64,000 bases of DNA, taken from positions 124,001 through 188,000 of the forward strand of contig NZ_JAENJH010000007.1 of the NCBI RefSeq assembly GCF_016595675.1, in the 5' to 3' direction. The DNA is from Prauserella cavernicola. GTDB lineage: Bacteria; Actinomycetota; Actinomycetes; Mycobacteriales; Pseudonocardiaceae. Position numbers and translations under genes: made by a program. The notes beneath the pieces were generated by a model that saw nothing but the letters and a program-made list of their open reading frames with translations, did no database searches and was not told the DNA's origin. Position 1 is the stretch's first letter; each line of letters starts with the position of its first letter. Below are positions 1-64,000 of this stretch, piece by piece.

Positions 1-1
1 C

Positions 2-946
2 AACGGACTGATCTTCATCAGCATGGACCCGGACGCGCCGCCGCTGCGGGAGTACCTCGGCGACTTCGCGTTCTACCTGGACTACTACACCAAGCAGTCG
101 CCCTCCGGGATCGAGCTGCGCGGACCCCAGCGCTGGCGGATCAAGGCGAACTGGAAGATCGGCGCCGAGAACTTCGCCGGCGACATGTACCACACGCCGC
201 AGACGCACACGAGCGTCGTGGAGATCGGCCTGTTCCGCGAACCCAAGGCCGAGAAGCGCAAGGACGGCTGCACCTACTGGGCCGGCAACGGCGGCGGCAC
301 GACCTACAAGCTGCCGCCCGGCACGCTCGAGGAGCGGCTGCGCTACGTCGGCTATCCCGACGAGATGATCGAGCGGATGACGCGGGTCTGGACGCAGGAG
401 CAGCTCGACGTCGTGGGCCGCGACGGGTTCATGGTCTCGGCGGCCTCGGTGTTTCCGAATATGAGCTTCGTGCACAACTGGCCGAGGGTCGAGGACTCCG
501 ACGACGTGCTGCCGTTCATCTCGATCCGCACCTGGCAGCCGGTGGGACCCGACGAGACCGAGGTGCTGTCGTGGTTCGCGGTGGACGCCGAGGCGCCGGA
601 GGAGTTCAAGGCGCTGTCCTACAAGGCGTATCTGATGTGCTTCGGCAGCACCGGTATGTTCGAGCAGGACGACGTGGAGAACTGGGTCTCGCTGACCAAC
701 ACGGCGGGTGGCTCGATGGCGAGGCGGCTGCTGCTCAACAGCAGGATGGGCCTGCTGGAGGACGACGCCACCGTGGTGCCGCCGCTGCCGTCCGAGCAGT
801 TCTCGGGTCCGGGCGAGGCCTACGTCGGCTACGGCGAGTACAACCAGCGGCACCTGTTGCGCCGCTGGGCCGACCACATGGAACGACCGCCGGGGACCGC
901 GGAGCAGATCCGTGTCGGCGGCGACGGCTCGGCGGTGACGGCATGA
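2..946 (+). CDS. Ring-hydroxylating dioxygenase large (alpha) subunit, C-terminal part, truncated by window edge
   Basis: This is the catalytic subunit of a Rieske non-haem iron dioxygenase, which adds O2 to an aromatic ring to give a cis-dihydrodiol. The reading frame is open to the left edge, so the N-terminal Rieske [2Fe-2S] domain lies outside the window; the visible part is the catalytic domain. The motif GDMYHTPQTH (codons at 179-208) carries the two iron-binding histidines, and the EQDD near 662-673 probably supplies the aspartate ligand. The stop overlaps the small-subunit start (ATGA). The operon around it (small subunit, dihydrodiol dehydrogenase, ferredoxin, reductase, aldolase-type decarboxylase) matches the content of actinobacterial phthalate 3,4-dioxygenase operons. 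Phthalate as substrate is inferred from that context and is not provable from this fragment. Confidence 0.93.
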   Translation, partial: NGLIFISMDPDAPPLREYLGDFAFYLDYYTKQSPSGIELRGPQRWRIKANWKIGAENFAGDMYHTPQTHTSVVEIGLFREPKAEKRKDGCTYWAGNGGGTTYKLPPGTLEERLRYVGYPDEMIERMTRVWTQEQLDVVGRDGFMVSAASVFPNMSFVHNWPRVEDSDDVLPFISIRTWQPVGPDETEVLSWFAVDAEAPEEFKALSYKAYLMCFGSTGMFEQDDVENWVSLTNTAGGSMARRLLLNSRMGLLEDDATVVPPLPSEQFSGPGEAYVGYGEYNQRHLLRRWADHMERPPGTAEQIRVGGDGSAVTA

Positions 947-1563
947 CCTCGGCCCGCGCCCAGTGGCGCCCGACCGGCAACGGCGGACCCTACTCGGCCG
1001 AGTCCGCGCTCGGTGGCCACGCGCCGAGGCTGCAGCGCACCGGCCGTTCGCTGCCGTTCTCGGACGAGCGGCACCTGAGCGCCCACCACTGGCTGGTGGA
1101 GGAGTCCTACGTGCTCGACGCCCAGCACTACGACGAGTGGCTGGACCTGCTGGCCGAGGACATCCACTACCTGATGCCGGTGCGGGTCAGCACCGCGCTC
1201 GGGGCGGGCTACGACTCCGCGCCCGGCATGGCCCACTTCGACGAGAACAAGTACTCGCTGTCGCGGCGGGTCGCGCGCTTCGCCACCGAGCACGCGTGGA
1301 CGGAGGACCCGCCGTCGCGGCTGCGGCACTACGTCACCAACGTGCGCACGTTCGCCACCGACGACCCCGGGCATATCGTCGTGGACTCGGCGGTGCTGCT
1401 GTACCGCAGCAGGGGAGACGTGCGCGAGGCCGCGGTCATCTCCGCGGGCAGGGAGGACCTGCTGCGGCGCACGCCCGACGGCGAGGGCTGGCTGCTCGCG
1501 CGGCGCACGATCCTCGTCGACGACTCGGTGCTGCGCACCCAGAACCTGGCGATCTTCCTGTGA
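943..1563 (+). CDS. Ring-hydroxylating dioxygenase small (beta) subunit
   Basis: A 206-residue protein of the ring-hydroxylating dioxygenase beta family (SnoaL-like fold), the structural partner of the alpha subunit in the alpha3-beta3 oxygenase. Family signatures include the early segment around residues 45-75 (HHWLVEESYVLDAQHYDEW, then DIHYLMPVR) and the C-terminal RRTILVDDSVLRTQNLAIFL-type tail, with length normal for the family. The ATG is chosen because it overlaps the upstream stop by 4 bp, the usual sign of translational coupling, and because residues before it do not resemble the family. Its own stop overlaps the next start (GTGA), so it lies inside one polycistronic message. Confidence 0.93.
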   Translation: MTSARAQWRPTGNGGPYSAESALGGHAPRLQRTGRSLPFSDERHLSAHHWLVEESYVLDAQHYDEWLDLLAEDIHYLMPVRVSTALGAGYDSAPGMAHFDENKYSLSRRVARFATEHAWTEDPPSRLRHYVTNVRTFATDDPGHIVVDSAVLLYRSRGDVREAAVISAGREDLLRRTPDGEGWLLARRTILVDDSVLRTQNLAIFL

Positions 1564-1883
1564 CCCCGCAGACCCCGCAGTGGCCGGGGGAACAGGACGA
1601 CGCCGAGGCCGCCGCCCGCGCCGCCGACGAGCTGCGCGCGCTGCGGGCGGGCTCGCACGGTCAGGAGATCGTGCTGGGCAACGAGTTCGCCGAGATCCGG
1701 GTGAGCAGAGTGGAGACCCGCAACGGCTCCCGGCTGCTGATCGAGGCGCCCAAGTCGGGCCAGTGGGTGGCGTTGTGCCCGCTGGAGCTGGAGGCGCTGA
1801 CGTGGCAGAACGCCGCGACGTTCTCGGCGATGATCGGCACCCCGTTCGGCCCGTTGCTCGGCCACGACGAGGAGGACGCGTGA
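1560..1883 (+). CDS. Small conserved protein of the dioxygenase operon, function unknown
   Basis: A 107-residue protein started by a GTG that overlaps the small-subunit stop by 4 bp and ended by a TGA overlapping the next gene. The N-terminal third is acidic and alanine-rich (probably helical). The core (about residues 35-95) reads as a small beta-rich domain, with EIVLGNEFAEIRV followed by ETRNGSRLLIEAPKSGQWV and the conserved-looking PLELEALTWQ. There are no metal motifs, no signal peptide and no membrane segment. Similar short proteins occur in actinobacterial aromatic dioxygenase operons, where I believe some are loosely named dihydrodiol dehydrogenase, but it lacks a Rossmann motif. Tight coupling implies a role with the oxygenase, such as an accessory or stabilising subunit; this is inference. 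Confidence 0.8.
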   Translation: MTPQTPQWPGEQDDAEAAARAADELRALRAGSHGQEIVLGNEFAEIRVSRVETRNGSRLLIEAPKSGQWVALCPLELEALTWQNAATFSAMIGTPFGPLLGHDEEDA

Positions 1884-2671
1884 CGGGCTGGCTGGAGGGC
1901 CGCAGGGCGCTGGTCGTCGGCGCCGGGTCGGGCATCGGCAGGGCCGTGCTCGACGCGTTCCGGCGCGAGGGTGCGCGCGTCGCCGTGCTGGAACGTGACC
2001 CGGCCAAGTGCGAGGCACTCACCACCGAGCTGCCCGGCGTGCCGGTGGTCACGGGCGACGCGAGTACGAGGGCGGCCAACGACGAGGCGGTGGCGCGGGC
2101 GGCCGAGGAGTTCGGCGGGCTCGACGTCCTGGTCAACTGCGTCGGCGTGTTCGACTTCTACCAGGGCATCGCCGAGCTCGACGCCGAGCACATCGACGAC
2201 GCCTTCGCCGAGATGTTCGCGGTGAACGTCAAGAGTCACCTGCACGCGGTGAAGGCGGCGCTGCCCGCCCTGCGCGCCAGCGGGTCCGGCGCGAGCGTGG
2301 TGCTCACGGAGTCGACCTCGGCGTACTACCCGGGCCGCGGTGGTGTGCTCTACGTGGGGTCGAAGTTCGCGGTGCGCGGACTGGTGACCGCGCTCGCGCA
2401 CGAGCTGGCCCCGGACATCCGGGTCAACGGGGTGGCCCCGGGCGGCACCGTCGGTACCGACCTGCGCGGCCTCGACAGCCTCGGGCTCGGCGAGCGCAGC
2501 CTCGGTGCCACCGCGGGCAGGGAGGCCGAGCTGGCCGGCCGGGTGCCGTTGCGCGTCGCGCTGTCGGGAGCCGACCACGCCTGGAGCTACGTCTTCCTGG
2601 CCTCGTCCCGCTCCCGCGGCATCACCGGTGACGTGATCCATCCCGACGGCGGTATCGCCGTGAAGGCGTGA
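1880..2671 (+). CDS. cis-Dihydrodiol dehydrogenase (SDR family)
   Basis: A 263-residue short-chain dehydrogenase that would oxidise the cis-dihydrodiol made by the dioxygenase to a catechol-type product with NAD+. The nucleotide-binding motif GAGSGIG spans residues 14-20, the NxxG-type element is NCVG near 86-89, and the catalytic Tyr158-x3-Lys162 sits in LYVGSK with serines at 145-147 just before it. The C-terminal GDVIHPDGG is typical of SDR dihydrodiol dehydrogenases such as BphB or PhtB. The GTG start overlaps the previous stop by 4 bp; an in-frame upstream extension exists but would run deep into the preceding gene. Its position between oxygenase subunits and electron-transfer genes fits the dihydrodiol dehydrogenase role. 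Confidence 0.9.
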   Translation: MTGWLEGRRALVVGAGSGIGRAVLDAFRREGARVAVLERDPAKCEALTTELPGVPVVTGDASTRAANDEAVARAAEEFGGLDVLVNCVGVFDFYQGIAELDAEHIDDAFAEMFAVNVKSHLHAVKAALPALRASGSGASVVLTESTSAYYPGRGGVLYVGSKFAVRGLVTALAHELAPDIRVNGVAPGGTVGTDLRGLDSLGLGERSLGATAGREAELAGRVPLRVALSGADHAWSYVFLASSRSRGITGDVIHPDGGIAVKA

Positions 2672-2685
2672 GAAGGAGGAACGAC

Positions 2686-2883
2686 ATGGCGATCGTCAAG
2701 GCCGATCTGGAGCTGTGCCAGGGCTACGCCAACTGTGTCGTCGCGGCCGACGACGTGTTCGACCTCGACGACGACGGCGTGGTGGTGCTGCTGAGGGCGG
2801 AGGTTCCCGAGTCCGACGTGGACCGGGTCACCGACGCCGCCCGCAGCTGCCCCGTCTCGGCGTTGCTGGTCGAGACGCCGTGA
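2686..2883 (+). CDS. [3Fe-4S]-type ferredoxin
   Basis: A 65-residue actinobacterial ferredoxin with three cysteines (Cys11, Cys17 and Cys55, the last followed by Pro), the pattern for a [3Fe-4S] cluster. It is rich in Asp and Glu, as expected of a soluble electron carrier. The ATG at 2686 is preferred over an upstream start at 2668 because a strong AAGGAGG ribosome site lies directly before it, and residue 1 then matches the usual N-terminus. It would pass electrons from the reductase encoded next to the Rieske oxygenase. The stop overlaps the reductase start by 4 bp. Confidence 0.93.
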   Translation: MAIVKADLELCQGYANCVVAADDVFDLDDDGVVVLLRAEVPESDVDRVTDAARSCPVSALLVETP

Positions 2884-4118
2884 GCCCGGTGACGGTGGTC
2901 GTGGGTTCCTCGGTCGGCGGGGTGCGCACGGCACAGGCGTTGCGCGCGGCAGGCTACGACGGCGACGTGGTGCTCGTCGGCGAGGAAACCGTGGCGCCCT
3001 ACGACAAACCACCGCTGTCCAAGGGGTTGCTCGCCGGCACCTCGACGACGGCCGACATCACGCTGCTGACCGAGCAGGCCGCGCGCGAGGCCGGGATCGA
3101 GCTGCTGCTCGGCCGCGCCGCGAGCGGGCTCGACGTCGCGGGGCGCCGCGTCGAGCTCGACGACGGCGAGCGGCTGGCCTACGACGACGTCGTGCTCGCC
3201 ACGGGCGCGCGGGCCAGGCCCTCGCCGTGGGGCGCGCTGCCGGGCGTGCACGTGCTGCGCTCCCTCGCCGACGCGACCGCGCTGGCCGACGACCTGCGCC
3301 AGGGCGGTCCACTGGTGGTGATCGGCGCGGGCTTCATCGGCGCCGAGGTCGCCGCGACCGCACGCGGGATGGGCGTCGCGGACGTGACGCTCGTCGACCC
3401 GGCGCCCGTGCCGTTGAGCCGGGCGCTCGATGTGGAGGTGGCGGGAATCCTCGCGCGGCTGCACGCCGAGAACGGCGTTCACACCCGGTTCGGCGTCGGT
3501 GTCGAGGGCATCGAGCGGGTCGCCGGCGGGCTGCTCGTGCGCCTGGCCGACGAGACCGTCCTGCCCGCGGCCACCGTGGTCGTCGGCATCGGCGCGGTGC
3601 CCAACGACGACTGGCTGCGCGACTCCGGCCTCCGGCTCGACGACGGCGTGGTGTGCGACGCCTACAGCCGGGCGGCCGAGCACGTCTACGCCGTCGGCGA
3701 CGTGGCGCGGCTGCCGCATCCCCGGCGGGGCGGGCTGGTGCGCGCCGAGCACTGGACCAACGCCGTGGAGCAGGCTCGCACCGTGGCCCGCACCATCGCC
3801 CTGCCCGAGTCACCACTCGCCCATGTGCCGGTCGACTACGTGTGGAGCGACCAGTACGACCGCACCATCCAGCTCACCGGCCGCACCGGCGGCACGCTCG
3901 CGCACGTCCTCGTGCCGGGTCCCGACCCGGACCGCGCGTTCGCCGCGCTCTACGCCGACGCCGACGGCACGTTCGCCGGCGCGGTCACCGTCGGCTGGCC
4001 GCGCGCGCTCGTCACCTGCCGCAAGGCCGCGGGTCAGGACACCGGGACGAGCCTGGAGGAGATCCGGCAGGCGCTGTCCGCTCCACGGCCTGGCGTGAGG
4101 AAGGAGGCGGCCCGATGA
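2880..4118 (+). CDS. Ferredoxin reductase, FAD/NAD(P)H-dependent
   Basis: A 412-residue flavoprotein of the BphA4/HcaD rubredoxin-ferredoxin reductase family. It takes electrons from NAD(P)H and reduces the ferredoxin encoded just upstream. The N-terminal FAD site has the form VVGSSVGG (residues 7-14), followed by PYDKPPLSK, which is characteristic of this family. A second Rossmann site VIGAGFIGAE near residue 146 binds the nicotinamide cofactor, and VYAVGDVA near 270 is the second FAD contact. A reductase C-terminal domain follows. The GTG start overlaps the ferredoxin stop (GTGA). Confidence 0.93.
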   Translation: MSPVTVVVGSSVGGVRTAQALRAAGYDGDVVLVGEETVAPYDKPPLSKGLLAGTSTTADITLLTEQAAREAGIELLLGRAASGLDVAGRRVELDDGERLAYDDVVLATGARARPSPWGALPGVHVLRSLADATALADDLRQGGPLVVIGAGFIGAEVAATARGMGVADVTLVDPAPVPLSRALDVEVAGILARLHAENGVHTRFGVGVEGIERVAGGLLVRLADETVLPAATVVVGIGAVPNDDWLRDSGLRLDDGVVCDAYSRAAEHVYAVGDVARLPHPRRGGLVRAEHWTNAVEQARTVARTIALPESPLAHVPVDYVWSDQYDRTIQLTGRTGGTLAHVLVPGPDPDRAFAALYADADGTFAGAVTVGWPRALVTCRKAAGQDTGTSLEEIRQALSAPRPGVRKEAAR

Positions 4119-4837
4119 GCGAGGAACTCGCCCCGCTGCGCGAGCACATCGCGCAGGCCTGCCGGGTACTGGCCGCCCGCGGTCTCGCCGACGGGATCCT
4201 GGGCCACATCAGCCTGCGCGTCGACCCGCGGCGGCTGCTCGTGCGCTGCCGGGGACCCGAGGAACGGGGACTCGCGTTCACCGCCGACGCCGACATCCGG
4301 CTCGTGGACCTCGACGGAGAGCCCGGCGCGGCGGGCGAGCTCGACGGCGGTTACGCGGTGCCGAACGAGCTGCCCCTGCACACCGAGGTCCTGCGCCGCA
4401 GGCCCGACGTCGAGGCCGTGGTGCACGCCCACCCACCGTCGGTGGTCGCGGCGGATCTCGCCGGTCTCGCCATCCGGCCCATCGTGGGGGCGTTCGACAT
4501 CCCCGGCACCCGGCTGGCGGCCGGGGGAGTGCCCGTCTACCCGCGCGGTGTGTTGGTGCGCAGCCGGACACTGGCGGCGGAGATGGTCCAGGCGCTGGGC
4601 GACCGGCCCGTCGTGTTACTGCGCGGCCACGGGCTGACCAGCGCCGCCACGAGCGTCGAGCAGGCCGTGCTCCAGTCGGTGAGCGTGGATGTACTCGCGG
4701 CGCTGTCGCTGCGCGTCGTCGCCGCGGGTGGCACGCTCGTGGACCTGCCCGAGCACGACCTGGCCGAGCTGCCCGACCTCGGCGGAGCGTTCAACACGGC
4801 GACGGCGTGGCGCCACGAGGTGGCACGGTTGCCGTGA
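4115..4837 (+). CDS. Class II aldolase/adducin-family decarboxylase, probably acting on a dihydroxyphthalate
   Basis: A 240-residue protein of the class II aldolase/adducin fold with metal-binding histidines in HTEVL, VVHAHPPS and RGHG. The family includes fuculose-phosphate aldolase and the 3,4-dihydroxyphthalate 2-decarboxylase of actinobacterial phthalate operons (PhtC/PadC). The segment IRPIVGAFDIPGTRLA with VPVYPRGVL resembles that decarboxylase branch. The location directly after the dioxygenase electron-transfer genes, with a 4-bp overlap and an AAGGAGGC ribosome site at 4101-4108, supports a step after dihydrodiol dehydrogenation. If the substrate is 3,4-dihydroxyphthalate the product is protocatechuate. 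The exact substrate is inferred from context. Confidence 0.82.
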   Translation: MSEELAPLREHIAQACRVLAARGLADGILGHISLRVDPRRLLVRCRGPEERGLAFTADADIRLVDLDGEPGAAGELDGGYAVPNELPLHTEVLRRRPDVEAVVHAHPPSVVAADLAGLAIRPIVGAFDIPGTRLAAGGVPVYPRGVLVRSRTLAAEMVQALGDRPVVLLRGHGLTSAATSVEQAVLQSVSVDVLAALSLRVVAAGGTLVDLPEHDLAELPDLGGAFNTATAWRHEVARLP

Positions 4838-4887
4838 GTGGCCGAAATTCTGCAGAGCGATCGTCCTTTGTGTTCACTGCGAAGCTG

Positions 4888-4933
4888 TTGACACCAACGA
4901 GTGAATGAAAGAAAGTAATTCTGCATCGCAGAG
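4888..4933 (+). promoter_or_regulatory. Possible promoter and IclR-type operator of the second aromatic operon
   Basis: The 169-bp gap before the transporter contains TTGACA at 4888-4893. No perfect -10 follows; the AT-rich stretch around 4912-4920 is the only candidate. Downstream at 4919-4933 lies TTCTGCATCGCAGAG, with inverted CTGC/GCAG arms, and a related TTCTGCAGAG occurs at 4848-4857. The 15-bp form resembles elements at the IclR gene start (8144-8158) and upstream of mobA (11734-11748). Confidence 0.4.
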
Positions 4934-5006
4934 GTTGATTTTCCCCGGTTGACGCGATGCCCCACTCGGTGGGCGCGCCCAACGAAGCGCGCGGAGAGGA
5001 ATAACT

Positions 5007-6371
5007 GTGTCCATCCACGTCATCGGAGTCGTGGCGCTGGTGCTGGTGTTCGTCGTCGGCACGCTCAGACCCGTCAGCATCGGAGCGCTCTCGCTCGTCG
5101 CGACCTTCCTCATCGGAACCCTCGTGGCACACGAGACCGTCGACGAGCTGCTCGCCGGCTTCCCCGCGGATCTCTTCGTCCTGCTCGTCGGGGTGACCTA
5201 CCTGTTCGGCCTCGCGGCGGTGAACGGCACGATCGAATGGATCATCGACCGGGCCGTGCGGTTGTTCGGCGACCGGCCCGCGCTCGTGCCCTGGCTCATC
5301 TTCGTGTTCTCGGCGGTGCCGACCACGGCCGGCGCCCTCGGCCCGGCCGGTGTCGCGATGCTCGCGCCGTTGTGCCTGCGGCTGGGTGAGCGCTACGCGA
5401 TCGACCGGCGCATGACGGCGCTGATGGTCATGCACGGATCGTGCGTGGGCAACTTCTCTCCGCTCAACGGACTCGCCATCATCGTGCAGAAGGCGGCGGG
5501 CGCGGGCGGCGTGCAGGTCTCGTCCTCCGCGCTGTTCTTCGGCAACGCCGCCTACAACATCGTGCTCGGCGTGGTCATCTACCTGTGCTTCGGCGGCCGG
5601 ACGCTGCTGCGCGAGCGGCACACCCGCGTCGCGACGGCGGCCGCCACGGTCACGGCGAGCGTCGGTGCCGCCGCGGACGGTGGCCGGGTCTCCACCACGA
5701 CCGCGGGCGACCCGCCGCGGGCAAGCGGCGGTGTGGACTCCGACGCCGAGGGCGGCTCGCCGCGGCCCACGGCGCTGCGCGGTGACCAGGCGATCACGTT
5801 GCTGGTCATGCTGGGGGTCGGCGTCGGGGCGCTCGTCTTCGACGTCGAGATCGGCTTCCTCGCGCTCGTCGCCGCGGTGGCGCTGCACGCGGTGTTCCCG
5901 AAGCGCTTCGAGGCAGCCGAGAAGAAGATCGTGTGGTCGGTGGTGCTGCTGATCTGCGGTGTCACCACGCTCGTCGGGGCCATGGAGCGCTACGGCACGA
6001 TCGACGCCGTCGGCAACGGCATCGCCGCCATCGGCGTGCCGCTGCTCATCGCCTTCCTGCTGTGCCTCGTCGGCGCGGTCACCTCCGCCTTCGGCTCCAG
6101 CGCCGGACTGCTCGGCGTGCTCATCCCGCTCGCGGTGCCGTTCCTCGTGCAGGGCGAGATCGGGGCCACCGCGATGATCGTCGCGCTGGCGATCTCGGCG
6201 ACGGTGGTGGACTCCACGCCGTTCTCGTCCGTCGGAGCGCTGACCCTGGCCAACGCTCCCGAACCGGCCCGCCCCGCGTTGTTCCGCACGATGATCCGCT
6301 GGGGCATCGCGATGGCGGTGACCGCTCCCGTACTGACGTGGCTCGTCTTCATCCTGCCGAGCTCGTCCTGA
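5007..6371 (+). CDS. MatC-like dicarboxylate/anion permease
   Basis: A 454-residue polytopic membrane protein with an N-terminal region typical of the dicarboxylate carrier MatC family (residues 1-150, containing GFPADLFVLLVGVTYLFGLA) and an SLC13/ion-transporter-like C-terminal half. A hydrophilic, threonine- and glycine-rich loop of about 60 residues (roughly 205-265) separates the halves. The GTG start has GGAGAGGA about 8 bp upstream. It is the first gene of an operon with an aldolase-family protein and a 4,5-dihydroxyphthalate-decarboxylase-like protein, so uptake of an aromatic di- or monocarboxylate is likely. A paralogue with the same architecture is at 22210-23550 beside sulfonate genes, showing that the family has been adapted to different anions here. 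Confidence 0.85.
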   Translation: MSIHVIGVVALVLVFVVGTLRPVSIGALSLVATFLIGTLVAHETVDELLAGFPADLFVLLVGVTYLFGLAAVNGTIEWIIDRAVRLFGDRPALVPWLIFVFSAVPTTAGALGPAGVAMLAPLCLRLGERYAIDRRMTALMVMHGSCVGNFSPLNGLAIIVQKAAGAGGVQVSSSALFFGNAAYNIVLGVVIYLCFGGRTLLRERHTRVATAAATVTASVGAAADGGRVSTTTAGDPPRASGGVDSDAEGGSPRPTALRGDQAITLLVMLGVGVGALVFDVEIGFLALVAAVALHAVFPKRFEAAEKKIVWSVVLLICGVTTLVGAMERYGTIDAVGNGIAAIGVPLLIAFLLCLVGAVTSAFGSSAGLLGVLIPLAVPFLVQGEIGATAMIVALAISATVVDSTPFSSVGALTLANAPEPARPALFRTMIRWGIAMAVTAPVLTWLVFILPSSS

Positions 6372-6408
6372 CCCAAAACTGTCCACTGAGGATCGGAGAA
6401 CCAAGCAG

Positions 6409-7104
6409 ATGTGCGCTGATGTCCGGGAGATCGTGGCGACCTCGTCGCGGGTGCTCGCCGCCGCGGGACACGGAGACCTGATCTGGGGCCACGTGTCCGC
6501 CCGCGATCCAGGCGGGCACGGCGTGTGGCTGAAGTCGGCGGAGTGGGGACTCGACGAGGTGAGCCCGGAGCGGGTGCACCTCGTCGACGAAGACGGCGCC
6601 GTGCTCAGCGGCGAGGGCACCCGGCACAGCGAGTTCCCCATCCACACCGAGATCATGGCCGCCCGGCCCGATGTCGGCGCCGTCGTCCACACGCACCCGC
6701 CGCACGCCGTGGCGCTGGCCGCCACCGGCCAGCCGTTGCGCCCGGTCAGCCATGCCGCCAACTACTTCGTGCCGCCCGCGGTGCCGCGCTTCACCGACAC
6801 CGCGGACCTCGTGCTGACCCGCGAGCTGGGCCGCTCGCTCGCGACCACGCTCGGCGACGCCCGCGCCGTGTTCCTCGTCAACCACGGCATCGTCGCCGTC
6901 GGCAAGGACGTCGAGGAGGCCACCGTGGCGGCGATCCTGCTGGAGCGCGCGTGCGCCCAGCAGCTGCTCACCCACACCGGCGGCGGCTGGCCCACCTGGT
7001 CGCCGCAGGACGAGTCACTGGCCAAGCGCGAGCACATCTACCACGAGCGCGCCGTGTCGGCGGTGTGGGACTACCTCGTGCGCCGACTGCCCGCCGAGTC
7101 CTGA
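6409..7104 (+). CDS. Second class II aldolase/adducin-family protein
   Basis: A 231-residue metal-dependent class II aldolase-fold protein. Zn-ligand histidines are visible in HTEIM, VVHTHPPH and VNHGI. It is only distantly similar to the decarboxylase at 4115-4837: it lacks the VPVYPR segment and has SHAANYFVPPAVPRF instead, so a different substrate is likely. It lies 37 bp after the transporter with a GGAGAA ribosome site and 14 bp before the Pht5-like gene, so the three form an operon. Possible roles are decarboxylation or aldol cleavage of an oxygenated aromatic acid; the sequence alone does not decide. Confidence 0.85.
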   Translation: MCADVREIVATSSRVLAAAGHGDLIWGHVSARDPGGHGVWLKSAEWGLDEVSPERVHLVDEDGAVLSGEGTRHSEFPIHTEIMAARPDVGAVVHTHPPHAVALAATGQPLRPVSHAANYFVPPAVPRFTDTADLVLTRELGRSLATTLGDARAVFLVNHGIVAVGKDVEEATVAAILLERACAQQLLTHTGGGWPTWSPQDESLAKREHIYHERAVSAVWDYLVRRLPAES

Positions 7105-7118
7105 AAGGAGCGACGGCC

Positions 7119-8108
7119 GTGTCCCCGGTGTTCACCATGGCCTGCCAGGCCTACGACCGGATGTGGCCGCTGCGCACGGGCGAGGTCCGCGTGGCGGGAG
7201 CCGAGCTGAACTTCCTCGACCTTCCGGTGGAGGAGACGTTCTTCCGGATGCTGAAGTTCGGAGAGTTCGACATCGCTGAGCTGTCGCTGTCGAGCTACGT
7301 GCTCACGCTGGCGCAGGGCTCGCCGTTCGTGGCCGTGCCGGTGTTCCCGTCGCGCGCGTTCCGGCACAGCGCGGTGTACGTGCGGAGGGACTCGCCCGTC
7401 ACCGACCCGGCCGAGCTCGCGGGCGGCACCGTGGGTGTGCCCGAGTACCAGATCACCGCCGCGGTGTGGGTGCGCGGCATCCTCGCCGAGCACCACGGTC
7501 TGCCCGTGGAGTCCGTGCGCTACCGCACCGGCGGGCTCGACACCCCGGGCCGGGAGGAGAAGCTCGCACTCGACCTGCCGCCCGGGGTCGACGTGCGGCC
7601 GATCGGTGAGGGGCGGACGCTGTCGCGGTTGCTGCTCGACGGAGAGCTGGACGCCGTCTACAGCGCCCGCAACCCGGGTCCGTTCAACACCGAGGCCCAG
7701 GGCGGGTTGCGGCGGCTGTTCGGTGACCCCGAGCGGACGGAACGCGACTACCACCGGCGCACCGGCATCTTCCCGGTCATGCACACGCTCGTGCTGCGGC
7801 GCGAGGTCTACGAGCGCAACCGGTGGCTCGCGCGCGAGCTCGTCAAGGCGTGCGTGCGGGCGAAATCCGTCGCGCTGGCCGGGCTCGGCGAGACGGCCGC
7901 GCTGCCGTACGCGCTGCCGTGGCTGTGGGCCGAGGTGGAGCGGACCCGCGCCGCGCTGGGAGACGACTGGTGGCCCTACGGCGTCGAGGCGAACCACACG
8001 ACGCTGGAGACGTTCCTGCGCTACTCCCACGAGCAGGGTCTGGCGGCGCGCCGGTACGAACCGGCCGAGCTGTTCGCCCCCGAGACACTCGCCGAGGTGG
8101 TCGTGTGA
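7119..8108 (+). CDS. 4,5-Dihydroxyphthalate decarboxylase-like protein (Pht5 family)
   Basis: A 329-residue protein with a periplasmic-binding-protein-like fold but no signal peptide. It strongly resembles Pht5, the 4,5-dihydroxyphthalate decarboxylase of Pseudomonas. Shared features include GEFDIAELSLSSYVLTLAQG near residues 50-70, VPEYQITAAVWVRGIL near 107-122, RTGIFPVMH near 216 and FLRYSHEQGL near the C-terminus. The Pseudomonas enzyme converts 4,5-dihydroxyphthalate to protocatechuate. The GTG start follows an AAAGGAGC ribosome site; a downstream ATG at 7137 would remove conserved residues. Actinobacterial members are widespread and many are untested, so the assignment to a specific substrate is moderate. 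Confidence 0.85.
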   Translation: MSPVFTMACQAYDRMWPLRTGEVRVAGAELNFLDLPVEETFFRMLKFGEFDIAELSLSSYVLTLAQGSPFVAVPVFPSRAFRHSAVYVRRDSPVTDPAELAGGTVGVPEYQITAAVWVRGILAEHHGLPVESVRYRTGGLDTPGREEKLALDLPPGVDVRPIGEGRTLSRLLLDGELDAVYSARNPGPFNTEAQGGLRRLFGDPERTERDYHRRTGIFPVMHTLVLRREVYERNRWLARELVKACVRAKSVALAGLGETAALPYALPWLWAEVERTRAALGDDWWPYGVEANHTTLETFLRYSHEQGLAARRYEPAELFAPETLAEVVV

Positions 8109-8137
8109 GCGGGGGAGAACCGTGGCCGGGCGTCGGC

Positions 8138-8158
8138 TAGGATTTCTGCTGTGAAGAA
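8138..8158 (+). promoter_or_regulatory. -10 element for a leaderless IclR message with overlapping operator-like repeat
   Basis: TAGGAT at 8138-8143 is a good actinobacterial -10. The distance to the GTG at 8151 is 7 bp, so transcription would start at or next to the start codon, giving a leaderless mRNA; no ribosome site is visible. TTCTGCTGTGAAGAA at 8144-8158 (TTCT/AGAA arms) overlaps the start site and could be an autoregulatory operator. Confidence 0.5.
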
Positions 8159-8945
8159 TGCTTCTGCGCTGGGCGCGGGCGGGGTGGGGCCCCGGCCGCA
8201 GTACCCGATCGAATCCGTCGACAACGCGCTGCGGATTCTGCTGCTCCTGGGCGAGCGCAGCGAACTGCGGCTCACGGAGGTCGCCGACTACCTCGGCGTG
8301 GCCTCGTCCACGGCCCACCGCCTGCTGGCGATGCTGCACTACCGCGGCTTCATCCGGCAGGACGGCAGGTCCAAGACCTACGGGCCGGGCACGGCGCTGA
8401 CCGGCGTCGCGTTCTCGATCATGCACAACTTCGACGTGCGGCAGACCCTGCGGCCGTTCCTCGAGGAGCTCAACGGCGAGACCGGCGAGACCGTCCACAT
8501 CGCCATCCTCGACGGCACCACCGTGCGGTTCATCGACGCCATCGAGAGCCCGCGCGCCGTGCGCGTCGCCTCCAGGCTGGGCCGGTCCATGCCCGCCAAC
8601 TGCACCTCGACGGGCAAGGCGATGCTCGCGGCCTTCTCGACCGAGCGGCTGCACCAGCTCTACCCCGACGAGGAGCTGCCAGGGCTCACCGAGAACTCGA
8701 TCCGCAGCAGGACCGCGCTCGAGCGCGAGCTCGTGGGCATCCGGCGCCGCGGCTACGCGACCTCGTCGGAGGAGAGCGAGGAGGGCGTGTCCTCGGTGTC
8801 GGTGGCGTTTCCCGCCGAGCACTCGGCCATGCGGCTGTCGTTCAACATCGCGATGCCGGTCGGCCGGGTCAAGCGCCCCGAGCTCAAGCGCATCGCCGAG
8901 CTGATGCGCGGTGCCGTGGACCGCGCGGCGGCGCTGCTGCACTGA
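8151..8945 (+). CDS. IclR-family regulator of the aromatic operons
   Basis: A 264-residue IclR regulator. The winged HTH occupies about residues 20-80 with recognition helix ASSTAHRLLAML, and the effector domain fills the remainder with typical LGRSMPANCTSTGKAMLA near 142-159. IclR proteins (PadR, PhtR, OphR types) commonly control phthalate operons, and this one sits 42 bp downstream of the Pht5-like gene in the same direction. The start appears leaderless. It shares the STAHRLL recognition helix with the IclR protein at 8964-9722, so the two may recognise related sites. Confidence 0.92.
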   Translation: MKNASALGAGGVGPRPQYPIESVDNALRILLLLGERSELRLTEVADYLGVASSTAHRLLAMLHYRGFIRQDGRSKTYGPGTALTGVAFSIMHNFDVRQTLRPFLEELNGETGETVHIAILDGTTVRFIDAIESPRAVRVASRLGRSMPANCTSTGKAMLAAFSTERLHQLYPDEELPGLTENSIRSRTALERELVGIRRRGYATSSEESEEGVSSVSVAFPAEHSAMRLSFNIAMPVGRVKRPELKRIAELMRGAVDRAAALLH

Positions 8946-8963
8946 CGGGCGCGGCCCGGCCTC

Positions 8964-9722
8964 CTAGCCCGCGAGCCCCGCGTTCAGGTGCAGGTCGCGG
9001 GAGATCGCGGCGGCCGTCGCGGTGATCGAGCGGGTCCACTCGCCCACGCGGTCCCTGCGGTAGCGCGCCGTCGGCATCGCCAGGGAGAGACCGACACGCA
9101 ACGCGCCGGAGCCGGTGTCGACCGCGCACCCGATGGCCGTCAGTCCGGTCTCGGTGAGCTGCTGGTTGAGCGCGTATCCCTGCCGCCGCACCCGCCCGAG
9201 GTCGCGCAGGAGCTGGTCGAGGTCGACGTCGGCGGGCGCCGGCTCGCCGTAGCGCGCCCGGACCGCGTCGGGCTCGAGCGTCGCGAGTGCCGCGCGGCCC
9301 AGCGAGGCCAGGTGCGCGGGCAGCACTCGCCCCTCCCGGTCGCCGACCCGCAGCACCTGATCGCATTCCACGCTGGCGACGAACCGGACCCGGTCGGCCA
9401 CGAGCACACCCAGGTGGCTCGTCTCGGCGGTGCGCTCGGTGAGGTCGTGCAGATGCGGCAGCGCGACCTGGCGGAGCTCCGCGACGGGTTCGGGCACGGC
9501 CGGGGTGTGCAGCACCGGGCCCGCGACGTAGCGGCGCTGGGCGTCGCGCGCGGCGAAGTCCCGGTACACCAGCATCGTCAGCAGCCGGTGCGCCGTGGAC
9601 CGCGCCACGCCCAGCCGCTCGGCCGCCTCCGACACCCGCAGCGGCCCCTCCTGCTGCAGGATCGTCGCCAGGCGCAGGGCGTGGTCGACCGAGTTGATGC
9701 CGTAGACAGGTCTGTTCTCCAC
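8964..9722 (-). CDS. IclR-family regulator linked to mobA
   Basis: A 252-residue IclR regulator on the minus strand, 9 bp downstream of mobA and probably cotranscribed with it. The HTH (residues 9-65) has recognition helix ARSTAHRLLTML. The C-terminal effector domain contains VLPAHLASLGRAALATL, the usual IclR ligand-pocket segment. By context it would sense 3-hydroxybenzoate or protocatechuate and control mobA. The palindrome upstream of mobA (11734-11748) is its most likely operator. It converges on the IclR gene at 8151-8945, with only 18 bp between the two stops and no obvious terminator. Confidence 0.92.
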   Translation of the reverse strand: MENRPVYGINSVDHALRLATILQQEGPLRVSEAAERLGVARSTAHRLLTMLVYRDFAARDAQRRYVAGPVLHTPAVPEPVAELRQVALPHLHDLTERTAETSHLGVLVADRVRFVASVECDQVLRVGDREGRVLPAHLASLGRAALATLEPDAVRARYGEPAPADVDLDQLLRDLGRVRRQGYALNQQLTETGLTAIGCAVDTGSGALRVGLSLAMPTARYRRDRVGEWTRSITATAAAISRDLHLNAGLAG

Positions 9723-9731
9723 GATCGGACG

Positions 9732-11663
9732 CTACGCCGGTGCCGGGTTCGTCGCCGTCCGGCGCGAGGGCTGCTCACACAGGACTCCGGACAGGAAACC
9801 GGCGAGCTCGTCGGAGGCGTCCAGGGGCAGGACGTGGGCCACGTACTGGTCGGGCCGCACGAGAACCGCGGCTCCGCGGGCGCGATCGAGGCCGCGCACG
9901 TCGAACACGTCGGCACCCGGGTCGGGGCAGAACGCCTTCTCGTAGTCGACGAGGCCGAACGGGCCCTTGCGGGGCAGCAGCACGGGCGGCAGGTCGGCCA
10001 CCGACACGCCGCGATGCTCCTGCTGGAGCACGGCGAGCACGTCGATGATCGCGTCGGGTTCGGCGCCCTCGGGGCCGAACCGCGCCAGCGGAGATCCGGG
10101 AGAGCCCAGGATCTCGCACAGCGCTCGCAGGCGCGACGCGGGATCGGCGGGGTGCAGCGGGTCGGCGAAGAGGTAGAGCCGCCACGCGCCGTCGGCCCTG
10201 GCCGCGTGTCCGAGGTGGACTCGCTTGGCGTCGGCCAGCCGGATCACCGGCGCGGAGTGGAACCGCATCCCGATCTCCAAGCCCGTCGCGAGGTCCTGGT
10301 GCTGCGGGGGCGCGGTGATCATCGAGGGCTCGTAGCGCACCGCGACACCCGCGGTGAAGCGGCCCTGCTCGCGGAAGTAGCGCTGGAACTCCGCCGGGTC
10401 GGTGTCGTCGTCCCTGGCGCTGAAGCGGGTGGTGAACTCGCGGTCGAAGTCGATGAGCCGCTGGGCGACCGCCTGGCGCTCGGCGGAGTAGGTGCGCAAC
10501 AGCTCGGGCCGGGAGATTCCACGGAGCACCGCGCCGAGCTTCCAGCCGAGGTTCCAGGCGTCGGCCATGGACACGTTCATGCCCTGGCCCGCCTTCGCGC
10601 TGTGCGTGTGGCAGGCGTCCCCGGCGATGAACACCCGGGGCGAGGCGGTCTCGTCGCTGGTCTCGTCCAGGTCGTCGAACCGGGAGCAGAGCCGCTGGCC
10701 GATCTCGTAGACGGCCCACCAGCCGACGTGGCGCACGTCGATCGTGTACGGGTGCAGGATGCGGTTGGCGACGGCCGCGAGCTTGTCCGGCGTCACCGTG
10801 CCCTCGCGCAGCATCTCGGCGTCGCGCGCGTTGTCGAGTTCGATGTAGAGCCGGACCAGGTGGCCGCCCTCGCGGGGGATGAGCAGGAGGCTGCCGTGCT
10901 CGGAGCTGATGGCGGACTTGAGCCGGATGTCGGGAAAGTCGGTGACGGCGAGGACGTCCAGCACACCCCACGAGTGGTCGGTGGCGTCGCCGTGGAGTTC
11001 GCGGCCGATCGCCGCCCGGGTGGCACTGCGGGATCCGTCGCAGCCCACCACGTACTTGGCCCGGATCCGGGAGGTCTCGCCGGTGGGCTCGGACTCGCGC
11101 AGGTGCCGCAGCGTGACCGAGACGGGGAACTCGGCGTCGCGATCCGCGTCGACGGTCACGTTCTCGGCGTGCAGGCCGTAGTACGGCTCCGCGCGGGCGG
11201 CCGACCGTCGCATGTGGTCGCGAAGGTAGGCCAGCATCCGCGCCTGGTTGACGATCATGTGGGGCATCTCCGACAGGCCCTCTTCGACGTCCTCGATGCG
11301 GCCGGTCCGCACGATCGACGACGGCTCGGCGGGATCGGGGCGCCAGAAGGTCACCTCGTTGACCTGGTAGCCCTCGCGGATCACCTGGTCGGCCAGCCCG
11401 AAGGCCTCGAACATCTCGATGGTCCGGCACGCCACGCCGTCGGCCTGGCCGACCGCGAGCGGGCCGTCGCGCCGGTCGACGACGACGGTGCGCAATTCGG
11501 GGAACGCGGCGAGCTGCGCGGCCAGCACCAGCCCAGCCGGGCCGCTGCCGACGATCACCACGTCCGCCGTCTCCGGCAGCCTGTCCGGCCGGTCGGCCAC
11601 GCTCGGGTGCGGCTGTTCGACGAACGGGTCACCCGGCCGGTAGCCGTCGAGATAGAACTGCAT
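9732..11663 (-). CDS. mobA: 3-Hydroxybenzoate 4-monooxygenase
   Basis: A 643-residue flavin monooxygenase of the phenol 2-monooxygenase type. The whole length aligns by eye with MobA of Comamonas: MQFYLDGYRPGDP start, FAD site VIVGSGPAGL at residues 36-45, GQADGVACRTIEMFEAFG near 73-90, NQARM, second FAD segment GDACHTHSAKAGQGMN, and a C-terminal thioredoxin-like domain ending in VVRPDQYVAHVLPL-like sequence. MobA hydroxylates 3-hydroxybenzoate to protocatechuate using NADPH and O2. The next gene downstream is an IclR regulator. Together with the dihydroxyphthalate-decarboxylase genes on the other strand, it makes protocatechuate the common product of this region. Confidence 0.92.
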   Translation of the reverse strand: MQFYLDGYRPGDPFVEQPHPSVADRPDRLPETADVVIVGSGPAGLVLAAQLAAFPELRTVVVDRRDGPLAVGQADGVACRTIEMFEAFGLADQVIREGYQVNEVTFWRPDPAEPSSIVRTGRIEDVEEGLSEMPHMIVNQARMLAYLRDHMRRSAARAEPYYGLHAENVTVDADRDAEFPVSVTLRHLRESEPTGETSRIRAKYVVGCDGSRSATRAAIGRELHGDATDHSWGVLDVLAVTDFPDIRLKSAISSEHGSLLLIPREGGHLVRLYIELDNARDAEMLREGTVTPDKLAAVANRILHPYTIDVRHVGWWAVYEIGQRLCSRFDDLDETSDETASPRVFIAGDACHTHSAKAGQGMNVSMADAWNLGWKLGAVLRGISRPELLRTYSAERQAVAQRLIDFDREFTTRFSARDDDTDPAEFQRYFREQGRFTAGVAVRYEPSMITAPPQHQDLATGLEIGMRFHSAPVIRLADAKRVHLGHAARADGAWRLYLFADPLHPADPASRLRALCEILGSPGSPLARFGPEGAEPDAIIDVLAVLQQEHRGVSVADLPPVLLPRKGPFGLVDYEKAFCPDPGADVFDVRGLDRARGAAVLVRPDQYVAHVLPLDASDELAGFLSGVLCEQPSRRTATNPAPA

Positions 11664-11710
11664 GGATCGGGCTCCTCCGGTGTCGGGTCACCGAAGGTTA
11701 GGCACCGCCG

Positions 11711-11748
11711 AAGTCTTCTGTCGAGACTTGGTGTTCTTCCAGGAAGAA
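11711..11748 (-). promoter_or_regulatory. Palindromic operator candidates upstream of mobA
   Basis: In the 176-bp gap upstream of mobA, 11734-11748 reads TTCTTCCAGGAAGAA, a perfect palindrome with 7-bp arms and a single central base. It has the shape of IclR operators. A second inverted repeat, AAGTC at 11711-11715 with GACTT at 11725-11729, lies closer to the gene. Both are outside coding sequence and well placed to control mobA. Confidence 0.65.
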
Positions 11749-11839
11749 TCCTCCTGCCGGCTCCGCGACCCGGTCGCGAAGCCGGTCCGCTGTGGACGGA
11801 GTGCTGTTCCCGGTCGGTTTGTGCTGTGGCCGCTGCCGG

Positions 11840-13123
11840 TCACGACCGGGTGCGCGTGGCTCGCAGGTCGGCGAGCACCCGCTCGGCGTGGTCGGCGTGG
11901 ACCCGCTTGTCCGCGACGAGCCTGGCCACGACGGCCGGGACCTCCTCGGCGGTGGCGCCTGCGGTGGTGGCGATGTTGCGGGCGTGCAGCGACATGTGCC
12001 CGCGCTGGATGCCCTCGGTGGCCAGTGCGCGCACCGCGGCGAAGTTCTGTGCGAGCCCCACCGCGGTGATGATCTCGGCCAGCTCCGCGGCGGCGCGAAC
12101 CCCGAGCAGCGTGATCGCCGCCTGCGCGACAGGGTGCACCTTCGTGGCGCCGCCGACCAGACCGACGGGCATGGGTAGTTCGAGCGTGGCGGCCACGTTG
12201 CCGTCGAGGTCCTTCTCGAAGCGGGACAACGAGGTGTAGCGGCCCGCCGGGGACACGGCGTGGGAGTGGGCACCCGCTTCGACGGCACGCGTGTCGTTGC
12301 CGGTGGCGAGCACGACGGCGCTGATGCCGTTCATGATCCCCTTGTTGTGGGTGGCGGCGCGGTACGGGTCGGACTCGGCCAGCGCGGCGGCGTGGATGAT
12401 GTTGTCCACCACCTCGGCGCCGCCGAGCGCCCCGGCGTCGAACACCGCGCGAGCACGGGAGAGCCGGAGGTCGGCCTTGTTGGTGAGGATGCGCAGCAGG
12501 CTGGTGCCACCCGCGATCTCGGCCGCGCGCGCGGCGACGGCCTCGGCCATCGTGTTGACGGCGTTGGCTCCCATGGCGTCGCGCACGTCGACCTGCAGGT
12601 GCGCGACCACATAGGTGCCCGCGCGCGAGGGGACGATCCGCACGGCGAGGTCACGCACGCCGCCGCCGAACTCCACGAGTTTCGGGTCCTGGGCGTTCGC
12701 GAGCGCGATCAGCTCGTCGCGGGCCTCCAGCAGTCGCACCCGCCCTGCCTCGGGGTCGGCGACCCCGACGATCTGGATCTGCGCCTGCATGATCGGCTCG
12801 GTCGAGGACGTGGTGAACCCGCCGTGCGCACGGGCGATCTTGGCCGCGTTGCTCGCGGCGGCGACGACGGAGGCCTCCTCGGTCGCCATCGGTACCAGTA
12901 CCCCGGCGCCGTTGACGACGAAGTTGGTCGCGACGCCGAGCGGCACGCCCAGGATGCCGGTGACGTTCTCGATCATGTGATCGGCCTGGACGGTGCCGAG
13001 GCCGTGTGCGGGGTCGAAGGCGGCGACCGCCCCGGGGTCGACGCCCGCGGCCTCGGCGACGGCCGTGCGCCGGGCCTCGACGGAAAGGTCACGGAGACCC
13101 TGGATACGACCGGTGCGCGACAT
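11840..13123 (-). CDS. mvaA: Class II (degradative) hydroxymethylglutaryl-CoA reductase
   Basis: A 427-residue class II HMG-CoA reductase that matches Pseudomonas mevalonii MvaA along its length. Visible catalytic elements are Glu82/83 in TEEASVVAAAS, Lys261 in THNKGIMNG, Asp277 in GNDTRAVEAGAH and the histidine in GHMSLHARN near 376-380; DAMGANAVNTMAEAV and MPVGLVGGATK are family hallmarks. The enzyme interconverts mevalonate and HMG-CoA, in the catabolic direction when mevalonate is a carbon source. No HMG-CoA lyase or mevalonate transporter gene is nearby, and the neighbours are mobA and a PucR-type regulator, which is unusual. It could serve mevalonate use or feed a specialised isoprenoid or branched-acid route. 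Confidence 0.95.
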   Translation of the reverse strand: MSRTGRIQGLRDLSVEARRTAVAEAAGVDPGAVAAFDPAHGLGTVQADHMIENVTGILGVPLGVATNFVVNGAGVLVPMATEEASVVAAASNAAKIARAHGGFTTSSTEPIMQAQIQIVGVADPEAGRVRLLEARDELIALANAQDPKLVEFGGGVRDLAVRIVPSRAGTYVVAHLQVDVRDAMGANAVNTMAEAVAARAAEIAGGTSLLRILTNKADLRLSRARAVFDAGALGGAEVVDNIIHAAALAESDPYRAATHNKGIMNGISAVVLATGNDTRAVEAGAHSHAVSPAGRYTSLSRFEKDLDGNVAATLELPMPVGLVGGATKVHPVAQAAITLLGVRAAAELAEIITAVGLAQNFAAVRALATEGIQRGHMSLHARNIATTAGATAEEVPAVVARLVADKRVHADHAERVLADLRATRTRS

Positions 13124-13224
13124 GGCGCTCCTCCCACCTCGCTGTGGCTCTCGGTTCGAGGGAGGACGCTAGTTCGTGGACCACCGGCCCGGAACGGACC
13201 GACCGTCCAATTCTGGGGGCGGCG

Positions 13225-15066
13225 CTATGGACTTCTGGTCAGGTGTGCGAGGCGGACGGCCACGGTGATCCGGAAGAGCCGGTCGGGCTCCTGCCAGTCC
13301 TCGCCGAGCAGTTCGGTCGCGCGTTCCAGCCGTTGGAGCACGGTGTTCTTGTGCAGGCGCAGCGCTCGGGCGGTGGCGACCGGGCTCATCTTGTTGCCGA
13401 GGTAGGCGGCGAGGGTGGGCAGGAGCTTGCCCGACCGCCCGGCGTCCCACTCCAGTACGGGCCCGATGACGTGGTCCACATAGCTGTGCACGCGGGCTTC
13501 GCCCGGACCGAACAGTGCCGTGTAGGGCAGGTACGCGTCGGCGGTGACCGCGGCGTCGGTCAGGTCGAGCGCCGGGAGAATGCGCACGCACGCCGACGCG
13601 GCGTCGACCTGCGACCGGAGGTCGGCGACACCCTGGAAACCCGCGCCCACGGCCAGGACGGGTGCCCGGACCGCGCGGCTCACCGTGGCGTGGATGGCCG
13701 CGGCCGCGGCGTCCGGGGCGGGATCCGGGGTGAGCGCCACGATCCGGTCGGCGTGCTCGCCGACGAGCCCGCCCGTGCGCCGCAGCGCGCGCACCGCCTC
13801 CCTGCGCAGGTCGGCCGAGACCGACACCACGACCACGGACCGCCGGTCGTGGAGCCGGATCCCGCGCGCGCGAGCACGCGTGGTGATGTCGGTGTGCCGG
13901 TCCGGATCGTCGGAGAGCAGGTCGGCCAGCAGGTCGCTGCGCACGCGCTGCTCGGCCTCGACGAGGGAGTCCTGCTTCAGGTTGAGCAGCGCGGTGATCT
14001 GGGCGGCCCGCTCGGCGGTGCGGCGTTCCACGGGACCGAACCGGACCTCGCCCTCCTCCAGCAACAGCGCGCCCAGCAGGGTGGGCCCCGCGAGGACGGC
14101 GACGGCGTAGGCGCCCTCGCCCGCGGGCGAGCACCGGCCGCTGCGCCTGCTCTGGTCGACCGCGTCGGCGACCTGGCCGTCGAGCTGTTCGGGATCGAGC
14201 AGCGTCACCCGGCAGCGCAGCGCGCGTCCGAGCGCGGTCGCGACGTCGGGCGCCTCGCCGCCCTCCAGTACGAGGCTGGTGAGGTCGCTGTGCACCTCGC
14301 TGGAGCGTTCCATCGCCTCGACGTGCCGGGCGAGCTCTCCATAGGCGCGCTGGGTCTCGTCGGCCAGGTCCTGGGTGCGCGAGAGCAGGCGGGCCGTCTG
14401 CAGGACCACCGCGGCGTGGTCGGCGAACGCCGAGAGCAGGGAGATCTCCTCGGGGGAGAAGGCGTGCTCGACGCGGTTGGCGGCGAAGAGCACCCCGATG
14501 ACCTCCTCGCCGGCGAGCAGGGGGACACCGAGCAGCGACACCAGGCCTTCCGCGGCGACGGCGGCGTCGATGGCCGAATCGTGCGGCGCCTCGGTCATCG
14601 CGGCGTACTTCGACGTCCAGTGGGGACGGCGGCCTTCGACCACCTGGCTGGCCAGTCCCATGCCGGGAGGAACCCGCAGCCCGAGAAACGACGGCGCGAT
14701 CGTGCCGAGCGTGGTGCGCACCCGCAGCTCACGGCTGGCCGCGTCGAACTCCGACAGATACGTGACGTCGGTGCCTACCAGGTCGTGCGCCCGCTCCACG
14801 AGCCTGCCGAGCAGCTCGTCGACGTCGCGGAGCTGGACGAGCTCGCGCGCGGAGGAGAACAACGCGGCCAGCTCCTGACCACGGCGCCGCCACCGGTCCG
14901 CCCTCGCCCGCAGCCTGCGCACCTCGTAGGCGATCCGCGTCGCGTCGCTCTCGGGCAGTTCCACGTCCGTGAGCAGGCCGCCCACGTCGATCTCCTGCTC
15001 GGCCGACGCCGCCTGGAGCAGGTCGACGACGACCGCGACCGGGATCGCGTCCGCCACGGCATCCAC
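13225..15066 (-). CDS. GAF-domain PucR/CdaR-type transcriptional regulator
   Basis: A 613-residue regulator. After an N-terminal segment (1-70) comes a GAF sensor domain (about 80-230, ending SLLSAFADHAAVVLQTARLL), then a helical linker, a CdaR GGDEF-like region (about 390-510) and a C-terminal PucR HTH with LGNKMSPVATARALRLHKNTVLQRLERATELLG (split here: LGNKMSPVATARALRLHKN, then TVLQRLERATELLG). Proteins of this layout activate catabolic operons. It is divergent from the HyuA/HyuB operon across 197 bp and is followed by mvaA on its own strand, so either or both are plausible targets. Divergent placement favours the carboxylase operon. Confidence 0.9.
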   Translation of the reverse strand: MDAVADAIPVAVVVDLLQAASAEQEIDVGGLLTDVELPESDATRIAYEVRRLRARADRWRRRGQELAALFSSARELVQLRDVDELLGRLVERAHDLVGTDVTYLSEFDAASRELRVRTTLGTIAPSFLGLRVPPGMGLASQVVEGRRPHWTSKYAAMTEAPHDSAIDAAVAAEGLVSLLGVPLLAGEEVIGVLFAANRVEHAFSPEEISLLSAFADHAAVVLQTARLLSRTQDLADETQRAYGELARHVEAMERSSEVHSDLTSLVLEGGEAPDVATALGRALRCRVTLLDPEQLDGQVADAVDQSRRSGRCSPAGEGAYAVAVLAGPTLLGALLLEEGEVRFGPVERRTAERAAQITALLNLKQDSLVEAEQRVRSDLLADLLSDDPDRHTDITTRARARGIRLHDRRSVVVVSVSADLRREAVRALRRTGGLVGEHADRIVALTPDPAPDAAAAAIHATVSRAVRAPVLAVGAGFQGVADLRSQVDAASACVRILPALDLTDAAVTADAYLPYTALFGPGEARVHSYVDHVIGPVLEWDAGRSGKLLPTLAAYLGNKMSPVATARALRLHKNTVLQRLERATELLGEDWQEPDRLFRITVAVRLAHLTRSP

Positions 15067-15115
15067 CTCGCTTTCCTATGCCGATCGTCCAGCGCGGGGC
15101 AGGTCAACTTGGACG

Positions 15116-15138
15116 GAGAATACATAGCCTGAATTCTC
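15116..15138. promoter_or_regulatory. Inverted repeat in the divergent PucR-HyuA control region
   Basis: Within the 197-bp gap between the regulator and HyuA, GAGAAT at 15116-15121 and ATTCTC at 15133-15138 form an inverted repeat with an 11-bp spacer, about 50 bp from the regulator start. This suits a dimeric activator site. I could not fix a convincing -10 for either direction. Confidence 0.35.
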
Positions 15139-15263
15139 GTGCGCTCGTACCGTCCACACCGCGGGCGAGGCGGACCTGGAACGGAAGCGGACCGGATTTC
15201 TCGTGCTTACCATCCGTGCGCCCGGCACGATCCGCACCGACGCAGTCAAGGGAGACAGCGAGC

Positions 15264-17321
15264 ATGACGCTTCACGTGGGCATCGACGTCGGTGGCACGT
15301 TCACCGACGCCGTGGCGATCGTCGACGGGCGCGCGATCCGGGGCAAGGCGTTCTCGACCAAGGACGTCACCACCGGCATCCTCGGCGCACTGGGCGTGCT
15401 GCAGGAGCGCGCGGGACTGACCGAGGCCGACTTCTTCGCCGCGGTGGACCGTTTCGTCCTCGGCAACACCATCGTCACCAACGCGGTCGACGAGCAGAAG
15501 TACGCCGCCGTGGGGCTGCTGACCACCCAGGGTTTCCGCGACACCTTGCGCATCGCCCGGTCGGCGCGCACCGACGAGCGCGATCCGCACGACATGGCGG
15601 CTCCGCCGGACATCGTGGAGCGCCGCCGCATCGTCGAGGTGGCCGAGCGGGTCGACGCGCACGGCACCGTTCTGGTGCCGCTCAGCGACGACGCGATCGC
15701 CGGGGCCGTGGACTCCGTGCTGGCGGCCGGTGCCGAGGCGATCGCGGTGTGCCTGCTGTGGTCGTTCCGCAACGCCGCCCACGAGAAGGCGATCGGGCAG
15801 TATCTCGACAAGCACCACCCGGACCTGCCGTACACGCTCTCCAGCGAGCTCACGCCGGTGTACCGCGAGTACGAGCGCATGGTGACCACCGCACTGGACG
15901 CCGCCGTGAAGCCGCTCGTGGCCTCGCACTTCGACCAGCTCGCCGCCGAACTGCGCAGCAGGGGACTGCGGGCCCGGGTGCAGATCATGCAGGTGCACGG
16001 CGGGTTCCTGTCCGTGGAGGAGACGGGCAAGGCCCCGATCTCCATGTTCAACTCCGGCCCGGTCGGTGGCGTCACCGGCGCGCGGCTGCTGGGCCAGCAG
16101 CTCGGCCGCAACCGGGTGCTGACCGCGGACATGGGCGGCACCAGCCTGGACGCGGCCGCCATCATCGACGACGAGTTCCGGTTGCTGCCCCGTGCCGAGA
16201 TCGGCGGCCTGCCCACGAGCCTGACGGCGGTGGACATCGAGACCATTGGCGCCGGTGGCGGCAGTCTCGCCTGGGTCGACGGCCGGAACCTGCTGCGCGT
16301 GGGACCGCACAGCGCGGGCTCCACGCCTGGTCCCGCCTGCTACGGCAAGGGCGGCACGCGGCCCGCGGTCACCGACGCGGCGCTGGTGCTCGGCCTCATC
16401 AACGCCGACTACTACCTCGGCGGCACCGTCCCGCTGTACGAGGACCAGGCCAGGGCCGCGTTGCGCAAGCACGTGGCCGAGCCGCTGGGCACCACCGAGG
16501 ACGCGGCGGCCGAGGGTGTCTACCGGCTCGCGTCGTCGCAGATGTCCAACGCGCTGCGCAAGATCACCGTGAACCGGGGCCACGACCCTCGCGAGTTCAC
16601 GCTCGTCGGTTTCGGCGGCGCGTGCGGGTTGTTCGCGGCCAGCATCGCCGCCGAGGCGGGGGTCCGCGAGGTCGTGATCCCGCGCAACGCCGCGGTGTTC
16701 TCGGCGCACGGCCTGATGCACGCCGACTCGGTGTTCTCCGCGGTGCAGACGAGCCCGTGGACGATGGACCAGCCCGCCGCCGTGCTGGACAAGGAGTTCG
16801 CCACGCTCGAACAGCGTGCGCGGGCGTGGTTCGACGCCGAGGAGATCCCCGAGGACCGGCGCGAGCTGTACCGCGAGGCGGACATGAAGTTCGTCGGCCA
16901 GATCTTCGAGGTGACCACCCGCCTGCCTGCCGAGACGTTCGGCGAAGCGGACAAGGAGGCGCTGCGCAGGCGGTTCGTGGCCGACTACGAGGAGGAGTTC
17001 GGCGCGGGCACGGCGTGGACCGAGGCCGAGATCCTGCTGGTCAACTCGCGGGTCCGGGCCATCGGGCGCAGCGAGGTGCAGGCGGTCGAGCAGGTCGCGG
17101 GCGTCGGCGAGGAGACCCACGAGCTGACGCGCAGGGTGGTGACCGAGCCCCACACCGGCGAGCGCGTCGAGATCGACGTGCACCGCGGCTTCGGAGCGCT
17201 CGGCCGGGCGAGCGGGCCGTGCCTGCTGGAGGAGCCCGACACCACCGTCTACGTGCCCACCGGCGCCACCGTCGAGCTCACCGGCAGCGGTGACTTCCTG
17301 CTGCGCCTCGCCGACCGCTGA
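15264..17321 (+). CDS. HyuA/AcxA-like subunit: hydantoinase A or ATP-dependent ketone carboxylase
   Basis: A 685-residue protein of the hydantoinase A/oxoprolinase/acetone carboxylase superfamily. The N-terminal ASKHA-type phosphate motif is GIDVGGTFTDAVAIVDG (residues 5-21) and the second nucleotide motif is DMGGTSLDAAAI near 291. FGGACGLFAASIAAEAG near 450 is typical of the family. These enzymes use ATP to activate an amide bond or a ketone enolate plus bicarbonate. The ATG at 15264 with GGGAGACAG upstream is chosen over an earlier in-frame start because the first residues match the family N-terminus. The HyuB partner starts 26 bp downstream. The CoA-transferase and crotonase genes that follow favour a carboxylase producing an acid that is then CoA-activated. 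Confidence 0.88.
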   Translation: MTLHVGIDVGGTFTDAVAIVDGRAIRGKAFSTKDVTTGILGALGVLQERAGLTEADFFAAVDRFVLGNTIVTNAVDEQKYAAVGLLTTQGFRDTLRIARSARTDERDPHDMAAPPDIVERRRIVEVAERVDAHGTVLVPLSDDAIAGAVDSVLAAGAEAIAVCLLWSFRNAAHEKAIGQYLDKHHPDLPYTLSSELTPVYREYERMVTTALDAAVKPLVASHFDQLAAELRSRGLRARVQIMQVHGGFLSVEETGKAPISMFNSGPVGGVTGARLLGQQLGRNRVLTADMGGTSLDAAAIIDDEFRLLPRAEIGGLPTSLTAVDIETIGAGGGSLAWVDGRNLLRVGPHSAGSTPGPACYGKGGTRPAVTDAALVLGLINADYYLGGTVPLYEDQARAALRKHVAEPLGTTEDAAAEGVYRLASSQMSNALRKITVNRGHDPREFTLVGFGGACGLFAASIAAEAGVREVVIPRNAAVFSAHGLMHADSVFSAVQTSPWTMDQPAAVLDKEFATLEQRARAWFDAEEIPEDRRELYREADMKFVGQIFEVTTRLPAETFGEADKEALRRRFVADYEEEFGAGTAWTEAEILLVNSRVRAIGRSEVQAVEQVAGVGEETHELTRRVVTEPHTGERVEIDVHRGFGALGRASGPCLLEEPDTTVYVPTGATVELTGSGDFLLRLADR

Positions 17322-17347
17322 GACCCCGCCCGTCAAAGGAGACGACC

Positions 17348-19504
17348 ATGACCAGCACCCCGCAGACCCTGCCCGAGGGATACGACCCGGTCACCCTCGA
17401 GGTGATCCGCATGCGCCTGGACTCCATCGTGGAGGAGATGGGCATCGCGATGATCCGCTCCTCGGGCTCGCCGGTGATCACCGAGGCCGGCGACTTCAAC
17501 ACCGCGCTGTTCGACCCGACGGGCCGCATCTACGCCTACTCCGACTACGTCCAGTTCCACATCGGATCGGGCAGCGTGGCCGTGCAGAACCTGGTCGAGG
17601 TCATCGAGGGCGAGCCGCTGGCGCCCGGTGACGCCTTCATCTGCAACGACCCGCACACCGCCGGTGCGAGCCATCCGCCGGACACGAACGTGATCTCGCC
17701 GATCTTCCACGGCGACGAGCTCATCGGCTGGGCGCAGTCGCAGGCGCACCTGGTCGACGTCGGCGGCATGACGCCCGGCGGGTTCGCGCCCGGCGCGCAC
17801 GACTGCTACGCCGAGGCCCTGCGGCTGCCGCCGGGGGTGAAGATCTTCGACCGGGGTGAGCCCGTCGAGTGGGTGCGCAGGCTGCTGCTCAACAACGTCC
17901 GTGTGCCCGCGTTGTTCTGGAACGACGTGCGCAGCCTGGTGGCGAGCAACAACACCGGCATCAGGCGGCTGCTGGGCACGATCGAGGAGTTCGGGCTGCC
18001 GCAGTTCCGCGACTACACCAACCTGTCGTTCCAGCTGGCCGAGCAGGTGGTTCGCGACCGCATCGCCCAGATCCCCGACGGCACCTACGCCGCGGAGGAG
18101 TGGACCGAGCACAACGGGCACGTCGACGAGCTCTACCGCGTCGCGTGCACCATGACCAAGCACGGCGACCAGATCAGCTTCGACTTCACCGGCTCCAGCG
18201 AGCAGACCGACGGCTTCGTCAACTGCAGCTACGGTGCGCTGGTGGGCAGTGTCGCGTCCGCGGTCGTGCCGATCCTCGCGTGGGACGTCCCGTTCAACGA
18301 GGGCGTCATGACCGCGTTCGACATCGTGGCCGAGCCCGGCTCCATCGTGAACCCGCGCCCGCCCGCGCCGATCAGCAACGGGCACCTCACCACCGGGGCA
18401 CGTGTCAGCCGGGTGGTCACCAAGCTCATGAACCAGGCGTGCCGCGGCAGCGACGACGGCACCGTCCGCGACCGGACGCAGGGCGTGTGGGGCGACTCGT
18501 GGACCGGCGGGATCTCGGCGGGCACGAGCGACGACGGCGAGTACTTCGTGTTGTTCAACATGGACGGTGGCGGGATGGGCTCCGGCGCCCAGCCTGAGCT
18601 CGACGGCCTCGACTGCGCCGGGATGATGACGCAGGTCAACAACATGCTGCCGGACGTCGAGATGAACGAGATGCTGTACCCGGTGCTCTACCTGTGGAAG
18701 CAGCTCAACACCGAGAGCGCAGGCCACGGCGCCCACCGCGGCGGGCTGGGCCTGCGCTTCGCCTGGACGCTGCACGGCGCGCGGGAGGTGACGCAGACGG
18801 TCTTCGCCCCGAGTGCCCAGGTCGTGGCAGACGGCTTCGGCGGCGGACTGCCGGGCGGCGGCAGCGGGCACGAGGTGTGGCGGCGGACCGACGTCGCCGG
18901 GCTGCTGGCCGAGGGCAGGGTGCCGACCAGGGACACGCTCGGCGCCGAGGAGAAGCACCTGCTCGCCATCAACCAGCAGTCGGTGACGATCGGCTCCGGC
19001 GACGTGCTGGTGCAGTGGATCGCGGGCGGTGGCGGCTACGGCGACCCGCTCCTGCGCGATCCGCGGCTCGTCGCCGCCGACGTTCGCGACGGCTACGTCA
19101 CCGCCGAGACCGCGCGAGGGACCTACGGCGTCGTCGTCGACACCGCCGCCGACGGTGCCGCCGACGAGCACGCCACGGGCGAGGCCAGGGCCGCCCTCAG
19201 GAAGGACCGGCTCGGCGGTGCTCCCTCGGCACAGGTTCCCCCGGCGTCCCCCGCCGGTTCCTCGGCGCCGCGCCGCGACGCCGAGGGCTGGTACGTGCCC
19301 GCGAGCGGTGCGCGGCTCGGCACCGGTGACGACTGGCACGACGGCGCGCGCAAGGTCACCCACGTGGCCTCCGACCGGCTCGCCGAGCACGGAGTCCGGG
19401 TGCGTCCGCGCGCCGAGGGCCGCCGGGTGCTCATTGACGAGTTCTACAGTCCCTCGTGCGGCACCCTCCTGGAGGCCCGCATCCGGGTGGACGCCGCGAA
19501 CTGA
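17348..19504 (+). CDS. HyuB/AcxB-like subunit with an extra C-terminal domain
   Basis: A 718-residue protein. Residues 1 to about 570 are a hydantoinase B/oxoprolinase domain, with PVTLEVIRMRLDSIVEEMG at the start, ICNDPHTAGASHPPD near 100, and IAGGGGYGDPLLRDP near 560 as family hallmarks. After a Pro/Ala/Ser-rich linker (about 615-645) comes an additional segment of about 75 residues, GWYVPASGARLGTGDDW to FYSPSCGTLLEARI. This tail is reminiscent of the small gamma subunit of acetone or acetophenone carboxylases, which has a CGxLLE-type end, although most zinc-ligand cysteines are absent. A fused gamma-like subunit would support the carboxylase reading. The start has AAAGGAGACG upstream. Confidence 0.87.
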   Translation: MTSTPQTLPEGYDPVTLEVIRMRLDSIVEEMGIAMIRSSGSPVITEAGDFNTALFDPTGRIYAYSDYVQFHIGSGSVAVQNLVEVIEGEPLAPGDAFICNDPHTAGASHPPDTNVISPIFHGDELIGWAQSQAHLVDVGGMTPGGFAPGAHDCYAEALRLPPGVKIFDRGEPVEWVRRLLLNNVRVPALFWNDVRSLVASNNTGIRRLLGTIEEFGLPQFRDYTNLSFQLAEQVVRDRIAQIPDGTYAAEEWTEHNGHVDELYRVACTMTKHGDQISFDFTGSSEQTDGFVNCSYGALVGSVASAVVPILAWDVPFNEGVMTAFDIVAEPGSIVNPRPPAPISNGHLTTGARVSRVVTKLMNQACRGSDDGTVRDRTQGVWGDSWTGGISAGTSDDGEYFVLFNMDGGGMGSGAQPELDGLDCAGMMTQVNNMLPDVEMNEMLYPVLYLWKQLNTESAGHGAHRGGLGLRFAWTLHGAREVTQTVFAPSAQVVADGFGGGLPGGGSGHEVWRRTDVAGLLAEGRVPTRDTLGAEEKHLLAINQQSVTIGSGDVLVQWIAGGGGYGDPLLRDPRLVAADVRDGYVTAETARGTYGVVVDTAADGAADEHATGEARAALRKDRLGGAPSAQVPPASPAGSSAPRRDAEGWYVPASGARLGTGDDWHDGARKVTHVASDRLAEHGVRVRPRAEGRRVLIDEFYSPSCGTLLEARIRVDAAN

Positions 19505-19508
19505 CGAC

Positions 19509-19544
19509 AGCACTGCGAAGAGCACTGCGAAGAGCACTGGGAAG
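19509..19544 (+). repeat. Three 12-bp tandem repeats between HyuB and the CoA-transferase
   Basis: The 51-bp intergenic spacer is mostly three copies of AGCACTGCGAAG (19509-19520, 19521-19532 and 19533-19544, the last with one base changed). The spacer ends 11 bp before the CoA-transferase ATG; the terminal GGGAAG/AGGGG may act as its ribosome site. Confidence 0.85.
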
Positions 19545-19555
19545 TAGGGGCGAAC

Positions 19556-20815
19556 ATGACTATCGACGACGGCGGCCTGCTCGCCGGAATGCTGCCGGGC
19601 GGGCTGTCCGAAGGAGCGCTGCGCGGCATCGTCGTCCTGGACATCACCCGGGTCGTGGCGGGGCCGTTCTGCTCGATGCTGCTGGCCGACCTCGGTGCCA
19701 CGGTGATCAAGATCGAGAACCCCAGGGACCCGGACTACGCCAGGGACTTCCCGCCGAAGCTCACGTCCGGTGAGGGCGAGGAGTTCAGCGGGTTCTTCGC
19801 GCAGTACAACCGCAACAAGTTCGGGCTGACCATCGATCTGTCCACATCGGATGGCAAGGAGCTGCTCACCAAGCTGGTGCGGCGTGCCGACGTCCTGGTC
19901 GAGAACTTCCGGCCGGGCACCATGGACAAGCTCGGCGTCGGTTACGACGTGCTGCGGGCCGAGAACCCGGGGCTGGTCTACACGGCGATCTCCGGGTACG
20001 GGCAGACCGGTCCGTACCGGCGCCGTCCCGCCTACGACAACAGCGCACAGGCCACCGGCGGGCTGTGGTCGATGAACGGGTTCGGAGACCGGCCGCCCGC
20101 GAGGGTGGGCACCATCATCGGTGACCTGTCGGCGACGCTGTACGCCGTCATCGGCACGCTGGCCGCGTTGCGGCACGCGGAGAAGACCGGGCAGGGCCAG
20201 CTGGTCGACGTGTCGCAACAGGACTCGGTGCTCAGCCTGACCGAGAACGCCGTCGTGTCCCACACGGTCGAGGGCACGGTGCCCGGCCCGCTGGGCAACG
20301 AGCACCCGTTCGTCAAGCCCTACGAGCTCTATCCGTGCCAGGACGGGTTCGTGTTCTTCGGTGGCTACACGGACAAGTTCTGGCGCCTGTCCTGCCACCT
20401 GTTCGGACAGCCGGAGCTCGCGGACGACCCCGAGATCGACACCATGGCGAAACGGTTCGACCCCGAGGTCTACGAACGCCGGGTCCGGCCGGTGCTGCAC
20501 ACGTGGTTCGAGGACAAGACGAAGGCCGAGCTGGAGGAGATCGTCGGCGACGCCGTGCCGTTGAGCGCGATCAAGAACATCGGCGAGGTCGTGGCGGATC
20601 CGCAGATCGCGGCCAGGGACATGATCGTCGACGTCGAGTACCCCGAGTTCGGAGAGCTGCGGATGTTCGGCTCGCCCATCAAGCTCGGCGGCACCCCCAC
20701 CGAGCCGCGCGGGCTCGCGCCGAAGGTCGGCGAGCACGCCGACTCGGTCCTGCGGGCGCTCGCCGACCTCGACGACCAGGAGATCGCGCGGCTGCGCGAG
20801 AACGGGGCCATCTGA
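19556..20815 (+). CDS. CaiB/BaiF family III CoA-transferase
   Basis: A 419-residue family III CoA-transferase, which moves CoA between carboxylic acids through an aspartyl-CoA intermediate. Family features include VLDITRVVAGPFCSMLLADLG near residues 26-46 (written as VLDITRVVAGPFC plus SMLLADLG), GATVIKIE, NRNK, DVLVENFRPGTMDKLG near 118 and the candidate catalytic Asp in LVDVSQQDSVL near 220. It overlaps the crotonase start by one base (TGATG). Its job here is probably CoA activation of the acid produced by the HyuAB enzyme, with succinyl-CoA or acetyl-CoA as donor; the acid is unknown. Confidence 0.92.
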   Translation: MTIDDGGLLAGMLPGGLSEGALRGIVVLDITRVVAGPFCSMLLADLGATVIKIENPRDPDYARDFPPKLTSGEGEEFSGFFAQYNRNKFGLTIDLSTSDGKELLTKLVRRADVLVENFRPGTMDKLGVGYDVLRAENPGLVYTAISGYGQTGPYRRRPAYDNSAQATGGLWSMNGFGDRPPARVGTIIGDLSATLYAVIGTLAALRHAEKTGQGQLVDVSQQDSVLSLTENAVVSHTVEGTVPGPLGNEHPFVKPYELYPCQDGFVFFGGYTDKFWRLSCHLFGQPELADDPEIDTMAKRFDPEVYERRVRPVLHTWFEDKTKAELEEIVGDAVPLSAIKNIGEVVADPQIAARDMIVDVEYPEFGELRMFGSPIKLGGTPTEPRGLAPKVGEHADSVLRALADLDDQEIARLRENGAI

Positions 20816-21600
20816 TGGCGGGGGTCACCCTCGAGCGGGACGGTGCGGTGGCGCTCATCCGGTTCGACCGGGCGGACAAGCTCAACGCGCTCACCCTCGC
20901 GATGTACGAGGAGCTCGGTGCGGCGTTCGCCGAGGTCCGCGACGACGACTCGCTCGCCGTCGCGATCCTGACCGGCAGCGGGGACCGGGCCTTCTGCGTC
21001 GGTGCCGACCTCACCGAGTCCATCCCCGCGCTCGCGGAGGGGCGGTTCGACATCTCGGAGTGGGATGGCGCGCACCAGAAGCACACGACGCTGTTCAAGC
21101 CGGTGATCGCCGCGATCAACGGTCTGTGCCTCGGCGGTGGCTTCGAGATCATGCTGTCCACCGACCTCCGGATCGCCGCCGACACCGCGGAGTTCGGCCT
21201 GCCGGAGAGCGGCGTCGGGGTGGTGCCCGCGGGCGGCACGCTCACCAGGCTCACGCGCCAGATCCCATACGTGTGGGCGATGGAGCTGATGCTCACCGGT
21301 GAGCGGATCCCGGCGGAGCGGGCGCTGCGCTACGGCCTGCTCAACCAGGTCGTGCCCGCGTCGCAACTGCTGGAGACCGCCCACGCGCACGCCCAGCGAC
21401 TGGTGCGCAAGAGCGGGACCGCGCTCGCGACGATCAAGGAAGCGGTGCTGCGGCTCGGCGACCTCCCGCAGGACCAGGCCTTCCACAGCGAGGCCCTGTA
21501 CGGGCAGAAGGCCTTCACCTCACCCGATGCCCGCGAGGGTCTCGGGGCTTTCGCGCAGCGCCGCGAGCCGGACTTCCCGTCGCGGCGGCCCGGGAGCTGA
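20815..21600 (+). CDS. Enoyl-CoA hydratase/isomerase (crotonase family)
   Basis: A 261-residue crotonase. The oxyanion-hole segments are AFCVGADL (near residue 63) and NGLCLGGGFEIML (near 104), and the catalytic-type Glu is in FGLPESGVGVVPAGG near 130. It is the last gene of the HyuA-HyuB-CoA-transferase operon and starts inside the preceding stop codon. It would hydrate, dehydrate or hydrolyse the CoA ester made by the transferase. A strong hairpin terminator follows 20 bp after the stop. Confidence 0.92.
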   Translation: MAGVTLERDGAVALIRFDRADKLNALTLAMYEELGAAFAEVRDDDSLAVAILTGSGDRAFCVGADLTESIPALAEGRFDISEWDGAHQKHTTLFKPVIAAINGLCLGGGFEIMLSTDLRIAADTAEFGLPESGVGVVPAGGTLTRLTRQIPYVWAMELMLTGERIPAERALRYGLLNQVVPASQLLETAHAHAQRLVRKSGTALATIKEAVLRLGDLPQDQAFHSEALYGQKAFTSPDAREGLGAFAQRREPDFPSRRPGS

Positions 21601-21620
21601 GCCGCCCAGCGGGGTGAACC

Positions 21621-21660
21621 CCGCCGACCGGAACGTGACGGCTCCCGTTCCGGTCGGCGG
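21621..21660 (+). terminator. Hairpin terminator of the HyuAB operon
   Basis: A perfect 15-bp inverted repeat (21621-21635 against 21646-21660; arm CCGCCGACCGGAACG) with a 10-nt loop starts 20 bp after the crotonase stop. There is no U-tract, as is usual for actinomycete terminators. Confidence 0.8.
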
Positions 21661-22041
21661 CTGGTCCGGCAGCGCCTGATGTGCATACTGGCCCCGGTGG
21701 AAGGCCGCTCGCGCGCCAGAAAGGGACGAACGCGGTCCGGTCGATGAGGACCCGATCGGGAACCCGGCGATAGTGGGTGGCATGGTGCTGTAGCCCCTCA
21801 TCTGGACCGGGGCGCGACGAGATTCGAGCACCCGCTCATCCGCTGCTGATGACCGTGCTCACCGAGGATGGCCCGGGCCCGGGCCCGGGCCCGGGCAACG
21901 ACGCAGCGGTCCCCGGTCGCCCCACTCACGTTGCCGTCTCCAGCCACGCGGGCTGGTTACGCGGTCGCGCCCGCTCCGGCACGCGGAACGTGTGTCGCCA
22001 GGACTTTCCCTCCCGGAGTGTTTCCGTCCTCCCCGAGTTAA
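21661..22041. other. Long non-coding gap with a GGGCCC run and a folded element
   Basis: The 609-bp gap between the HyuAB terminator and the next transporter has no convincing gene. It holds a 26-bp alternating run of GGGCCC units (21871-21896) able to form a very stable hairpin. It also holds a small structured block at 21773-21835, where GTGGGTG pairs with CACCCGC around an inner GCCCC/GGGGC hairpin. A 99-codon open frame at 21777-22076 has unlikely composition and no ribosome site. The last 170 bp are the promoter and 5' leader of the downstream carrier gene. Confidence 0.5.
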
Positions 22042-22079
22042 TTTCAAATATTGACATGCGGTTCCAACATATCTAGCTT
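22042..22079 (+). promoter_or_regulatory. Promoter of the anion-carrier gene with two 20-bp-spaced operator boxes
   Basis: TTGACA at 22051-22056 and TAGCTT at 22074-22079 are separated by 17 bp, a strong vegetative-type promoter about 130 bp upstream of the carrier start. Two operator-like boxes, TTTCAAATATTGA (22042-22054) and TTCCAACATATCT (22062-22074), begin exactly 20 bp apart and cover the -35 and spacer, so binding should repress. Similar box pairs occur at 24635, 25625 and 43718. Confidence 0.7.
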
Positions 22080-22209
22080 GGGTGACCGAAACCACAGTCC
22101 CGAACGCAGGGGCGAGACGCCGCGACGCCGCGGCGAGGGGGAGCACTGTCACCGCGTGGACGGCGCGGTGAGAAACCCGACCGGTCAATGAGGACGGAGT
22201 CGTGGAATC

Positions 22210-23550
22210 GTGAACGTGCAAGTTCTCTCCTTGCTGGTACTCGTGTGCATGTTCGTACTGGCCTCGTTCCTGTCCATCAACCTGGGCATCCTGGCGCTGG
22301 TCGCCGCGTTCGTGGTGGGCGCCGGGTTCGGCGGCCTGGACGTGGACGCGATCATCGGCGGCTTTCCCGGCAGTCTGTTCATCCTCATCGTGGGCGTCAC
22401 GTATCTCTTCGCGCTCGCGCAGGAGAACGGCACGCTGCAACGCATCATCGACGGTTCGATGAAGCTGGTGGGCAATCGCGTCGCGGCGATTCCCTGGCTG
22501 ATGTTCCTGCTCGCGGCGTTCGTCGCTGCCGCGGGCGCGCTCAGCGCGGCAGCGGTGGCCATCGTCGCGCCGATCGCGTTGCGCTTCGCCGCGCAGCACA
22601 AGGTGAACCCGTTGCTGATGGGACTCATGGTCGTGCAAGGCGCCACGGCGGGCGCGTTCTCGCCGCTGAGCCCGTTCGGCGCCATCGCCAACGGCCTGCT
22701 CAGCGACAACGGACTTCCGCGGGATCCCATGGGGCTGTTCCTCAACAGCATGCTGTTCAACGTCGTGGTGGCGGGCATCGTGTTCGTGGTCTTCGGCGGC
22801 GTGCGGCTGGTGCGCCAGCGTCAGCGCGAGGCGGTCACCGCGAGCACGGGCGGCCCGGGCGCGATGGCCGCGCCCTCGGGCGGGGTCACCACCGGCGACA
22901 CCGGCGACACCGGCGACAACGAGGCCACCGGCGACGAGCCGCCCGCGCCGCCGAGCCGGCGCGACACGCTGCACCAGCTCGCGACGATCGTCGCCATCAT
23001 CGGACTGGTGCTCAGCACCATGCTGTTCGGGCTCGACGTCGGCTTCGTCGCGCTCACCCTGGGCGTGGCGCTGACTCTGTTGTCGCCCGACCGCTACAGC
23101 GAGTGCATCAAGAACCTGCCGTGGGGCGCGGTGCTGCTCGTGTGCGGCGTGCTCACCTATGTCGGCGTGCTGTCGGAACTCGGCACGATCGACTTCCTCA
23201 GCGACCTGCTCACCTCGGGTGGAAACCCGCTGCTGACGGCGCTGGCCGCGTGCTACATCGGCGGGGTGATCTCCGCGTTCGCCTCGACGGCCGGTGTGCT
23301 GGGCGCCTCGATCCCGCTGGCCGTGCCGCTGCTGGATCAGGGCATGCTGCCGATGCTGGGCACGATCAGTGCCATCGGCATCGCCTCCAGCGTCGTCGAC
23401 GTCAGTCCACTGTCGACCAACGGCGCGCTCCTGGTCGCCAACCAGCGCAGCATGGATCCGAAGAAGTTCTTCCGGAGCCTGCTGTTGTGGTCCGTGGTCG
23501 TGATCGCGCTGGCGCCGCTGCTGAGCTGGCTGATCTTCGTGGTGCTCTGA
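22210..23550 (+). CDS. MatC-like anion permease, candidate sulfonate uptake carrier
   Basis: A 446-residue multi-spanning carrier with the same plan as the one at 5007-6371: MatC-type N-terminal half (FPGSLFILIVGVTYLFALAQ near residue 53), a hydrophilic loop at about 205-250, and a second hydrophobic half. The loop carries a TGD-TGD-TGD repeat encoded by 9-bp tandem repeats near 22890-22920. It starts at GTG after a GAGGACGGA-like site. It is convergent with pta and shares the operator pair found at the other sulfonate promoters, so uptake of a C2 sulfonate such as sulfoacetate is the favoured inference. A plain dicarboxylate carrier is the alternative. Confidence 0.82.
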   Translation: MNVQVLSLLVLVCMFVLASFLSINLGILALVAAFVVGAGFGGLDVDAIIGGFPGSLFILIVGVTYLFALAQENGTLQRIIDGSMKLVGNRVAAIPWLMFLLAAFVAAAGALSAAAVAIVAPIALRFAAQHKVNPLLMGLMVVQGATAGAFSPLSPFGAIANGLLSDNGLPRDPMGLFLNSMLFNVVVAGIVFVVFGGVRLVRQRQREAVTASTGGPGAMAAPSGGVTTGDTGDTGDNEATGDEPPAPPSRRDTLHQLATIVAIIGLVLSTMLFGLDVGFVALTLGVALTLLSPDRYSECIKNLPWGAVLLVCGVLTYVGVLSELGTIDFLSDLLTSGGNPLLTALAACYIGGVISAFASTAGVLGASIPLAVPLLDQGMLPMLGTISAIGIASSVVDVSPLSTNGALLVANQRSMDPKKFFRSLLLWSVVVIALAPLLSWLIFVVL

Positions 23551-23571
23551 GCGCCCGTGGACACGGCCGGT

Positions 23572-24612
23572 TCAGGCGGGCCCTCGGTGCGTCTCGCGCG
23601 CGCCGAGGGCCTGGACCCCGCTGATCATCGCCATGATCTCGATGTCGCGGCTGCTGCAGCCGCGCGAGAGGTCGTTGAGCGGCGCGCGCAGGCCCTGCAC
23701 GATCGGGCCGAGCGCGGTCGCGCCGCCCAGCCGCTCGGCGATCTTGTATCCGATGTTGCCCGCGTCGAGGTTGGGGAACACGAGGACGTTGGCCTGGCCC
23801 GCCACCGCCGACCGCGGCGCCTTGGCCTGGGCCACTGTGGACACGAGCGCGGCGTCGAGTTGCAGCTCACCGTCCACGGGGACGCCGGGCAGCCGCTCGC
23901 GCACGAGGCTCGTGGCCGCGCGCACCTTGTCGACCGAATGGTGGCTGGCGCTGCCCTGCGTGCTGAACGACAGCATCGCGACCACGGGCGGTTGCGCGGT
24001 CAGGTCGTGGAACGTGCGCGCGGCGGCCACGGCGATGTCGGCGAGCTGGTGGGTGTCGGGGTCGGGCAGCACGGCGCAGTCGGCGAAGGCGAGTACCCGG
24101 CCGTCGGGCAGCAGCATCAGGAAGGTGCTGCTGACGTAGCGCACGCCGGGGGCGGGTCCGAGCACGCGCATGCCGGCGCGCAGCACGTCGGAGGTGGGGC
24201 GCGCGGCTCCGGCGACGCAGGCGTCCAGTACCCCGGCGCGCAGTCCCGCGACCGCGAGGTGGAGCGGGTCGCCGGCCGCGGCCGCGAGGCGTTCCGGCGG
24301 CTGTCCGGCGAACGCCGCGCGCAGGGCGCCGTCGACGCGCGCGTCGACGGCCAGGTCGGCGGGGTCGAGCAGCAGCTCACCGGGCACCGCGACGCCGGTG
24401 GCACCGACCCGGTCGGGGTCGCCGAGCAGGCGCACGCCGTGCACGCCCTGCTCGTGCAGCCGCAGAGCCGCCTCGATCGCGCGCAGGTCCTCGCCATCGG
24501 CCAGCACGACACGCGTCGCGCTGCCGGCCAGCAGGCTCCGCCAGCGCGCGACGAGCTCGCCCTCCGGTTCGGTGCCGGGCGGAGCCGGCCGGGTCGCGTG
24601 CGCACCACTCAT
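23572..24612 (-). CDS. pta: Phosphate acetyltransferase
   Basis: A 346-residue phosphotransacetylase (acetyl phosphate + CoA to acetyl-CoA + phosphate). Family features are [14 protein letters not shown] near residue 38, [21 protein letters not shown] near 161 (as SSTFLMLL plus FADCAV), [11 protein letters not shown] near 212 and [25 protein letters not shown] near 273 (as [13 protein letters not shown]). It lacks the N-terminal regulatory domain of the long E. coli-type enzyme. No acetate kinase is nearby. In sulfonate catabolism Pta takes the acetyl phosphate released by Xsc, and xsc is present at 37357-39165. It is transcribed divergently from an IclR gene over a region with the shared operator pair. 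Confidence 0.94.
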
Positions 24613-24634
24613 CGGCCCCCGCCCTCCCGGCTTA

Positions 24635-24729
24635 TTTCACAATGTGGCAAGACATTCCAAAGTCGGACGCTAAGGGAGGTTGGCGCCGACTGTCAACGCG
24701 GAGGAGTACGCTGATTCCAACATGTGACA
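24635..24729. promoter_or_regulatory. Divergent pta-IclR control region with repeated operator boxes
   Basis: In the 126-bp gap, TTTCACAATGTGG (24635-24647) and TTCCAAAGTCGGA (24655-24667) start 20 bp apart on the pta side. A further TTCCAACATGTGA (24715-24727) lies immediately before the IclR ribosome site. The repeat TGACA/TGTCA (24725-24729 and 24735-24739) encloses the AGGAGG ribosome site of the regulator gene. Position suggests repression of pta and autoregulation. Confidence 0.65.
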
Positions 24730-24738
24730 GGAGGTGTC

Positions 24739-25542
24739 ATGTCCGCCGAAGATCGTGACGCGCGGCCCGGGGGCGGCTCCGTGGTCGGTGCGCAGACCAT
24801 CTCGCGCGCGTTCGCCGTGCTGCACCTGTTCCGGGAGCACCGCGGCGATCTCGGGGTCGGAGTCATCTCCAAGGAGCTCGGCCTCAACGTGAGCACCACG
24901 CACCGCATCGTGCGCGCTCTGGTCAGCGAGGGGTACCTGGCCCAGAACGAGGACAGCGAGCGGTACTACCTCGGCACCGGCGCGCTGCTGCTCGGCCAGG
25001 CCGCGCACCGCAACTTCGGTCTCGACGTGGTGTACCCGGTGTTGCAGCACGTGGCCGCGAGCACCGGCGAGTCGGTGAACCTCGGCGTGCTGTCGGGGGC
25101 GACCGCCGTGGTCGTGGAGCGCATCGAGTCGGCGGAGCCGCTGCGGTTCACCCAGCCGCCCGGCACCCGGGTGCCGCTGCACGCCTCGTCGATGGGCAAG
25201 GTGCTGCTCGCCTTCAACGGCGAGACCGAGCAGCGCGTGCTGCGCGGTGTGAAGCGGATGGAACGGTTGACTCCCAACACGTTCGCGACCCCGAAGGAGC
25301 TGCGCTCCGAGCTGGAGCACACGCGCGCCCGGGGGTGGAGCATCGACAATGAGGAGCTCACGCTGGGCGTGCGCTGCGTCGGCGCTCCCATCTGTGACGG
25401 CGGCGGGATCGCGCGCGCCGCGATCGCCATCCAGGCTCCCGCCGTGCGCGTGCCGGACGAACGGTTCGACGAGCTCGGGCCGGTCGCGATGCGCGCGGCC
25501 AAGGAGATCTCCGCCCTGTTGCCTCCCGGTCACACCTTCTGA
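24739..25542 (+). CDS. IclR-family regulator, candidate master regulator of the sulfonate island
   Basis: A 267-residue IclR protein. The HTH domain spans about residues 18-80 with recognition segment VSTTHRIVRALVSEG; the effector domain includes GTRVPLHASSMGKVLLAF near 147 and VRCVGAPICDGGG near 213. The ATG at 24739 is chosen because AGGAGG lies 5 bp upstream; the earlier GTG at 24724 would overlap that site. It is flanked by copies of the operator boxes and lies between pta and the aldehyde dehydrogenase promoter. It is clearly paralogous to the IclR at 42829-43614, with the same THRIVRAL-type recognition helix and a VRCVGAPI segment, which sits next to the fourth operator pair. Confidence 0.93.
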   Translation: MSAEDRDARPGGGSVVGAQTISRAFAVLHLFREHRGDLGVGVISKELGLNVSTTHRIVRALVSEGYLAQNEDSERYYLGTGALLLGQAAHRNFGLDVVYPVLQHVAASTGESVNLGVLSGATAVVVERIESAEPLRFTQPPGTRVPLHASSMGKVLLAFNGETEQRVLRGVKRMERLTPNTFATPKELRSELEHTRARGWSIDNEELTLGVRCVGAPICDGGGIARAAIAIQAPAVRVPDERFDELGPVAMRAAKEISALLPPGHTF

Positions 25543-25595
25543 GCCGGCCCCTTCTCGCGTGACCTAACGCACATCGGCGCCCGTGTGACCGGGCG

Positions 25596-25652
25596 TTGAC
25601 TCGGCTCGTGGTCCCTCGTAGTTTTGTGAAATCACCTACCAATATGTGAAAC
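25596..25652 (+). promoter_or_regulatory. Promoter and operator of the sulfoacetaldehyde-dehydrogenase operon
   Basis: TTGACT (25596-25601) and TAGTTT (25619-25624) with a 17-bp spacer form a good promoter. Directly downstream TGTGAAA occurs at 25625-25631 and again at 25645-25651, exactly 20 bp apart; the fuller second box is the reverse complement of TTTCACATATTGG. Boxes placed over the expected transcription start indicate repression. Confidence 0.72.
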
Positions 25653-25749
25653 AACAACTGGTAGGGCTACGCCGGGAACCCGCCGGTCATGTGTGAGTCA
25701 GTCGCAGCGTCGCGACGACGCGCGGCCACGTCAGAAGGGACGCCAGGCC

Positions 25750-27159
25750 ATGCAGACACAGGACGATTCCGCTGCGGATACCGTCGCGGCGCTGGTGGCG
25801 AGAGCCAGCTCGGCGCAACAGGTCTTCGCGGACTACGACCAGCAACGGGTGGACGACGTCGTGGCGGGTATCGCCTGGGCGATCTACCGGCCGGACCGGG
25901 CCCGCGAGCTGGCCGAGCTGGCCGTGCGCGACACCGGGCTCGGCAACGTCGACGACAAGATCGCCAAGAACCAGCGCAAGACGCTCGGCACGCTGCGCGA
26001 TCTGACCGGCGCGAAGTCGGTGGGCGTCATCGCCGAGAACCCCGGCGACGGCATCACCGAGTTCGCGAAACCGGTCGGCGTGGTCGCCGCCGTGTGCCCG
26101 TCCACCAACCCCGCCGCGACCCCGGCGAACAAGACCATGATGGCGCTCAAGGGCGGCAACGCCGTGATCCTCTCGCCCTCGCCCAAGGGCGCGTCCACGT
26201 GCGCGCTGCTCGTGGAGTACTTCCACGCCGAGCTCGACAAGATCGGCGCGCCGCGGGACCTGGTGCAGTACCTGGCGGAGCCGAGCAAGGCGCTCACCCA
26301 CGAACTGATGCGCCAGGCCGATCTGGTGGTGGTCACCGGATCGCAGCGCAACGTCCGCCAGGCCTACAGCAGCGGCACCCCGGCCATCGGCGTCGGCGCG
26401 GGCAACGCGCCGGTGATCGTCGACGCTGACGCCGACGTACCCGCCGCGGCCGAGAAGATCAGGCGCAGCAAGACGTTCGACAACGCCACGAGCTGTTCGT
26501 CGGAGAACTCCGTGCACGTCCACACGGCCGTCTACGACGAGACCTTGCGCGAGCTGGCGGAGCAGGGCGGGTACCTGCTGACGGCGCAGGAGAAGGACCG
26601 CCTCGCCGCGGTGATGTGGCCGGAAGGCAAGCTCAGCGGCGCCATCACCGCGCAGTCGCCAGGCAAGATCGCCGCGCTGGCCGGACTGGACTCCGTCGAG
26701 GCGCGCTCGGCGCGGTTCTTCCTCGTCGAGGAGGACGGCGTCGGCCCGGAGTTCCCGTTCAGCGGCGAGAAACTCTCGGTCGTGCTCACCGTGTACCGCT
26801 TCGACGACCTCGACGGTGCGCTGGAGCGCATCCAGCGGCTGCTGGACTTCCAGGGCGCCGGTCACTCGTGCGGTATCCACACCGCCACCGAGGCACACGC
26901 CCGCACGGTGGCGGAGCGGCTGAGGGTGGCGCGTGTGCTGGTCAACCAGGCGCACTGTTTCGGCACGGGCGGCGGGTTCGACAACGGACTCGGGTTCACG
27001 CTCACGATGGGTGCCGGGACGTGGGCGGGCAACAGCATCAGCGACAACCTCTCGTACCGGCACTTCCTCAACATCACCCGGCTCGCCCGGGTCATCCCGC
27101 CCCGCGTTCCCACCGAGGACGCGCTGTGGGGCCACTACCACGAGACCTACGGGCGGTGA
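25750..27159 (+). CDS. sauS: Acylating aldehyde dehydrogenase, probable sulfoacetaldehyde dehydrogenase
   Basis: A 469-residue CoA-acylating aldehyde dehydrogenase. The nucleotide-binding and substrate regions resemble the AdhE/EutE/SauS group: PVGVVAAVCPSTNPAATPANK near residue 88 (as VCPSTNPAATPANK), GVGAGNAPVIVD near 216, and the catalytic Cys in FDNATSCSSEN near 243-253. The ATG at 25750 follows GAAGGGA. SauS interconverts sulfoacetyl-CoA and sulfoacetaldehyde. That specificity is inferred from the adjoining ADP-forming ligase genes, the nearby pta and the xsc gene 10 kb away; an ordinary acetaldehyde or succinate-semialdehyde enzyme is the alternative. Confidence 0.8.
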   Translation: MQTQDDSAADTVAALVARASSAQQVFADYDQQRVDDVVAGIAWAIYRPDRARELAELAVRDTGLGNVDDKIAKNQRKTLGTLRDLTGAKSVGVIAENPGDGITEFAKPVGVVAAVCPSTNPAATPANKTMMALKGGNAVILSPSPKGASTCALLVEYFHAELDKIGAPRDLVQYLAEPSKALTHELMRQADLVVVTGSQRNVRQAYSSGTPAIGVGAGNAPVIVDADADVPAAAEKIRRSKTFDNATSCSSENSVHVHTAVYDETLRELAEQGGYLLTAQEKDRLAAVMWPEGKLSGAITAQSPGKIAALAGLDSVEARSARFFLVEEDGVGPEFPFSGEKLSVVLTVYRFDDLDGALERIQRLLDFQGAGHSCGIHTATEAHARTVAERLRVARVLVNQAHCFGTGGGFDNGLGFTLTMGAGTWAGNSISDNLSYRHFLNITRLARVIPPRVPTEDALWGHYHETYGR

Positions 27160-27161
27160 CC

Positions 27162-28322
27162 ATGAATCTCTTGGAACACCAGGGAAAGCAGTTGCTCGCA
27201 CAGGCCGGGCTGCCGGTTCCGCGAGGCCGCGTCGCGACCACGCCGGAGGCCGCCGAACAGGCCGCCGCGGTGCTGGGCTGCCGGGTCGCGCTCAAGGCGC
27301 AGGTGCCCGCCGGTAAACGCGGCAAGGCAGGCGGCATCGTCTTCGCCGACGATCCCGCGCAAGCGCGCGAGGCCGCCGCGGGACTGCTCGGCAGTGAGCT
27401 GGGTGGCAACGCCGTCGACGCGGTGCTCGTGGAGCAGAGCGCCGACATCGCCAGGGAGCTCTACGCGTCGGTGCTCAACGACCCCGCCACCAAGGGCCCG
27501 CTGGTGCTGTTCTGCCCGTCGGGCGGCATGGACATCGAGGAGATCGGCGCGCGCGATCCGGAGCTGATCCGCAGGCTGGCGGTGGACATCCGCACCGGGC
27601 TCACCGCCGCGTCGGCACGGGCGCTGGTGGAGGGCCTCGGCCTCGGCGAGCGCGTGGAGGAGCAGGCGAGCGCGGCGCTGCTGACGATGTACCGCCTCTA
27701 CCGCACCGTCGAGGCCGAACTGGTCGAGGTGAACCCGCTGGTGGTCACGTCGGCCGACGACGTCGTGGCGCTCGACGCCAAGATCTCGCTCGACCCCGGC
27801 GCGCTCGGCAGGCACGCGGAGCTGGTCGCCGACCTGGTGCCGGACCAGGACGCCACGGGCACCGAGCTCGAACGGCGGGGGCGTGACCTCGGTCTGCAGT
27901 TCCTGGAGCTCGACGGCGAGGTCGGCGTGCTGGCCAACGGCGCGGGCCTGACGATGACGACGCTGGACGCGGTGACCCACTACGGCGGCACGCCGGCCAA
28001 CTTCCTCGAGATCGGCGGGGACGCCTACACCAAGGCCACCCCTGCGCTGCGGCTCGTGCTCGACAACCCGCGGGTGCGCAGCCTCGTGGTGAACTTCTGC
28101 GGCGCGTTCGCGCGCACCGACGTGATGACCGAGGGTGTGCTCACCGCGATCGAGGAGCTGCGCCCGGAGCTGCCGATCTTCTTCTCGATCCACGGCACGG
28201 GCGAGGAGAAGGCGATCCGGCTCGTGCGCGAGCGGCTCGGCGTGGATCCCTACGACACGATGGACGACGCGGTGCGGGCCGCGATCGCGGCGGCGGCGCC
28301 CGCCGGAAAGGTGGCGGGCTGA
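27162..28322 (+). CDS. Succinyl-CoA-synthetase beta-like subunit, candidate ADP-forming sulfoacetate-CoA ligase
   Basis: A 386-residue ATP-grasp protein with the layout of succinyl-CoA synthetase beta: MNLLEHQGKQLLAQAGLPVP at the start, ALKAQVPAGKRGKAGGI near residue 45, LVEVNPLVV near 190, and the CoA-ligase domain with TLDAVTHYGGTPANFLEIGG near 266. It starts 2 bp after the aldehyde dehydrogenase stop and overlaps the alpha subunit by one base. A housekeeping succinyl-CoA synthetase would not normally sit behind a catabolic dehydrogenase under an IclR operator. An ADP-forming sulfoacetate-CoA ligase built from such subunits has, to my knowledge, been described in Bilophila, and this pair fits that role. 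Confidence 0.8.
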   Translation: MNLLEHQGKQLLAQAGLPVPRGRVATTPEAAEQAAAVLGCRVALKAQVPAGKRGKAGGIVFADDPAQAREAAAGLLGSELGGNAVDAVLVEQSADIARELYASVLNDPATKGPLVLFCPSGGMDIEEIGARDPELIRRLAVDIRTGLTAASARALVEGLGLGERVEEQASAALLTMYRLYRTVEAELVEVNPLVVTSADDVVALDAKISLDPGALGRHAELVADLVPDQDATGTELERRGRDLGLQFLELDGEVGVLANGAGLTMTTLDAVTHYGGTPANFLEIGGDAYTKATPALRLVLDNPRVRSLVVNFCGAFARTDVMTEGVLTAIEELRPELPIFFSIHGTGEEKAIRLVRERLGVDPYDTMDDAVRAAIAAAAPAGKVAG

Positions 28323-29209
28323 TGCTGGTTTCCGAGCGGGACAACGTGGTCGTGCAGGGGCTCACCGGCAGGCAGGGCTCGTTCTGGGCCGAGCGCATGG
28401 CCGAGTGCGGCACGCGAATCGTGGCGGGCGCGAGCCCGGGCAAGGGCGGACGCGAGGTCGGCGGCGTGCCGGTCTACGACTCGGTGGCCGAGGCCGCGCG
28501 GCAGCACCGGCTCGACGTGTCCGTGCTGTTCGTGCCGCCGCTGGCGGTGCGCAAGGCCGCCTGCGACGCCATCTCGGCGGGCGTGCGCAAGATCGTGCTG
28601 CTGACCGAGCACGTGCCGTACCAGGACGTGATGCACGTGCTCGGCGAGGCGCGTGACAGTGACGCGCAGGTGCTCGGCCCCAACACGGCCGGGCTGGTGG
28701 TGCCGGGCGTGGCCTCGGTGGGCATCATGCCCGGCTTCGCGGGCAACATCTTCCGGCCGGGATCGATCGGGGTGATCTCGCGCAGCGGCAGCCTCGGCAC
28801 GCTCGTGGCGCTCAACCTCGTGAGCGCGGGCTACGGGCAGTCGGCGTTCATCGGCATCGGCGGCGACCCCATCCTGGGCACCACGACGCTCGACGCCGTG
28901 CGCGAGCTCGACGCCGACGAGCGCACCGAGGCGGTGGTGCTAGTGGGCGAGATCGGTGGCTCGATGGAGGAGGACGCGGCCGACTACATCGCCACGATGC
29001 GCAAGCCGGTGGTGGCCTTCATCGCGGGACGCTCCGCTCCGCCGGATCGCCGGATGGGGCACGCGGGCGCGATCGTCAGCGCGGGCAAGGGCAGCGGTAC
29101 CTCCAAAGTGGACGCGCTGACGTCGGCGGGCGCCGCGGTGGTGGACCTGCCCAGCGGAATTGGCGACGCTCTGAAGGCCGCGGGAGTCCTGCCGGGCGTC
29201 GCGGTCTGA
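28322..29209 (+). CDS. Succinyl-CoA-synthetase alpha-like subunit, partner of the beta-like ligase
   Basis: A 295-residue CoA-binding subunit. The CoA-binding domain shows VVVQGLTGRQGSFW (residues 9-22) and GASPGKGGREVGGVPVY near 36; the ligase domain has GVISRSGSLGTLV near 150 and the probable phosphohistidine in RRMGHAGAIVS near 241. Length and order match SucD. TGATG coupling to the beta gene indicates a heteromeric enzyme made in equal amounts. The proposed reaction is sulfoacetate (or another short acid) + CoA + ATP to the CoA thioester + ADP + Pi, feeding the dehydrogenase encoded two genes upstream. Confidence 0.8.
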   Translation: MLVSERDNVVVQGLTGRQGSFWAERMAECGTRIVAGASPGKGGREVGGVPVYDSVAEAARQHRLDVSVLFVPPLAVRKAACDAISAGVRKIVLLTEHVPYQDVMHVLGEARDSDAQVLGPNTAGLVVPGVASVGIMPGFAGNIFRPGSIGVISRSGSLGTLVALNLVSAGYGQSAFIGIGGDPILGTTTLDAVRELDADERTEAVVLVGEIGGSMEEDAADYIATMRKPVVAFIAGRSAPPDRRMGHAGAIVSAGKGSGTSKVDALTSAGAAVVDLPSGIGDALKAAGVLPGVAV

Positions 29210-29231
29210 CGGCCGTCGGGACGGGCCCGCG

Positions 29232-30782
29232 TCAGTCCAGCGGGCTCGTCCCCGGCGTCACGATCCGGTCGGTCAGCTGCCGGGACTGGGGCGGGATGCC
29301 GCGCAGCTCGACCTCCAGCCCGGCTGTGCGGGCCTGGTCCGCGATCGAGCGCAGCACCAGCGCGCCCGTGGTGTCGATACGCCCGAGCCGGGTGAGGTCC
29401 AGCCGCAGTGTCACCAGGTCCGAGCGGGTGCCCAGCAGATCGAGCAGCATCGCTTCGAGCCGTTGCGCGGTGCCGAACCACAGCACGCCGCGCGGTGCGA
29501 GGGTCAGCAGGCCCTCGTGCACGGCGACGTCGACCTCCAGCTGCATCAGCCGCCACAGGAACACCGCCAGCGACAGCGCGACGCCGATGAGCACCGCGAG
29601 GTCGAGGCGGGGCGCGAGCACGAGCGTCGCCACGAACGTCGTCCACGCGATCGCGGCCTGCGGCGGGGAGATCGACCACAGCCGGATCAGCGGCCGGAAC
29701 TTGAGCAGCCCCGTCACCGCGACGATCACGATCGCGCCGAGCACCGCCAGCGGCAGTGGCTCCAGCACGGCGGCGAAGGGCAGGAACGCCAGCACGGTGA
29801 GGCCCGTGACGGCACCCGAGACGCGTGTGCGCGCACCCGACATGCGGTTCACCGAACTGCGGGAGAACGAGCCCCCGCACGGCATCCCGCCCACCGCGGC
29901 GGCGGTCAGGTTGGCGACGCCCTGGCTGATGAACTCGCGGTTGGAGTTCCAGCGGCTGCCGTCCTCGGCCGCGAACCGCCGGGAGATCGACGCGGCCTCG
30001 GTGAAGCCGATCAGCGCGATGATCACCCCGGGAAATATGAGCGAGGGCAGGCGGTCCCACGGGATGTCGCCGAGCGTGAACGGCAGCAGCCCCGACGGCA
30101 CCTCGGCCACCACGGACCCGCCGTAGAGGCCCGCCGCCGAGAGCGCGATGCCGAGCACGGTCGCCACGAGTACGCCCGGGAACAGGGCGTGCAGTCGTCT
30201 GCCGCCGAGGATCACGAGCACCGTGCCCGCGGTGACCGCCAGCGCGGCGGGGCTCCACAGCGCGGGATGCGCGAGGCTCCACACCGCGGCCACGAGGTCG
30301 TTGGCCTCGTCGGGCGGGGTGACGTCCAGCGCCTTCGGCAGCTGGGACGCGGAGATGAGCACCGCGGCGGCGGGCACGAACCCGAGCAGCATCGGCTGCG
30401 ACATCAAGTAGGCGAGCCAGCCGCCGCGCAGCAACCCGAGCAGCACCCTCACCACGCCGATCACCAGGGCCAGTGCCAGCCCGAGGCCGAGGTACTCGGG
30501 GCTGCCCGGGGTGGCGACGGTGCTCAGTGCGCCGAACGTGAGCAGCGCGGTGATCGCCACCGGGCCGGTCTGCAGGTAGGGCGAGGACGCGAACAGCGCC
30601 GCGAGCACGGGCGGCAGCGCGCCGGCGTAGAGGCCGGCGACGGGCGGCATCCCGGCGAGCTCGGCATAGGCCAGCGACTGCGGGAGCCCGACCATCGCCA
30701 CGCTGATGCCCGCGATGACGTCGTAGGGCAGGGTCCTGGCACCGGATCGGCCGGAGCGCCGCGACGGTCGGGGAAATCGCAC
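29232..30782 (-). CDS. SulP-family inorganic anion transporter with STAS domain
   Basis: A 516-residue membrane protein with a SulP transporter domain (about residues 15-400, signature PYDVIAGISVAMVGLPQSLAYAEL near 19, as AGISVAMVGLPQSLAYAEL) and a C-terminal STAS domain (about 410-505, with LDLTRLGRIDTTGALVL). The GTG start lies 3 bp after the Mrp stop, so it is the last gene of the molybdoenzyme operon. SulP proteins move sulfate, bicarbonate or related anions. In a locus that liberates sulfite and likely oxidises it to sulfate, a role in sulfate or sulfite traffic, possibly export, is plausible; direction and substrate are inference. Confidence 0.88.
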   Translation of the reverse strand: MRFPRPSRRSGRSGARTLPYDVIAGISVAMVGLPQSLAYAELAGMPPVAGLYAGALPPVLAALFASSPYLQTGPVAITALLTFGALSTVATPGSPEYLGLGLALALVIGVVRVLLGLLRGGWLAYLMSQPMLLGFVPAAAVLISASQLPKALDVTPPDEANDLVAAVWSLAHPALWSPAALAVTAGTVLVILGGRRLHALFPGVLVATVLGIALSAAGLYGGSVVAEVPSGLLPFTLGDIPWDRLPSLIFPGVIIALIGFTEAASISRRFAAEDGSRWNSNREFISQGVANLTAAAVGGMPCGGSFSRSSVNRMSGARTRVSGAVTGLTVLAFLPFAAVLEPLPLAVLGAIVIVAVTGLLKFRPLIRLWSISPPQAAIAWTTFVATLVLAPRLDLAVLIGVALSLAVFLWRLMQLEVDVAVHEGLLTLAPRGVLWFGTAQRLEAMLLDLLGTRSDLVTLRLDLTRLGRIDTTGALVLRSIADQARTAGLEVELRGIPPQSRQLTDRIVTPGTSPLD

Positions 30783-30785
30783 GGT

Positions 30786-31895
30786 TCAGCGCACGACCGA
30801 CAGCGGCAGCGCGAGCCCGGACAGGCTCCGGCGCACCACGGGCAGCCGCGCCGCGAGGTCGGTGAGCGCCAGCGCCGACGGCGCGTCCGGCGCACCCGCC
30901 ACCACCGGCACCCCGTCGTCGCCCGCACGCCGCAACGCCGTGTCGAGCGGGACGCGGGCCAGCAGCTCGGTGCCGAGCTCGTCGGCGAGCCGTTGCCCGC
31001 CCCCGGAACCGAACAGCGCGGTCGACTCGCCGCAGCCGTCGCACACGAGCTCCGACATGTTCTCGACGACCCCGGCCAGCGGCATGCGCAGGTCGGCGGC
31101 CATGCGCCCGGCGCGAGAGGCCACGGCCTGCGCGCTCACCTGGGGCGTGGTGACCGCCAGCAGCGCGGCCTGGGGGAGCAGCTCCAGCAGCGACAGCGTG
31201 ACATCGCCCGTGCCCGGTGGCAGGTCGAGCAGCAGCACGTCGAGCTCGCCCCAGTGCACGTCGGTGAGGAACTGCTCGAGCGCCTTGTGCAGCATGGGTC
31301 CCCGCCACACCACGGGTTCGCCGTCGCCGACGAGGAACCCGACCGACATCAGCCGCACGCCGTGCGCGTCGACCGGGAGCATCAGTCCCTTGAGCGCGAC
31401 GGGGCTGCGGCGGATGCCGAACAGCTGCGGCACCGAGTAGCCCCACACGTCGGCGTCGAGCAGCCCGACGCGTTTGCCCTCACGGGCCAGTGCCACGGCC
31501 AGGTTCGCCGCGACCGACGACTTGCCGACACCGCCCTTGCCGCTGGCGACCGCGTAGACGCGGGTGTCGTCGCCCAGCCGCGCCGGTTGCTGCTCGCGCA
31601 GGCGCCGGGCCAGCGCGAGGCGTTCGCCCTCGGACAGCGTCGTGAAGCTCACCTCGACACCGGAGACGCCCGGCACCGCCGAGGCCGCGGCGGTGACGTC
31701 GGCCCGCAGCCGGTCGGTGAGCGGGCACGACGGCGTCGTCAGCGCCACCGCGATGCGCGCGGTGCCCCGTCGGTCGGTGGTGACGTCGCGGAGCATGCCC
31801 AGTTCGGCGAGTCCACGGTGGATCTCCGGGTCCCGCACGGCGCCCACGGCCTCGCGCAGCGCGTCCTGGTCGACCGCCGCGCGCCGCGTCAGCAT
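30786..31895 (-). CDS. mrp: Mrp/ApbC-type iron-sulfur carrier ATPase
   Basis: A 369-residue ParA/MinD-like ATPase. It has an N-terminal MIP18/DUF59 domain (about residues 8-90), the P-loop GKGGVGKSS near 118, and the C-terminal CDGC pair that holds a transferable cluster. It overlaps the molybdoenzyme stop by 7 bp and runs into the SulP gene, so it is embedded in the operon and not a free-standing housekeeping copy. The oxidoreductase encoded upstream needs at least five [4Fe-4S] clusters, so a dedicated FeS-loading role is a reasonable inference. Confidence 0.9.
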   Translation of the reverse strand: MLTRRAAVDQDALREAVGAVRDPEIHRGLAELGMLRDVTTDRRGTARIAVALTTPSCPLTDRLRADVTAAASAVPGVSGVEVSFTTLSEGERLALARRLREQQPARLGDDTRVYAVASGKGGVGKSSVAANLAVALAREGKRVGLLDADVWGYSVPQLFGIRRSPVALKGLMLPVDAHGVRLMSVGFLVGDGEPVVWRGPMLHKALEQFLTDVHWGELDVLLLDLPPGTGDVTLSLLELLPQAALLAVTTPQVSAQAVASRAGRMAADLRMPLAGVVENMSELVCDGCGESTALFGSGGGQRLADELGTELLARVPLDTALRRAGDDGVPVVAGAPDAPSALALTDLAARLPVVRRSLSGLALPLSVVR

Positions 31896-34723
31896 TCCGG
31901 CACCCGGTAGCCGCGCAGCGTCGGCGCGAGCGGCCGCATCATGAACTCGGGCCGCCGTCGCCCCTCTGGACCGAGGTCGGGGCGGGCCCGCGCGAGCCAG
32001 TCGCGGTAGACCTCACTGGAGCGGCGGGTGTCCACGTAGACGTCGCCGTACCGGTCACCGGGGTGTGCGTACTCCAGCGTGATCTTCTGCAGCCAGCAGT
32101 GCATGCCCGACTCCGGGTCGGGGTGCACCGCGAACGCGAGGTTCTGGTGCACGCCCGGGTCCTCCCAGCTGATGCGGCTCGAGTCCGGGTCGGCCGAGTC
32201 GAACGGCGCGACACCGCCGCGGTGGCGCAGCAGCCACGTGTGCTCACCGTCCGGATGGGACAGTTCGACCATGCCGGAGCTCCACCGGCTGCCCTCTCCG
32301 GGATGCAGGCGCCAGCGGCCCATGTGGTGCGACAGCGCGCAGACGCCCGGGCGGATGCCCTCGGTGACCCACACCCTGGCGACGAAGTAGCCGATCTCGG
32401 TGCTGATGCGCACCAGGTCGTCGGTGACCACACCGTGCCGGGCGGCGTCGAGCGTGCTGAGCCACAGCGGATGGGTGTTGGAGATCTCGTTGAGGTACTT
32501 GGCGTTGCCGGAGCGAGTGTGGATCAGCGTCGGCAGCCGGAACGTCGGGACCAGCACGAGCTCACCCGACTCGATGTCGATCTCGCTCCTGGCCACGTGC
32601 GAGCGCAGGTAGCCGGGCGTGGCCCGCTCCGGGCGGCCCCAGTCGCGCATCGCCGTGGAGTACACCTCCAGCTTGCGCGACGGCGTCGGCCAGCCCACGG
32701 TGGCGCTGCCGTCCTCGTGCCGGAGCCCGACCGCGCCCGCCTCGCCCACGACCGGGGCCACCGAGTCCGGCGTCACCGGCGTGCGCAGCACACCGGCCTC
32801 GTCGGCGGTCGCCGTGTCCAGCTGGTCGCCGGGCACCGGGCGCTCGTCGACGCGGTACACCTCGTCGTCGAGCGCGACCACGCCGTAGCGGCGCATGTAC
32901 TCCAGCGGCTCCATGCCCTCGTCGGCCGCTTTCTTCGCCAGCCCGGGGACCTGGTTCTCGAAGACCCACCGGTAGTACTCGTCCACGGTGATCTTCTCGC
33001 CGGGCCGGTACGGCGACTCGAAGTAGCGGCGGATGCCGAGCGAGCCGTCGGGGTCGATGCGCCACGACAGCTCGAACCAGAACTCGTTCTCCTCCCACAC
33101 CTCGCCGGGGTTGACGTCGCGGGTGTCGGTGTAGGGCAGGCCGAGCTTGTCCATGGCCACGCGGCGCACCGGCTGCCGGAAACCGAGCCACCGGCCGGCG
33201 TGCGTCTCGTAGGAGTGCGTGTCGTGCCGCTCGCTCGCGTGGCCCATCGGCAGCACGTAGTCGGCGAACTCGGCGGTCTCCGACCATGTCGGCGTCAGTG
33301 CCACGTGCAGGCCGACCTTGTCCGGATCGGACAGTTGCTCGATCCAGGTGAAGCCGTCGGGGTTGGTCCAGATCGGGTTGTAGACGCGCGAGAAGTAGAC
33401 CTCGAGCCTGCCCCGGTCTTCGGCCAGGAAGTGCGGCAGCAGGAACGACATCTCGTTGGTGGACAACGGGTAGTCGCGCGGCCAGATCAGCTCGTTCCAC
33501 CGTTCGTGCGCCTGCGGCTTGTCGGGGCCGTGCGGGATGAACTTGTGCCAGCCGTTGGGGCTCGTGCCGCCCCTGGCGCCGATGCTGCCGGTGAGGCCGA
33601 GTACGAACCACAGCGCGCGGGCCACCTGCCAGCCGCCGAGGTTGCCCGCGGCCGCGGCGCGCCAGATGTGCGCGGAGAGCCGCCCGTCGCAGTCGGCCAC
33701 CAGCTCCGCGATCTCGGCGATCCGGTCGGCCGGGATCTGGGCCTCCTCGGCGGCGAACTCGAAGGTGTAGCCCGCGTAGTCCTCGGTGAGGCGGTCGAGA
33801 AAGGTCTCGAAGTCGTTGGGGGAGTCGGGATGCAGCTCGGTGAGGTAGGTGCTCCAGTTGAACCAGCGGCGCACGAAGTCCTCGTCGAGGCGGCGAGTGC
33901 GCAGCAGGAACGACGCGACGGACAGCAGGATCGCCGCCTCGCTGCCGGGCCACGGCGTGAGCCAGACGTCGGCGTGCGAGGCCGTGTTGGACAGGCGCGG
34001 GTCGAGCACCACGAGCTTGGCGCCGGACTGCTTGCCCTCCATGATCCGCTGTGCGTGCGGGTTGAAGTAGTGCCCGGTCTCCAGGTGGCTCGACAGCAGC
34101 AGGATCACCTTGGCGTTGGCGTGGTCGGCCGAGGGCCGGTCGTAGCCGGTCCACAGCGACATCCCGAACCGTGCTCCCGAGGAGCAGATGTTGGTGTGGG
34201 TGTTGTGGCCGTCGATGCCCCAGGCGGTGAGGAACCGTTCGGCGAAGCCGTCCTCGCCCGGCCTGCCGACGTGGTACATGACCTCGTCGTGGCGGTCCTC
34301 GACGATCGCCGTGCGGATGCGCGCCGCGATGTCGTCGAGCGCCTGGTCCCAGCTCACCTGTTCCCAGCCGCCCCCGCCGCGTTCACCGGTGCGGCGCAGC
34401 GGGTACAGGATCCGCTCGGGGTCGTTGATCTGGTTGATGGTGGCCGGTCCCTTGGCGCAGTTGCGGCCGCGCGAGCCGGGGTGGGCGGGGTTGCCCTCGA
34501 GCTTCTTGACGGAGAGGTCGTCCTTGTCGACGTAGGCCAGCAGGCCGCAGGCGCTCTCGCAGTTGAAGCACGTGGTGGGCACGAGCAGGTAGGAGTGCGG
34601 GACCTTGCGCGGGTGCGCCTTCGCGTCGTACTCGACGTGGTGATCCCAGTCGGATACCGGGGGGAAGTTGCGCAGATGCTCGTGGTGGCGGGAGCCGGGC
34701 AGTACGGGTTCGGTCGCGCTCAT
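31889..34723 (-). CDS. Molybdopterin oxidoreductase catalytic subunit, candidate sulfite dehydrogenase SoeA
   Basis: A 944-residue DMSO-reductase-superfamily protein. An N-terminal [4Fe-4S] site is formed by Cys52, Cys55, Cys59 and Cys89, followed by the bis-MGD domains (YHVGRPGEDGFAERFLTAWG near 149, as HVGRPGEDGFAERF) and a C-terminal molydopterin-dinucleotide-binding domain from about 720. No twin-arginine signal is present, so it should stay in the cytoplasm, as SoeA-type sulfite dehydrogenases do. Length is close to SoeA. The FeS/NrfD partner is upstream. Tetrathionate, thiosulfate or polysulfide reductases share this architecture but are usually exported. Sulfite oxidation is inferred from the missing signal and the neighbouring xsc. 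A good GAGGAGCG ribosome site precedes the ATG. Confidence 0.85.
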   Translation of the reverse strand: MSATEPVLPGSRHHEHLRNFPPVSDWDHHVEYDAKAHPRKVPHSYLLVPTTCFNCESACGLLAYVDKDDLSVKKLEGNPAHPGSRGRNCAKGPATINQINDPERILYPLRRTGERGGGGWEQVSWDQALDDIAARIRTAIVEDRHDEVMYHVGRPGEDGFAERFLTAWGIDGHNTHTNICSSGARFGMSLWTGYDRPSADHANAKVILLLSSHLETGHYFNPHAQRIMEGKQSGAKLVVLDPRLSNTASHADVWLTPWPGSEAAILLSVASFLLRTRRLDEDFVRRWFNWSTYLTELHPDSPNDFETFLDRLTEDYAGYTFEFAAEEAQIPADRIAEIAELVADCDGRLSAHIWRAAAAGNLGGWQVARALWFVLGLTGSIGARGGTSPNGWHKFIPHGPDKPQAHERWNELIWPRDYPLSTNEMSFLLPHFLAEDRGRLEVYFSRVYNPIWTNPDGFTWIEQLSDPDKVGLHVALTPTWSETAEFADYVLPMGHASERHDTHSYETHAGRWLGFRQPVRRVAMDKLGLPYTDTRDVNPGEVWEENEFWFELSWRIDPDGSLGIRRYFESPYRPGEKITVDEYYRWVFENQVPGLAKKAADEGMEPLEYMRRYGVVALDDEVYRVDERPVPGDQLDTATADEAGVLRTPVTPDSVAPVVGEAGAVGLRHEDGSATVGWPTPSRKLEVYSTAMRDWGRPERATPGYLRSHVARSEIDIESGELVLVPTFRLPTLIHTRSGNAKYLNEISNTHPLWLSTLDAARHGVVTDDLVRISTEIGYFVARVWVTEGIRPGVCALSHHMGRWRLHPGEGSRWSSGMVELSHPDGEHTWLLRHRGGVAPFDSADPDSSRISWEDPGVHQNLAFAVHPDPESGMHCWLQKITLEYAHPGDRYGDVYVDTRRSSEVYRDWLARARPDLGPEGRRRPEFMMRPLAPTLRGYRVPEC

Positions 34724-34753
34724 GGTCGTCGCGCTCCTCTCGACGGTGGTGGG

Positions 34754-36298
34754 TCAGGACAACGGGACGTCTTGCCCTGCGCGGACGAACACGCTTTCGT
34801 AGGCGAGCAGCGCGGCCTGCACCACGAGCCCGCCCGCCGCCGCGAGCACCAGGGGGCCACCGGCCCAGCCCGCCGTGGCGAGCACGCCGCCCAGCGCGGC
34901 GAGACCGATTCCGCCGCCCCAGAACAGGCGGGCGTAGCGGCCCGAGGTGACCATGTGCGCGGCGGCGGCCGCGTGCGCGGTGGTGTGCCGACCGAGGTAC
35001 TCGAGCAGCGTCATCACCAGGTGGCAGCCCGCGCCGAGTGTCAGCGACGCGAGCAGTAGCGTGCGGGCGGCGGGAACGGGGTCGGCCGCGAGCGCGGCGA
35101 TGGTGAGCGCGCCGCCGCCGGTCATGACGGCCTGCACGACGAGGTGCCAGAACAGCAGCGGCGACTGCCACAGGTCGCGGCCCTCGGCCTGGCCGAAGAG
35201 GAATCCGGTGTAGCCGGCGGTCAGCACCCCGGAGACCAGCGCGGGCACGGCCAGTCCGGTCAGGATCGCGTCCGCCGTCGCACCGCCCAGTACGCCCGTC
35301 GCGGCGAGGACGCCGGTGGCGAGCCACGCGGTGAACACCGCCGCGGCGACGGCGAGCACCACCGAGCCCCAGAACATCCACGAGCGCGGATTGGGTTTGA
35401 GGAAGATGTAGAGGAACCGTTCCGGTCGCTTGAGGTCCCACACGAGCAGCACGCCGGTGATGGCGAGCCCGGCGACGCCGAGCGCGGGGGCCACGACGTC
35501 GCCGAGCCCACCGAGTTCGACACCGAGCAGGTGGGCTAGCGCGGCGATCAGCATCGCGCCCGCGCCCGCGGCCTTGGTCCAGAGATACGTCGTCACGCGC
35601 CAGCCCCACGGCCGGGGGTGCGCGGTGTTGAGCGTGGTGCGCGCCTGGGTCACCGGGTCGGTGCGCAGGTCGGTCGACGCGCTCCGGCGGTGCTCGTCGG
35701 GCCGCGCCCACAGGTACGTGTCCCCGGTGGGGGCCGCGAGCGGGTCCAGCACCGCGCGGTCGGCGCCGAGGTAGAAGACGTTCGGGCGCGTGTTCTGCTC
35801 GGGAGCCCTGACCTGGGTGGGATTCTCGTTGACCAGCTTGGCGATGCCACTGTCCGGGTCGTCGAGGTCGCCGACCCAGATCGAGTGCGTCGGGCACACC
35901 ACGACGCACGCCGGTTCGAGGTTCTCGTCCACGCGGTGGGCGCAGAAGTTGCACTTGGCCGCGGTGTGGGTGTCCTCGTCGAGGTAGATGGCGTCGTAGG
36001 GGCAGGCCTGCATGCACGCCTTGCAGCCGATGCAGCGCTCGTTGTCGAAGTCGACGATGCCATCGTCCCTTGTGAACAGTGCCTGGGTGGGACAGATCGT
36101 CACGCAGGGTGCGTCGGTGCAGTGGTTGCACCGCATGACGCCGAAGTCGCGGGTGGTCGCGGGGAACTCCCCGGACTCGACGTACTTCACCCAGGTGCGG
36201 AACTGACCGACGGGCACGTCGTGCTCGGTCTTGCACGCCACGGTGCAGGCGTGACAACCGATGCACGTACTCTGGTCGATCGCGAAGCCGTAGCGCAT
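34754..36298 (-). CDS. Fused four-cluster ferredoxin and NrfD-type membrane subunit (SoeB-SoeC-like)
   Basis: A 514-residue fusion. Residues 1 to about 190 hold four [4Fe-4S] motifs (CIGCHACTVAC from Cys12, CNHCTDAPCVTIC, CIGCKACMQAC and CNFCAHRV with EPACVVVC). After a linker of about 60 residues, residues 250-510 form about eight hydrophobic helices of NrfD/PsrC type, including DLKRPERFLYIFLKPNPRSW, a quinone-site region in that family. The start at 36298 is chosen because a GGAGG site lies just before it and translation begins right at MRYGFAIDQSTC. It would carry electrons from the molybdenum subunit to the quinone pool. In many bacteria SoeB and SoeC are separate proteins, so the fusion is notable. 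Confidence 0.87.
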   Translation of the reverse strand: MRYGFAIDQSTCIGCHACTVACKTEHDVPVGQFRTWVKYVESGEFPATTRDFGVMRCNHCTDAPCVTICPTQALFTRDDGIVDFDNERCIGCKACMQACPYDAIYLDEDTHTAAKCNFCAHRVDENLEPACVVVCPTHSIWVGDLDDPDSGIAKLVNENPTQVRAPEQNTRPNVFYLGADRAVLDPLAAPTGDTYLWARPDEHRRSASTDLRTDPVTQARTTLNTAHPRPWGWRVTTYLWTKAAGAGAMLIAALAHLLGVELGGLGDVVAPALGVAGLAITGVLLVWDLKRPERFLYIFLKPNPRSWMFWGSVVLAVAAAVFTAWLATGVLAATGVLGGATADAILTGLAVPALVSGVLTAGYTGFLFGQAEGRDLWQSPLLFWHLVVQAVMTGGGALTIAALAADPVPAARTLLLASLTLGAGCHLVMTLLEYLGRHTTAHAAAAAHMVTSGRYARLFWGGGIGLAALGGVLATAGWAGGPLVLAAAGGLVVQAALLAYESVFVRAGQDVPLS

Positions 36299-36407
36299 GG
36301 CACCTCCGAAGTGATGACGCACAGTGACGTTAGTTCTGGTTGCGAGCACCCGGTACCAACGTCGATTCTGGGTACTCCCAAGTCAGACTTTGCAGTACCG
36401 TGTGGGC

Positions 36408-37325
36408 GTGCCACTGCCGCCGCGCGTGCCCGAGATCGGTGCACTGGACCTCCTGCTGAGCGTCGCGCGGTTGGGCAGTCTCGGTAAGGCCGCGCGCGAG
36501 CACGGGATCTCGCAGCCCGCGGCGGCGTCGCGGATCCGGAACATGGAACGGTTGACGGGAGTCGCGCTGATCGTGCGCTCGGCCGCCGGATCGCGGCTGA
36601 CCGACGAGGGCGCCGTGATCGCGGACTGGGCGGGCCGGGTCATCGACGCGGCGGCCGCGCTCGACGCCGGCATCACCGCGTTGCGCGACCAGCAGGAGAG
36701 CCGGATCCAGCTCGCCTGCAGCATGACCATCGCGGAGTACCTCCTGCCCGGCTGGCTCACCGAACTGCGCAGGCGCAGGCCCGACACGGGAATCGGCCTG
36801 CAGGTGGTGAACTCCGCCAAGGTCGCGGAGCTGGTGCTCGGTGGTGCGGTGGACCTCGGCTTCGTCGAGGGCGCCGAACCCGCCGAGGAACTGGACTCCG
36901 AGGTGGTGGCCTCCGACCAGCTGCTGCTCGTCGTGCACCCCGAACACCACTGGGCCCGCCGCGGCGCGCCCGTGTGCGCCGCCGAACTCGCGGCGACCGC
37001 GCTGATCTGCCGCGAGCCGGGGTCGGGCACGCGCTACGTGCTCGAGCACGAGCTCGACCGCCTCGGCCACCCCGCCGGACCCGCTCCCGTGCTGGAACTG
37101 TCGTCCACCACGGCGATCAAGGCCGCGGTGGAGGCGGGACTCGGCCCCGCCGTGCTCAGTTCGCTCGCCCTGGCCGAGGACGTGGCCAGAGGCAAGCTCG
37201 TGGTGGTGCCGACGTCGGGTCTGGACCTGCACCGCTCGCTGCGCCTCGTGTTGCGTGCGGGGGAGCAGCTCTCGCCCGCGTTGCGCGATGTCGTCGCGGC
37301 CGCGGGCGCGGGGCCCGCCCGGTGA
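36408..37325 (+). CDS. LysR-family regulator divergent from the molybdoenzyme operon
   Basis: A LysR-type regulator of about 305 residues. The HTH (residues 8-65) contains SLGKAAREHGISQPAAASRI, and the substrate-binding domain occupies 90-300. The GTG at 36408 (or 36402, two residues longer) is preferred over the ATG/GTG further upstream because the family starts a few residues before the EIGALDLLLSVARLGS helix. No clear ribosome site is visible. It is divergent over about 100 bp from the FeS/NrfD gene, the normal arrangement for a LysR protein and its target, so it probably senses sulfite or a related metabolite. It converges on xsc. Confidence 0.88.
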   Translation: MPLPPRVPEIGALDLLLSVARLGSLGKAAREHGISQPAAASRIRNMERLTGVALIVRSAAGSRLTDEGAVIADWAGRVIDAAAALDAGITALRDQQESRIQLACSMTIAEYLLPGWLTELRRRRPDTGIGLQVVNSAKVAELVLGGAVDLGFVEGAEPAEELDSEVVASDQLLLVVHPEHHWARRGAPVCAAELAATALICREPGSGTRYVLEHELDRLGHPAGPAPVLELSSTTAIKAAVEAGLGPAVLSSLALAEDVARGKLVVVPTSGLDLHRSLRLVLRAGEQLSPALRDVVAAAGAGPAR

Positions 37326-37356
37326 GTCCACACCGGACGGTTCCCCGGCCAGGGTG

Positions 37357-39165
37357 TTACACGTAGTCCTGGTACTTCGGCAGGTGGCGCACCGGCTTGG
37401 AGAGCGCGTCGCGCCGGAACGGGTCGCCCAGCTCCCTGGTGCACATCACCTCGATCACCGTGGTGCGGCCCTCGTTCAGCTGGGCGTCGACGGCCTTGGT
37501 CAGCGCGGGGCCGACGTCCTCGATCTTGTCCACGATGATCCCGTCGGCACCCATCGCCCTGGCGATGCCGGCGAAGCTCTCGTTGTCGAGCTCGCCCGCC
37601 ACGAACCGCCGGTCGTAGAAGTCGACCTGGTTCTTCTTCTCCGCGCCCCACTGGCGGTTGTGGAACACCACGGCCGTCACGGGGATGTCGTGGCGCACCG
37701 AGGTCATGATCTCGCCCATGCTCATGCCCCACGCGCCGTCGCCCGCGTAGGCGATGGCGGGCCGGTCGGGTGCCGCCGCCTTGGCACCGATGACGGTGGG
37801 CAGCGCGTACCCGCAGTTGCCGAAGCTCATCGGGGCCAGGAAGCTGCGCGGTTCCTCGAACCGCAGATAGCTGTTGGCGACCGAGTTGATGTTGCCGATG
37901 TCGGTGGACACCATGGCGTGCGCGGGCATGGCCTTCTCCAGCTCGCGCAGCACCTCTCGCGGGTGCAGCCAGTTGCCGTCCTCCTGGCCCTGTTCCTCGA
38001 TCATGTCGAGGCTGAACGGGTCGGTCTCGTGGGTCCAGGCGGTGAGCTCGGCCTCCCACGCGTCCTTCTCCGCCGTCATCGTGGCGGCCCGCTGCTGCCT
38101 GGTGGCGTCGCAGTCCAGCGTGCGGTGGGCCAGCCGTTCGGTGAGCGCGAGTGCGGCGGCCTTCGCGTCGCCGCAGATGCCGACGGTGATCTTCTTGACC
38201 AGGCCCAGCATCCGGTGGTCGGCGTCGATCTGGATGATCTTGGCGTTGGTGGGCCAGTAGTCCAGTCCGTGCTGCGGCAGCGTGCCGAACGGCCCGAGCC
38301 GCGAGCCGAGCGCCACCACCACGTCGGCCTGGGAGATCAGCTTCATGGCGGCCTTGGACCCCTGGTAGCCCAGCGGTCCGCACCACTGCGGGTGGCTGGC
38401 GGGGAACGAGTCGTTGTGCAGGTAGCTGTTCACCACCGGAGCGCCGAGCCGTTCGGCGAGCGCCGTGCACTCCTCGACGCCGTCGGCCATCACCACGCCG
38501 CCGCCGGAGATGATCACCGGGAACTCGGCGGAGGCCAGCAGTTCCGCGGCCTCGTTGAGGCTCTGGTCGCCGCCGGGGCCGCGGTCGAGCCGCTGCGGGT
38601 CGGGGATCTCGGCCTCGATCTCGCCGTAGAAGTAGTCGCGCGGGATGTTGAGCTGGGTCGGGCCGATCTCCGCCATCGCGCGATCGAAGGCGCGCCCGGT
38701 GAGCTCGGCCATGCGGCGCGGGTTGTTGACGTGCGCCTGGTACTTGGTGAACTCCTGGAACATCGGCAGCTGGTTGGCCTCCTGGAAGCCGCCGAGGCCC
38801 ATGCCCATCGTGCCGGCCTCCGGGGTCACCATGACCACGGGACTGTGCGCCCAGTACGCCGCGGCGATGGCCGTGACGCAGTTGCTGATGCCCGGCCCGT
38901 TCTGCCCGATCACGACGCCGTGCCTGCCGCTGATGCGGGCGTAGCCGTCGGCCATGTGCGCGGCGCCCTGCTCGTGCACGACGGGGACCAGCCGGATGCC
39001 CGCGGGCGCGAAGATGTCCATGGCGTCCATGAACGCGGAGCCCATGATGCCGAAGATGTCGGTGACCCCGTTGGCGACGAGGGTCTCCACGAACGCCTCG
39101 GAGGGGGTCATGGTCGCCCGGCCGTCGACCACGGTCCGGCCGTCGCCGGTCTTACGCTGCGCCAT
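37357..39165 (-). CDS. xsc: Sulfoacetaldehyde acetyltransferase
   Basis: A 602-residue thiamin-diphosphate enzyme that converts sulfoacetaldehyde plus phosphate to acetyl phosphate and sulfite, the C-S bond-breaking step. It resembles Xsc over its full length, not acetolactate synthase: Glu65 in VVHEQG, NGPGISNCVTAI near 89, LHNDSFPASHP near 249, GPLGYQGSKAAM near 263, the ThDP motif GDG at 475-477 with Asn503, then QWGAEKKN and the ending RRDALSKPVRHLPKY. A TTGGAGGAG ribosome site precedes the ATG. Its substrate can come from the isethionate-type alcohol dehydrogenase or the SauS-like enzyme in this island, and its acetyl phosphate goes to Pta. Confidence 0.94.
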   Translation of the reverse strand: MAQRKTGDGRTVVDGRATMTPSEAFVETLVANGVTDIFGIMGSAFMDAMDIFAPAGIRLVPVVHEQGAAHMADGYARISGRHGVVIGQNGPGISNCVTAIAAAYWAHSPVVMVTPEAGTMGMGLGGFQEANQLPMFQEFTKYQAHVNNPRRMAELTGRAFDRAMAEIGPTQLNIPRDYFYGEIEAEIPDPQRLDRGPGGDQSLNEAAELLASAEFPVIISGGGVVMADGVEECTALAERLGAPVVNSYLHNDSFPASHPQWCGPLGYQGSKAAMKLISQADVVVALGSRLGPFGTLPQHGLDYWPTNAKIIQIDADHRMLGLVKKITVGICGDAKAAALALTERLAHRTLDCDATRQQRAATMTAEKDAWEAELTAWTHETDPFSLDMIEEQGQEDGNWLHPREVLRELEKAMPAHAMVSTDIGNINSVANSYLRFEEPRSFLAPMSFGNCGYALPTVIGAKAAAPDRPAIAYAGDGAWGMSMGEIMTSVRHDIPVTAVVFHNRQWGAEKKNQVDFYDRRFVAGELDNESFAGIARAMGADGIIVDKIEDVGPALTKAVDAQLNEGRTTVIEVMCTRELGDPFRRDALSKPVRHLPKYQDYV

Positions 39166-39194
39166 TGCGGCTCCTCCAAAAATCGAGACGGTTT

Positions 39195-39292
39195 GTTCCT
39201 GAAACCGAGATCCAATTGACCATAAGTCAGCTACGAGGGTCGGTCAACGTCATCTTCGGGAAAACGAGACGGAGTGTGTTAGTTTCTGGAAC
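39195..39292. promoter_or_regulatory. Divergent xsc-IclR control region with paired palindromes
   Basis: On the minus strand TTGACC (39242-39247) and TATGGT (39219-39224) with a 17-bp spacer form the xsc promoter. GTTCCTGAAAC (39195-39205) sits just past the expected xsc start site, and GTTTCTGGAAC (39282-39292) lies before the IclR gene. Both fit GTTYCNGRAAC. The first is nested in a longer CGGTTT/AAACCG inverted repeat (39189-39207). CGAGACGG is also repeated (39184-39191 and 39265-39272). Confidence 0.68.
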
Positions 39293-39313
39293 CACGTGAC
39301 GTTAGGAGGTGCC

Positions 39314-40132
39314 GTGGAGCTCATCCGCGAGCCCGACCCCGCGGCCCTGAACGGCGAGACCCCGACCCTGCGCCTGTTCTCGCTGCTCGAGCTGATCGCG
39401 AGCAAGGACGAGCTCGTGACCCTGCAGGGCCTGGTCGCGGAGACGGGCATGCCGAAACCGACGCTGCACAGGATGCTGCAACAGCTCGAGAGCGCGGGGC
39501 TGCTCATCAGGCAGGCCGACGGCAGGCACTACGGCACCGGCGTGCGGCTGCGCAGACTGGCCGAGAACCTGTTGCTCAACGCCACCCACTACGGGGCGCG
39601 GCACGCGGTGCTCAAGAACCTCGTCGAGGAGCTGGGCGAGAGCTGCAACATCACCACGCTCTCCGGCAACGAGATCGTCTACCTCGACCGTGTCGAGACG
39701 CCCGAGCCGCTGCGGTTCTACCTGCGGCCCGGTTCGCGCGTGCCGGTGCACTGTTCCGCGAGCGGCAAGATGATCCTGTCGCAGCTGAGCCCGAGCCAGC
39801 GCGCCAAGCTGCTCGCGCACGCGCCGCTCAAGCCCTACACGTCCAAGACCGTCACCGGCCTCGACGCGCTCGAGGAGGAGTTCACCCGCGTGCGCAAGGA
39901 CGGCTTCGCGCTCGACGACGAGGAGTTCCTGCCGGGCCTGGTCTGCGTCGCCGTGCTGGTGCCCGCGCCGTCGGGCCGCTCCAACCTCGCCGTCGCCGTG
40001 CAGGCTCCGGTCATGCGGCTGACCGCCGACAAGGCACTGCACACGCTGCCCGCGCTGCAACGCGCGGCCGAGGCCATCAGCAGGATCGAGGCCGAGGGCG
40101 CCGCCGAGAACACCCAGACCGCCACGTCCTGA
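39314..40132 (+). CDS. IclR-family regulator of xsc and the CobST-like operon
   Basis: A 272-residue IclR protein. The HTH is near residues 12-75 with recognition segment MPKPTLHRMLQQLES; the effector domain includes GSRVPVHCSASGKMILS near 142. The GTG at 39314 follows AGGAGG by 4 bp; an upstream start at 39296 would place that site inside the coding region. It differs in its recognition helix from the other two IclR proteins of the island and so should bind a different operator, probably the GTTYCNGRAAC palindromes between it and xsc. CobS follows after 16 bp, so the regulator and the CobST-like genes likely form one transcript. Confidence 0.92.
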   Translation: MELIREPDPAALNGETPTLRLFSLLELIASKDELVTLQGLVAETGMPKPTLHRMLQQLESAGLLIRQADGRHYGTGVRLRRLAENLLLNATHYGARHAVLKNLVEELGESCNITTLSGNEIVYLDRVETPEPLRFYLRPGSRVPVHCSASGKMILSQLSPSQRAKLLAHAPLKPYTSKTVTGLDALEEEFTRVRKDGFALDDEEFLPGLVCVAVLVPAPSGRSNLAVAVQAPVMRLTADKALHTLPALQRAAEAISRIEAEGAAENTQTATS

Positions 40133-40148
40133 AGGGGGCACTCCGGAG

Positions 40149-41114
40149 ATGGACACCGACCTGCCCGGTGAGCGGATCAGCGTCCGGGACGCCTTCGGGA
40201 TCGACTCGCCGCTGGTGGTGGACGGCTTCCGGGAGCGAACCGAGCACGTGCCGGACGTCGACGAGGCCTACCGGTTCAACCCCGACGTCACGCTCGCGGT
40301 GCTCGCCGGCTTCGCGCACAACCGCAGGGTGCTCGTGCAGGGCCTGCACGGCACCGGCAAGTCCAGTCACGTCGAGCAGGTGGCCGCGCGGCTGAACTGG
40401 CCGTGCGTGCGGGTGAACCTCGACGGTCACCTCGGCAGGCTCGACCTCGTCGGCAGGGACGCGGTGGTGCTGCGCGAGGGCAAGCAGGTCACCGAGTTCC
40501 GCGAGGGCATCGTGCCGTGGGCGCTGCGTGGCCCGGTCGCGCTGGTGCTCGACGAGTACGACGCGGGCAGGCCCGACGTGCTGTTCGTGTTGCAGCGCCT
40601 GCTCGAACGCGAGGGCCGGTTCACGCTGCTGGACCGGAATCTGGTGCTGCGGGCGCATCCGTCGTTCCGGCTCTTCGCCACGGCCAACACCGTGGGGCTG
40701 GGCAACCTCACCGGGCTCTACCACGGCACGCAGCGGCTCAACCAGGGTCAGCTCGACCGGTGGGACGTTGTCGCGTCGCTGAACTACCTGCCCGCCGCCG
40801 ACGAGATCGCGATCGTGCTGGCCCGCGTCCCGGCACTCGACGACGACGCGGGCCGCGCGCTGGTGTCGGCGATGGTCGCCGTCGCCGCGCTCACCAGGGC
40901 GGGCTTTCGCGCGGGCGATGTGTCCACCGTGATGTCGCCGCGCACGGTGATCACGTGGGCCGAGAACACCGGCATCTTCGGCGATCCCGCCACGGCATTT
41001 CGACTGTCCTTTGTGAACAAGTGCGACGAGGCGGAGCATCCGCTGCTTGCCGAGTACTTCCAGCGCTGCTTCGGCCGCGAGCTCCACCCGGCCACGCTCG
41101 CGGCCACGGCGTGA
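40149..41114 (+). CDS. cobS: CobS-like AAA+ ATPase (cobaltochelatase subunit family)
   Basis: A 321-residue AAA+ protein very similar to CobS of aerobic cobaltochelatase. After an N-terminal FGIDSPLVVDGFRER segment come Walker A GLHGTGKS (65-72), NWPCVRVNLDGHLGRLDLVG near 83 (as VRVNLDGHLGRLDLVG), Walker B ALVLDEYDAG (131-140), the GLYHGTQRLNQGQLDRW loop near 184 and FLSFVNKCDE-like SFVNKCDEAEHP near the end. CobS normally works with CobT and CobN to insert cobalt into a corrinoid. No CobN or other cobalamin gene is near. It lies between two IclR regulators and next to xsc, so a different client is likely, perhaps metal loading or remodelling of an island enzyme. It overlaps cobT by 4 bp. Confidence 0.9.
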   Translation: MDTDLPGERISVRDAFGIDSPLVVDGFRERTEHVPDVDEAYRFNPDVTLAVLAGFAHNRRVLVQGLHGTGKSSHVEQVAARLNWPCVRVNLDGHLGRLDLVGRDAVVLREGKQVTEFREGIVPWALRGPVALVLDEYDAGRPDVLFVLQRLLEREGRFTLLDRNLVLRAHPSFRLFATANTVGLGNLTGLYHGTQRLNQGQLDRWDVVASLNYLPAADEIAIVLARVPALDDDAGRALVSAMVAVAALTRAGFRAGDVSTVMSPRTVITWAENTGIFGDPATAFRLSFVNKCDEAEHPLLAEYFQRCFGRELHPATLAATA

Positions 41115-42889
41115 GCGCGCGGCGCGCGGAGGAGCTGGGCGCCGCGACGATCAGGGCGCTCAGCGGCGAGCCCGACGTGCACCTGCGCGGCGGCAGGCCA
41201 CACCGCGGCCGCCGTCCCGTGCCCGCCGCCGCGCCGCACCTGCGCGCGCCCGCCACCGACGCTACCGACGCCGCCTCGTCGTGGCGGGGCGTGGCCGACG
41301 GGGTCGCGCTGCACCTGCTGCGCACCGACGGCGACCTGCACCGCCGGCTGCGCCCGGAGCCCGGGGTGCGGCGGTGGGTGTTCGACGTGCTGGAGCAGTT
41401 CCGGGCGGAGTCGCTCGTGCCCACGACGTTTCCCGGCGTGCGGCGCAACCTCCGGCACCGGCACGAGTCGTGGTCCCGGGCCTGCCACGACGACGGCCTC
41501 ACCGGCACCGCGCGCGGTCTGCTGCTCTACACCGTCGCGCAGGTCTGCCGCGCCCGGCTGACCGGAGAGCCGGTGGTGGCCGAGACCGAGGACCTGATCG
41601 AGCCGACCAGGGCGGCGCTGGCTCCGCTGCTGGGCACGGACCTGGCGGGGCTGCGCCGGACCCTGGCCGACCAGACCGCGTTCGCCGAGCACTCGCGCGC
41701 GCTCGCCGAGCGGGTCGCCGCCCTGCTGGAGCGGGACGATCCCGGAGCGGCGGACGAGGAGACCGGTGACGAGCCGGACTCGCTGCTGGCGTCGCTGACC
41801 GAACCCGGCCAGCCGCCCGGTGACGGCGACGGGGGAGTGGCGGCGCGGGCGGGTGCTCCGGAAGCGGCGTCCAGCGAGCGGCGCTACCGCGTGTTCACCA
41901 CCGCCTACGACCGCGAGACACGCGTCGCCGCACTCGTGCGGCCCGTGGCGCTGGCCGAGTATCGCGCCCGCCTGGACCGGCGCATCGAGCGCCAGGGTGT
42001 GGCCGTGGCGAGGCTCGCGCGCGAGCTGACGGCGCTGCTCGCCGCACCGTCGCGCGACGGCTGGGACGACGCCAGGGAAGAGGGACACGTCGACGGCAGG
42101 GCGCTCGCGCGGCTGATCAGCTCGCCGACCGAGCGCAGGCTGTTCCGCGTCGAACGCGACCAGCCGGTGGCCGACGTGCTCGTGAGCTTCCTGATCGACT
42201 GCTCGGGCTCGATGAAGCAACACGCCGAACCGGTCGCGATGCTCGTCGACGTCCTCGCCCGCGCACTCGACCTCATCGGCGCCGAGAGCGAGGTCCTTGG
42301 CTTCACCACCGCCGCGTGGCACGGCGGTCGGGCGCGCCGGGACTGGCTGCGGGCGGGACGCCCCGCGCGGCCCGGCAGGCTCACCGAGCGCGCGCACCTC
42401 GTGTTCAAGGACGCCGGCACGCCGTGGCGGCGAGCCCGCCCCGCCATCGCGGGTCTGCTCAAGTCCGACCTCTTCCGTGAGGGCGTCGATGGCGAGGCCG
42501 TGGCGTGGGCCGCCGAGCGCGCGAGAGCCCGGGACGTGGCTCGCAGGCTGGTGTTCGTGGTGTCGGACGGCAGCCCGCACGACGGCGCCACCGCGCTGGC
42601 CAACGGGCAGCGCTACCTCGACGACCATCTGAGCGAGGTGGTCGGTGCGCTCGAACAGGAGGGCGCGGTGGAGGTCTACGGACTCGGCGTGGGGCTGGAC
42701 CTGAGCTCGTACTACCGCCGGTGCGTGGTGCTCGATCCGGCCGAGCGCACCGGGTACCGGCCGTTTCGCGACGTCCTCGGTCTGGTCGCGAGACCCACCG
42801 CTGACCCGGCACCAGTACCATCCGGCGCATGGAGCACGCGAAGGCGCCGGCGGGAACTCAGGCCATCGGGCGCGCGCTCGCCGTGCTGA
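41111..42889 (+). CDS. cobT: CobT-like MIDAS/VWA protein (cobaltochelatase subunit family)
   Basis: A 592-residue partner of the CobS-like ATPase. The N-terminal 250 residues are poorly conserved, with an acidic stretch of the kind seen in CobT near 215-260. The C-terminal VWA domain (about 355-570) has the MIDAS motif DCSGS (363-367), LGFTTAAWHGGRARRDWL near 396, GTPWRRARP near 437 and VSDGSPHDGATAL near 482, all CobT-like. A GTG start overlaps the cobS stop. Its 3' end overlaps the following IclR gene by about 61 bp, longer than other overlaps here, so the last 20 or so residues are probably not functionally important. No CobN is present. Confidence 0.87.
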   Translation: MSARRAEELGAATIRALSGEPDVHLRGGRPHRGRRPVPAAAPHLRAPATDATDAASSWRGVADGVALHLLRTDGDLHRRLRPEPGVRRWVFDVLEQFRAESLVPTTFPGVRRNLRHRHESWSRACHDDGLTGTARGLLLYTVAQVCRARLTGEPVVAETEDLIEPTRAALAPLLGTDLAGLRRTLADQTAFAEHSRALAERVAALLERDDPGAADEETGDEPDSLLASLTEPGQPPGDGDGGVAARAGAPEAASSERRYRVFTTAYDRETRVAALVRPVALAEYRARLDRRIERQGVAVARLARELTALLAAPSRDGWDDAREEGHVDGRALARLISSPTERRLFRVERDQPVADVLVSFLIDCSGSMKQHAEPVAMLVDVLARALDLIGAESEVLGFTTAAWHGGRARRDWLRAGRPARPGRLTERAHLVFKDAGTPWRRARPAIAGLLKSDLFREGVDGEAVAWAAERARARDVARRLVFVVSDGSPHDGATALANGQRYLDDHLSEVVGALEQEGAVEVYGLGVGLDLSSYYRRCVVLDPAERTGYRPFRDVLGLVARPTADPAPVPSGAWSTRRRRRELRPSGARSPC

Positions 42890-43614
42890 AGCTGCTCGCC
42901 GAACGCTCCGGCGAACTGGGCATCACCCGGATCGCCGAGCATCTCGGGCTCTCGCCCGGCACCGCGCACCGGATCGTGCGCGCGCTCGTGGCCGACGGCC
43001 TGGTGGCGCACAACCCCCGGACGGACGCCTACTACCTCGGCGCCGGGACCATCCTGCTCGGCCAGGCGGCGCAACGCGGCTTCGGTCTGGACCGGGCGCT
43101 GCCGGTGCTCGAGCAGATCAACGCCGAGACGCAGGAGTCGGTGAACCTCGTGGTGCGCGAGGGCGGCGAGTCGGTGGTGATGCTGCGCGTGCAGTCGACG
43201 CTGCCGCTGCGGTTCGAACAGCACCCCGGCGCCCGGTTCCCGCTGTACACGACGGCGTCCGGCAAGGCGATCCTGGCGTACTCGGACGACGTGGAGGACT
43301 ACGTCGCCGCGCTGCCGCGGCACCTGCGGAAGATCACCGCGCGCACGCTGGGCACGCCCGCGCAGCTCGCCACGCAGCTCGAGGAGATCCGCGAGCGCGG
43401 CTACAGCATCGACGAGGAGGAGAACGTCGCCGGTGTGCGCTGCGTCGGCGCTCCGATCCTCGATGCCGACGGCAGAGCGCACGCGGCACTCGTGATCCAG
43501 GTACCCGCGGTGCGGATGCCCGCACGCAGAGTCAGAGAGCTCGGTGCTCGCACGGTCACGGCCTCAAAGGAGATCGCGCAGTTCGTGCCGGTGGACCGCA
43601 TGATGTCCCGCTGA
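42829..43614 (+). CDS. IclR-family regulator, paralogue of the one at 24739
   Basis: A 261-residue IclR regulator. The HTH has SPGTAHRIVRALVADG near residues 43-58, nearly the same recognition helix as the IclR at 24739-25542; both also share YYLGAGTILLGQAA-like and VRCVGAPI segments, so they are close paralogues. The ATG lies inside the 3' end of the CobT-like gene, and the conserved domain begins a few residues later, so a much later start is unlikely. It precedes the HOT-type alcohol dehydrogenase, whose promoter has the same 20-bp-spaced boxes as the pta and sauS regions. The two regulators may compete for or cooperate on those sites. Confidence 0.91.
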   Translation: MEHAKAPAGTQAIGRALAVLKLLAERSGELGITRIAEHLGLSPGTAHRIVRALVADGLVAHNPRTDAYYLGAGTILLGQAAQRGFGLDRALPVLEQINAETQESVNLVVREGGESVVMLRVQSTLPLRFEQHPGARFPLYTTASGKAILAYSDDVEDYVAALPRHLRKITARTLGTPAQLATQLEEIRERGYSIDEEENVAGVRCVGAPILDADGRAHAALVIQVPAVRMPARRVRELGARTVTASKEIAQFVPVDRMMSR

Positions 43615-43710
43615 GTACAGGGCTGTTAGCGGTCTCGAAGATCCACTGTGGACTGACGGTGGCCGGATTTCGGTGGTCGCCGACCCCTTCTCAATTCGCT
43701 CCGTCGCCCC

Positions 43711-43751
43711 TATCGTATTTCACATAGTGGTGTTAGCCCCCACATAGTGTC
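43711..43751 (+). promoter_or_regulatory. Control region of the alcohol dehydrogenase/MHS transporter operon
   Basis: TATCGT (43711-43716) is the best -10 candidate, with only a weak -35 near 43688. Immediately downstream CACATAGTG occurs at 43721-43729 and again at 43741-43749, exactly 20 bp apart; the fuller first box is TTTCACATAGTGG (43718-43730). Placement over the likely transcription start indicates repression by the flanking IclR protein or its paralogue at 24739. Confidence 0.7.
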
Positions 43752-43769
43752 AACGATGGGAGCCCGTCA

Positions 43770-45044
43770 ATGTTGCCGGAGAACCAGCCCAACGAACAGG
43801 TGTTCACCTGGGCCGCGCCGCCGCTGAAGTTCGGGCCGGGCGCGGTCGACGAGATCGGCGCGGAGGTGGCGGCGACCGGCGCCTCCTCCGCGCTGGTGAT
43901 CACCGACGCCGGAGTGCGGGAGACGGGTTTTCCCGACCGCATCAGGGAAAGCCTGGTGCTGGCCGGGGTCAAGGCCGAGGTCTTCGACGGCGTCGCGATC
44001 GAGCCGACCGACCACAGCATCGCCGCGGCGGTGGACTTCGCGCGGGAACAGCAGTGGGACTGCTTCGTCGCCGTGGGCGGAGGTTCCGCGATGGACACCG
44101 CCAAGGCGGTCAACCTGCTCACCACGCACCCCGGTGAGCTGCTCGACTTCGTGACGCCGCCGATCGGCGCGGGCACGGCGCCGTGGCTGCCGCTCAAACC
44201 GCTGATCGCGGTGCCGACCACCGCCGGAACCGGGTCCGAGTCCACCACGATCTGCGTGGTGGACCTGCTCGACCTGCACCTCAAGGCCGGGGTGAGCCAC
44301 CCTCGACTGCGGCCCTCGCTGGCGGTGGTGGACCCGCTCGCCACGGTCAGCCTCCCGGCGCAGGTGACGGCGGCCAGCGGCATGGACGTGCTCTCCCACG
44401 CGCTGGAGAGCTACACGAGCATCCGCTACGACGCCAAACCCGCGCCGCAGGACCCGATGCGCAGGCCCGCGTTCTGCGGTTCCAACCCGATCAGCGACGT
44501 GTGGTGCGAGATGGCGCTGCGGCTCGTCGGCCGGAGCCTGCGCAAGGCGGTGTGCAACGGCAGGGACCTCTCCGCCCGCACCGACATGGCGCTCGCCTCC
44601 ACCTACGCGGGAACGGGATTCGGCAACGCCGGGACGCATCTGCCGCACGCCAACGCCTATCCCGTCGCGGGTGCGGTGCGCGACTACCGCGCCGAGGGCT
44701 ACCCGGAGATGCCGATGGTCCCGCACGGCCAGGCCGTGTCGGCGACGGCGGCGGCGGTGTTCCGCTGGACCTACCCGTCCGACCCGCAACGGCACCTGGA
44801 GGCCGCGACCCTGTTGTCGGGGCGGACGTTCACCGCCACCGACGGCGCGGAGGCGCTGCCGCACGTGCTCACGGAACTGATGAGCGACATCGGCATGCCG
44901 TCCGGGCTGCGTAGCTTCGGCTACACCGAGGACGACCTGGACACGCTCACCGACGGCACGCTGAAGCAGACGAGGCAGCTCGCCGTGGTGCCCAGGCCGC
45001 TCGACCGTGGCGCGGTGACCGAGATCTTCGAGCGGTCGCTCTGA
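43770..45044 (+). CDS. HOT-type iron-dependent alcohol dehydrogenase, candidate isethionate dehydrogenase
   Basis: A 424-residue group III (iron) alcohol dehydrogenase most like hydroxyacid-oxoacid transhydrogenase (ADHFE1/HOT). Features are FTWAAPPLKFGPGAVDEIG near the start, AVGGGSAMDTAKAVNLL near 106, PTTAGTGSESTT near 151, the iron-ligand region SGMDVLSHALESYTS near 208, GFGNAGTHLPHANAYP near 285 and VPHGQAVS near 319. In this context oxidation of a 2-hydroxyalkanesulfonate such as isethionate to sulfoacetaldehyde is the favoured role. The related iron enzymes known as sulfoacetaldehyde reductases act in reverse. A 4-hydroxybutyrate-type activity is the alternative. The ribosome site is weak (GGGA). 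Confidence 0.85.
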   Translation: MLPENQPNEQVFTWAAPPLKFGPGAVDEIGAEVAATGASSALVITDAGVRETGFPDRIRESLVLAGVKAEVFDGVAIEPTDHSIAAAVDFAREQQWDCFVAVGGGSAMDTAKAVNLLTTHPGELLDFVTPPIGAGTAPWLPLKPLIAVPTTAGTGSESTTICVVDLLDLHLKAGVSHPRLRPSLAVVDPLATVSLPAQVTAASGMDVLSHALESYTSIRYDAKPAPQDPMRRPAFCGSNPISDVWCEMALRLVGRSLRKAVCNGRDLSARTDMALASTYAGTGFGNAGTHLPHANAYPVAGAVRDYRAEGYPEMPMVPHGQAVSATAAAVFRWTYPSDPQRHLEAATLLSGRTFTATDGAEALPHVLTELMSDIGMPSGLRSFGYTEDDLDTLTDGTLKQTRQLAVVPRPLDRGAVTEIFERSL

Positions 45045-45060
45045 AGCCGGGGGAGCAGCC

Positions 45061-46431
45061 ATGAGTGACTCTGTGAGCGCGGGACAGACCGCGCCCGACC
45101 GCCGCGAGGTGCGCCTCGTCGTGGCGTCGAGTGTCGTCGGCACCACCGTGGAGTGGTACGACTTCTTCCTCTACGGCACCGCCGCGGGCATCATCTTCAA
45201 CCGGTTCTACTTTCCCAGCGACGACCCGCTCGTGGGCACGCTGCTGGCGTTCGCGACGTTCGCGCTGGGGTTCGTGGCGAGGCCGGTGGGTGGACTGATC
45301 TTCGGCCACATCGGCGATCGTATCGGTCGCAAGAAGACACTCGTCGCGACGATGCTGATCATGGGTGTGGCCACGTGTGCCATCGGGTTGATCCCCACCT
45401 ACGACAGTATCGGCACCGCAGCGCCGATCCTGCTCGTGCTGATGCGGCTCGCGCAGGGTGTCGCGATCGGTGGCGAGTGGGGCGGTGCCGTGCTGATGTC
45501 GGTGGAGTACGCGCCCAAGGGCAGGCGCGGGCTCTACGGCAGCTTCCCGCAGCTGGGCCTGGCGCTGGGACTCGTGCTCGGCACGGGTGTCTTCGCCGGG
45601 CTGGGCGCCATGATGGACGAGGCCGCGTTCCTGTCGTGGGGCTGGCGGATCGCGTTCCTGCTGTCCGCGGTGCTGGTGATCGCGGGCATGGTGATCCGGC
45701 TCAAGGTGATGGAGACCCCGGCGTTCCGTCAGCTCGAGCAGACCGAGGCCAAGGCGACCGTGCCCGCGCTGGAACTCGTGCGCAACAAGCTCTCGCGCAG
45801 GCACGTCCTGCTGGGCATGGGCAGCAGGTGGATCGAGGGCGTCGCGTTCAACACGTGGGCGGTCTTCTCGATCTCCTTCGGTGCGGGAACGCTGGAGATG
45901 CCGCAGCAGACCCTGTTGATCTCGGTCATGATCGCGGCGTTGATGATGGTCGTGTTCATCCCGCTGTTCGGCAGACTGTCCGACACGGTGGGCCGTCGAG
46001 CGCTGTTCGGCTGGGGCGCCCTGATCGCGGGTGTGGTGGCTTACCCGGCGCTCGCGCTGCTCGGCACCGGTACGCCGGTGCTGGCGGGGGTCGGCCTGGT
46101 GCTGGCGCTGGGTGTGCTCTATCCGATGATGTACGGCCCGCAGGCGGCGTTCTACTCGGAGATGTTCCCCGTCAACGTCCGCTGCACGGGAATCTCGTTC
46201 GTCTACCAGTTCTCCGGCATCTTCGCGTCGGGCCTCACGCCGCTGGTGCTGTCCTACCTCGTCGGCCTCGACAACGACGGCTACTCGCTGGTGGCGATCT
46301 ACCTGGTGGTGGCGGCGGTGATCAGCGCGGTGTGCACGTTCGCGGTGCGCAAGCAGGATCTCCTGCGGATCGCGGAGGCGGAACAGTCCGATCTGGACGC
46401 TCGAGCGGCCACCACGCCGACGAGCGCGTGA
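45061..46431 (+). CDS. MHS-family metabolite:H+ symporter
   Basis: A 456-residue major-facilitator transporter of the metabolite:H+ symporter (MHS) subfamily, with VVGTTVEWYDFFLYGTAAG near residue 22, the loop motif GHIGDRIGRKKTL near 82 and MRLAQGVAIGGEWGGAVLM near 127. Twelve hydrophobic segments are expected. A GGGGGAGCAG ribosome site precedes the ATG, 16 bp after the dehydrogenase stop, so the two are cotranscribed. It probably imports the alcohol dehydrogenase substrate; MFS carriers of this sort have been assigned to isethionate and sulfoacetate in other bacteria. A strong hairpin follows the gene. Confidence 0.9.
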   Translation: MSDSVSAGQTAPDRREVRLVVASSVVGTTVEWYDFFLYGTAAGIIFNRFYFPSDDPLVGTLLAFATFALGFVARPVGGLIFGHIGDRIGRKKTLVATMLIMGVATCAIGLIPTYDSIGTAAPILLVLMRLAQGVAIGGEWGGAVLMSVEYAPKGRRGLYGSFPQLGLALGLVLGTGVFAGLGAMMDEAAFLSWGWRIAFLLSAVLVIAGMVIRLKVMETPAFRQLEQTEAKATVPALELVRNKLSRRHVLLGMGSRWIEGVAFNTWAVFSISFGAGTLEMPQQTLLISVMIAALMMVVFIPLFGRLSDTVGRRALFGWGALIAGVVAYPALALLGTGTPVLAGVGLVLALGVLYPMMYGPQAAFYSEMFPVNVRCTGISFVYQFSGIFASGLTPLVLSYLVGLDNDGYSLVAIYLVVAAVISAVCTFAVRKQDLLRIAEAEQSDLDARAATTPTSA

Positions 46432-46440
46432 CGACCGAGC

Positions 46441-46477
46441 GCCGGCGAACCCGACCATCCGTGTCGGGTTCGCCGGC
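46441..46477. terminator. Bidirectional hairpin terminator
   Basis: A perfect 15-bp inverted repeat (46441-46455 against 46463-46477; arm GCCGGCGAACCCGAC) with a 7-nt loop starts 10 bp after the MHS transporter stop and lies 42 bp from the end of the convergent gene. It marks the right end of the sulfonate island. Confidence 0.9.
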
Positions 46478-46518
46478 CTGGGCGGCCGCCGATCCGGCGC
46501 GCTGGTACTCCACGCCGG

Positions 46519-47475
46519 TCAGCCCAGGTCCCGGTAGCGGGCCGCGACGGCATGGAACGCCTCCTTGTGCCGGATGGTTCCGTCGTCGTGGTGCAGCAGT
46601 AGTCCGAAGCCCGCCTTGTCGAGATCGCGGGCGGGGTCGGAGTCGGCCGGGTACCCGGGCATGGCGAAGGTGAACACGAAACAGCCGTGGACGTCCTCGG
46701 CGTCGTAGAGGTCGATCAGCTCGGTCAGATATCGCGCCTGGACGGACTCGTCCCGGGGGTGGTCGCCGCGAATGCGGGGCGGGTCGGCGAACCAGTTGAC
46801 GATCGTGAAGGAGCCCGCGCCGCGCGCGTCCGCTCCGGTGAAGGCCCCGCACCCGAACTCGGTGATGACCACCGGCTTGGTCGTGGAGTCCACCAGCTCG
46901 CGCAGGCGCTCGGGGTATCCGGCCCGGTTGCGGCCGGAGCGGTACAAGCTGACGCCGACGACATCGACCAGCGAGTGGTCGATGTTCTCCCAGGCGGCGG
47001 CCGAGTACGTGATCGGGCCGGAGAAGTGGTTCCGCGCCGTCCCGGCCGCGCGGGTGAGCAACCGGTGCAGCTCGCGGTCGATGCGCCTGCGAAGAAGCCG
47101 GTGATACCGGATCACCAGTTTCAGGCGCAGGAACGACCGCGGCCCCGGGACGATGCCCGGCACGGTGTGGGAGAACTCGCTCCCGACCACGAGCGTGACC
47201 CGGCCGGGACGATCCCGCCGCAGCGTTTCGGCGCCCTCGGCGACCGTGGCGAGCTGCTCGAGTACGCGCGCCTGCGGCAGGTCGGTGCAGTCGGGCCGCA
47301 GGTAGACGTCCAGTCCGAGGTCCAGCGCCTGCCCGGCCGCGCCGAGAAGCGCGCCCGCGTCGTCGGCGATGAGCATGACCGTGGTGCAGTGCAGGTCGCG
47401 GGCGATGATCTCGAGGTCACGGCGCACCCCGTCCGGGTCGCCGACGAGATACGAGACCCCACGAACCGCGAGCAT
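46519..47475 (-). CDS. TIM-barrel glycoside-hydrolase-like protein, function unknown
   Basis: A 318-residue protein with a glycosidase-like (beta/alpha)8 pattern. RGVSYLVGDPDGVRRDLEII at the start, ADDAGALLGAAGQALDLGLDVYLRP, VVGVSLYRSGRNRAGYPERL and the nucleophile-type segment KPVVITEFGCGAFTGADARG near residues 215-235 resemble actinobacterial proteins sometimes labelled abortive infection protein, a name I see no support for. No signal peptide is visible, so it would act inside the cell. A GAGGTGAGCG ribosome site precedes the ATG. It is monocistronic between a terminator and a divergent YigZ gene, and no specific substrate can be given. Confidence 0.8.
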   Translation of the reverse strand: MLAVRGVSYLVGDPDGVRRDLEIIARDLHCTTVMLIADDAGALLGAAGQALDLGLDVYLRPDCTDLPQARVLEQLATVAEGAETLRRDRPGRVTLVVGSEFSHTVPGIVPGPRSFLRLKLVIRYHRLLRRRIDRELHRLLTRAAGTARNHFSGPITYSAAAWENIDHSLVDVVGVSLYRSGRNRAGYPERLRELVDSTTKPVVITEFGCGAFTGADARGAGSFTIVNWFADPPRIRGDHPRDESVQARYLTELIDLYDAEDVHGCFVFTFAMPGYPADSDPARDLDKAGFGLLLHHDDGTIRHKEAFHAVAARYRDLG

Positions 47476-47628
47476 CGCTCACCTCTCCTCTCGCGTCTGC
47501 CCGGACGACCTTGCCGTAGCCCGGCCCTCGGCCACAACGGACACGCCGGGCAGGTCGGAGTCGCGACCCCTCGCCTAAGCTCGGTCCGTGAACGCGCGCG
47601 GGAACCCTCGGATCGCCGGGACATCGTC

Positions 47629-48249
47629 GTGCGCGTGATCGCCAGGGACGGTGAGCACGAGATCGAGATCCAGCGGTCCCGATTCCGGTGCGTCGTGGCT
47701 CGCGTCGCCGACGTCGAGGCCGCGTCCGCGGTGATCGCCCGCGTCCGCAAGGCCGGGCCCGACGCCGGCCACCACTGCACCGCGCTGCGGATCGGCGACC
47801 CCGCGACCGGGCAGCTGACGGCACGGAGCAACGACGATGGCGAGCCGGGCGGCACCGCGGGTGTGCCCATGCTCGAGGTGCTGACCCGGCGGGAGCTGAC
47901 CGACGTCGTCGCCGTCGTGTCGCGGTGGTTCGGCGGCATCAAGCTCGGCGCGGGCGGGCTGGTCCGCGCCTACTCCGGAGCACTGGCCGAGACGCTGGAC
48001 CTGCTCGGCGAGCTGCGGCGCGTCCGGCACCGCGAACTGCTCGTCGCCGTGCCCCATGACCGCGCGGGCAGGCTCGAGCACGACCTGCGCCACTCGCCGT
48101 TCCTGCTGCGCGACGTGGACTACGGCGCGGACGTCACGATCACCGTCGCCGTCACCGACGTGCCGGCCTTCCAGGCGTGGCTCGCGGAGCACTCCGGCGG
48201 TGAGGTCGAGGCGGTGGACGCGGGGCCGCGGGATCTCTACCTGCCCTGA
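47629..48249 (+). CDS. YigZ/IMPACT-family (UPF0029) protein
   Basis: A 206-residue member of the YigZ/IMPACT family, with EIQRSRFRCVVARV near residue 12, the hallmark DDGEPGGTAGVPMLEVL near 70 and VVSRWFGGIKLGAGGLVRAYSGA near 94 (as SRWFGGIKLGAGGLVRAYSG), plus a C-terminal ferredoxin-like DUF1949-type domain. In eukaryotes IMPACT regulates Gcn2; the bacterial role is not settled. The GTG at 47629 is taken as start, with another GTG two codons later possible. Neither has a strong ribosome site. It is a stand-alone gene unrelated to the catabolic clusters. Confidence 0.9.
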   Translation: MRVIARDGEHEIEIQRSRFRCVVARVADVEAASAVIARVRKAGPDAGHHCTALRIGDPATGQLTARSNDDGEPGGTAGVPMLEVLTRRELTDVVAVVSRWFGGIKLGAGGLVRAYSGALAETLDLLGELRRVRHRELLVAVPHDRAGRLEHDLRHSPFLLRDVDYGADVTITVAVTDVPAFQAWLAEHSGGEVEAVDAGPRDLYLP

Positions 48250-48267
48250 GAAGGGTCCACAGTGGAG

Positions 48268-49491
48268 CTAGGCAGGCAGCGCCGGGTCCTGTCGCAGCTC
48301 GGCCTTCGCGATCGAGTTCAGGTGGACCTCGTCGGGTCCGTCGAACAGGCGCATCGCGCGGTGCCAGGCGTACATCGCCGCCAGGGGAGTGACATCGGTG
48401 ACGCCGGCGCCGCCGTGGACCTGGATGGCGCGATCGATCACACGGGTCGCCGCGCGGGGGACGGCCACCTTCGCCATCGCGACCAGGTCCCGTGCCGCCT
48501 TGTTGCCGTCGGCGTCGATGACCCGCGACGCGCGGTGGCACAGCAGCCGCGCCTGCTCGATCTCCAGCCGGGACTCGGCGATCTGCTGCCGGACGACTCC
48601 CTGGTCGGCCAGTGGCGCGCCGAAGGCCACCCGGTCCTTGGCCCGCCGGACGAGCAGGGCCAGTGCACGCTCCGCCGCTCCCAGCGCGCGCATGCAGTGG
48701 TGGATCCGGCCCGGACCCAGCCTGGCCTGTGCGGCGGCGAACCCGCCGCCCTCCTCGCCGACGACGTTGCCGGCCGGGATCCGGACGTCGTCGAACCGCA
48801 CCTCGGCGTGGCCGTGCTGGTCGTGGTGGCCGAGCACCGGGTAGTCGCGCACCACCGTCACTCCCGGAGTGTCGCGGGGGATCAGCACCATCGTCTGCTG
48901 CCGGTGGATCGCGGCACTCGGGTCGGTCTTGCCCATCAGGATGAACACCGCGCAGCGGGGATCCATGGCGCCGCTGGTCCACCACTTGCGGCCGTTCACG
49001 ACGTAGGTGTCGCCGTCGCGCTCGATCCGGGTGGCGATGTTGGTGGCGTCGCTGCTGGCCACCTCCGGCTCGGTCATCGCGAACGCCGACCGGATCTCTC
49101 CGGCCAGCAGCGGTTCGAGCCACTCCCGTTGTTGCTCGGCGGTGCCGAGCAGGTGCAGCAGTTCCATGTTGCCGGTGTCGGGCGCCTGGCAGTTGATCGC
49201 CTCGGGGGCGAGGTCGAGGCTCCAGCCGGACAGCTCGGCGATCGGGGCGTACTCCAGTTGCGTGAGCCCCGACTCGGCAGGCAGGAACAGGTTCCACAGG
49301 CCTTCCGCGCGCGCCTGCCGCTTCAGTCGCTCGACGACCGGCGGCACCGTGTGGTCGCCGGGGCCCGCGGCCGCCCGGTGCGCGAGGTACTGCGCTTCGG
49401 CGGGCAGCACCTGCTCGCGCATGAACCGCGTCATCGCCTCGCGCAGTTCGACGGCGCGGGGCGAGGGCGCGGGAAGGTCGTGGCCGACCAT
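48268..49491 (-). CDS. Acyl-CoA dehydrogenase, ACAD10/11-like
   Basis: A 407-residue flavin acyl-CoA dehydrogenase. WNLFLPAESGLTQLEYAPIAE near residue 75 (as LFLPAESGLTQLEYAPIAE), FAMTEPEVASSDATNIATRI near 140, KWWTSGAMDPRC near 169 and QVHGGAGVTDVTPLA near 361 place it with the ACAD10/ACAD11 and LvaC group and not the short-chain enzymes. A GGAGG site precedes the ATG. An APH-type kinase gene is divergently placed about 1 kb away, and in human ACAD10/11 and in the levulinate (Lva) pathway a kinase of this fold and an ACAD together process 4-hydroxyacyl-CoA. That role is inferred. Confidence 0.9.
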   Translation of the reverse strand: MVGHDLPAPSPRAVELREAMTRFMREQVLPAEAQYLAHRAAAGPGDHTVPPVVERLKRQARAEGLWNLFLPAESGLTQLEYAPIAELSGWSLDLAPEAINCQAPDTGNMELLHLLGTAEQQREWLEPLLAGEIRSAFAMTEPEVASSDATNIATRIERDGDTYVVNGRKWWTSGAMDPRCAVFILMGKTDPSAAIHRQQTMVLIPRDTPGVTVVRDYPVLGHHDQHGHAEVRFDDVRIPAGNVVGEEGGGFAAAQARLGPGRIHHCMRALGAAERALALLVRRAKDRVAFGAPLADQGVVRQQIAESRLEIEQARLLCHRASRVIDADGNKAARDLVAMAKVAVPRAATRVIDRAIQVHGGAGVTDVTPLAAMYAWHRAMRLFDGPDEVHLNSIAKAELRQDPALPA

Positions 49492-49555
49492 GAACGCCTC
49501 CTGAACAAGACCGATCGAATGTTCGGCTGAACCTAACGACAGAGGGGCGCCCGCG

Positions 49556-50383
49556 TCAATCGGCGAGGCGAACGAGATCCAGGGCGAACCCGACGTACTG
49601 CCGCGCCACGACCTCGGGGGAGAACCCGCCCTTCGGGGACCACCACTGCGGCAGCGCGGTGCACATGGTGACGACGGCGCGGGCCGCCTCGCGGGGAAGC
49701 GGTGTGCTCATCAGTCCGCGCCGGCAGCCCTCGAGCACCTCGTCGTCGACCATGCGCTGCACCTCCCGCCTGGCTTCGGTGATCCGCGTGCGGTGGGGCT
49801 GTTCGATGCTGCGCATCTCGCTCGCCCCGATGAACCCGAACTCGTGGCGGTGGGTGTGGAAGAGCGTGAGGCATTCGACCAGCCCGGTGAAGCGCTCGAC
49901 CGGGCCGTCGCCCTCGGCTCGCGCGGCCCGGCACCGCTCGCGCAGGTCGTCCATCGTGAGGTCCAGCAGCGCGACGAGCAGGTGCTGCTTGGTCGGCCAG
50001 TGGTGGTAGACCCCGGCCACCGACAGTCCGGCGCGCTGGGCGACGTCGCGGATGGTGGCACCGTGGTAGCCCAGCTCGACGAAGGCGGCGAGCGCGCCGG
50101 CCAGTGGCGCCGCGAGCCGCGGCGGCGGGAAGTCCCGCCAGTCACCGCGCGGTGACCGGGGCGGCGTGCCGCGGAGCGCGTCGGCCGTGGTCCCGAGCAG
50201 GTGGGCCGCGGCGTCGAGCCGGTCCTCGGTGATGCGGGTGCGGCCGTTCTCCACCGCACTCCAGGTGCCGGTGCTCGCGCCGAGTGCCCGCGCGACCTCC
50301 CGCAGGGTCAGTCCCGCGTCGCGGCGGGCGTCGCGCAGGCGCTCGCCGAGCATCGCGCGATCGTCGCTGTGTGGTCCCGGCAC
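49556..50383 (-). CDS. Dual-HTH regulator: XRE domain fused to a TetR-type domain
   Basis: A 275-residue regulator with two DNA-binding domains. Residues 11-70 form a Cro/C1-type HTH (LGERLRDARRDAGLTLREVA, then LGASTGTWSAVENGRTRI). Residues about 88-140 form a TetR HTH (ELGYHGATIRDVAQRAGLSV, then AGVYHHWPTKQHLL), followed by a TetR ligand domain. It is divergent from the APH-type kinase gene over 123 bp and precedes the acyl-CoA dehydrogenase on its strand, so it likely controls both sides. The repeated CGATCGCTC boxes at 50436 and 50481 and the related sequence at 49512 are candidate sites. Confidence 0.9.
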   Translation of the reverse strand: MPGPHSDDRAMLGERLRDARRDAGLTLREVARALGASTGTWSAVENGRTRITEDRLDAAAHLLGTTADALRGTPPRSPRGDWRDFPPPRLAAPLAGALAAFVELGYHGATIRDVAQRAGLSVAGVYHHWPTKQHLLVALLDLTMDDLRERCRAARAEGDGPVERFTGLVECLTLFHTHRHEFGFIGASEMRSIEQPHRTRITEARREVQRMVDDEVLEGCRRGLMSTPLPREAARAVVTMCTALPQWWSPKGGFSPEVVARQYVGFALDLVRLAD

Positions 50384-50423
50384 CTCGGTGGCTCCTTTCC
50401 GGCTGGATCGACTGTAGCCGCCC

Positions 50424-50491
50424 TTGACACTCGGCCGATCGCTCCGTCAGAGTACCGCTGACTTGTTCAGTTCTACCGTGCGATCGCTCGG
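50424..50491. promoter_or_regulatory. Control region between the XRE-TetR regulator and the APH-type kinase
   Basis: TTGACA lies at 50424-50429 on the plus strand; the -10 is uncertain. CGATCGCTC occurs twice (50436-50444 and 50481-50489), the first between the -35 and the expected -10. A relative, CCGATCGAATGTTCGG (49511-49526), lies just upstream of the acyl-CoA dehydrogenase start, consistent with a common regulator. Confidence 0.45.
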
Positions 50492-50506
50492 TTTCGGAGG
50501 TGGAAG

Positions 50507-51535
50507 ATGTCCGGGGTGACCTCGCCTCCCGGCGTGGAGGTGTCCTCGCTCGAGTCGTTCCTGCGAGCCGAGTGTCCGGGGCTGCTCACCGGGCCGTTGC
50601 GCGCCGGCCTGCTGTCGGGTGGCCGGTCCAACCTGACCTACCTGCTCACCGACGGGCACGAGCGCTGGGTACTGCGCCGCCCACCGCTCGGGCACGTCCT
50701 GGCCACCGCTCACGACATGGGCCGCGAGTTCCGTGTGCTCGGCGCCCTGCACCCGACGGACGTGCCCGTGCCCCGTCCGATCGTGAGCGCGGGCCCCGAC
50801 GTGCTCGGCGCCCCCTTCTACGTGATGGAGTTCGCCGACGGCGACGTCCTGCGCGAGCGTGCCCAGCTCGAGGCCGCCGCGGCGCCCGCACTCGCCGGGG
50901 AGCTCGTGGACGTGCTCGCCCGCCTGCACCGGCTCGACCCGGCCGCCGTGGGCCTGGCCGATCTCGGCCGCCCGGCCGGGTACCTGGAGCGGCAGGTCCG
51001 CCGCTGGGGAACGCAACTGGCCGCGTCCGGCTCCCGCGAGGTACCGGGCATCGCCGAGCTCGGAACGCGGCTCGGGCAGCGCCTGCCCGCACACCAGCGG
51101 GCGGGCATCGTCCACGGCGACTACCGCCTGGACAACGTGGTCACCGGCCGGGACGACGGCAGGGTGCTGGGCGTCCTGGACTGGGAGATGGCGACCCTGG
51201 GCGACCCGCTGACCGACGTCGCGTCGATGGTCGTGTGGTGGGACGGCATCCGTGGCCTCGACAGCCCGGTCGCCGCGGTGCCCGGCGACGTCCCCGGCTT
51301 CCCCTCCGGCGACACGCTGGTCGAGCACTACGCGAGGGCCACCGGCTGGGATCTGGCCGGGTTCGCCTGGTACCTCGCGTTCGCCTACTACAAGATCGCC
51401 GTGATCTTCGAGGGCATCCACTACCGCGCCGAGCAGGGGCTCACCGTCGGCGAGGGCTTCGACCGGCTCGGCGCACTGGTCCCCGCTCTGGTCGAGCGTG
51501 GCCACGACGCACTCGGCACCGGGCTCTCCGGCTGA
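50507..51535 (+). CDS. APH-type phosphotransferase, acyl-CoA-metabolism type
   Basis: A 342-residue aminoglycoside-phosphotransferase-fold kinase. LLSGGRSNLTYLLTDG near residue 32 (nucleotide loop), VHGDYRLDNVV near 204 (catalytic Asp) and VLDWEMATLGDPLTDVASM near 223 (metal-binding Asp) are the motifs of the ACAD10/11 kinase and LvaA group, so antibiotic resistance is unlikely. In that group the enzyme phosphorylates the 4-hydroxy group of an acyl-CoA. CGGAGGTGG upstream of the ATG is a strong ribosome site. An SDR and a crotonase follow in the same direction. Confidence 0.9.
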   Translation: MSGVTSPPGVEVSSLESFLRAECPGLLTGPLRAGLLSGGRSNLTYLLTDGHERWVLRRPPLGHVLATAHDMGREFRVLGALHPTDVPVPRPIVSAGPDVLGAPFYVMEFADGDVLRERAQLEAAAAPALAGELVDVLARLHRLDPAAVGLADLGRPAGYLERQVRRWGTQLAASGSREVPGIAELGTRLGQRLPAHQRAGIVHGDYRLDNVVTGRDDGRVLGVLDWEMATLGDPLTDVASMVVWWDGIRGLDSPVAAVPGDVPGFPSGDTLVEHYARATGWDLAGFAWYLAFAYYKIAVIFEGIHYRAEQGLTVGEGFDRLGALVPALVERGHDALGTGLSG

Positions 51536-51563
51536 CCCCGCCCAGATCCGAGGAGACACAGAC

Positions 51564-52406
51564 ATGAGCACACTGGCAGGCAGGACCCTGGTGATGTCAG
51601 GGGGAAGCCGCGGGATCGGACGGGCCATCGCCCTGCGCGCGGCGCGCGACGGCGCCAACGTGGTGCTGCTGGCGAAGACGAGCGAGCCGCACCCGCGGCT
51701 GCCGGGCACCGTGCACACCGCGGCGGCCGAGATCGAGCGGGCCGGGGGAGCGGCACTCGCGGTGGTCGGCGACGTCCGCGCCGACGACGACGTCCAGCGC
51801 GCCGTCGACGCGGCGGTGGAGCGCTTCGGCGGCATCGACATCGTCGTCAACAACGCCAGCGCACTCGACCTGCGCCCCACCCGCGACGTCCCGATGAAGA
51901 GCTACGACCTGATGCAGGACGTCAACGCGCGCGGCACCTTCCTGCTCAGCAAGCTCGCGATCCCGCACCTGGAGCGCAGCGACCGAGCCCACATCCTCAC
52001 GCTGTCGCCGCCACTGGACCTGCGGCCGCGGTGGGCCGGCGGCTACCTCGCCTACACGATGGCCAAGTACGGCATGAGCCTGGTGACGCTCGGCCTGGCC
52101 GAGGAACTCCGCGAGGCCGGCATCGCCGCGAACTCCCTGTGGCCGCGCACGACGATCGCCACGGCGGCGATCGCCAACCTGCTCGGCGGCGACGCGGCGA
52201 CCGAACGGGCCCGCGTGCCCGCGATCGTGGCCGACGCCGCGCACGCCGTGCTGGTCCGCGACAGCCGCTGCACGGGCAACTTCTTCCTGGACGAGCAGGT
52301 GCTGGCCGAGGAGGGCGTCACGGACCTGGACCACTACCGCGCCGGTGACGGGCGGCGACCGCTGGAGGCCGACCTGTTCCTCGAACCGCTGGAGGAGTCC
52401 CGGTGA
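51564..52406 (+). CDS. HSDL2-like short-chain dehydrogenase/reductase
   Basis: A 280-residue SDR of the HSDL2 type. The cofactor motif is SGGSRGIGRAIA near residue 13, NNASAL near 98, and the active site YTMAKYGMS near 175 with a preceding LTLSPPLDLRP segment typical of HSDL2. The ATG with AGGAGACACA upstream is preferred over an in-frame extension. It overlaps the crotonase start by 4 bp. A beta-oxidation-like oxidoreductase step on a hydroxy- or keto-acyl-CoA is likely, but the substrate is unknown. Confidence 0.9.
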   Translation: MSTLAGRTLVMSGGSRGIGRAIALRAARDGANVVLLAKTSEPHPRLPGTVHTAAAEIERAGGAALAVVGDVRADDDVQRAVDAAVERFGGIDIVVNNASALDLRPTRDVPMKSYDLMQDVNARGTFLLSKLAIPHLERSDRAHILTLSPPLDLRPRWAGGYLAYTMAKYGMSLVTLGLAEELREAGIAANSLWPRTTIATAAIANLLGGDAATERARVPAIVADAAHAVLVRDSRCTGNFFLDEQVLAEEGVTDLDHYRAGDGRRPLEADLFLEPLEESR

Positions 52407-53176
52407 GCCTCGTCGACTACCACTGCACCGACCGGGTCGCGCGCATCACGCTGTCGAACGGGCGGCGGGGAAACCCTGTGCACCCGCAGCTGGTCGACGC
52501 GCTCGCCGAGGCGGTGCGCCGGGCGCGCGCCGACGACGCGCACGTGGTCGTGCTCTCCCACGAGGGCACGGCGTTCAGCGTCGGCGGGGACGTCGCCGCG
52601 TTCGCGGCCGCGGACGACACCGAGCGCCTGGTCGACGACCTGGCGGAGGACCTGCACCGCGTGGTCGGTGAGTTGCACCGGATGAACGCCGTGGTGGTGT
52701 CGGTGGTCGCCGGGACCGCGGCGGGCGCCGGGGTGGCGCTGGCCGCCGCGGCCGACCTCGTGCTGGCGGGTGCGTCGGCGCGGTTCACGCTGGCCTACAC
52801 CAAGATCGGCTTCTCGCCGGACGGCGGGACCTCGCTACTCACGGCCTCGCTCGGGCTGCACCGGGTGCTGCGCCTGGCGTTGCTGAACCCGGTGGTGACG
52901 GCCGACGAGGCGCTGGCGATGGGCCTGGTCGCGCACGTGTTCCCCGACGCCGGGCTCGGCGCCGGGGTGGAGGAGGTCGTGCGGCGGCTGCGGGCTGGTT
53001 CGCGCGCGGCGCAGGTCGCCGCGAAGCGGCTGCTGCGCGAGACCGCCACCCCGGGGGAGGAGTCGGCCCTGCGCAGGGAGTCCGTCTCGATCAGGGCCCG
53101 TGCGGCCAGCCCCGACGGCCGGGAGGGCGTGGCGGCCTTCCTGGCCAAGCGCACTCCCTCGTTCCCCGGCGACTGA
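52403..53176 (+). CDS. Enoyl-CoA hydratase/isomerase (crotonase family)
   Basis: A 257-residue crotonase. The oxyanion hole is built from AFSVGGDVAAFA near residue 55 and GTAAGAGVALAAAADLVL near 110. The position of the usual catalytic Glu holds TKIGFSPDGGTS, where Asp of the PDGG segment is the likely acid, as in isomerase-type members such as PaaG. It starts at a GTG inside the SDR stop. It probably completes the acyl-CoA module with the kinase, SDR and divergent dehydrogenase. Confidence 0.9.
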   Translation: MSLVDYHCTDRVARITLSNGRRGNPVHPQLVDALAEAVRRARADDAHVVVLSHEGTAFSVGGDVAAFAAADDTERLVDDLAEDLHRVVGELHRMNAVVVSVVAGTAAGAGVALAAAADLVLAGASARFTLAYTKIGFSPDGGTSLLTASLGLHRVLRLALLNPVVTADEALAMGLVAHVFPDAGLGAGVEEVVRRLRAGSRAAQVAAKRLLRETATPGEESALRRESVSIRARAASPDGREGVAAFLAKRTPSFPGD

Positions 53177-53317
53177 GCGGGCAATTCATCCACTGTGGAT
53201 GGTGTGGAGCACCCGGTCCCGCGGAAACTGTCCCCCTGAGTGGACTGTGCTCGCGCGCAACGCCTTCGTAACGTCCCGGTCAGCGGTGCCGGTTCGAACC
53301 GAGGAGGAAGGCACATC

Positions 53318-53719
53318 ATGCGTGTGAGCGAGTCGCTGGTCATCAAGGCGGATCCGACGGCCGTGTGGCGGATCGGCGGGGACACGGCCAACATCGCGGA
53401 CTGGGTGCCCGCGATCGAGAAGTCGCACCAGGTGGACGATCTGCGCTACGCCACGTTCGCGGGTGGCGGCGGGGAGGCGGTCGAGCGGATCGTCGAGCAC
53501 GACGACGCGGGCCGCAGCTACGTGTACGAGTACGTCTCCGGGCCGCTGGCCCTGCGCGTCTACCGCTCGCGGTTCGCCGTCCGGGACCACGCCGAGGGCG
53601 CAGAGGTGCTGTGGGACGCCGAGTTCGAGGCCTCGGCCGCCGACGAGGAACCCGCGCTCGCGGAGGCGATCCGCGACATCTACCGGTCCTCGTTGCTGGC
53701 GCTGGCCGAGCGCGTGTAG
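53318..53719 (+). CDS. SRPBCC-family small ligand-binding protein
   Basis: A 133-residue START/SRPBCC-fold protein, with VSESLVIKADPTAVWRIGGD at the start and alternating strands ending in a long C-terminal helix (IRDIYRSSLLALAERV). Such proteins bind hydrophobic ligands or act as cyclases; no function can be assigned. A very strong GAGGAGGAAG ribosome site (53301-53310) sets the ATG. It lies 141 bp after the crotonase, so it may have its own promoter. A 14-bp hairpin follows directly after the stop. Confidence 0.85.
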   Translation: MRVSESLVIKADPTAVWRIGGDTANIADWVPAIEKSHQVDDLRYATFAGGGGEAVERIVEHDDAGRSYVYEYVSGPLALRVYRSRFAVRDHAEGAEVLWDAEFEASAADEEPALAEAIRDIYRSSLLALAERV

Positions 53720-53726
53720 CCGGGGC

Positions 53727-53759
53727 GCGGGTGGTGCGGACGGGCTCCGCGCCACCCGC
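53727..53759. terminator. Bidirectional hairpin terminator
   Basis: A stem of about 14 bp (outer arms GCGGGTGG at 53727-53734 and CCACCCGC at 53752-53759, continued inward by TGCGGA/TCCGCG) with a 5-nt loop fills the 45-bp gap between the SRPBCC gene and the convergent LuxR gene. Confidence 0.82.
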
Positions 53760-53764
53760 CCGCC

Positions 53765-54532
53765 TCAGTGCGCCCCGGTGTCGCGCAGGGCGATGGCGAG
53801 CTCGGTCCGGTTGCGCAGTCCGGTGATCGCCAGGATCCGGGTGACGTACTTCTTCACGCTCGCGGGGTGCAGCTGCAGCATCGCGCCGATCGTGGCGTTG
53901 GACAGCCCGTCACCGACCAGGCGCGCGACGTCGGCCTGACGCGGCGACAGCCGGGACAGCACGGCGTCGTCGCCCGCCGCGCTCTCGGGCAGCCCGCGGG
54001 CGATCTGGGCCAGCGGCCCCGCCAGCAGGCGCAGCGAGGCGGCCTCGTGCGTGCCGATCCGGCCGGGGTCGCGGTCGAACAGACCGACCAGCGCCTTGCG
54101 CCCCCGGCACACGTCGAGGTACATCGCGGTCGCGGACTCGATGCCGTGCCGCTGCAGGTAGTCGGTGACGTACAACCGGTTCTCCTGGGTGCCGCCGTTG
54201 ATCTCGCCCAGTGTCGACACCCGCGTGTCGATCATCGACCGCAACGCGCGCGGGGTGGAGAAGATGTCGTGCTGGAACCACAGGTCCTGGTACTCCGGCA
54301 GCATGTGCCGGGTGATGCCGACGATCGTGGGGCTGGGGTCCGCGCACGCGAGCTGCGCGGTGCGTCCCACGAAGAACGTGGCCGACCGGACCCGGTAGAC
54401 GTCCGCGAGCGCGCCCGTCAACGCCGCCTTGAACGCCGCCAGGTCGGTCACGCCGTCGACCCGTTCCAGCACCCGGAAAGCGAGCTCGTAGCGGCGCAGG
54501 TCGCCGTGTGGCTCACGCGCGAGAGTCGGCAT
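53765..54532 (-). CDS. LuxR-family transcriptional regulator
   Basis: A 255-residue regulator. The N-terminal 180 residues form a sensor-like region with no domain I can name for certain (GAF/autoinducer-like by position). The C-terminal LuxR HTH (about residues 190-250) contains LSPRQADVARLVGDGLSNAT and HPASVKKYVTRILAITGLRN. It has no receiver domain, so it is not a standard response regulator. It is divergent from the amidohydrolase/MIP18 operon over 251 bp, so control of those genes is likely. Confidence 0.88.
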   Translation of the reverse strand: MPTLAREPHGDLRRYELAFRVLERVDGVTDLAAFKAALTGALADVYRVRSATFFVGRTAQLACADPSPTIVGITRHMLPEYQDLWFQHDIFSTPRALRSMIDTRVSTLGEINGGTQENRLYVTDYLQRHGIESATAMYLDVCRGRKALVGLFDRDPGRIGTHEAASLRLLAGPLAQIARGLPESAAGDDAVLSRLSPRQADVARLVGDGLSNATIGAMLQLHPASVKKYVTRILAITGLRNRTELAIALRDTGAH

Positions 54533-54783
54533 CGTCGCCTCACCCGTTCGATGGTCTCGAGAAACCTGCCACCGCCAGTATCACCGATGACGGCCGGTGT
54601 GTCCGGCTGGGAAAGGACGTCACCCTACGCCCGCGCGAGCGGGCCGCCCAGTCACCCACGGGGGACAGCTCCCTAACGCGCCACTGTCACCTTTGGAGGA
54701 CTCGCCGCGGCGGGGGCCCGGTTCCTAGCGTCGGTGACACCCCTCACCGCCGAGGGGAACCCGAACGACTGCAGGAGCTCAGC

Positions 54784-55878
54784 ATGCTCAACGGCAAGTA
54801 CGTGATCGACGCGGTGGTGCACTCCTACAACCTCGATCCCGGTAACCACGCCGTGCCCCGCAACGCGCAGGGCATCACCGACATGATCTTCGGTGTGGTC
54901 GCCGGTTCCGGGCCGGACTACGAGCTCTCCCGCGAGCAGTACGTGCGCGACTGGGACGTCGACGAGACCGTGTCGACCCTGTTCCTGGAGAGCGACACCG
55001 ACTTCGCGATCTACCACCCGGTGCCCATCGGCGCCTACCACGACGGCCTGGTGTCGGTGGACAAGGCCGCCGAGGTGCTGGCCAAGTACCCGACCCGGTT
55101 CCTCAGCTACGCCACCGTCGACCCGATGGCGGGGCAGGCCGCGCTCGACGAGCTGGAGCGGCAGGCCGAGCTGCTCTCGCCGATCGGGCTCAAGCTCTAC
55201 CCGTCGTCGTGGACCGCCGAGGGCAAGCACCGGCACTTCCGCATGGACGACGAGGAGATCGTCTACCCCGTCTACGAGAAGGCCAAGCAGCTGGGCATCT
55301 CGACGGTGGCCGTGCACAAGGCGGTGCCGCTCGGGCCGGTCCCGATGGACCCCTACCGCGTCGGCGACCTCGACGGCGCCGCCGCCGAGCACCCCGACCT
55401 GAACTTCGAGATCGTCCACGGCGGTGTGGCCTTCGTCGAGGAGACGGCGTGGATGCTGGCGCGCTTCCCCAATGTCTTCGTCAACCTGGAGACCCTCAAC
55501 ATCATCTGTGCCAAGCGGCCCGACCAGTTCGCCGCCGCCGTGCTCGGGATGGCCGCCGCGGTGGGTGACCACGTCTACGACCGGTTGTGGTGGGGCACCG
55601 GGCACATGGCCTACCACGCCAGGCCCTGTCTGGAGGCGTTCGAGGCGTTCGAGTTCACCGAGCAGGATCTGGCGCGCGCGGGCCAGTTCGCGCCGGTCTC
55701 GCAGATCACCGACGAGCACAAGGCCAAGATCCTGGCCGGAAACTACGCGGCCACCCTGGGGCTCGACCTCGGCACGATCTCGGCCGGCACCGCCTCCGAC
55801 GAGCTGGCAGCCCAGCGCGCCGAGGGGCTGCGGGCGCCGTGGTCGACCAGCCGCACGCCGATCAAGGCCGGGGCGTGA
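54784..55878 (+). CDS. Amidohydrolase-family protein of the alkane-monooxygenase-associated type
   Basis: A 364-residue amidohydrolase-2 family TIM barrel. MLNGKYVIDAVVHSYNLDPGN at the start (as KYVIDAVVHSYNLDPGN), ESDTDFAIYHPVPIGAYHDG near 62, LKLYPSSW near 138, AVHKAVPLGPVPMDPY near 176 and FEIVHGGVAFVEETAWMLAR near 206 closely resemble proteins next to propane/alkane binuclear-iron monooxygenase genes in Rhodococcus and Mycobacterium, where I believe they help make active enzyme. No monooxygenase is in this window. AGGAG upstream supports the ATG; longer in-frame extensions lack a ribosome site. The role here may be maturation of a distant enzyme or an independent hydrolase or decarboxylase. 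Confidence 0.87.
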   Translation: MLNGKYVIDAVVHSYNLDPGNHAVPRNAQGITDMIFGVVAGSGPDYELSREQYVRDWDVDETVSTLFLESDTDFAIYHPVPIGAYHDGLVSVDKAAEVLAKYPTRFLSYATVDPMAGQAALDELERQAELLSPIGLKLYPSSWTAEGKHRHFRMDDEEIVYPVYEKAKQLGISTVAVHKAVPLGPVPMDPYRVGDLDGAAAEHPDLNFEIVHGGVAFVEETAWMLARFPNVFVNLETLNIICAKRPDQFAAAVLGMAAAVGDHVYDRLWWGTGHMAYHARPCLEAFEAFEFTEQDLARAGQFAPVSQITDEHKAKILAGNYAATLGLDLGTISAGTASDELAAQRAEGLRAPWSTSRTPIKAGA

Positions 55879-55881
55879 GTC

Positions 55882-56268
55882 ATGACCATCACCGAGATCG
55901 CCGTGCCCGAGCAGGTCGGCGAGCGGGTGCTGACCGCTCTGCGTGAGGTCGTGGACCCGTGCAGCGTCGCCGCCGCGACGCCGATCGACATCGTGGAGAT
56001 GGGCCTGGTCGACCGCATCGAACCGGACGGTGAGGACGGCGTCGCGATCCGCCTGTCGCTCACCACGCCCTCGTGCATGATGCTCGGGCAGCTGCTCGAC
56101 CAGATCGACCGGCACGTCAGTCCAGTGCTGGGCCGCCGCCCTGAGGTGACCCTCGACGACGGGATGACCTGGACGCCGGAGCGGATGACCGGCAACGCCA
56201 GGGCGATCCGTGAGGCCAGGCGCGAGGTCCTGCTGTCGCTGTTGCCCGCCCGCCGCGGCGACGACTGA
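55882..56268 (+). CDS. MIP18/DUF59-family metal-sulfur assembly protein
   Basis: A 128-residue MIP18 (DUF59, PaaD/SufT-like) protein. LTALREVVDPCSVAAATPIDIVEMGLV near residues 18-44 (as ALREVVDPCS plus PIDIVEMGLV) and LTTPSCMMLGQLLDQI near 60 are family features; the conserved Cys of TPSC is present. The gene starts 3 bp after the amidohydrolase stop. The same two-gene order follows propane monooxygenase genes in other actinomycetes, so the pair is probably a metal-centre maturation unit. The sequence does not reveal which metalloenzyme it serves. Confidence 0.88.
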   Translation: MTITEIAVPEQVGERVLTALREVVDPCSVAAATPIDIVEMGLVDRIEPDGEDGVAIRLSLTTPSCMMLGQLLDQIDRHVSPVLGRRPEVTLDDGMTWTPERMTGNARAIREARREVLLSLLPARRGDD

Positions 56269-56327
56269 GGCCATCGACACCACCGGCCGGCCGGAGCCGC
56301 ACCGGCCGGCCCCAGAACAGGAGAGCG

Positions 56328-57992
56328 ATGTCCGGCTACGACGACAAACCCTGGCAGGCCCGGTACGCCCCCGGGCTGCCCCGGCACGCCGAGCCGGGGC
56401 AGCCCGACGCGGTGAGCATGTTCCGCGCCACCGTGGCGCGCGACCCCGGCGGGGACGCCATTCGCTACTTCGGCAGACACCTCACCTTCGCCGAGCTCAA
56501 CGAGCTGAGTGACGCCTTCGCCGCGGGCCTCGCCGCCGACGGGTTCCGGCCCGGTGACCGGGTGGCGCTGTATGTCCAGAACATCCCGCAGTTCGTGATC
56601 GCCCAGCTCGGCACGTGGAAGGCGGGCGGGATCGCGGTATCGGTCAACCCGATGTACAAGCGGCGCGAGCTGGCCGGGCTGCTGCGCGACTCCGGCGCGA
56701 CCGTGCTGGTGTGCCTGGAGTCCCTGTACCGCGACGTGGCGGCCGCCGTGCTGCCCGGTACGGACGTGCGCCGGGTGCTCACGACCTCCGAACTGGAGCT
56801 GAGGGTCCGCGACGAGCCGAGGGTGTTCGCCGGTGTCGAGCGCGTCGCCTGCCAGGGAACGACCGACCTGCTGCGGTTCCTGGCGCGACACCGCGGTCAG
56901 GCCGCACCCTCGGTGACTCCGCGCCCCGACGACGTCGCGTTGCTGACCTACACGTCCGGGACGACCGGTCCGCCGAAGGGTGCGATGACCACGCACCGCA
57001 ACGTCGTCTTCAACGCCACCACCTACCGTGACTGGGCCGGGCTCGGCCCGGACGACGTCGTGCTGGGCGTCGCGCCGCTGTTCCACATCACCGGACTGGT
57101 CGCCTGCATCGCGGTCACCCTGCTCACGGGTGCGCCGCTGGTGCTGATGTACCGGCTCGACCCCGACCTGACGCTGGAGACCGTCGAGGCGGAGGGCGCG
57201 ACGTTCACCGTCGGCTCGGTCACGGTGTTCATCGCGCTGACCACCGCCGCCGCGGCGGGGCCTGGGAAACTGGCGTCGCTGACGAAGATCTTCTCCGGCG
57301 GGGCCCCGATCCCGCCGGGCACCGTGCAGCGCTTCGAGAGCGTCTTCGGCCACTACATCCACAACATCTACGGCCTGACGGAGACGACCTCGCCCTCGCA
57401 CGCCGTGCCGCTCGGTACCCGCGCGCCGGTGGATCCGGTGTCGGGTGCGCTGTCGGTCGGGGTTCCGGTACCGGGCACCAGCGTGCGGATCGTGGGGGAG
57501 GACGGCCGCGACCTGCCGGTGGGGGAGCTCGGCGAGATCGTGACCGCGGGGCCTCAGGTGAGTCCGGGGTACTGGAACAAGCCGGACGAGACCGCGCGGG
57601 CATTGCGCGACGGCGCGTTGCGCACCGGCGACGTCGGCCACATGGACGCCGAGGGCTGGTTCTACGTGGTGGACCGGATGAAGGACCAGATCAACGCCGG
57701 CGGGTACAAGGTGTGGCCGCGGGAGGTCGAGGACGTGCTCTACGAGCACCCGGCGGTCCGCGAGGCCGCGGTGGTGGGCGTGCCCGACGAGTACCGCGGC
57801 GAGACGGTCAAGGCGGTGGTCTCGCTGCGGCCAGGGGCCGGGGTGACGCCGGATGAGCTGACCGAGTTCACGCGCGAGCGGCTGGCGGCCTACAAGTACC
57901 CGCGCGCCGTGGAGATCGTGGACGAGCTCCCGAAGACCGCGAGCGGCAAGATCCTCCGGCGGCAGCTGCGGCCCCCCGCGAGTCCGATGTAG
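56328..57992 (+). CDS. AMP-forming acyl-CoA ligase
   Basis: A 554-residue member of the ANL adenylate-forming family. The phosphate-binding loop is TYTSGTTGPPKGAM near residue 209, the A5 motif is IYGLTETTSPSH near 346, TGDVGHMDAEGW near 431 is A7, and the catalytic lysine is in PKTASGKILRRQL near the C-terminus. It activates a fatty or aryl carboxylic acid to its CoA thioester. An AGGAG ribosome site precedes the ATG, 59 bp after the MIP18 gene. It could supply the acyl-CoA module at 48-53 kb. It converges on the sugar transporter with only 12 bp between stops. Confidence 0.92.
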   Translation: MSGYDDKPWQARYAPGLPRHAEPGQPDAVSMFRATVARDPGGDAIRYFGRHLTFAELNELSDAFAAGLAADGFRPGDRVALYVQNIPQFVIAQLGTWKAGGIAVSVNPMYKRRELAGLLRDSGATVLVCLESLYRDVAAAVLPGTDVRRVLTTSELELRVRDEPRVFAGVERVACQGTTDLLRFLARHRGQAAPSVTPRPDDVALLTYTSGTTGPPKGAMTTHRNVVFNATTYRDWAGLGPDDVVLGVAPLFHITGLVACIAVTLLTGAPLVLMYRLDPDLTLETVEAEGATFTVGSVTVFIALTTAAAAGPGKLASLTKIFSGGAPIPPGTVQRFESVFGHYIHNIYGLTETTSPSHAVPLGTRAPVDPVSGALSVGVPVPGTSVRIVGEDGRDLPVGELGEIVTAGPQVSPGYWNKPDETARALRDGALRTGDVGHMDAEGWFYVVDRMKDQINAGGYKVWPREVEDVLYEHPAVREAAVVGVPDEYRGETVKAVVSLRPGAGVTPDELTEFTRERLAAYKYPRAVEIVDELPKTASGKILRRQLRPPASPM

Positions 57993-58004
57993 CGCGGGAA
58001 GCGG

Positions 58005-59366
58005 TCAGGATCGTTCGACCACAGTGGACTCGATGTCTTCCAGGCTGAGCTTGCTCGTCTCGGGCACGAAGAACGTCGCGAGCAGGAAGGCCAGCAAACC
58101 CATCACCGCGAATCCGAAGAACACCGGGCCCCTGCCGATCTCGATCAGCACGGGGAAGAGCAGGCTCACCACCACGCTGGTCGCCTCGGTCATGAACGTC
58201 GCGACGCCCATGGCCGTTCCCCTGATCCGCAGCGGGAACATCTCGCCGAGCAGGACCCACACGATGCCACCCCAGCTCAGCGCGAAGCCCACCTGGAACA
58301 TCGCGAGCCCCGCGACGGCGACGTAGCCGCCGGCCCCACCGGAGCTCAGGCCGCCGGAGGCGACCCCGACCGTCGCCATGCTCGCGGCCATCAGCAGCGC
58401 ACCGAACATCAGTGGCTTGCGCCTGCCCAGCCGGTCGACCACGAAGAACACCATGACGGCGGTGGCGAGCAGGCCGAGGATCGAGAAGCCGAGGTTGGCG
58501 ACGATCGCCCCCGAGTCGCCGAACCCGAGGTTCTTCAGGATCGTCGGCGCGTAGTAGGTCACCGTGTTGATGCCGATGAGCTGCTGGAACACCCCGAGCC
58601 CGATCCCGGTCAGCACCAGCCTGCGGGCTCGCGGAGTGCGCCAGAGCGTGCGCAGGCTGATCCGCGTGCGCGACTCGGTGGCCCGCCGGATCTCGGCGAG
58701 CTCGGCGTCGACCTCGGACGGGTCGCGGTTGCTCGCCAGCACGAGCCTGGCCTCGTCCTCGCGCCCGCGCTTGACCAGCCACCGGGGACTTTCCGGCAGG
58801 AAGAAGACCCCGGCCAGCATCAGGATCGCGGGGAACGCGCCGATGACGAACATCCAGCGCCAGGCCTCCAGTGGTCGCAGGAGCACACTGACCACACTGG
58901 ACGACAGCACGCCGATGGTGATCATCAGCTGGAACAGGCCGGACAGCGAGCCCCGCGACCTGGCCGGCGCGATCTCGGAGATGTAGACGGGGATCGTCGC
59001 CGTGGCGATGCCCACCGCGACCCCGAGCACCAGGCGCGCGGTCACCAGCACCCCGGTGGCCGGAGCGATTCCCGCGCCCAGTGCGCCGAGTCCGAACAGG
59101 ACGGCCGCCAGAGCGAGCATCGCGCGGCGGCCGTACCGTTCGGACAGCGGGCCCACGACCAGCGCGCCGAGCATCGCCCCGGCGAGGGCGGCGCTCACGA
59201 CCAGTCCGACGAGCACCGGACTCAGTCCGAGCTCCGGCCCCGCGAACAGCAGGGCGCTGGCCACGATGCCGAGCTCGTAGCCGCGGATGGCCCCGCCGAG
59301 TGCGCCGATGGAGTATCCGAGCGCGCCGAGGCCGCGTGGGGCTCGCCGCCTGCTCGTGATGGTCAT
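58005..59366 (-). CDS. Sugar-porter-family MFS transporter
   Basis: A 453-residue 12-helix sugar porter. Signatures are GPLSERYGRRAML near residue 77, the PESPRWL segment near 187, QQLIGINTVTYYAPTIL near 262, DRLGRRKPL near 314 and PETSKLSLEDI near the C-terminus. It is the last gene of a minus-strand cluster with a glycosidase, a sulfatase and a LacI regulator, so it probably takes up the sugar released by those enzymes. It starts 31 bp after the glycosidase stop, so cotranscription is likely. Confidence 0.93.
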   Translation of the reverse strand: MTITSRRRAPRGLGALGYSIGALGGAIRGYELGIVASALLFAGPELGLSPVLVGLVVSAALAGAMLGALVVGPLSERYGRRAMLALAAVLFGLGALGAGIAPATGVLVTARLVLGVAVGIATATIPVYISEIAPARSRGSLSGLFQLMITIGVLSSSVVSVLLRPLEAWRWMFVIGAFPAILMLAGVFFLPESPRWLVKRGREDEARLVLASNRDPSEVDAELAEIRRATESRTRISLRTLWRTPRARRLVLTGIGLGVFQQLIGINTVTYYAPTILKNLGFGDSGAIVANLGFSILGLLATAVMVFFVVDRLGRRKPLMFGALLMAASMATVGVASGGLSSGGAGGYVAVAGLAMFQVGFALSWGGIVWVLLGEMFPLRIRGTAMGVATFMTEATSVVVSLLFPVLIEIGRGPVFFGFAVMGLLAFLLATFFVPETSKLSLEDIESTVVERS

Positions 59367-59397
59367 GGTCGTCTCCCGCTGCCGTGGACGGATCGGG

Positions 59398-61362
59398 TCA
59401 GGGACGGAGCCTGGTCACCGCGTCGTTCGCCGCGCGCACCCTGGCGGCGTCGGGCTTGAGCACCCGCCGGTCGTAGGTGTAGAGCCCGTTCACCTGCACC
59501 TCGGCGTCCTCGAACAGGTTGTAGTTGGCCGCGGCCAGTCCTTCGGACCTGGCGAACTCCGCGATCTGCCCCATCGCCGTCACGTAGGAGTCGGTCAGTG
59601 CGGCGAGGTCGGGCACGTCGACGTTCGGCTCCGAGGCGCCCGGGCTCCACTCATGGCCGGGGACCGCGATCCCGAACGCGCCGAACTCGCCGATCATGGC
59701 GGCGCGGCCGTCGGTGGGCCGCGGCACCGGACCCGGGTACGGCACACCGAGGTTGTGCCGGTCGAGAACGTCGCCACCCTCGTAGCCGCACTCGCACACG
59801 TTGACGCCGCTCATGGCGTTGACGATGCGGGTCGGGTCCCACTGCTTCGTCTGCTCGGCGACCGCGGCGATGTCGAACACGCCCCAGCCCTCGTTGAACG
59901 GGATCCACATGATGATCGACGGATGGCTGCGATGGGTGTCGATCATGCGGTGGAGCTCGTGCAGCAGCACCCGGCGGCCCGCCTCCGACGGCGGTGGCAC
60001 GGGGACCTCCGGTTCCGGTGGCTGCCTGCCGGTGCCGGTGTTGGGCATGTCCTGCAGGACGAGCACGCCGAGGCGGTCGGCCCAGTAGTACCAGCGGTCA
60101 GGTGCCACCTTGACGTGCATGCGGACGGTGTTGAACCCCAGCTCCTTGGCGCCCTCCAGGTCGAACCGCAGCGCCTCGTCGGTGGCGCCGGTGTAGCAGC
60201 CGTCCGGCCAGAACCCTTGCTGCAGCGTGCTGAGCGGGAAGATGTACTCGCCGTTGAGCAGGAACCGCTGGTGCCCGCTCACCTCGCCGAGCGCGATCGA
60301 CCGGATGCCGGTGTAGGCCTCGACCCGGTCGACGGCCGCGTCGTGGTCGTGCTCAGGGACCATCGCGGCCACGACGTCGTAGAGGAAGGGGTCGGCCGGT
60401 GACCACGTCCGGGGCGACTCGACGGGGATCGTCAGCGTGGTGTTCGGGGCGCCGGTCACCGAGCCGACGACGGTGCCGCCCTCGCGCAGCTCGACCCGCA
60501 CGAGGTGACCGTCCGGGTTGGCCACCCTCGCCGAGACCGTCACGGCCGTGTTGTCCTGAGTGGAGCCCAGATCGAGTTGGCCGATGTGGACACTCGGTAC
60601 CGGCTCCAGCCAGACGGTCTGCCAGATCCCGGACGACGCGGTGTAGAACAGCCCCTCGGGCACGTTGTGCTGTTTGCCGATGGGCTGGATGCCGTCCTCG
60701 GTCGGGTCCTGCACGGCGACCACGAGCTCCTGCTCCCCCTCCGGCGCACCCGAGCGCCCGGTGCGCAGCGCGCCGGTGACGTCCAGGCTGAACCGGTCGT
60801 AGCCCCCGGCGTGGGTGCCCACCTCCGTGCCGTTGACCCACACGGTGGCGTGGTAGTCGACGGCGTCGACGTGCAGTAGCAGCCGCTCACCCCGCGTGGC
60901 GCCCACCCGCCAGGCGTGCGGGACGACGAACCGGCGCCGGTAGAACATCCGGTGCTCGTTGCGCATGATCCCGGACAACGCGGACTCGACCGGGTACGGC
61001 ACGAGGATCCGCTCGGGCAGGTCGCGTCCGGTGGGTGCGGCCTCGCCGATCCCGGCCGCGCCGAACTGCCAGACGCCGTTGAGGTTCAGCCAGCGCGGGC
61101 GCCGGAGCTGGGGGCGCGGGTACTCCGGCAGCGCGTTGTGCGGGGAGACCTCCGCCGTCCACGGGGTGGTCAGGCGCGGTCGCTTCGGGCGCCAGCCGGT
61201 CTCGGTCGGCTGCGCGGTCGCGGTCGCCGGTGCGCTCGCGTGGGCGCCGCCGCCCGGCGCGAGCAACGCGGCCGCGGTGAGCGCGCCGGTGGCGCCCGCG
61301 TTCCGCAGGAAGGCGCGCCTGCTGGCGCCACGGGATCGGTCGGCACTGGAGGTGTCAGACAT
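59398..61362 (-). CDS. Glycoside hydrolase family 2 enzyme, Tat-exported
   Basis: A 654-residue GH2 (beta-galactosidase/beta-glucuronidase/mannosidase clan) enzyme. A twin-arginine signal, SRRAFLRN at residues 14-21 with a hydrophobic stretch to about 40 and an AHA-S-type cleavage region, predicts export folded. The sugar-binding domain (about 85-240), immunoglobulin-like domain (240-345) and TIM barrel (345-650) follow in GH2 order. WIPFNEGWG near 489 contains the acid/base Glu and MIGEFGAFG near 556 the nucleophile Glu. It is flanked by a sulfatase and a sugar porter, so it probably cleaves a glycan or glycoside that must also be desulfated. Specificity cannot be fixed from sequence. Confidence 0.92.
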   Translation of the reverse strand: MSDTSSADRSRGASRRAFLRNAGATGALTAAALLAPGGGAHASAPATATAQPTETGWRPKRPRLTTPWTAEVSPHNALPEYPRPQLRRPRWLNLNGVWQFGAAGIGEAAPTGRDLPERILVPYPVESALSGIMRNEHRMFYRRRFVVPHAWRVGATRGERLLLHVDAVDYHATVWVNGTEVGTHAGGYDRFSLDVTGALRTGRSGAPEGEQELVVAVQDPTEDGIQPIGKQHNVPEGLFYTASSGIWQTVWLEPVPSVHIGQLDLGSTQDNTAVTVSARVANPDGHLVRVELREGGTVVGSVTGAPNTTLTIPVESPRTWSPADPFLYDVVAAMVPEHDHDAAVDRVEAYTGIRSIALGEVSGHQRFLLNGEYIFPLSTLQQGFWPDGCYTGATDEALRFDLEGAKELGFNTVRMHVKVAPDRWYYWADRLGVLVLQDMPNTGTGRQPPEPEVPVPPPSEAGRRVLLHELHRMIDTHRSHPSIIMWIPFNEGWGVFDIAAVAEQTKQWDPTRIVNAMSGVNVCECGYEGGDVLDRHNLGVPYPGPVPRPTDGRAAMIGEFGAFGIAVPGHEWSPGASEPNVDVPDLAALTDSYVTAMGQIAEFARSEGLAAANYNLFEDAEVQVNGLYTYDRRVLKPDAARVRAANDAVTRLRP

Positions 61363-61407
61363 GCTGGTGCACCCTCTCTCGGCGGGGATCGGTTCGTGGG
61401 GCGGCGC

Positions 61408-62877
61408 TCACCAGAAGGCGTCGCGCGGCTGGCTGCGGTCCTCGGTGGCGACGAGGACGTCGATGAGCATCTCCTGGAGAGCGACGCGGTCGCGCAGGAA
61501 CGCCGTGTCGTCCCAGCGGTTCACGAGCTCGTCGGGGTCGGTGTCGAGGTCGTAGAGCTCGCCGGTGCGGTCTCTGCCGGTCGCCGGATCACCGTGGTGG
61601 ACCACGATCTTCCAGCGGCCCGTGCGCAGCATCGTGGTGTGCACGGCAGGGTCGTAGGGATGCCCGCTGTTGCGGTACTCGCACAGCGCCCAGCCTCGCC
61701 GTGGTGCGTCCTGCTCGCCCGTGGCCAGCGGGAGCAGGCTCTGCCCCTGTGCGGCGGGAAGTCCGTCCACAGTGGCCGCGTCGAGCAGTGTCGACGGCAG
61801 GTCGAGCCACTGCACGAGGTCATCGCGCCGCGCGCCCTCCGGCAGGTGTCCCGGCCAGCGCAGCACGAGCGGCACCCGTACGGCGGGCTCGTACATCATC
61901 GGGCCCTTGAGCATCAGCTGGTGGTCACCGAGCATCTCGCCGTGGTCGCTGGTGAAGACCACCAGTGTGGTGTCGGCGAGCCCCTGCTCCTCCAGGGTGT
62001 CCAGCACCCGGCCCACCTCGTCGTCGACGAAACTCACCATCGCGTAGTAGGCCGCGCGGGTCTGCCGCAGCTCGTCGGCGGTGTAGTCGGTGTAGCCCCG
62101 TTCGTGCCCCGCGTAGGACTCACGTGAGGCCTCCCGCAGGATGGCGGGCTTGACGTCCAGCTCGCCCTCACACGTGACCGGCGGGGCCAGCTCCTCGGGG
62201 CGGTAGCGGTCGAGGTACTCCTGGGGTGCCCCGAAACCGTGGTGCGGGTCGAAGAAGTTCGCGATGAAACAGAACGGCTTGCCGTCCTCCCTCCCGCTGG
62301 TGAGGAACTCGACCGTCTCGTCCCCGATCCACCTGGTGTAGTGCGCCTCGGTGGGCAGCTCGTCGAAACCGAGCGGATCGGCGGGATCCAGTGCCCTGGC
62401 GTGGAGTTGCGGCCACGCCGCACTGAGCCACCGGTGGTACTGGTTCTCCGACGAGCCTGGGTAGGGATCGTGCGCCCAGCGGAACACGCGGAAGCCGTCG
62501 TCGAGTCTGGGTTCGGTGCGGCCCGCGAAACAGGCCGACAGATGGAACTTCCCGGCCAGGCCGGTGTCGTATCCGGCGTCGGCGAGGTCGCGGGTGAACA
62601 GGCGGGCGTGCGGGGACAGGCCGACGCCGTTGGCCCACAGGCCGTGCGAGTGGACGTACTGGCCGGTCATCAAGCTGGCGCGAGAGGGCGCGCAGACCGG
62701 GCTCTGGACGTAGCAGTTCTCGAACAGCACGCCCTGTGCGGCCAGCCGGTCGATCGCGGGTGTCTCGATCTCGGCGTTGCCCGCCGCGCGCAGGGCGTTG
62801 AACCGCTGCTGGTCGGTGCACAGGATCAGGATGTTGGGACGATCCCGGGCCGCGGCATCGTCGGTGGTGTCGGGCAT
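61408..62877 (-). CDS. Type I sulfatase (formylglycine-dependent)
   Basis: A 489-residue alkaline-phosphatase-superfamily sulfatase. The maturation motif Cys62-Ala-Pro-Ser-Arg66 in SPVCAPSRASLMTGQ is the site of formylglycine formation, with metal-binding Asp22 and Gln23 in CTDQQRFN near the start and FTSDHGEMLGDHQL near 304. No signal peptide is visible, so it would act in the cytoplasm on an imported sulfated sugar or small sulfate ester, unlike the exported GH2. The anaerobic or aerobic formylglycine-generating enzyme is not in this window. A LacI-type palindrome lies about 80 bp upstream of its start. Confidence 0.93.
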   Translation of the reverse strand: MPDTTDDAAARDRPNILILCTDQQRFNALRAAGNAEIETPAIDRLAAQGVLFENCYVQSPVCAPSRASLMTGQYVHSHGLWANGVGLSPHARLFTRDLADAGYDTGLAGKFHLSACFAGRTEPRLDDGFRVFRWAHDPYPGSSENQYHRWLSAAWPQLHARALDPADPLGFDELPTEAHYTRWIGDETVEFLTSGREDGKPFCFIANFFDPHHGFGAPQEYLDRYRPEELAPPVTCEGELDVKPAILREASRESYAGHERGYTDYTADELRQTRAAYYAMVSFVDDEVGRVLDTLEEQGLADTTLVVFTSDHGEMLGDHQLMLKGPMMYEPAVRVPLVLRWPGHLPEGARRDDLVQWLDLPSTLLDAATVDGLPAAQGQSLLPLATGEQDAPRRGWALCEYRNSGHPYDPAVHTTMLRTGRWKIVVHHGDPATGRDRTGELYDLDTDPDELVNRWDDTAFLRDRVALQEMLIDVLVATEDRSQPRDAFW

Positions 62878-62956
62878 GATCAGTCCTCCTCGAACGTCAC
62901 GCCGCCGGCCGTGACTCTCGGACCGGACGGGCCGTGATCATCGATGCGAGGCAATT

Positions 62957-62968
62957 TACAACGTTGTA
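62957..62968. promoter_or_regulatory. LacI-type operator upstream of the sulfatase operon
   Basis: TACAACGTTGTA is a perfect 12-bp palindrome with the central CG usual for LacI/GalR operators. It lies in the 140-bp gap between the LacI-family gene and the sulfatase, about 80 bp before the sulfatase ATG, in the only AT-rich patch of the gap. It is the probable site of repression of the sulfatase-GH2-transporter operon. Confidence 0.75.
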
Positions 62969-63017
62969 GAAGACGCGTAAAGCCCTCGCCGCGAGACGGA
63001 GCCGGTGGGGATGTGCC

Positions 63018-64000
63018 CTAGCGGCGGGTGCTCTCGCGGGCGACGACGGTGAACTCCGCCGAGACCGCGAGCGGTGGACCTGCCTCGAGACCGTCGGCCG
63101 CTGCGTCGATGCGCCTGGTCAGCGCCGCCACGGCGGAACGCGCGATGCCTTCCTTGTCCGGGGCGACGGTCGACAGCGTCGGTGTGGTCACGCGGCTGGC
63201 GGCGATGTCGTCGATGCCGATGACGGCGACGTCCTCCGGCACCCGGTATCCCCGGGCTCGTGCGGCGCGCATGGCCGCGAGGCCGAGGTCGTCGTTGAAG
63301 CAGAACAGCCCGTCGACCCCGGCGGCGAGCAGGTGCTCCACCGCGGCGGCGACGTCAGCGGGCCCGTCGGTCGGCGGGAAGGCGATGAGTTCGGGCGTGA
63401 ACGAGTGGCCCGCGGCCTCGATCGCCTCGCGGTAGCCGTCGCGCCGCAGGTCCATCACGACGGCGCTCACCGAGTCCCGTGGCGGCATCACCAGGCCGAT
63501 CCGGGCGCATCGGCGTTCCAGCAGGTGCTCGGTCGCCGCCCGCGCCGCCGCGCGGCTGTCGATGCCCACGCTGTCGGCGGTCTCGTGCAGGCGTTCGCCG
63601 AGCAGTACCAGCGGCGTGCGGTCCCTGCGCGTGGTCAGATCCGTACTGGTCAGGCGCCACGGGCACAGGATCACGCCGTCGACGAAGTCGGCGTGGAAGC
63701 CCTCGGTCAGCCGGTGCTCGCGGTCCGCGACGCCGTCCGTGCAGTCGATGAGCACGGTCAGCGACCGCGACTCGGCCTCCTTGACCAGCAGCTGTGCGAG
63801 TTCGGCGAAGTAGGCGTTGCGGATCGAGGGCAGGCCCACCGCGATCATCCCGGACCGGCCGCGCCGCAGATTGCGCGCCGACACGTTGGGCCGGTAGTCG
63901 AGCTCGCGCAGCGCGGCCTCGACCTTGGACCGCGTCGCGGCCGACACGAACTGGTAGCCGTTTACGACGTTGGAAACGGTCTTCACCGACACGCCCGCGA
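63018..64000 (-). CDS. LacI-family transcriptional regulator, N-terminus cut by window edge
   Basis: A LacI/GalR repressor with at least 327 visible residues. The frame stays open to the right edge, where GVSVKTVSNVVNGYQFVS is the middle of the LacI HTH, so the true start (roughly 15 to 20 codons further) is outside the window. The hinge contains NVSARNLRRGRSGMIAVGLP, and the periplasmic-binding-like effector domain follows to the end with DDLGLAAMRAARARGYRVPE near the C-terminal third. It is upstream of and co-directional with the sulfatase-GH2-sugar porter genes and separated from them by a LacI-type operator. Confidence 0.93.
   Translation of the reverse strand, partial: AGVSVKTVSNVVNGYQFVSAATRSKVEAALRELDYRPNVSARNLRRGRSGMIAVGLPSIRNAYFAELAQLLVKEAESRSLTVLIDCTDGVADREHRLTEGFHADFVDGVILCPWRLTSTDLTTRRDRTPLVLLGERLHETADSVGIDSRAAARAATEHLLERRCARIGLVMPPRDSVSAVVMDLRRDGYREAIEAAGHSFTPELIAFPPTDGPADVAAAVEHLLAAGVDGLFCFNDDLGLAAMRAARARGYRVPEDVAVIGIDDIAASRVTTPTLSTVAPDKEGIARSAVAALTRRIDAAADGLEAGPPLAVSAEFTVVARESTRR

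Follow-up and report, generated by a model that had tools for sequence, protein, structure and literature searches.

A CobS/CobT-like AAA+/VWA protein pair linked to sulfoacetaldehyde acetyltransferase in a C2-sulfonate island of Prauserella cavernicola

We propose that a CobS/CobT-like protein pair is a dedicated activase or chaperone of sulfoacetaldehyde acetyltransferase (Xsc). The pair is encoded in a gene island within a 64,000-nucleotide stretch of Prauserella cavernicola DNA (the window; contig NZ_JAENJH010000007.1, positions 124,001 to 188,000). This island is probably a self-contained C2-sulfonate unit in which the pair serves the Xsc step as its own MoxR AAA+/VWA machine. Gene content, synteny, co-occurrence of the pair with xsc and its separation from CobN were observed directly in the genomes compared.

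The sulfonate island

Gene calling and family profile scans located the sulfonate island at positions 22210-46431 of the window. The gene list of a first-pass annotation was recovered, with coordinates agreeing to about 170 bases, and its four regulators were confirmed (IclR, LysR, IclR and IclR, in the order below). The CobS/CobT-like pair (40149-42889) was absent from that list. The island contains the following genes:

22210-23550, plus strand: MatC-type (CitMHS clan) anion carrier, candidate sulfoacetate importer (Pfam)
23572-24612, minus strand: Pta, phosphate acetyltransferase, acetyl phosphate to acetyl-CoA (NF007233, Pfam PTA_PTB)
24739-25542, plus strand: IclR-type regulator 1, ahead of sauS (Pfam IclR_C, HTH_IclR)
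25795-27159, plus strand: SauS, CoA-acylating sulfoacetaldehyde dehydrogenase (NF047625)
27156-28322, plus strand: ligase beta subunit, SauC/SqwK-like candidate, ADP-forming sulfoacetate-CoA ligase
28322-29209, plus strand: ligase alpha subunit, SauD/SqwL-like candidate
29232-30695, minus strand: SulP anion transporter with STAS domain, candidate sulfate/anion carrier (Sulfate_transp, 245 bits)
30786-31895, minus strand: Mrp/ApbC iron-sulfur carrier ATPase (Pfam ParA (NUBPL), 293 bits)
31889-34723, minus strand: SoeA-like molybdopterin oxidoreductase, candidate catalytic subunit of a sulfite dehydrogenase (Pfam)
34754-36298, minus strand: SoeB-SoeC-like fusion, 4Fe-4S ferredoxin part and NrfD membrane anchor (Pfam Fer4_11, NrfD)
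36402-37325, plus strand: LysR regulator, next to the molybdoenzyme genes (Pfam LysR_substrate)
37357-39165, minus strand: Xsc, sulfoacetaldehyde acetyltransferase (TIGR03457)
39314-40132, plus strand: IclR-type regulator 2, divergent from xsc (Pfam IclR_C)
40149-41114, plus strand: CobS-like MoxR-type AAA+ ATPase, proposed motor of the Xsc activase (TIGR01650)
41111-42889, plus strand: CobT-like VWA protein, proposed adaptor of the Xsc activase (TIGR01651, Pfam CobT, CobT_C)
42829-43614, plus strand: IclR-type regulator 3, start uncertain (open frame, homology and translation)
43770-45044, plus strand: Fe-dependent alcohol dehydrogenase (Fe-ADH), candidate isethionate dehydrogenase (Pfam Fe-ADH)
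45061-46431, plus strand: MFS carrier, IseU-like candidate isethionate importer (TIGR00883)

A search for the same gene set in related genomes, suggested with the first-pass annotation, showed that the island is syntenic in two genomes of the same genus (G001 and G002) and thus not a chance assembly. Island modules were also found next to xsc in other genomes. Equivalog matches and the independent clustering of the modules support the pathway reading, and the C2-sulfonate interpretation of the island, which is of an already known kind, is well supported. The route predicted at first pass, from sulfoacetate and an isethionate-like alcohol to acetyl-CoA and sulfate, is therefore supported; the accompanying claim of rarity was overstated, since a sauS-ligase-xsc-pta set is already present on public Rhodococcus plasmids. 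Of 80 named loci, 4 have both SauS and an isethionate-type module beside xsc. A literature search, which covered neither subscription papers nor preprints, found no work on Xsc and sulfoacetate naming Actinobacteria or Rhodococcus.

Predicted sulfonate entry and carbon route

Xsc scored 1064 bits vs a curated cut-off of 676 and aligned to model positions 2-579 of 579 (TIGR03457). SauS reached 802 bits vs 600 (NF047625), and its sequence contains the active-site Cys motif. Pta lay just over its cut-off (312.9 bits vs 310; NF007233, phosphotransacetylase subfamily). The ligase subunits are SucC-like (beta, 344.5 bits) and SucD-like (alpha, 331 bits), both under the succinyl-CoA-synthetase cut-offs of 370 and 353, respectively. 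The beta gene adjoins sauS in the window as well as in G257, G081, G286, L026 and L152, and the alpha subunit keeps the GHAGA phospho-histidine motif; subunit type, sauS adjacency and this motif make the ligase a SauCD/SqwKL candidate. The MatC-type carrier (MatC_N 157 bits, CitMHS 98 bits; Pfam) also borders the island in G001 and G002.

Sulfoacetate degradation in Cupriavidus necator involves SauS, SauT and SauU. A SauCD-SauS route operates in Bilophila wadsworthia (Liu X. et al. 2023, as summarized in the review PMC12890257). The island resembles the latter, as far as the review describes it, in having a SauS equivalog with an adjoining two-subunit SucCD-type ligase, a likeness of architecture and sauS adjacency and not of alignment with SauCD. 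It differs in its actinomycete host and in that sulfoacetaldehyde is predicted to enter Xsc instead of isethionate and IseG.

The second entry would start from an alcohol. At first pass the dehydrogenase had been named HOT-type (hydroxyacid-oxoacid transhydrogenase); this identity was dropped in favor of Fe-ADH, since NCBIfam, Pfam and PDB, libraries that may hold no such entry, gave no HOT-named match. Its best models were choline dehydrogenase GbsB and then sulfoacetaldehyde reductase SarD, both under cut-off. The MFS carrier scored 415 bits, below the TIGR00883 cut-off of 443. Homologues of this carrier occur near xsc in 24 loci (23 distinct ones, since L028 and L159 coincide), where the partner is a GMC dehydrogenase in 17 and an Fe-ADH in 7, never both and never neither; the Fe-ADH of the window occupies the position that a GMC dehydrogenase has beside the same carrier in proteobacteria. 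IseJ belongs to the GMC family. The island shares with the IseJ/IseU-Xsc route for isethionate, as presented in PMC6453916, a carrier homologous to those next to GMC dehydrogenases near xsc, and differs from it in the Fe-ADH that replaces the proteobacterial GMC enzyme. The Fe-ADH could instead run in reverse as a sulfoacetaldehyde reductase with export of isethionate, like SarD/TauF, leaving the island with a single entry. Its match to the SarD model (208 bits, cut-off 700) comes close behind GbsB; however, the MFS-neighbor homologues in proteobacterial xsc loci adjoin a GMC dehydrogenase, the kind that oxidizes isethionate, and we regard the reverse direction as somewhat unlikely.

Candidate sulfite-oxidation genes and regulators

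The SoeA-like protein carries Molybdopterin, Fe4S4 and dinucleotide-binding domains (Pfam). No NCBIfam model was matched over its cut-off, the best being PhsA (160.6 bits vs 694). The features of SoeABC were found in the island: a Mo subunit, an FeS subunit and an NrfD-type anchor, with no twin-arginine (Tat) signal in the N-terminus of the SoeA-like translation when read by eye. Compared with the SoeABC sulfite dehydrogenase of Allochromatium vinosum, as described in PMC5373536 and PMC4378227, the Mo subunit without visible signal peptide, the FeS subunit and the membrane anchor are alike, whereas the fusion of FeS and membrane parts and the attached Mrp/ApbC gene are different; the likeness to SoeA is one of domains and subunit make-up and not of alignment with the A. 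vinosum protein. The Mrp/ApbC gene also adjoins a molybdoenzyme gene in R. jostii RHA1 and in Natrinema, and in RHA1 the SoeA-like gene lies in a TusA/DsrE context. Of 263 family genomes, 24 encode a SoeA-like enzyme, and 12 of these 24 also carry xsc. SulP homologues were found next to xsc in G081 (48%) and G595 (33%).

The positions of the regulators recur elsewhere. IclR regulator 1 is likewise near sauS in L175 and L213, and homologues of it (50%) occupy the regulator-3 position in L013 and L177. The LysR regulator has the same neighbor in G285 and G286, and the position of IclR regulator 2 is the same in most actinobacterial xsc loci examined. The open frame of regulator 3 overlaps the end of the cobT-like gene.

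The CobS/CobT-like pair accompanies subtype-1 Xsc

The cobS-like and cobT-like genes are adjacent and overlap by 4 bases. With Walker A and Walker B intact in the ATPase, a MIDAS motif (DxSxS) likewise intact in the VWA protein, and neighboring genes, the two products have the sequence features of a MoxR AAA+/VWA pair. The motif reads DCSGS in 97% of 76 xsc-linked CobT proteins of at least 450 residues, and DNSGS in canonical CobT. Judging from alignments, the CobT-like protein is diverging fast between congeners; a frameshift as the cause of the low identity was rejected, since the alignment runs in one frame and is nearly full-length.

CobS lies near xsc in 66 of the 80 named loci and a Pta homologue in 59 (matches of less than 50% coverage were scored as absent, and the CobS of L081, cut by a contig end, as a miss). 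Three kinds of CobS-xsc arrangement (41, 24 and 1) were found among the 66 linked loci, so this is not one frozen operon. Among 297 genomes of the family, the 29 with subtype-1 Xsc all have CobT, encoded on the contig of xsc and no more than about 5 kb away, and the 268 others have none; in Burkholderiales CobT is present in 7 of 8 genomes with subtype-1 Xsc, always on the xsc contig, vs 3 of 192 others (Fisher tests of these co-occurrences ignore the relatedness of genomes; Xsc was scored at E<=1e-150 and CobT at E<=1e-12, so that very divergent CobT copies could escape). The pair occurs irrespective of the entry route: CobS was found in 23 of 23 loci with SauS or an isethionate-type module, in 26 of 27 with TauY and in 26 of 39 bearing none of these markers, which were set by identity thresholds of 45-55%.

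CobT follows the Xsc subtype. G153 and G286 each encode two Xsc types and have CobT beside subtype 1 only. In G081, a divergent Xsc is encoded together with SauS, the two ligase subunits, SoeA, SoeBC, SulP and Pta, and CobT is absent. Genomes with other Xsc types lack CobT, too (two of the family, three of the phylum sample); in Burkholderiales with an Xsc of 883-980 bits, CobT is absent in 15 of 16 and unlinked in the sixteenth, and none was found near xsc at two alpha-type loci, of which the immediate surroundings were covered. Subtype-1 Xsc was counted in 66 genomes, of which five lack CobT (G784 and G610, plus those of L044, L077 and L087). The pair is thus not strictly required; MAGs make up at least three of the five. 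Named loci and family genomes overlap partly (for example L028/G285 and L062/G286), and each of the 66 genomes was counted once. Thirty of the genomes searched for CobT come from the 80 named loci; 12 of the 14 loci in which CobS was not seen are among them.

Alignment of Xsc proteins yielded 39 columns that split subtype 1 from 6 outside rows (among them L181, a distant TPP enzyme other than Xsc). At the C-terminus, the conserved DYV reads EYT in G610 and NYV in L044. A diagnostic Xsc feature was sought and gave no clear signal, as DYV is kept in three of the five genomes without CobT. Before counting, CobS and Xsc matches below 80% and CobT matches below 30% query coverage were removed, as were proteins with internal stops and, for the CobS tree and column counts, duplicates and loci L093-L118.

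Alternative roles of the pair

The pair could be a true cobaltochelatase part that rides in xsc clusters and acts with CobN in B12 synthesis. Domain architecture is shared, the CobS-like protein shares 63% identity with the Sinorhizobium copy, the best PDB matches are the solved structures of CobS and CobT, and a CobN-family gene scored over cut-off in 36 of 46 CobT genomes searched, with a Pfam model that also covers Mg-chelatase. However, both proteins miss the curated equivalog cut-offs (CobS-like, 498.3 bits vs 558.55; CobT-like, 302.1 vs 759.05), and the CobS tree separates the 82 xsc-linked copies from a single 100/100 clade of 7 presumed-canonical copies and a urease-linked one. Furthermore, the pair tracks xsc rather than CobN, which is absent over cut-off in 10 of the 46 CobT genomes and present in 4 of 5 without CobT; the CobN of P. 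cavernicola is encoded on another contig, with neither CobS nor CobT in the 19 kb covered there. Scores under the cut-offs and dissociation from CobN led us to reject a cobaltochelatase role, which we consider very unlikely, while a second role in B12 may exist where a CobN-family gene co-occurs. Riboswitch control was also rejected: at the Rfam gathering threshold there was no match in the window or near this CobN, and six xsc loci gave only two tRNAs.

Alternatively, the pair might serve another pathway protein, such as the sulfite-oxidizing molybdoenzyme, a role of the kind that CoxD/CoxE play for CO dehydrogenase. Aerobic Xsc users must handle sulfite, which would suit such a client, and MoxR/VWA pairs aid metal insertion according to PMC13036017 and PMC9976466. 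This is nevertheless improbable, given that the pair is there regardless of entry route and that G081 combines SoeA, SoeBC and an Xsc of another type with absence of CobT; 12 family genomes have a SoeA-like enzyme with neither xsc nor CobT, and a function as molybdoenzyme maturation factor was rejected for this reason. A client encoded away from the xsc locus is conceivable. Finally, the linkage could be hitchhiking of a pair without Xsc-tied function in a mobile cluster. Proteobacterial Xsc proteins are up to 86% identical to that of the window, which suggests transfer of the cluster across phyla. Yet arrangements are of three kinds, distances to xsc range from about 0.2 to 28 kb and retention over many genera is near-perfect, so selection is favored; pta, a real partner, is linked to xsc less often than the pair. 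We give hitchhiking little chance, though slightly more than a cobaltochelatase role.

Discussion

In the proposed pathway, sulfoacetate would enter via MatC, be activated by the SauCD-type ligase and be reduced by SauS to sulfoacetaldehyde, to which isethionate or a close alcohol, entering via the IseU-like carrier, would be oxidized by the Fe-ADH. Xsc would convert sulfoacetaldehyde and phosphate to acetyl phosphate and sulfite, and Pta would form acetyl-CoA. The SoeABC-like molybdoenzyme would oxidize sulfite and pass electrons into the quinone pool, with SulP moving the anion. These catalytic activities, Xsc as the client and the remodeling chemistry are what we infer from the genomic evidence.

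The client of the pair at the Xsc step is most likely Xsc itself. Genes for CbbQ/CbbO and NorQ/NorD lie near those of their client enzymes. In PMC9976466 and PMC13036017, the Rubisco activase CbbQ/CbbO and NorQ/NorD are, like the pair, MoxR AAA+ rings with a VWA adaptor; the pair differs in its CobS-type ATPase, which is not of CbbQ/NorQ type (CbbQ match 38.6 bits), and in its proposed client, a thiamine enzyme. By analogy, the ATPase ring, with the VWA protein as adaptor, might open or remodel Xsc in order to load or replace thiamine diphosphate or to remove a dead-end adduct. To our knowledge, thiamine enzymes are not among the known clients of MoxR/VWA machines, and our search, again without subscription papers and preprints, found among the papers listed none linking a CobS/CobT-like pair to xsc.

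Sulfite cleaves thiamine. Since Xsc frees sulfite in its own active site, the machine could eject damaged cofactor and admit fresh thiamine diphosphate. In 4 of the 80 named loci (L031, L040, L054, L069), thiG is found no more than 10 kb from xsc, accompanied in three of them by thiS. The Rhodococcus DK17 island has thiS-thiG at its edge, too. Such positions are in keeping with the idea of damaged thiamine.

Xsc is a hub for the breakdown of taurine, isethionate and sulfoacetate, and subtype 1 was found in many Actinobacteria, beta- and gammaproteobacteria. Tentatively, we suggest that this subtype might depend on its own AAA+ activase, with an ancestry shared with the CobS/CobT cobaltochelatase. 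If true, this would account for CobS/CobT genes in xsc organisms that have no CobN, many "cobaltochelatase" annotations would need correcting, and Xsc produced without its partner may be assayed under the wrong conditions. The island would also make it possible to test the two entry routes, Xsc and sulfite oxidation jointly in an actinomycete.

Conservation of the island and its pathway modules

Gene calling combined with NCBIfam and Pfam scans bore out the genes and positions of the first-pass annotation for the island (window 22210-46431, on contig 77 of the 7.2 Mb genome), as well as its count of four regulators once the IclR gene at 42829-43614 is included. Xsc and SauS both score above the curated NCBIfam cut-offs. 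The ligase pair is SucCD-like, with scores under the succinyl-CoA synthetase cut-offs; no Tat signal was seen at the N-terminus of the SoeA-like molybdoenzyme, as read from the translation, and the partner of this protein is a 4Fe-4S/NrfD fusion. Gene order of the set is kept in two congeners, G001 (loci L013 plus L210) and G002 (loci L177 plus L211); Xsc is absent from G003, the third congener sampled. The C2-sulfonate unit formed by the island is real and conserved. Adjoining it, window 15264-21600 encodes a hydantoinase A/B pair, a class III CoA-transferase and an enoyl-CoA hydratase, apparently an unrelated catabolic cluster.

Each pathway module was judged by gene neighbours in other genomes. 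SauS and both ligase subunits are grouped near xsc at locus L026, in genomes G257, G081 and G286 and on a plasmid of Rhodococcus sp. DK17. For Bilophila, a review describes an ADP-forming ligase, SauCD, working with SauS (PMC12890257).

Homologues of the window MFS carrier occur at 24 of the xsc loci compared, representing 23 distinct places (L028 and L159 are on the same contig), and the adjoining gene encodes a GMC dehydrogenase in 17 and an iron-dependent alcohol dehydrogenase (Fe-ADH) in seven. Without the carrier, GMC genes are found in six more loci and Fe-ADH in three (L168, L171, L183). We take IseJ to be a GMC family member. This known isethionate dehydrogenase is described as a flavin enzyme and IseU as an MFS carrier (PMC6453916). 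Since the MFS homologues adjoin either GMC or Fe-ADH genes, never both or neither, the Fe-ADH looks like a replacement of IseJ and is a candidate isethionate dehydrogenase; that it runs in reverse, as SarD and TauF do, seems less likely to us.

The Mo operon, a candidate for the sulfite step, has relatives that adjoin genes for TusA and DsrE in R. jostii RHA1, and others that adjoin an Xsc of another type in G081 and in G595. The Mo subunit was found in 24 of 263 Pseudonocardiaceae genomes; 12 of these 24 encode Xsc, compared with 31 of 297 overall (Fisher test, 9e-7, cautiously assuming the 31 genomes with xsc to be all among the 263). A SulP homologue adjoins xsc in G081, as does a weaker one in G595. 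Divergent Xsc types at three actinobacterial loci (L175, L176, L183) are 51-60% identical, and no CobT was found in these three genomes; SoeABC-like genes adjoin the divergent xsc in L175 and L183.

A CobS/CobT-like gene pair beside xsc

The genes listed by the first-pass annotation are all present; it overlooked two overlapping genes of CobS and CobT architecture between xsc and the Fe-ADH gene:

40149-41114, + strand, CobS-like MoxR AAA+ ATPase
41111-42889, + strand, CobT-like VWA protein

Of the 80 top-scoring Xsc loci from named genomes, 66 have CobS beside xsc; for the 58 loci that extend 9 kb or more to each side of xsc, the count is 51. A homologue of the known partner Pta is near xsc in 59 of the 80 and 47 of the 58. 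CobS is placed upstream on the opposite strand in 41 cases, downstream on the opposite strand in 24 and downstream on the same strand in one. On plasmids, all seven proteobacterial records with an Xsc like that of the window (subtype 1; window protein 1064 bits, TIGR03457 cut-off 676) have CobS no more than about 6 kb from xsc, and three Rhodococcus plasmids, searched as plasmids only, carry xsc and no CobS. In Caballeronia, the immediate neighbour of the CobST-like pair is a gene for a GTP-binding protein (L155, 6237-7205) that may be CobW-like, judging from its name alone; homologues of this gene were found in eight of the xsc loci compared.

CobT co-occurs with subtype-1 Xsc

Of the 297 Pseudonocardiaceae genomes, 31 encode Xsc and 29 contain the CobT_C domain; the 29 are exactly the genomes with Xsc above 1000 bits. 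In every one of them CobT shares a contig with xsc, no more than about 5 kb away. By genus, Xsc is present in 11 of 46 and CobT in nine. G081 and G098 have Xsc and no CobT, and their only Xsc is divergent (834 and 822 bits); in G153 and G286, which hold both Xsc types, CobT lies near the one of subtype 1. The 266 family genomes without Xsc all lack CobT. In a phylum sample of 296 genomes CobT occurs solely in the P. cavernicola genome; Xsc was detected in four others, three of them divergent (753-834 bits), and G610 encodes a subtype-1 Xsc (994.7 bits, 79% identical) and no CobT.

Among 200 Burkholderiales genomes, 24 encode Xsc, eight of them above 1000 bits. In seven of these eight, CobT is on the xsc contig, about 28 kb away in one genome and no more than about 4 kb away in the other six. 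CobT was found in three of the remaining 192: G725, whose Xsc is of another type and encoded on a separate contig, and G761 and G810, which have no Xsc. P values are 7e-41 for the family and 4e-10 for Burkholderiales, both overstated because the genomes are related. Another 30 genomes belonging to named loci were searched, among them 12 of the 14 that show no CobS near xsc, and 27 of the 30 have CobT somewhere. With each genome of all samples counted once, subtype-1 Xsc occurs in 66 genomes, of which 61 have CobT and five lack it. A remote third CobT-like lineage occurs in Burkholderiales (G340:C2:1936318, L196; G329:C20:47092, L197; G761:C77:178291, L195), with CobT_C scores of 94-100 bits and CobS 36-38% identical in L195 and L197.

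Relation to cobaltochelatase

Low scores, dissociation from CobN and placement outside the canonical CobS clade argue against a simple cobaltochelatase. The CobS-like protein scores 498 against the NCBIfam cobaltochelatase cut-off of 559, the CobT-like protein 302 against 759. A CobN-family search covered 51 genomes; 46 have CobT, ten of these without CobN above the cut-off, and the 36 with CobN are an upper bound, since the model also covers Mg-chelatase. CobN was found in four of the five searched genomes lacking CobT (G003, G081, G098, G784, G610). The CobN gene of P. cavernicola is on a contig other than that of the window, and neither CobS nor CobT is encoded in the 19 kb around it. A tree built from 92 CobS proteins places the 82 xsc-linked ones outside a 100/100 clade that comprises seven copies treated as canonical (on the basis of annotation, CobT score or clade) plus one urease-linked copy; two remote copies branch further out. 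The tree has several long branches and settles neither whether the xsc-linked proteins are monophyletic nor which role is older. The pair retains its Walker motifs and its VWA metal site. The motif DCSGS is present in 97% of 76 xsc-linked CobT proteins, whereas canonical cobaltochelatase CobT has DNSGS.

CobST likely has other roles in general, because Caulobacter, used as a control, has CobT without CobN, and alphaproteobacterial CobST adjoins J-domain protein and BolA genes in all four loci L190, L192, L156 and L157. These surroundings are a chaperone-like setting. A further CobS/CobT pair, on a Pandoraea oxalativorans plasmid (L158, 3377-10835), comes immediately after ureG and next to urease genes, where its neighbour is again an unrelated enzyme.

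Xsc as a candidate client of the pair

All 23 loci with SauS or an isethionate-type module have CobS, as do 26 of 27 with TauY and 26 of 39 without these markers; two-marker loci enter both groups, and labels were assigned by homology to annotated or known genes. The presence of the pair is independent of the entry route. G081 provides a natural control: SauS, both ligase subunits, the Mo operon, SulP and Pta are present, Xsc is of another type and CobT is absent. Twelve family genomes have the Mo enzyme, but neither xsc nor CobT. Subtype-1 Xsc is the common factor remaining. Two papers describe activation of Rubisco by the MoxR/VWA pair CbbQO and of NO reductase by NorQD (PMC9976466, PMC13036017). 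From this common factor and precedent, we think that Xsc is probably the client of the pair.

Sulfite cleaves thiamine, and one idea is that sulfite made in the Xsc active site would damage thiamine diphosphate. Four of the 80 named loci, two of Aromatoleum congeners and one each of Thauera and Janthinobacterium, have the thiazole synthase gene thiG within 10 kb of xsc. A fifth thiG lies on the margin of the island in Rhodococcus DK17, and ThiS accompanies ThiG in four of these five sites:

L031 12937-13995, ThiG
L069 13029-14094, ThiG
L040 7823-8632, ThiG
L054 15163-15723, ThiG
L152 151-1144, ThiG

This is a weak hint of extra thiamine demand. The island is of interest mainly for its CobS/CobT-like pair: through it, a B12-annotated gene family becomes a directly testable question about Xsc.
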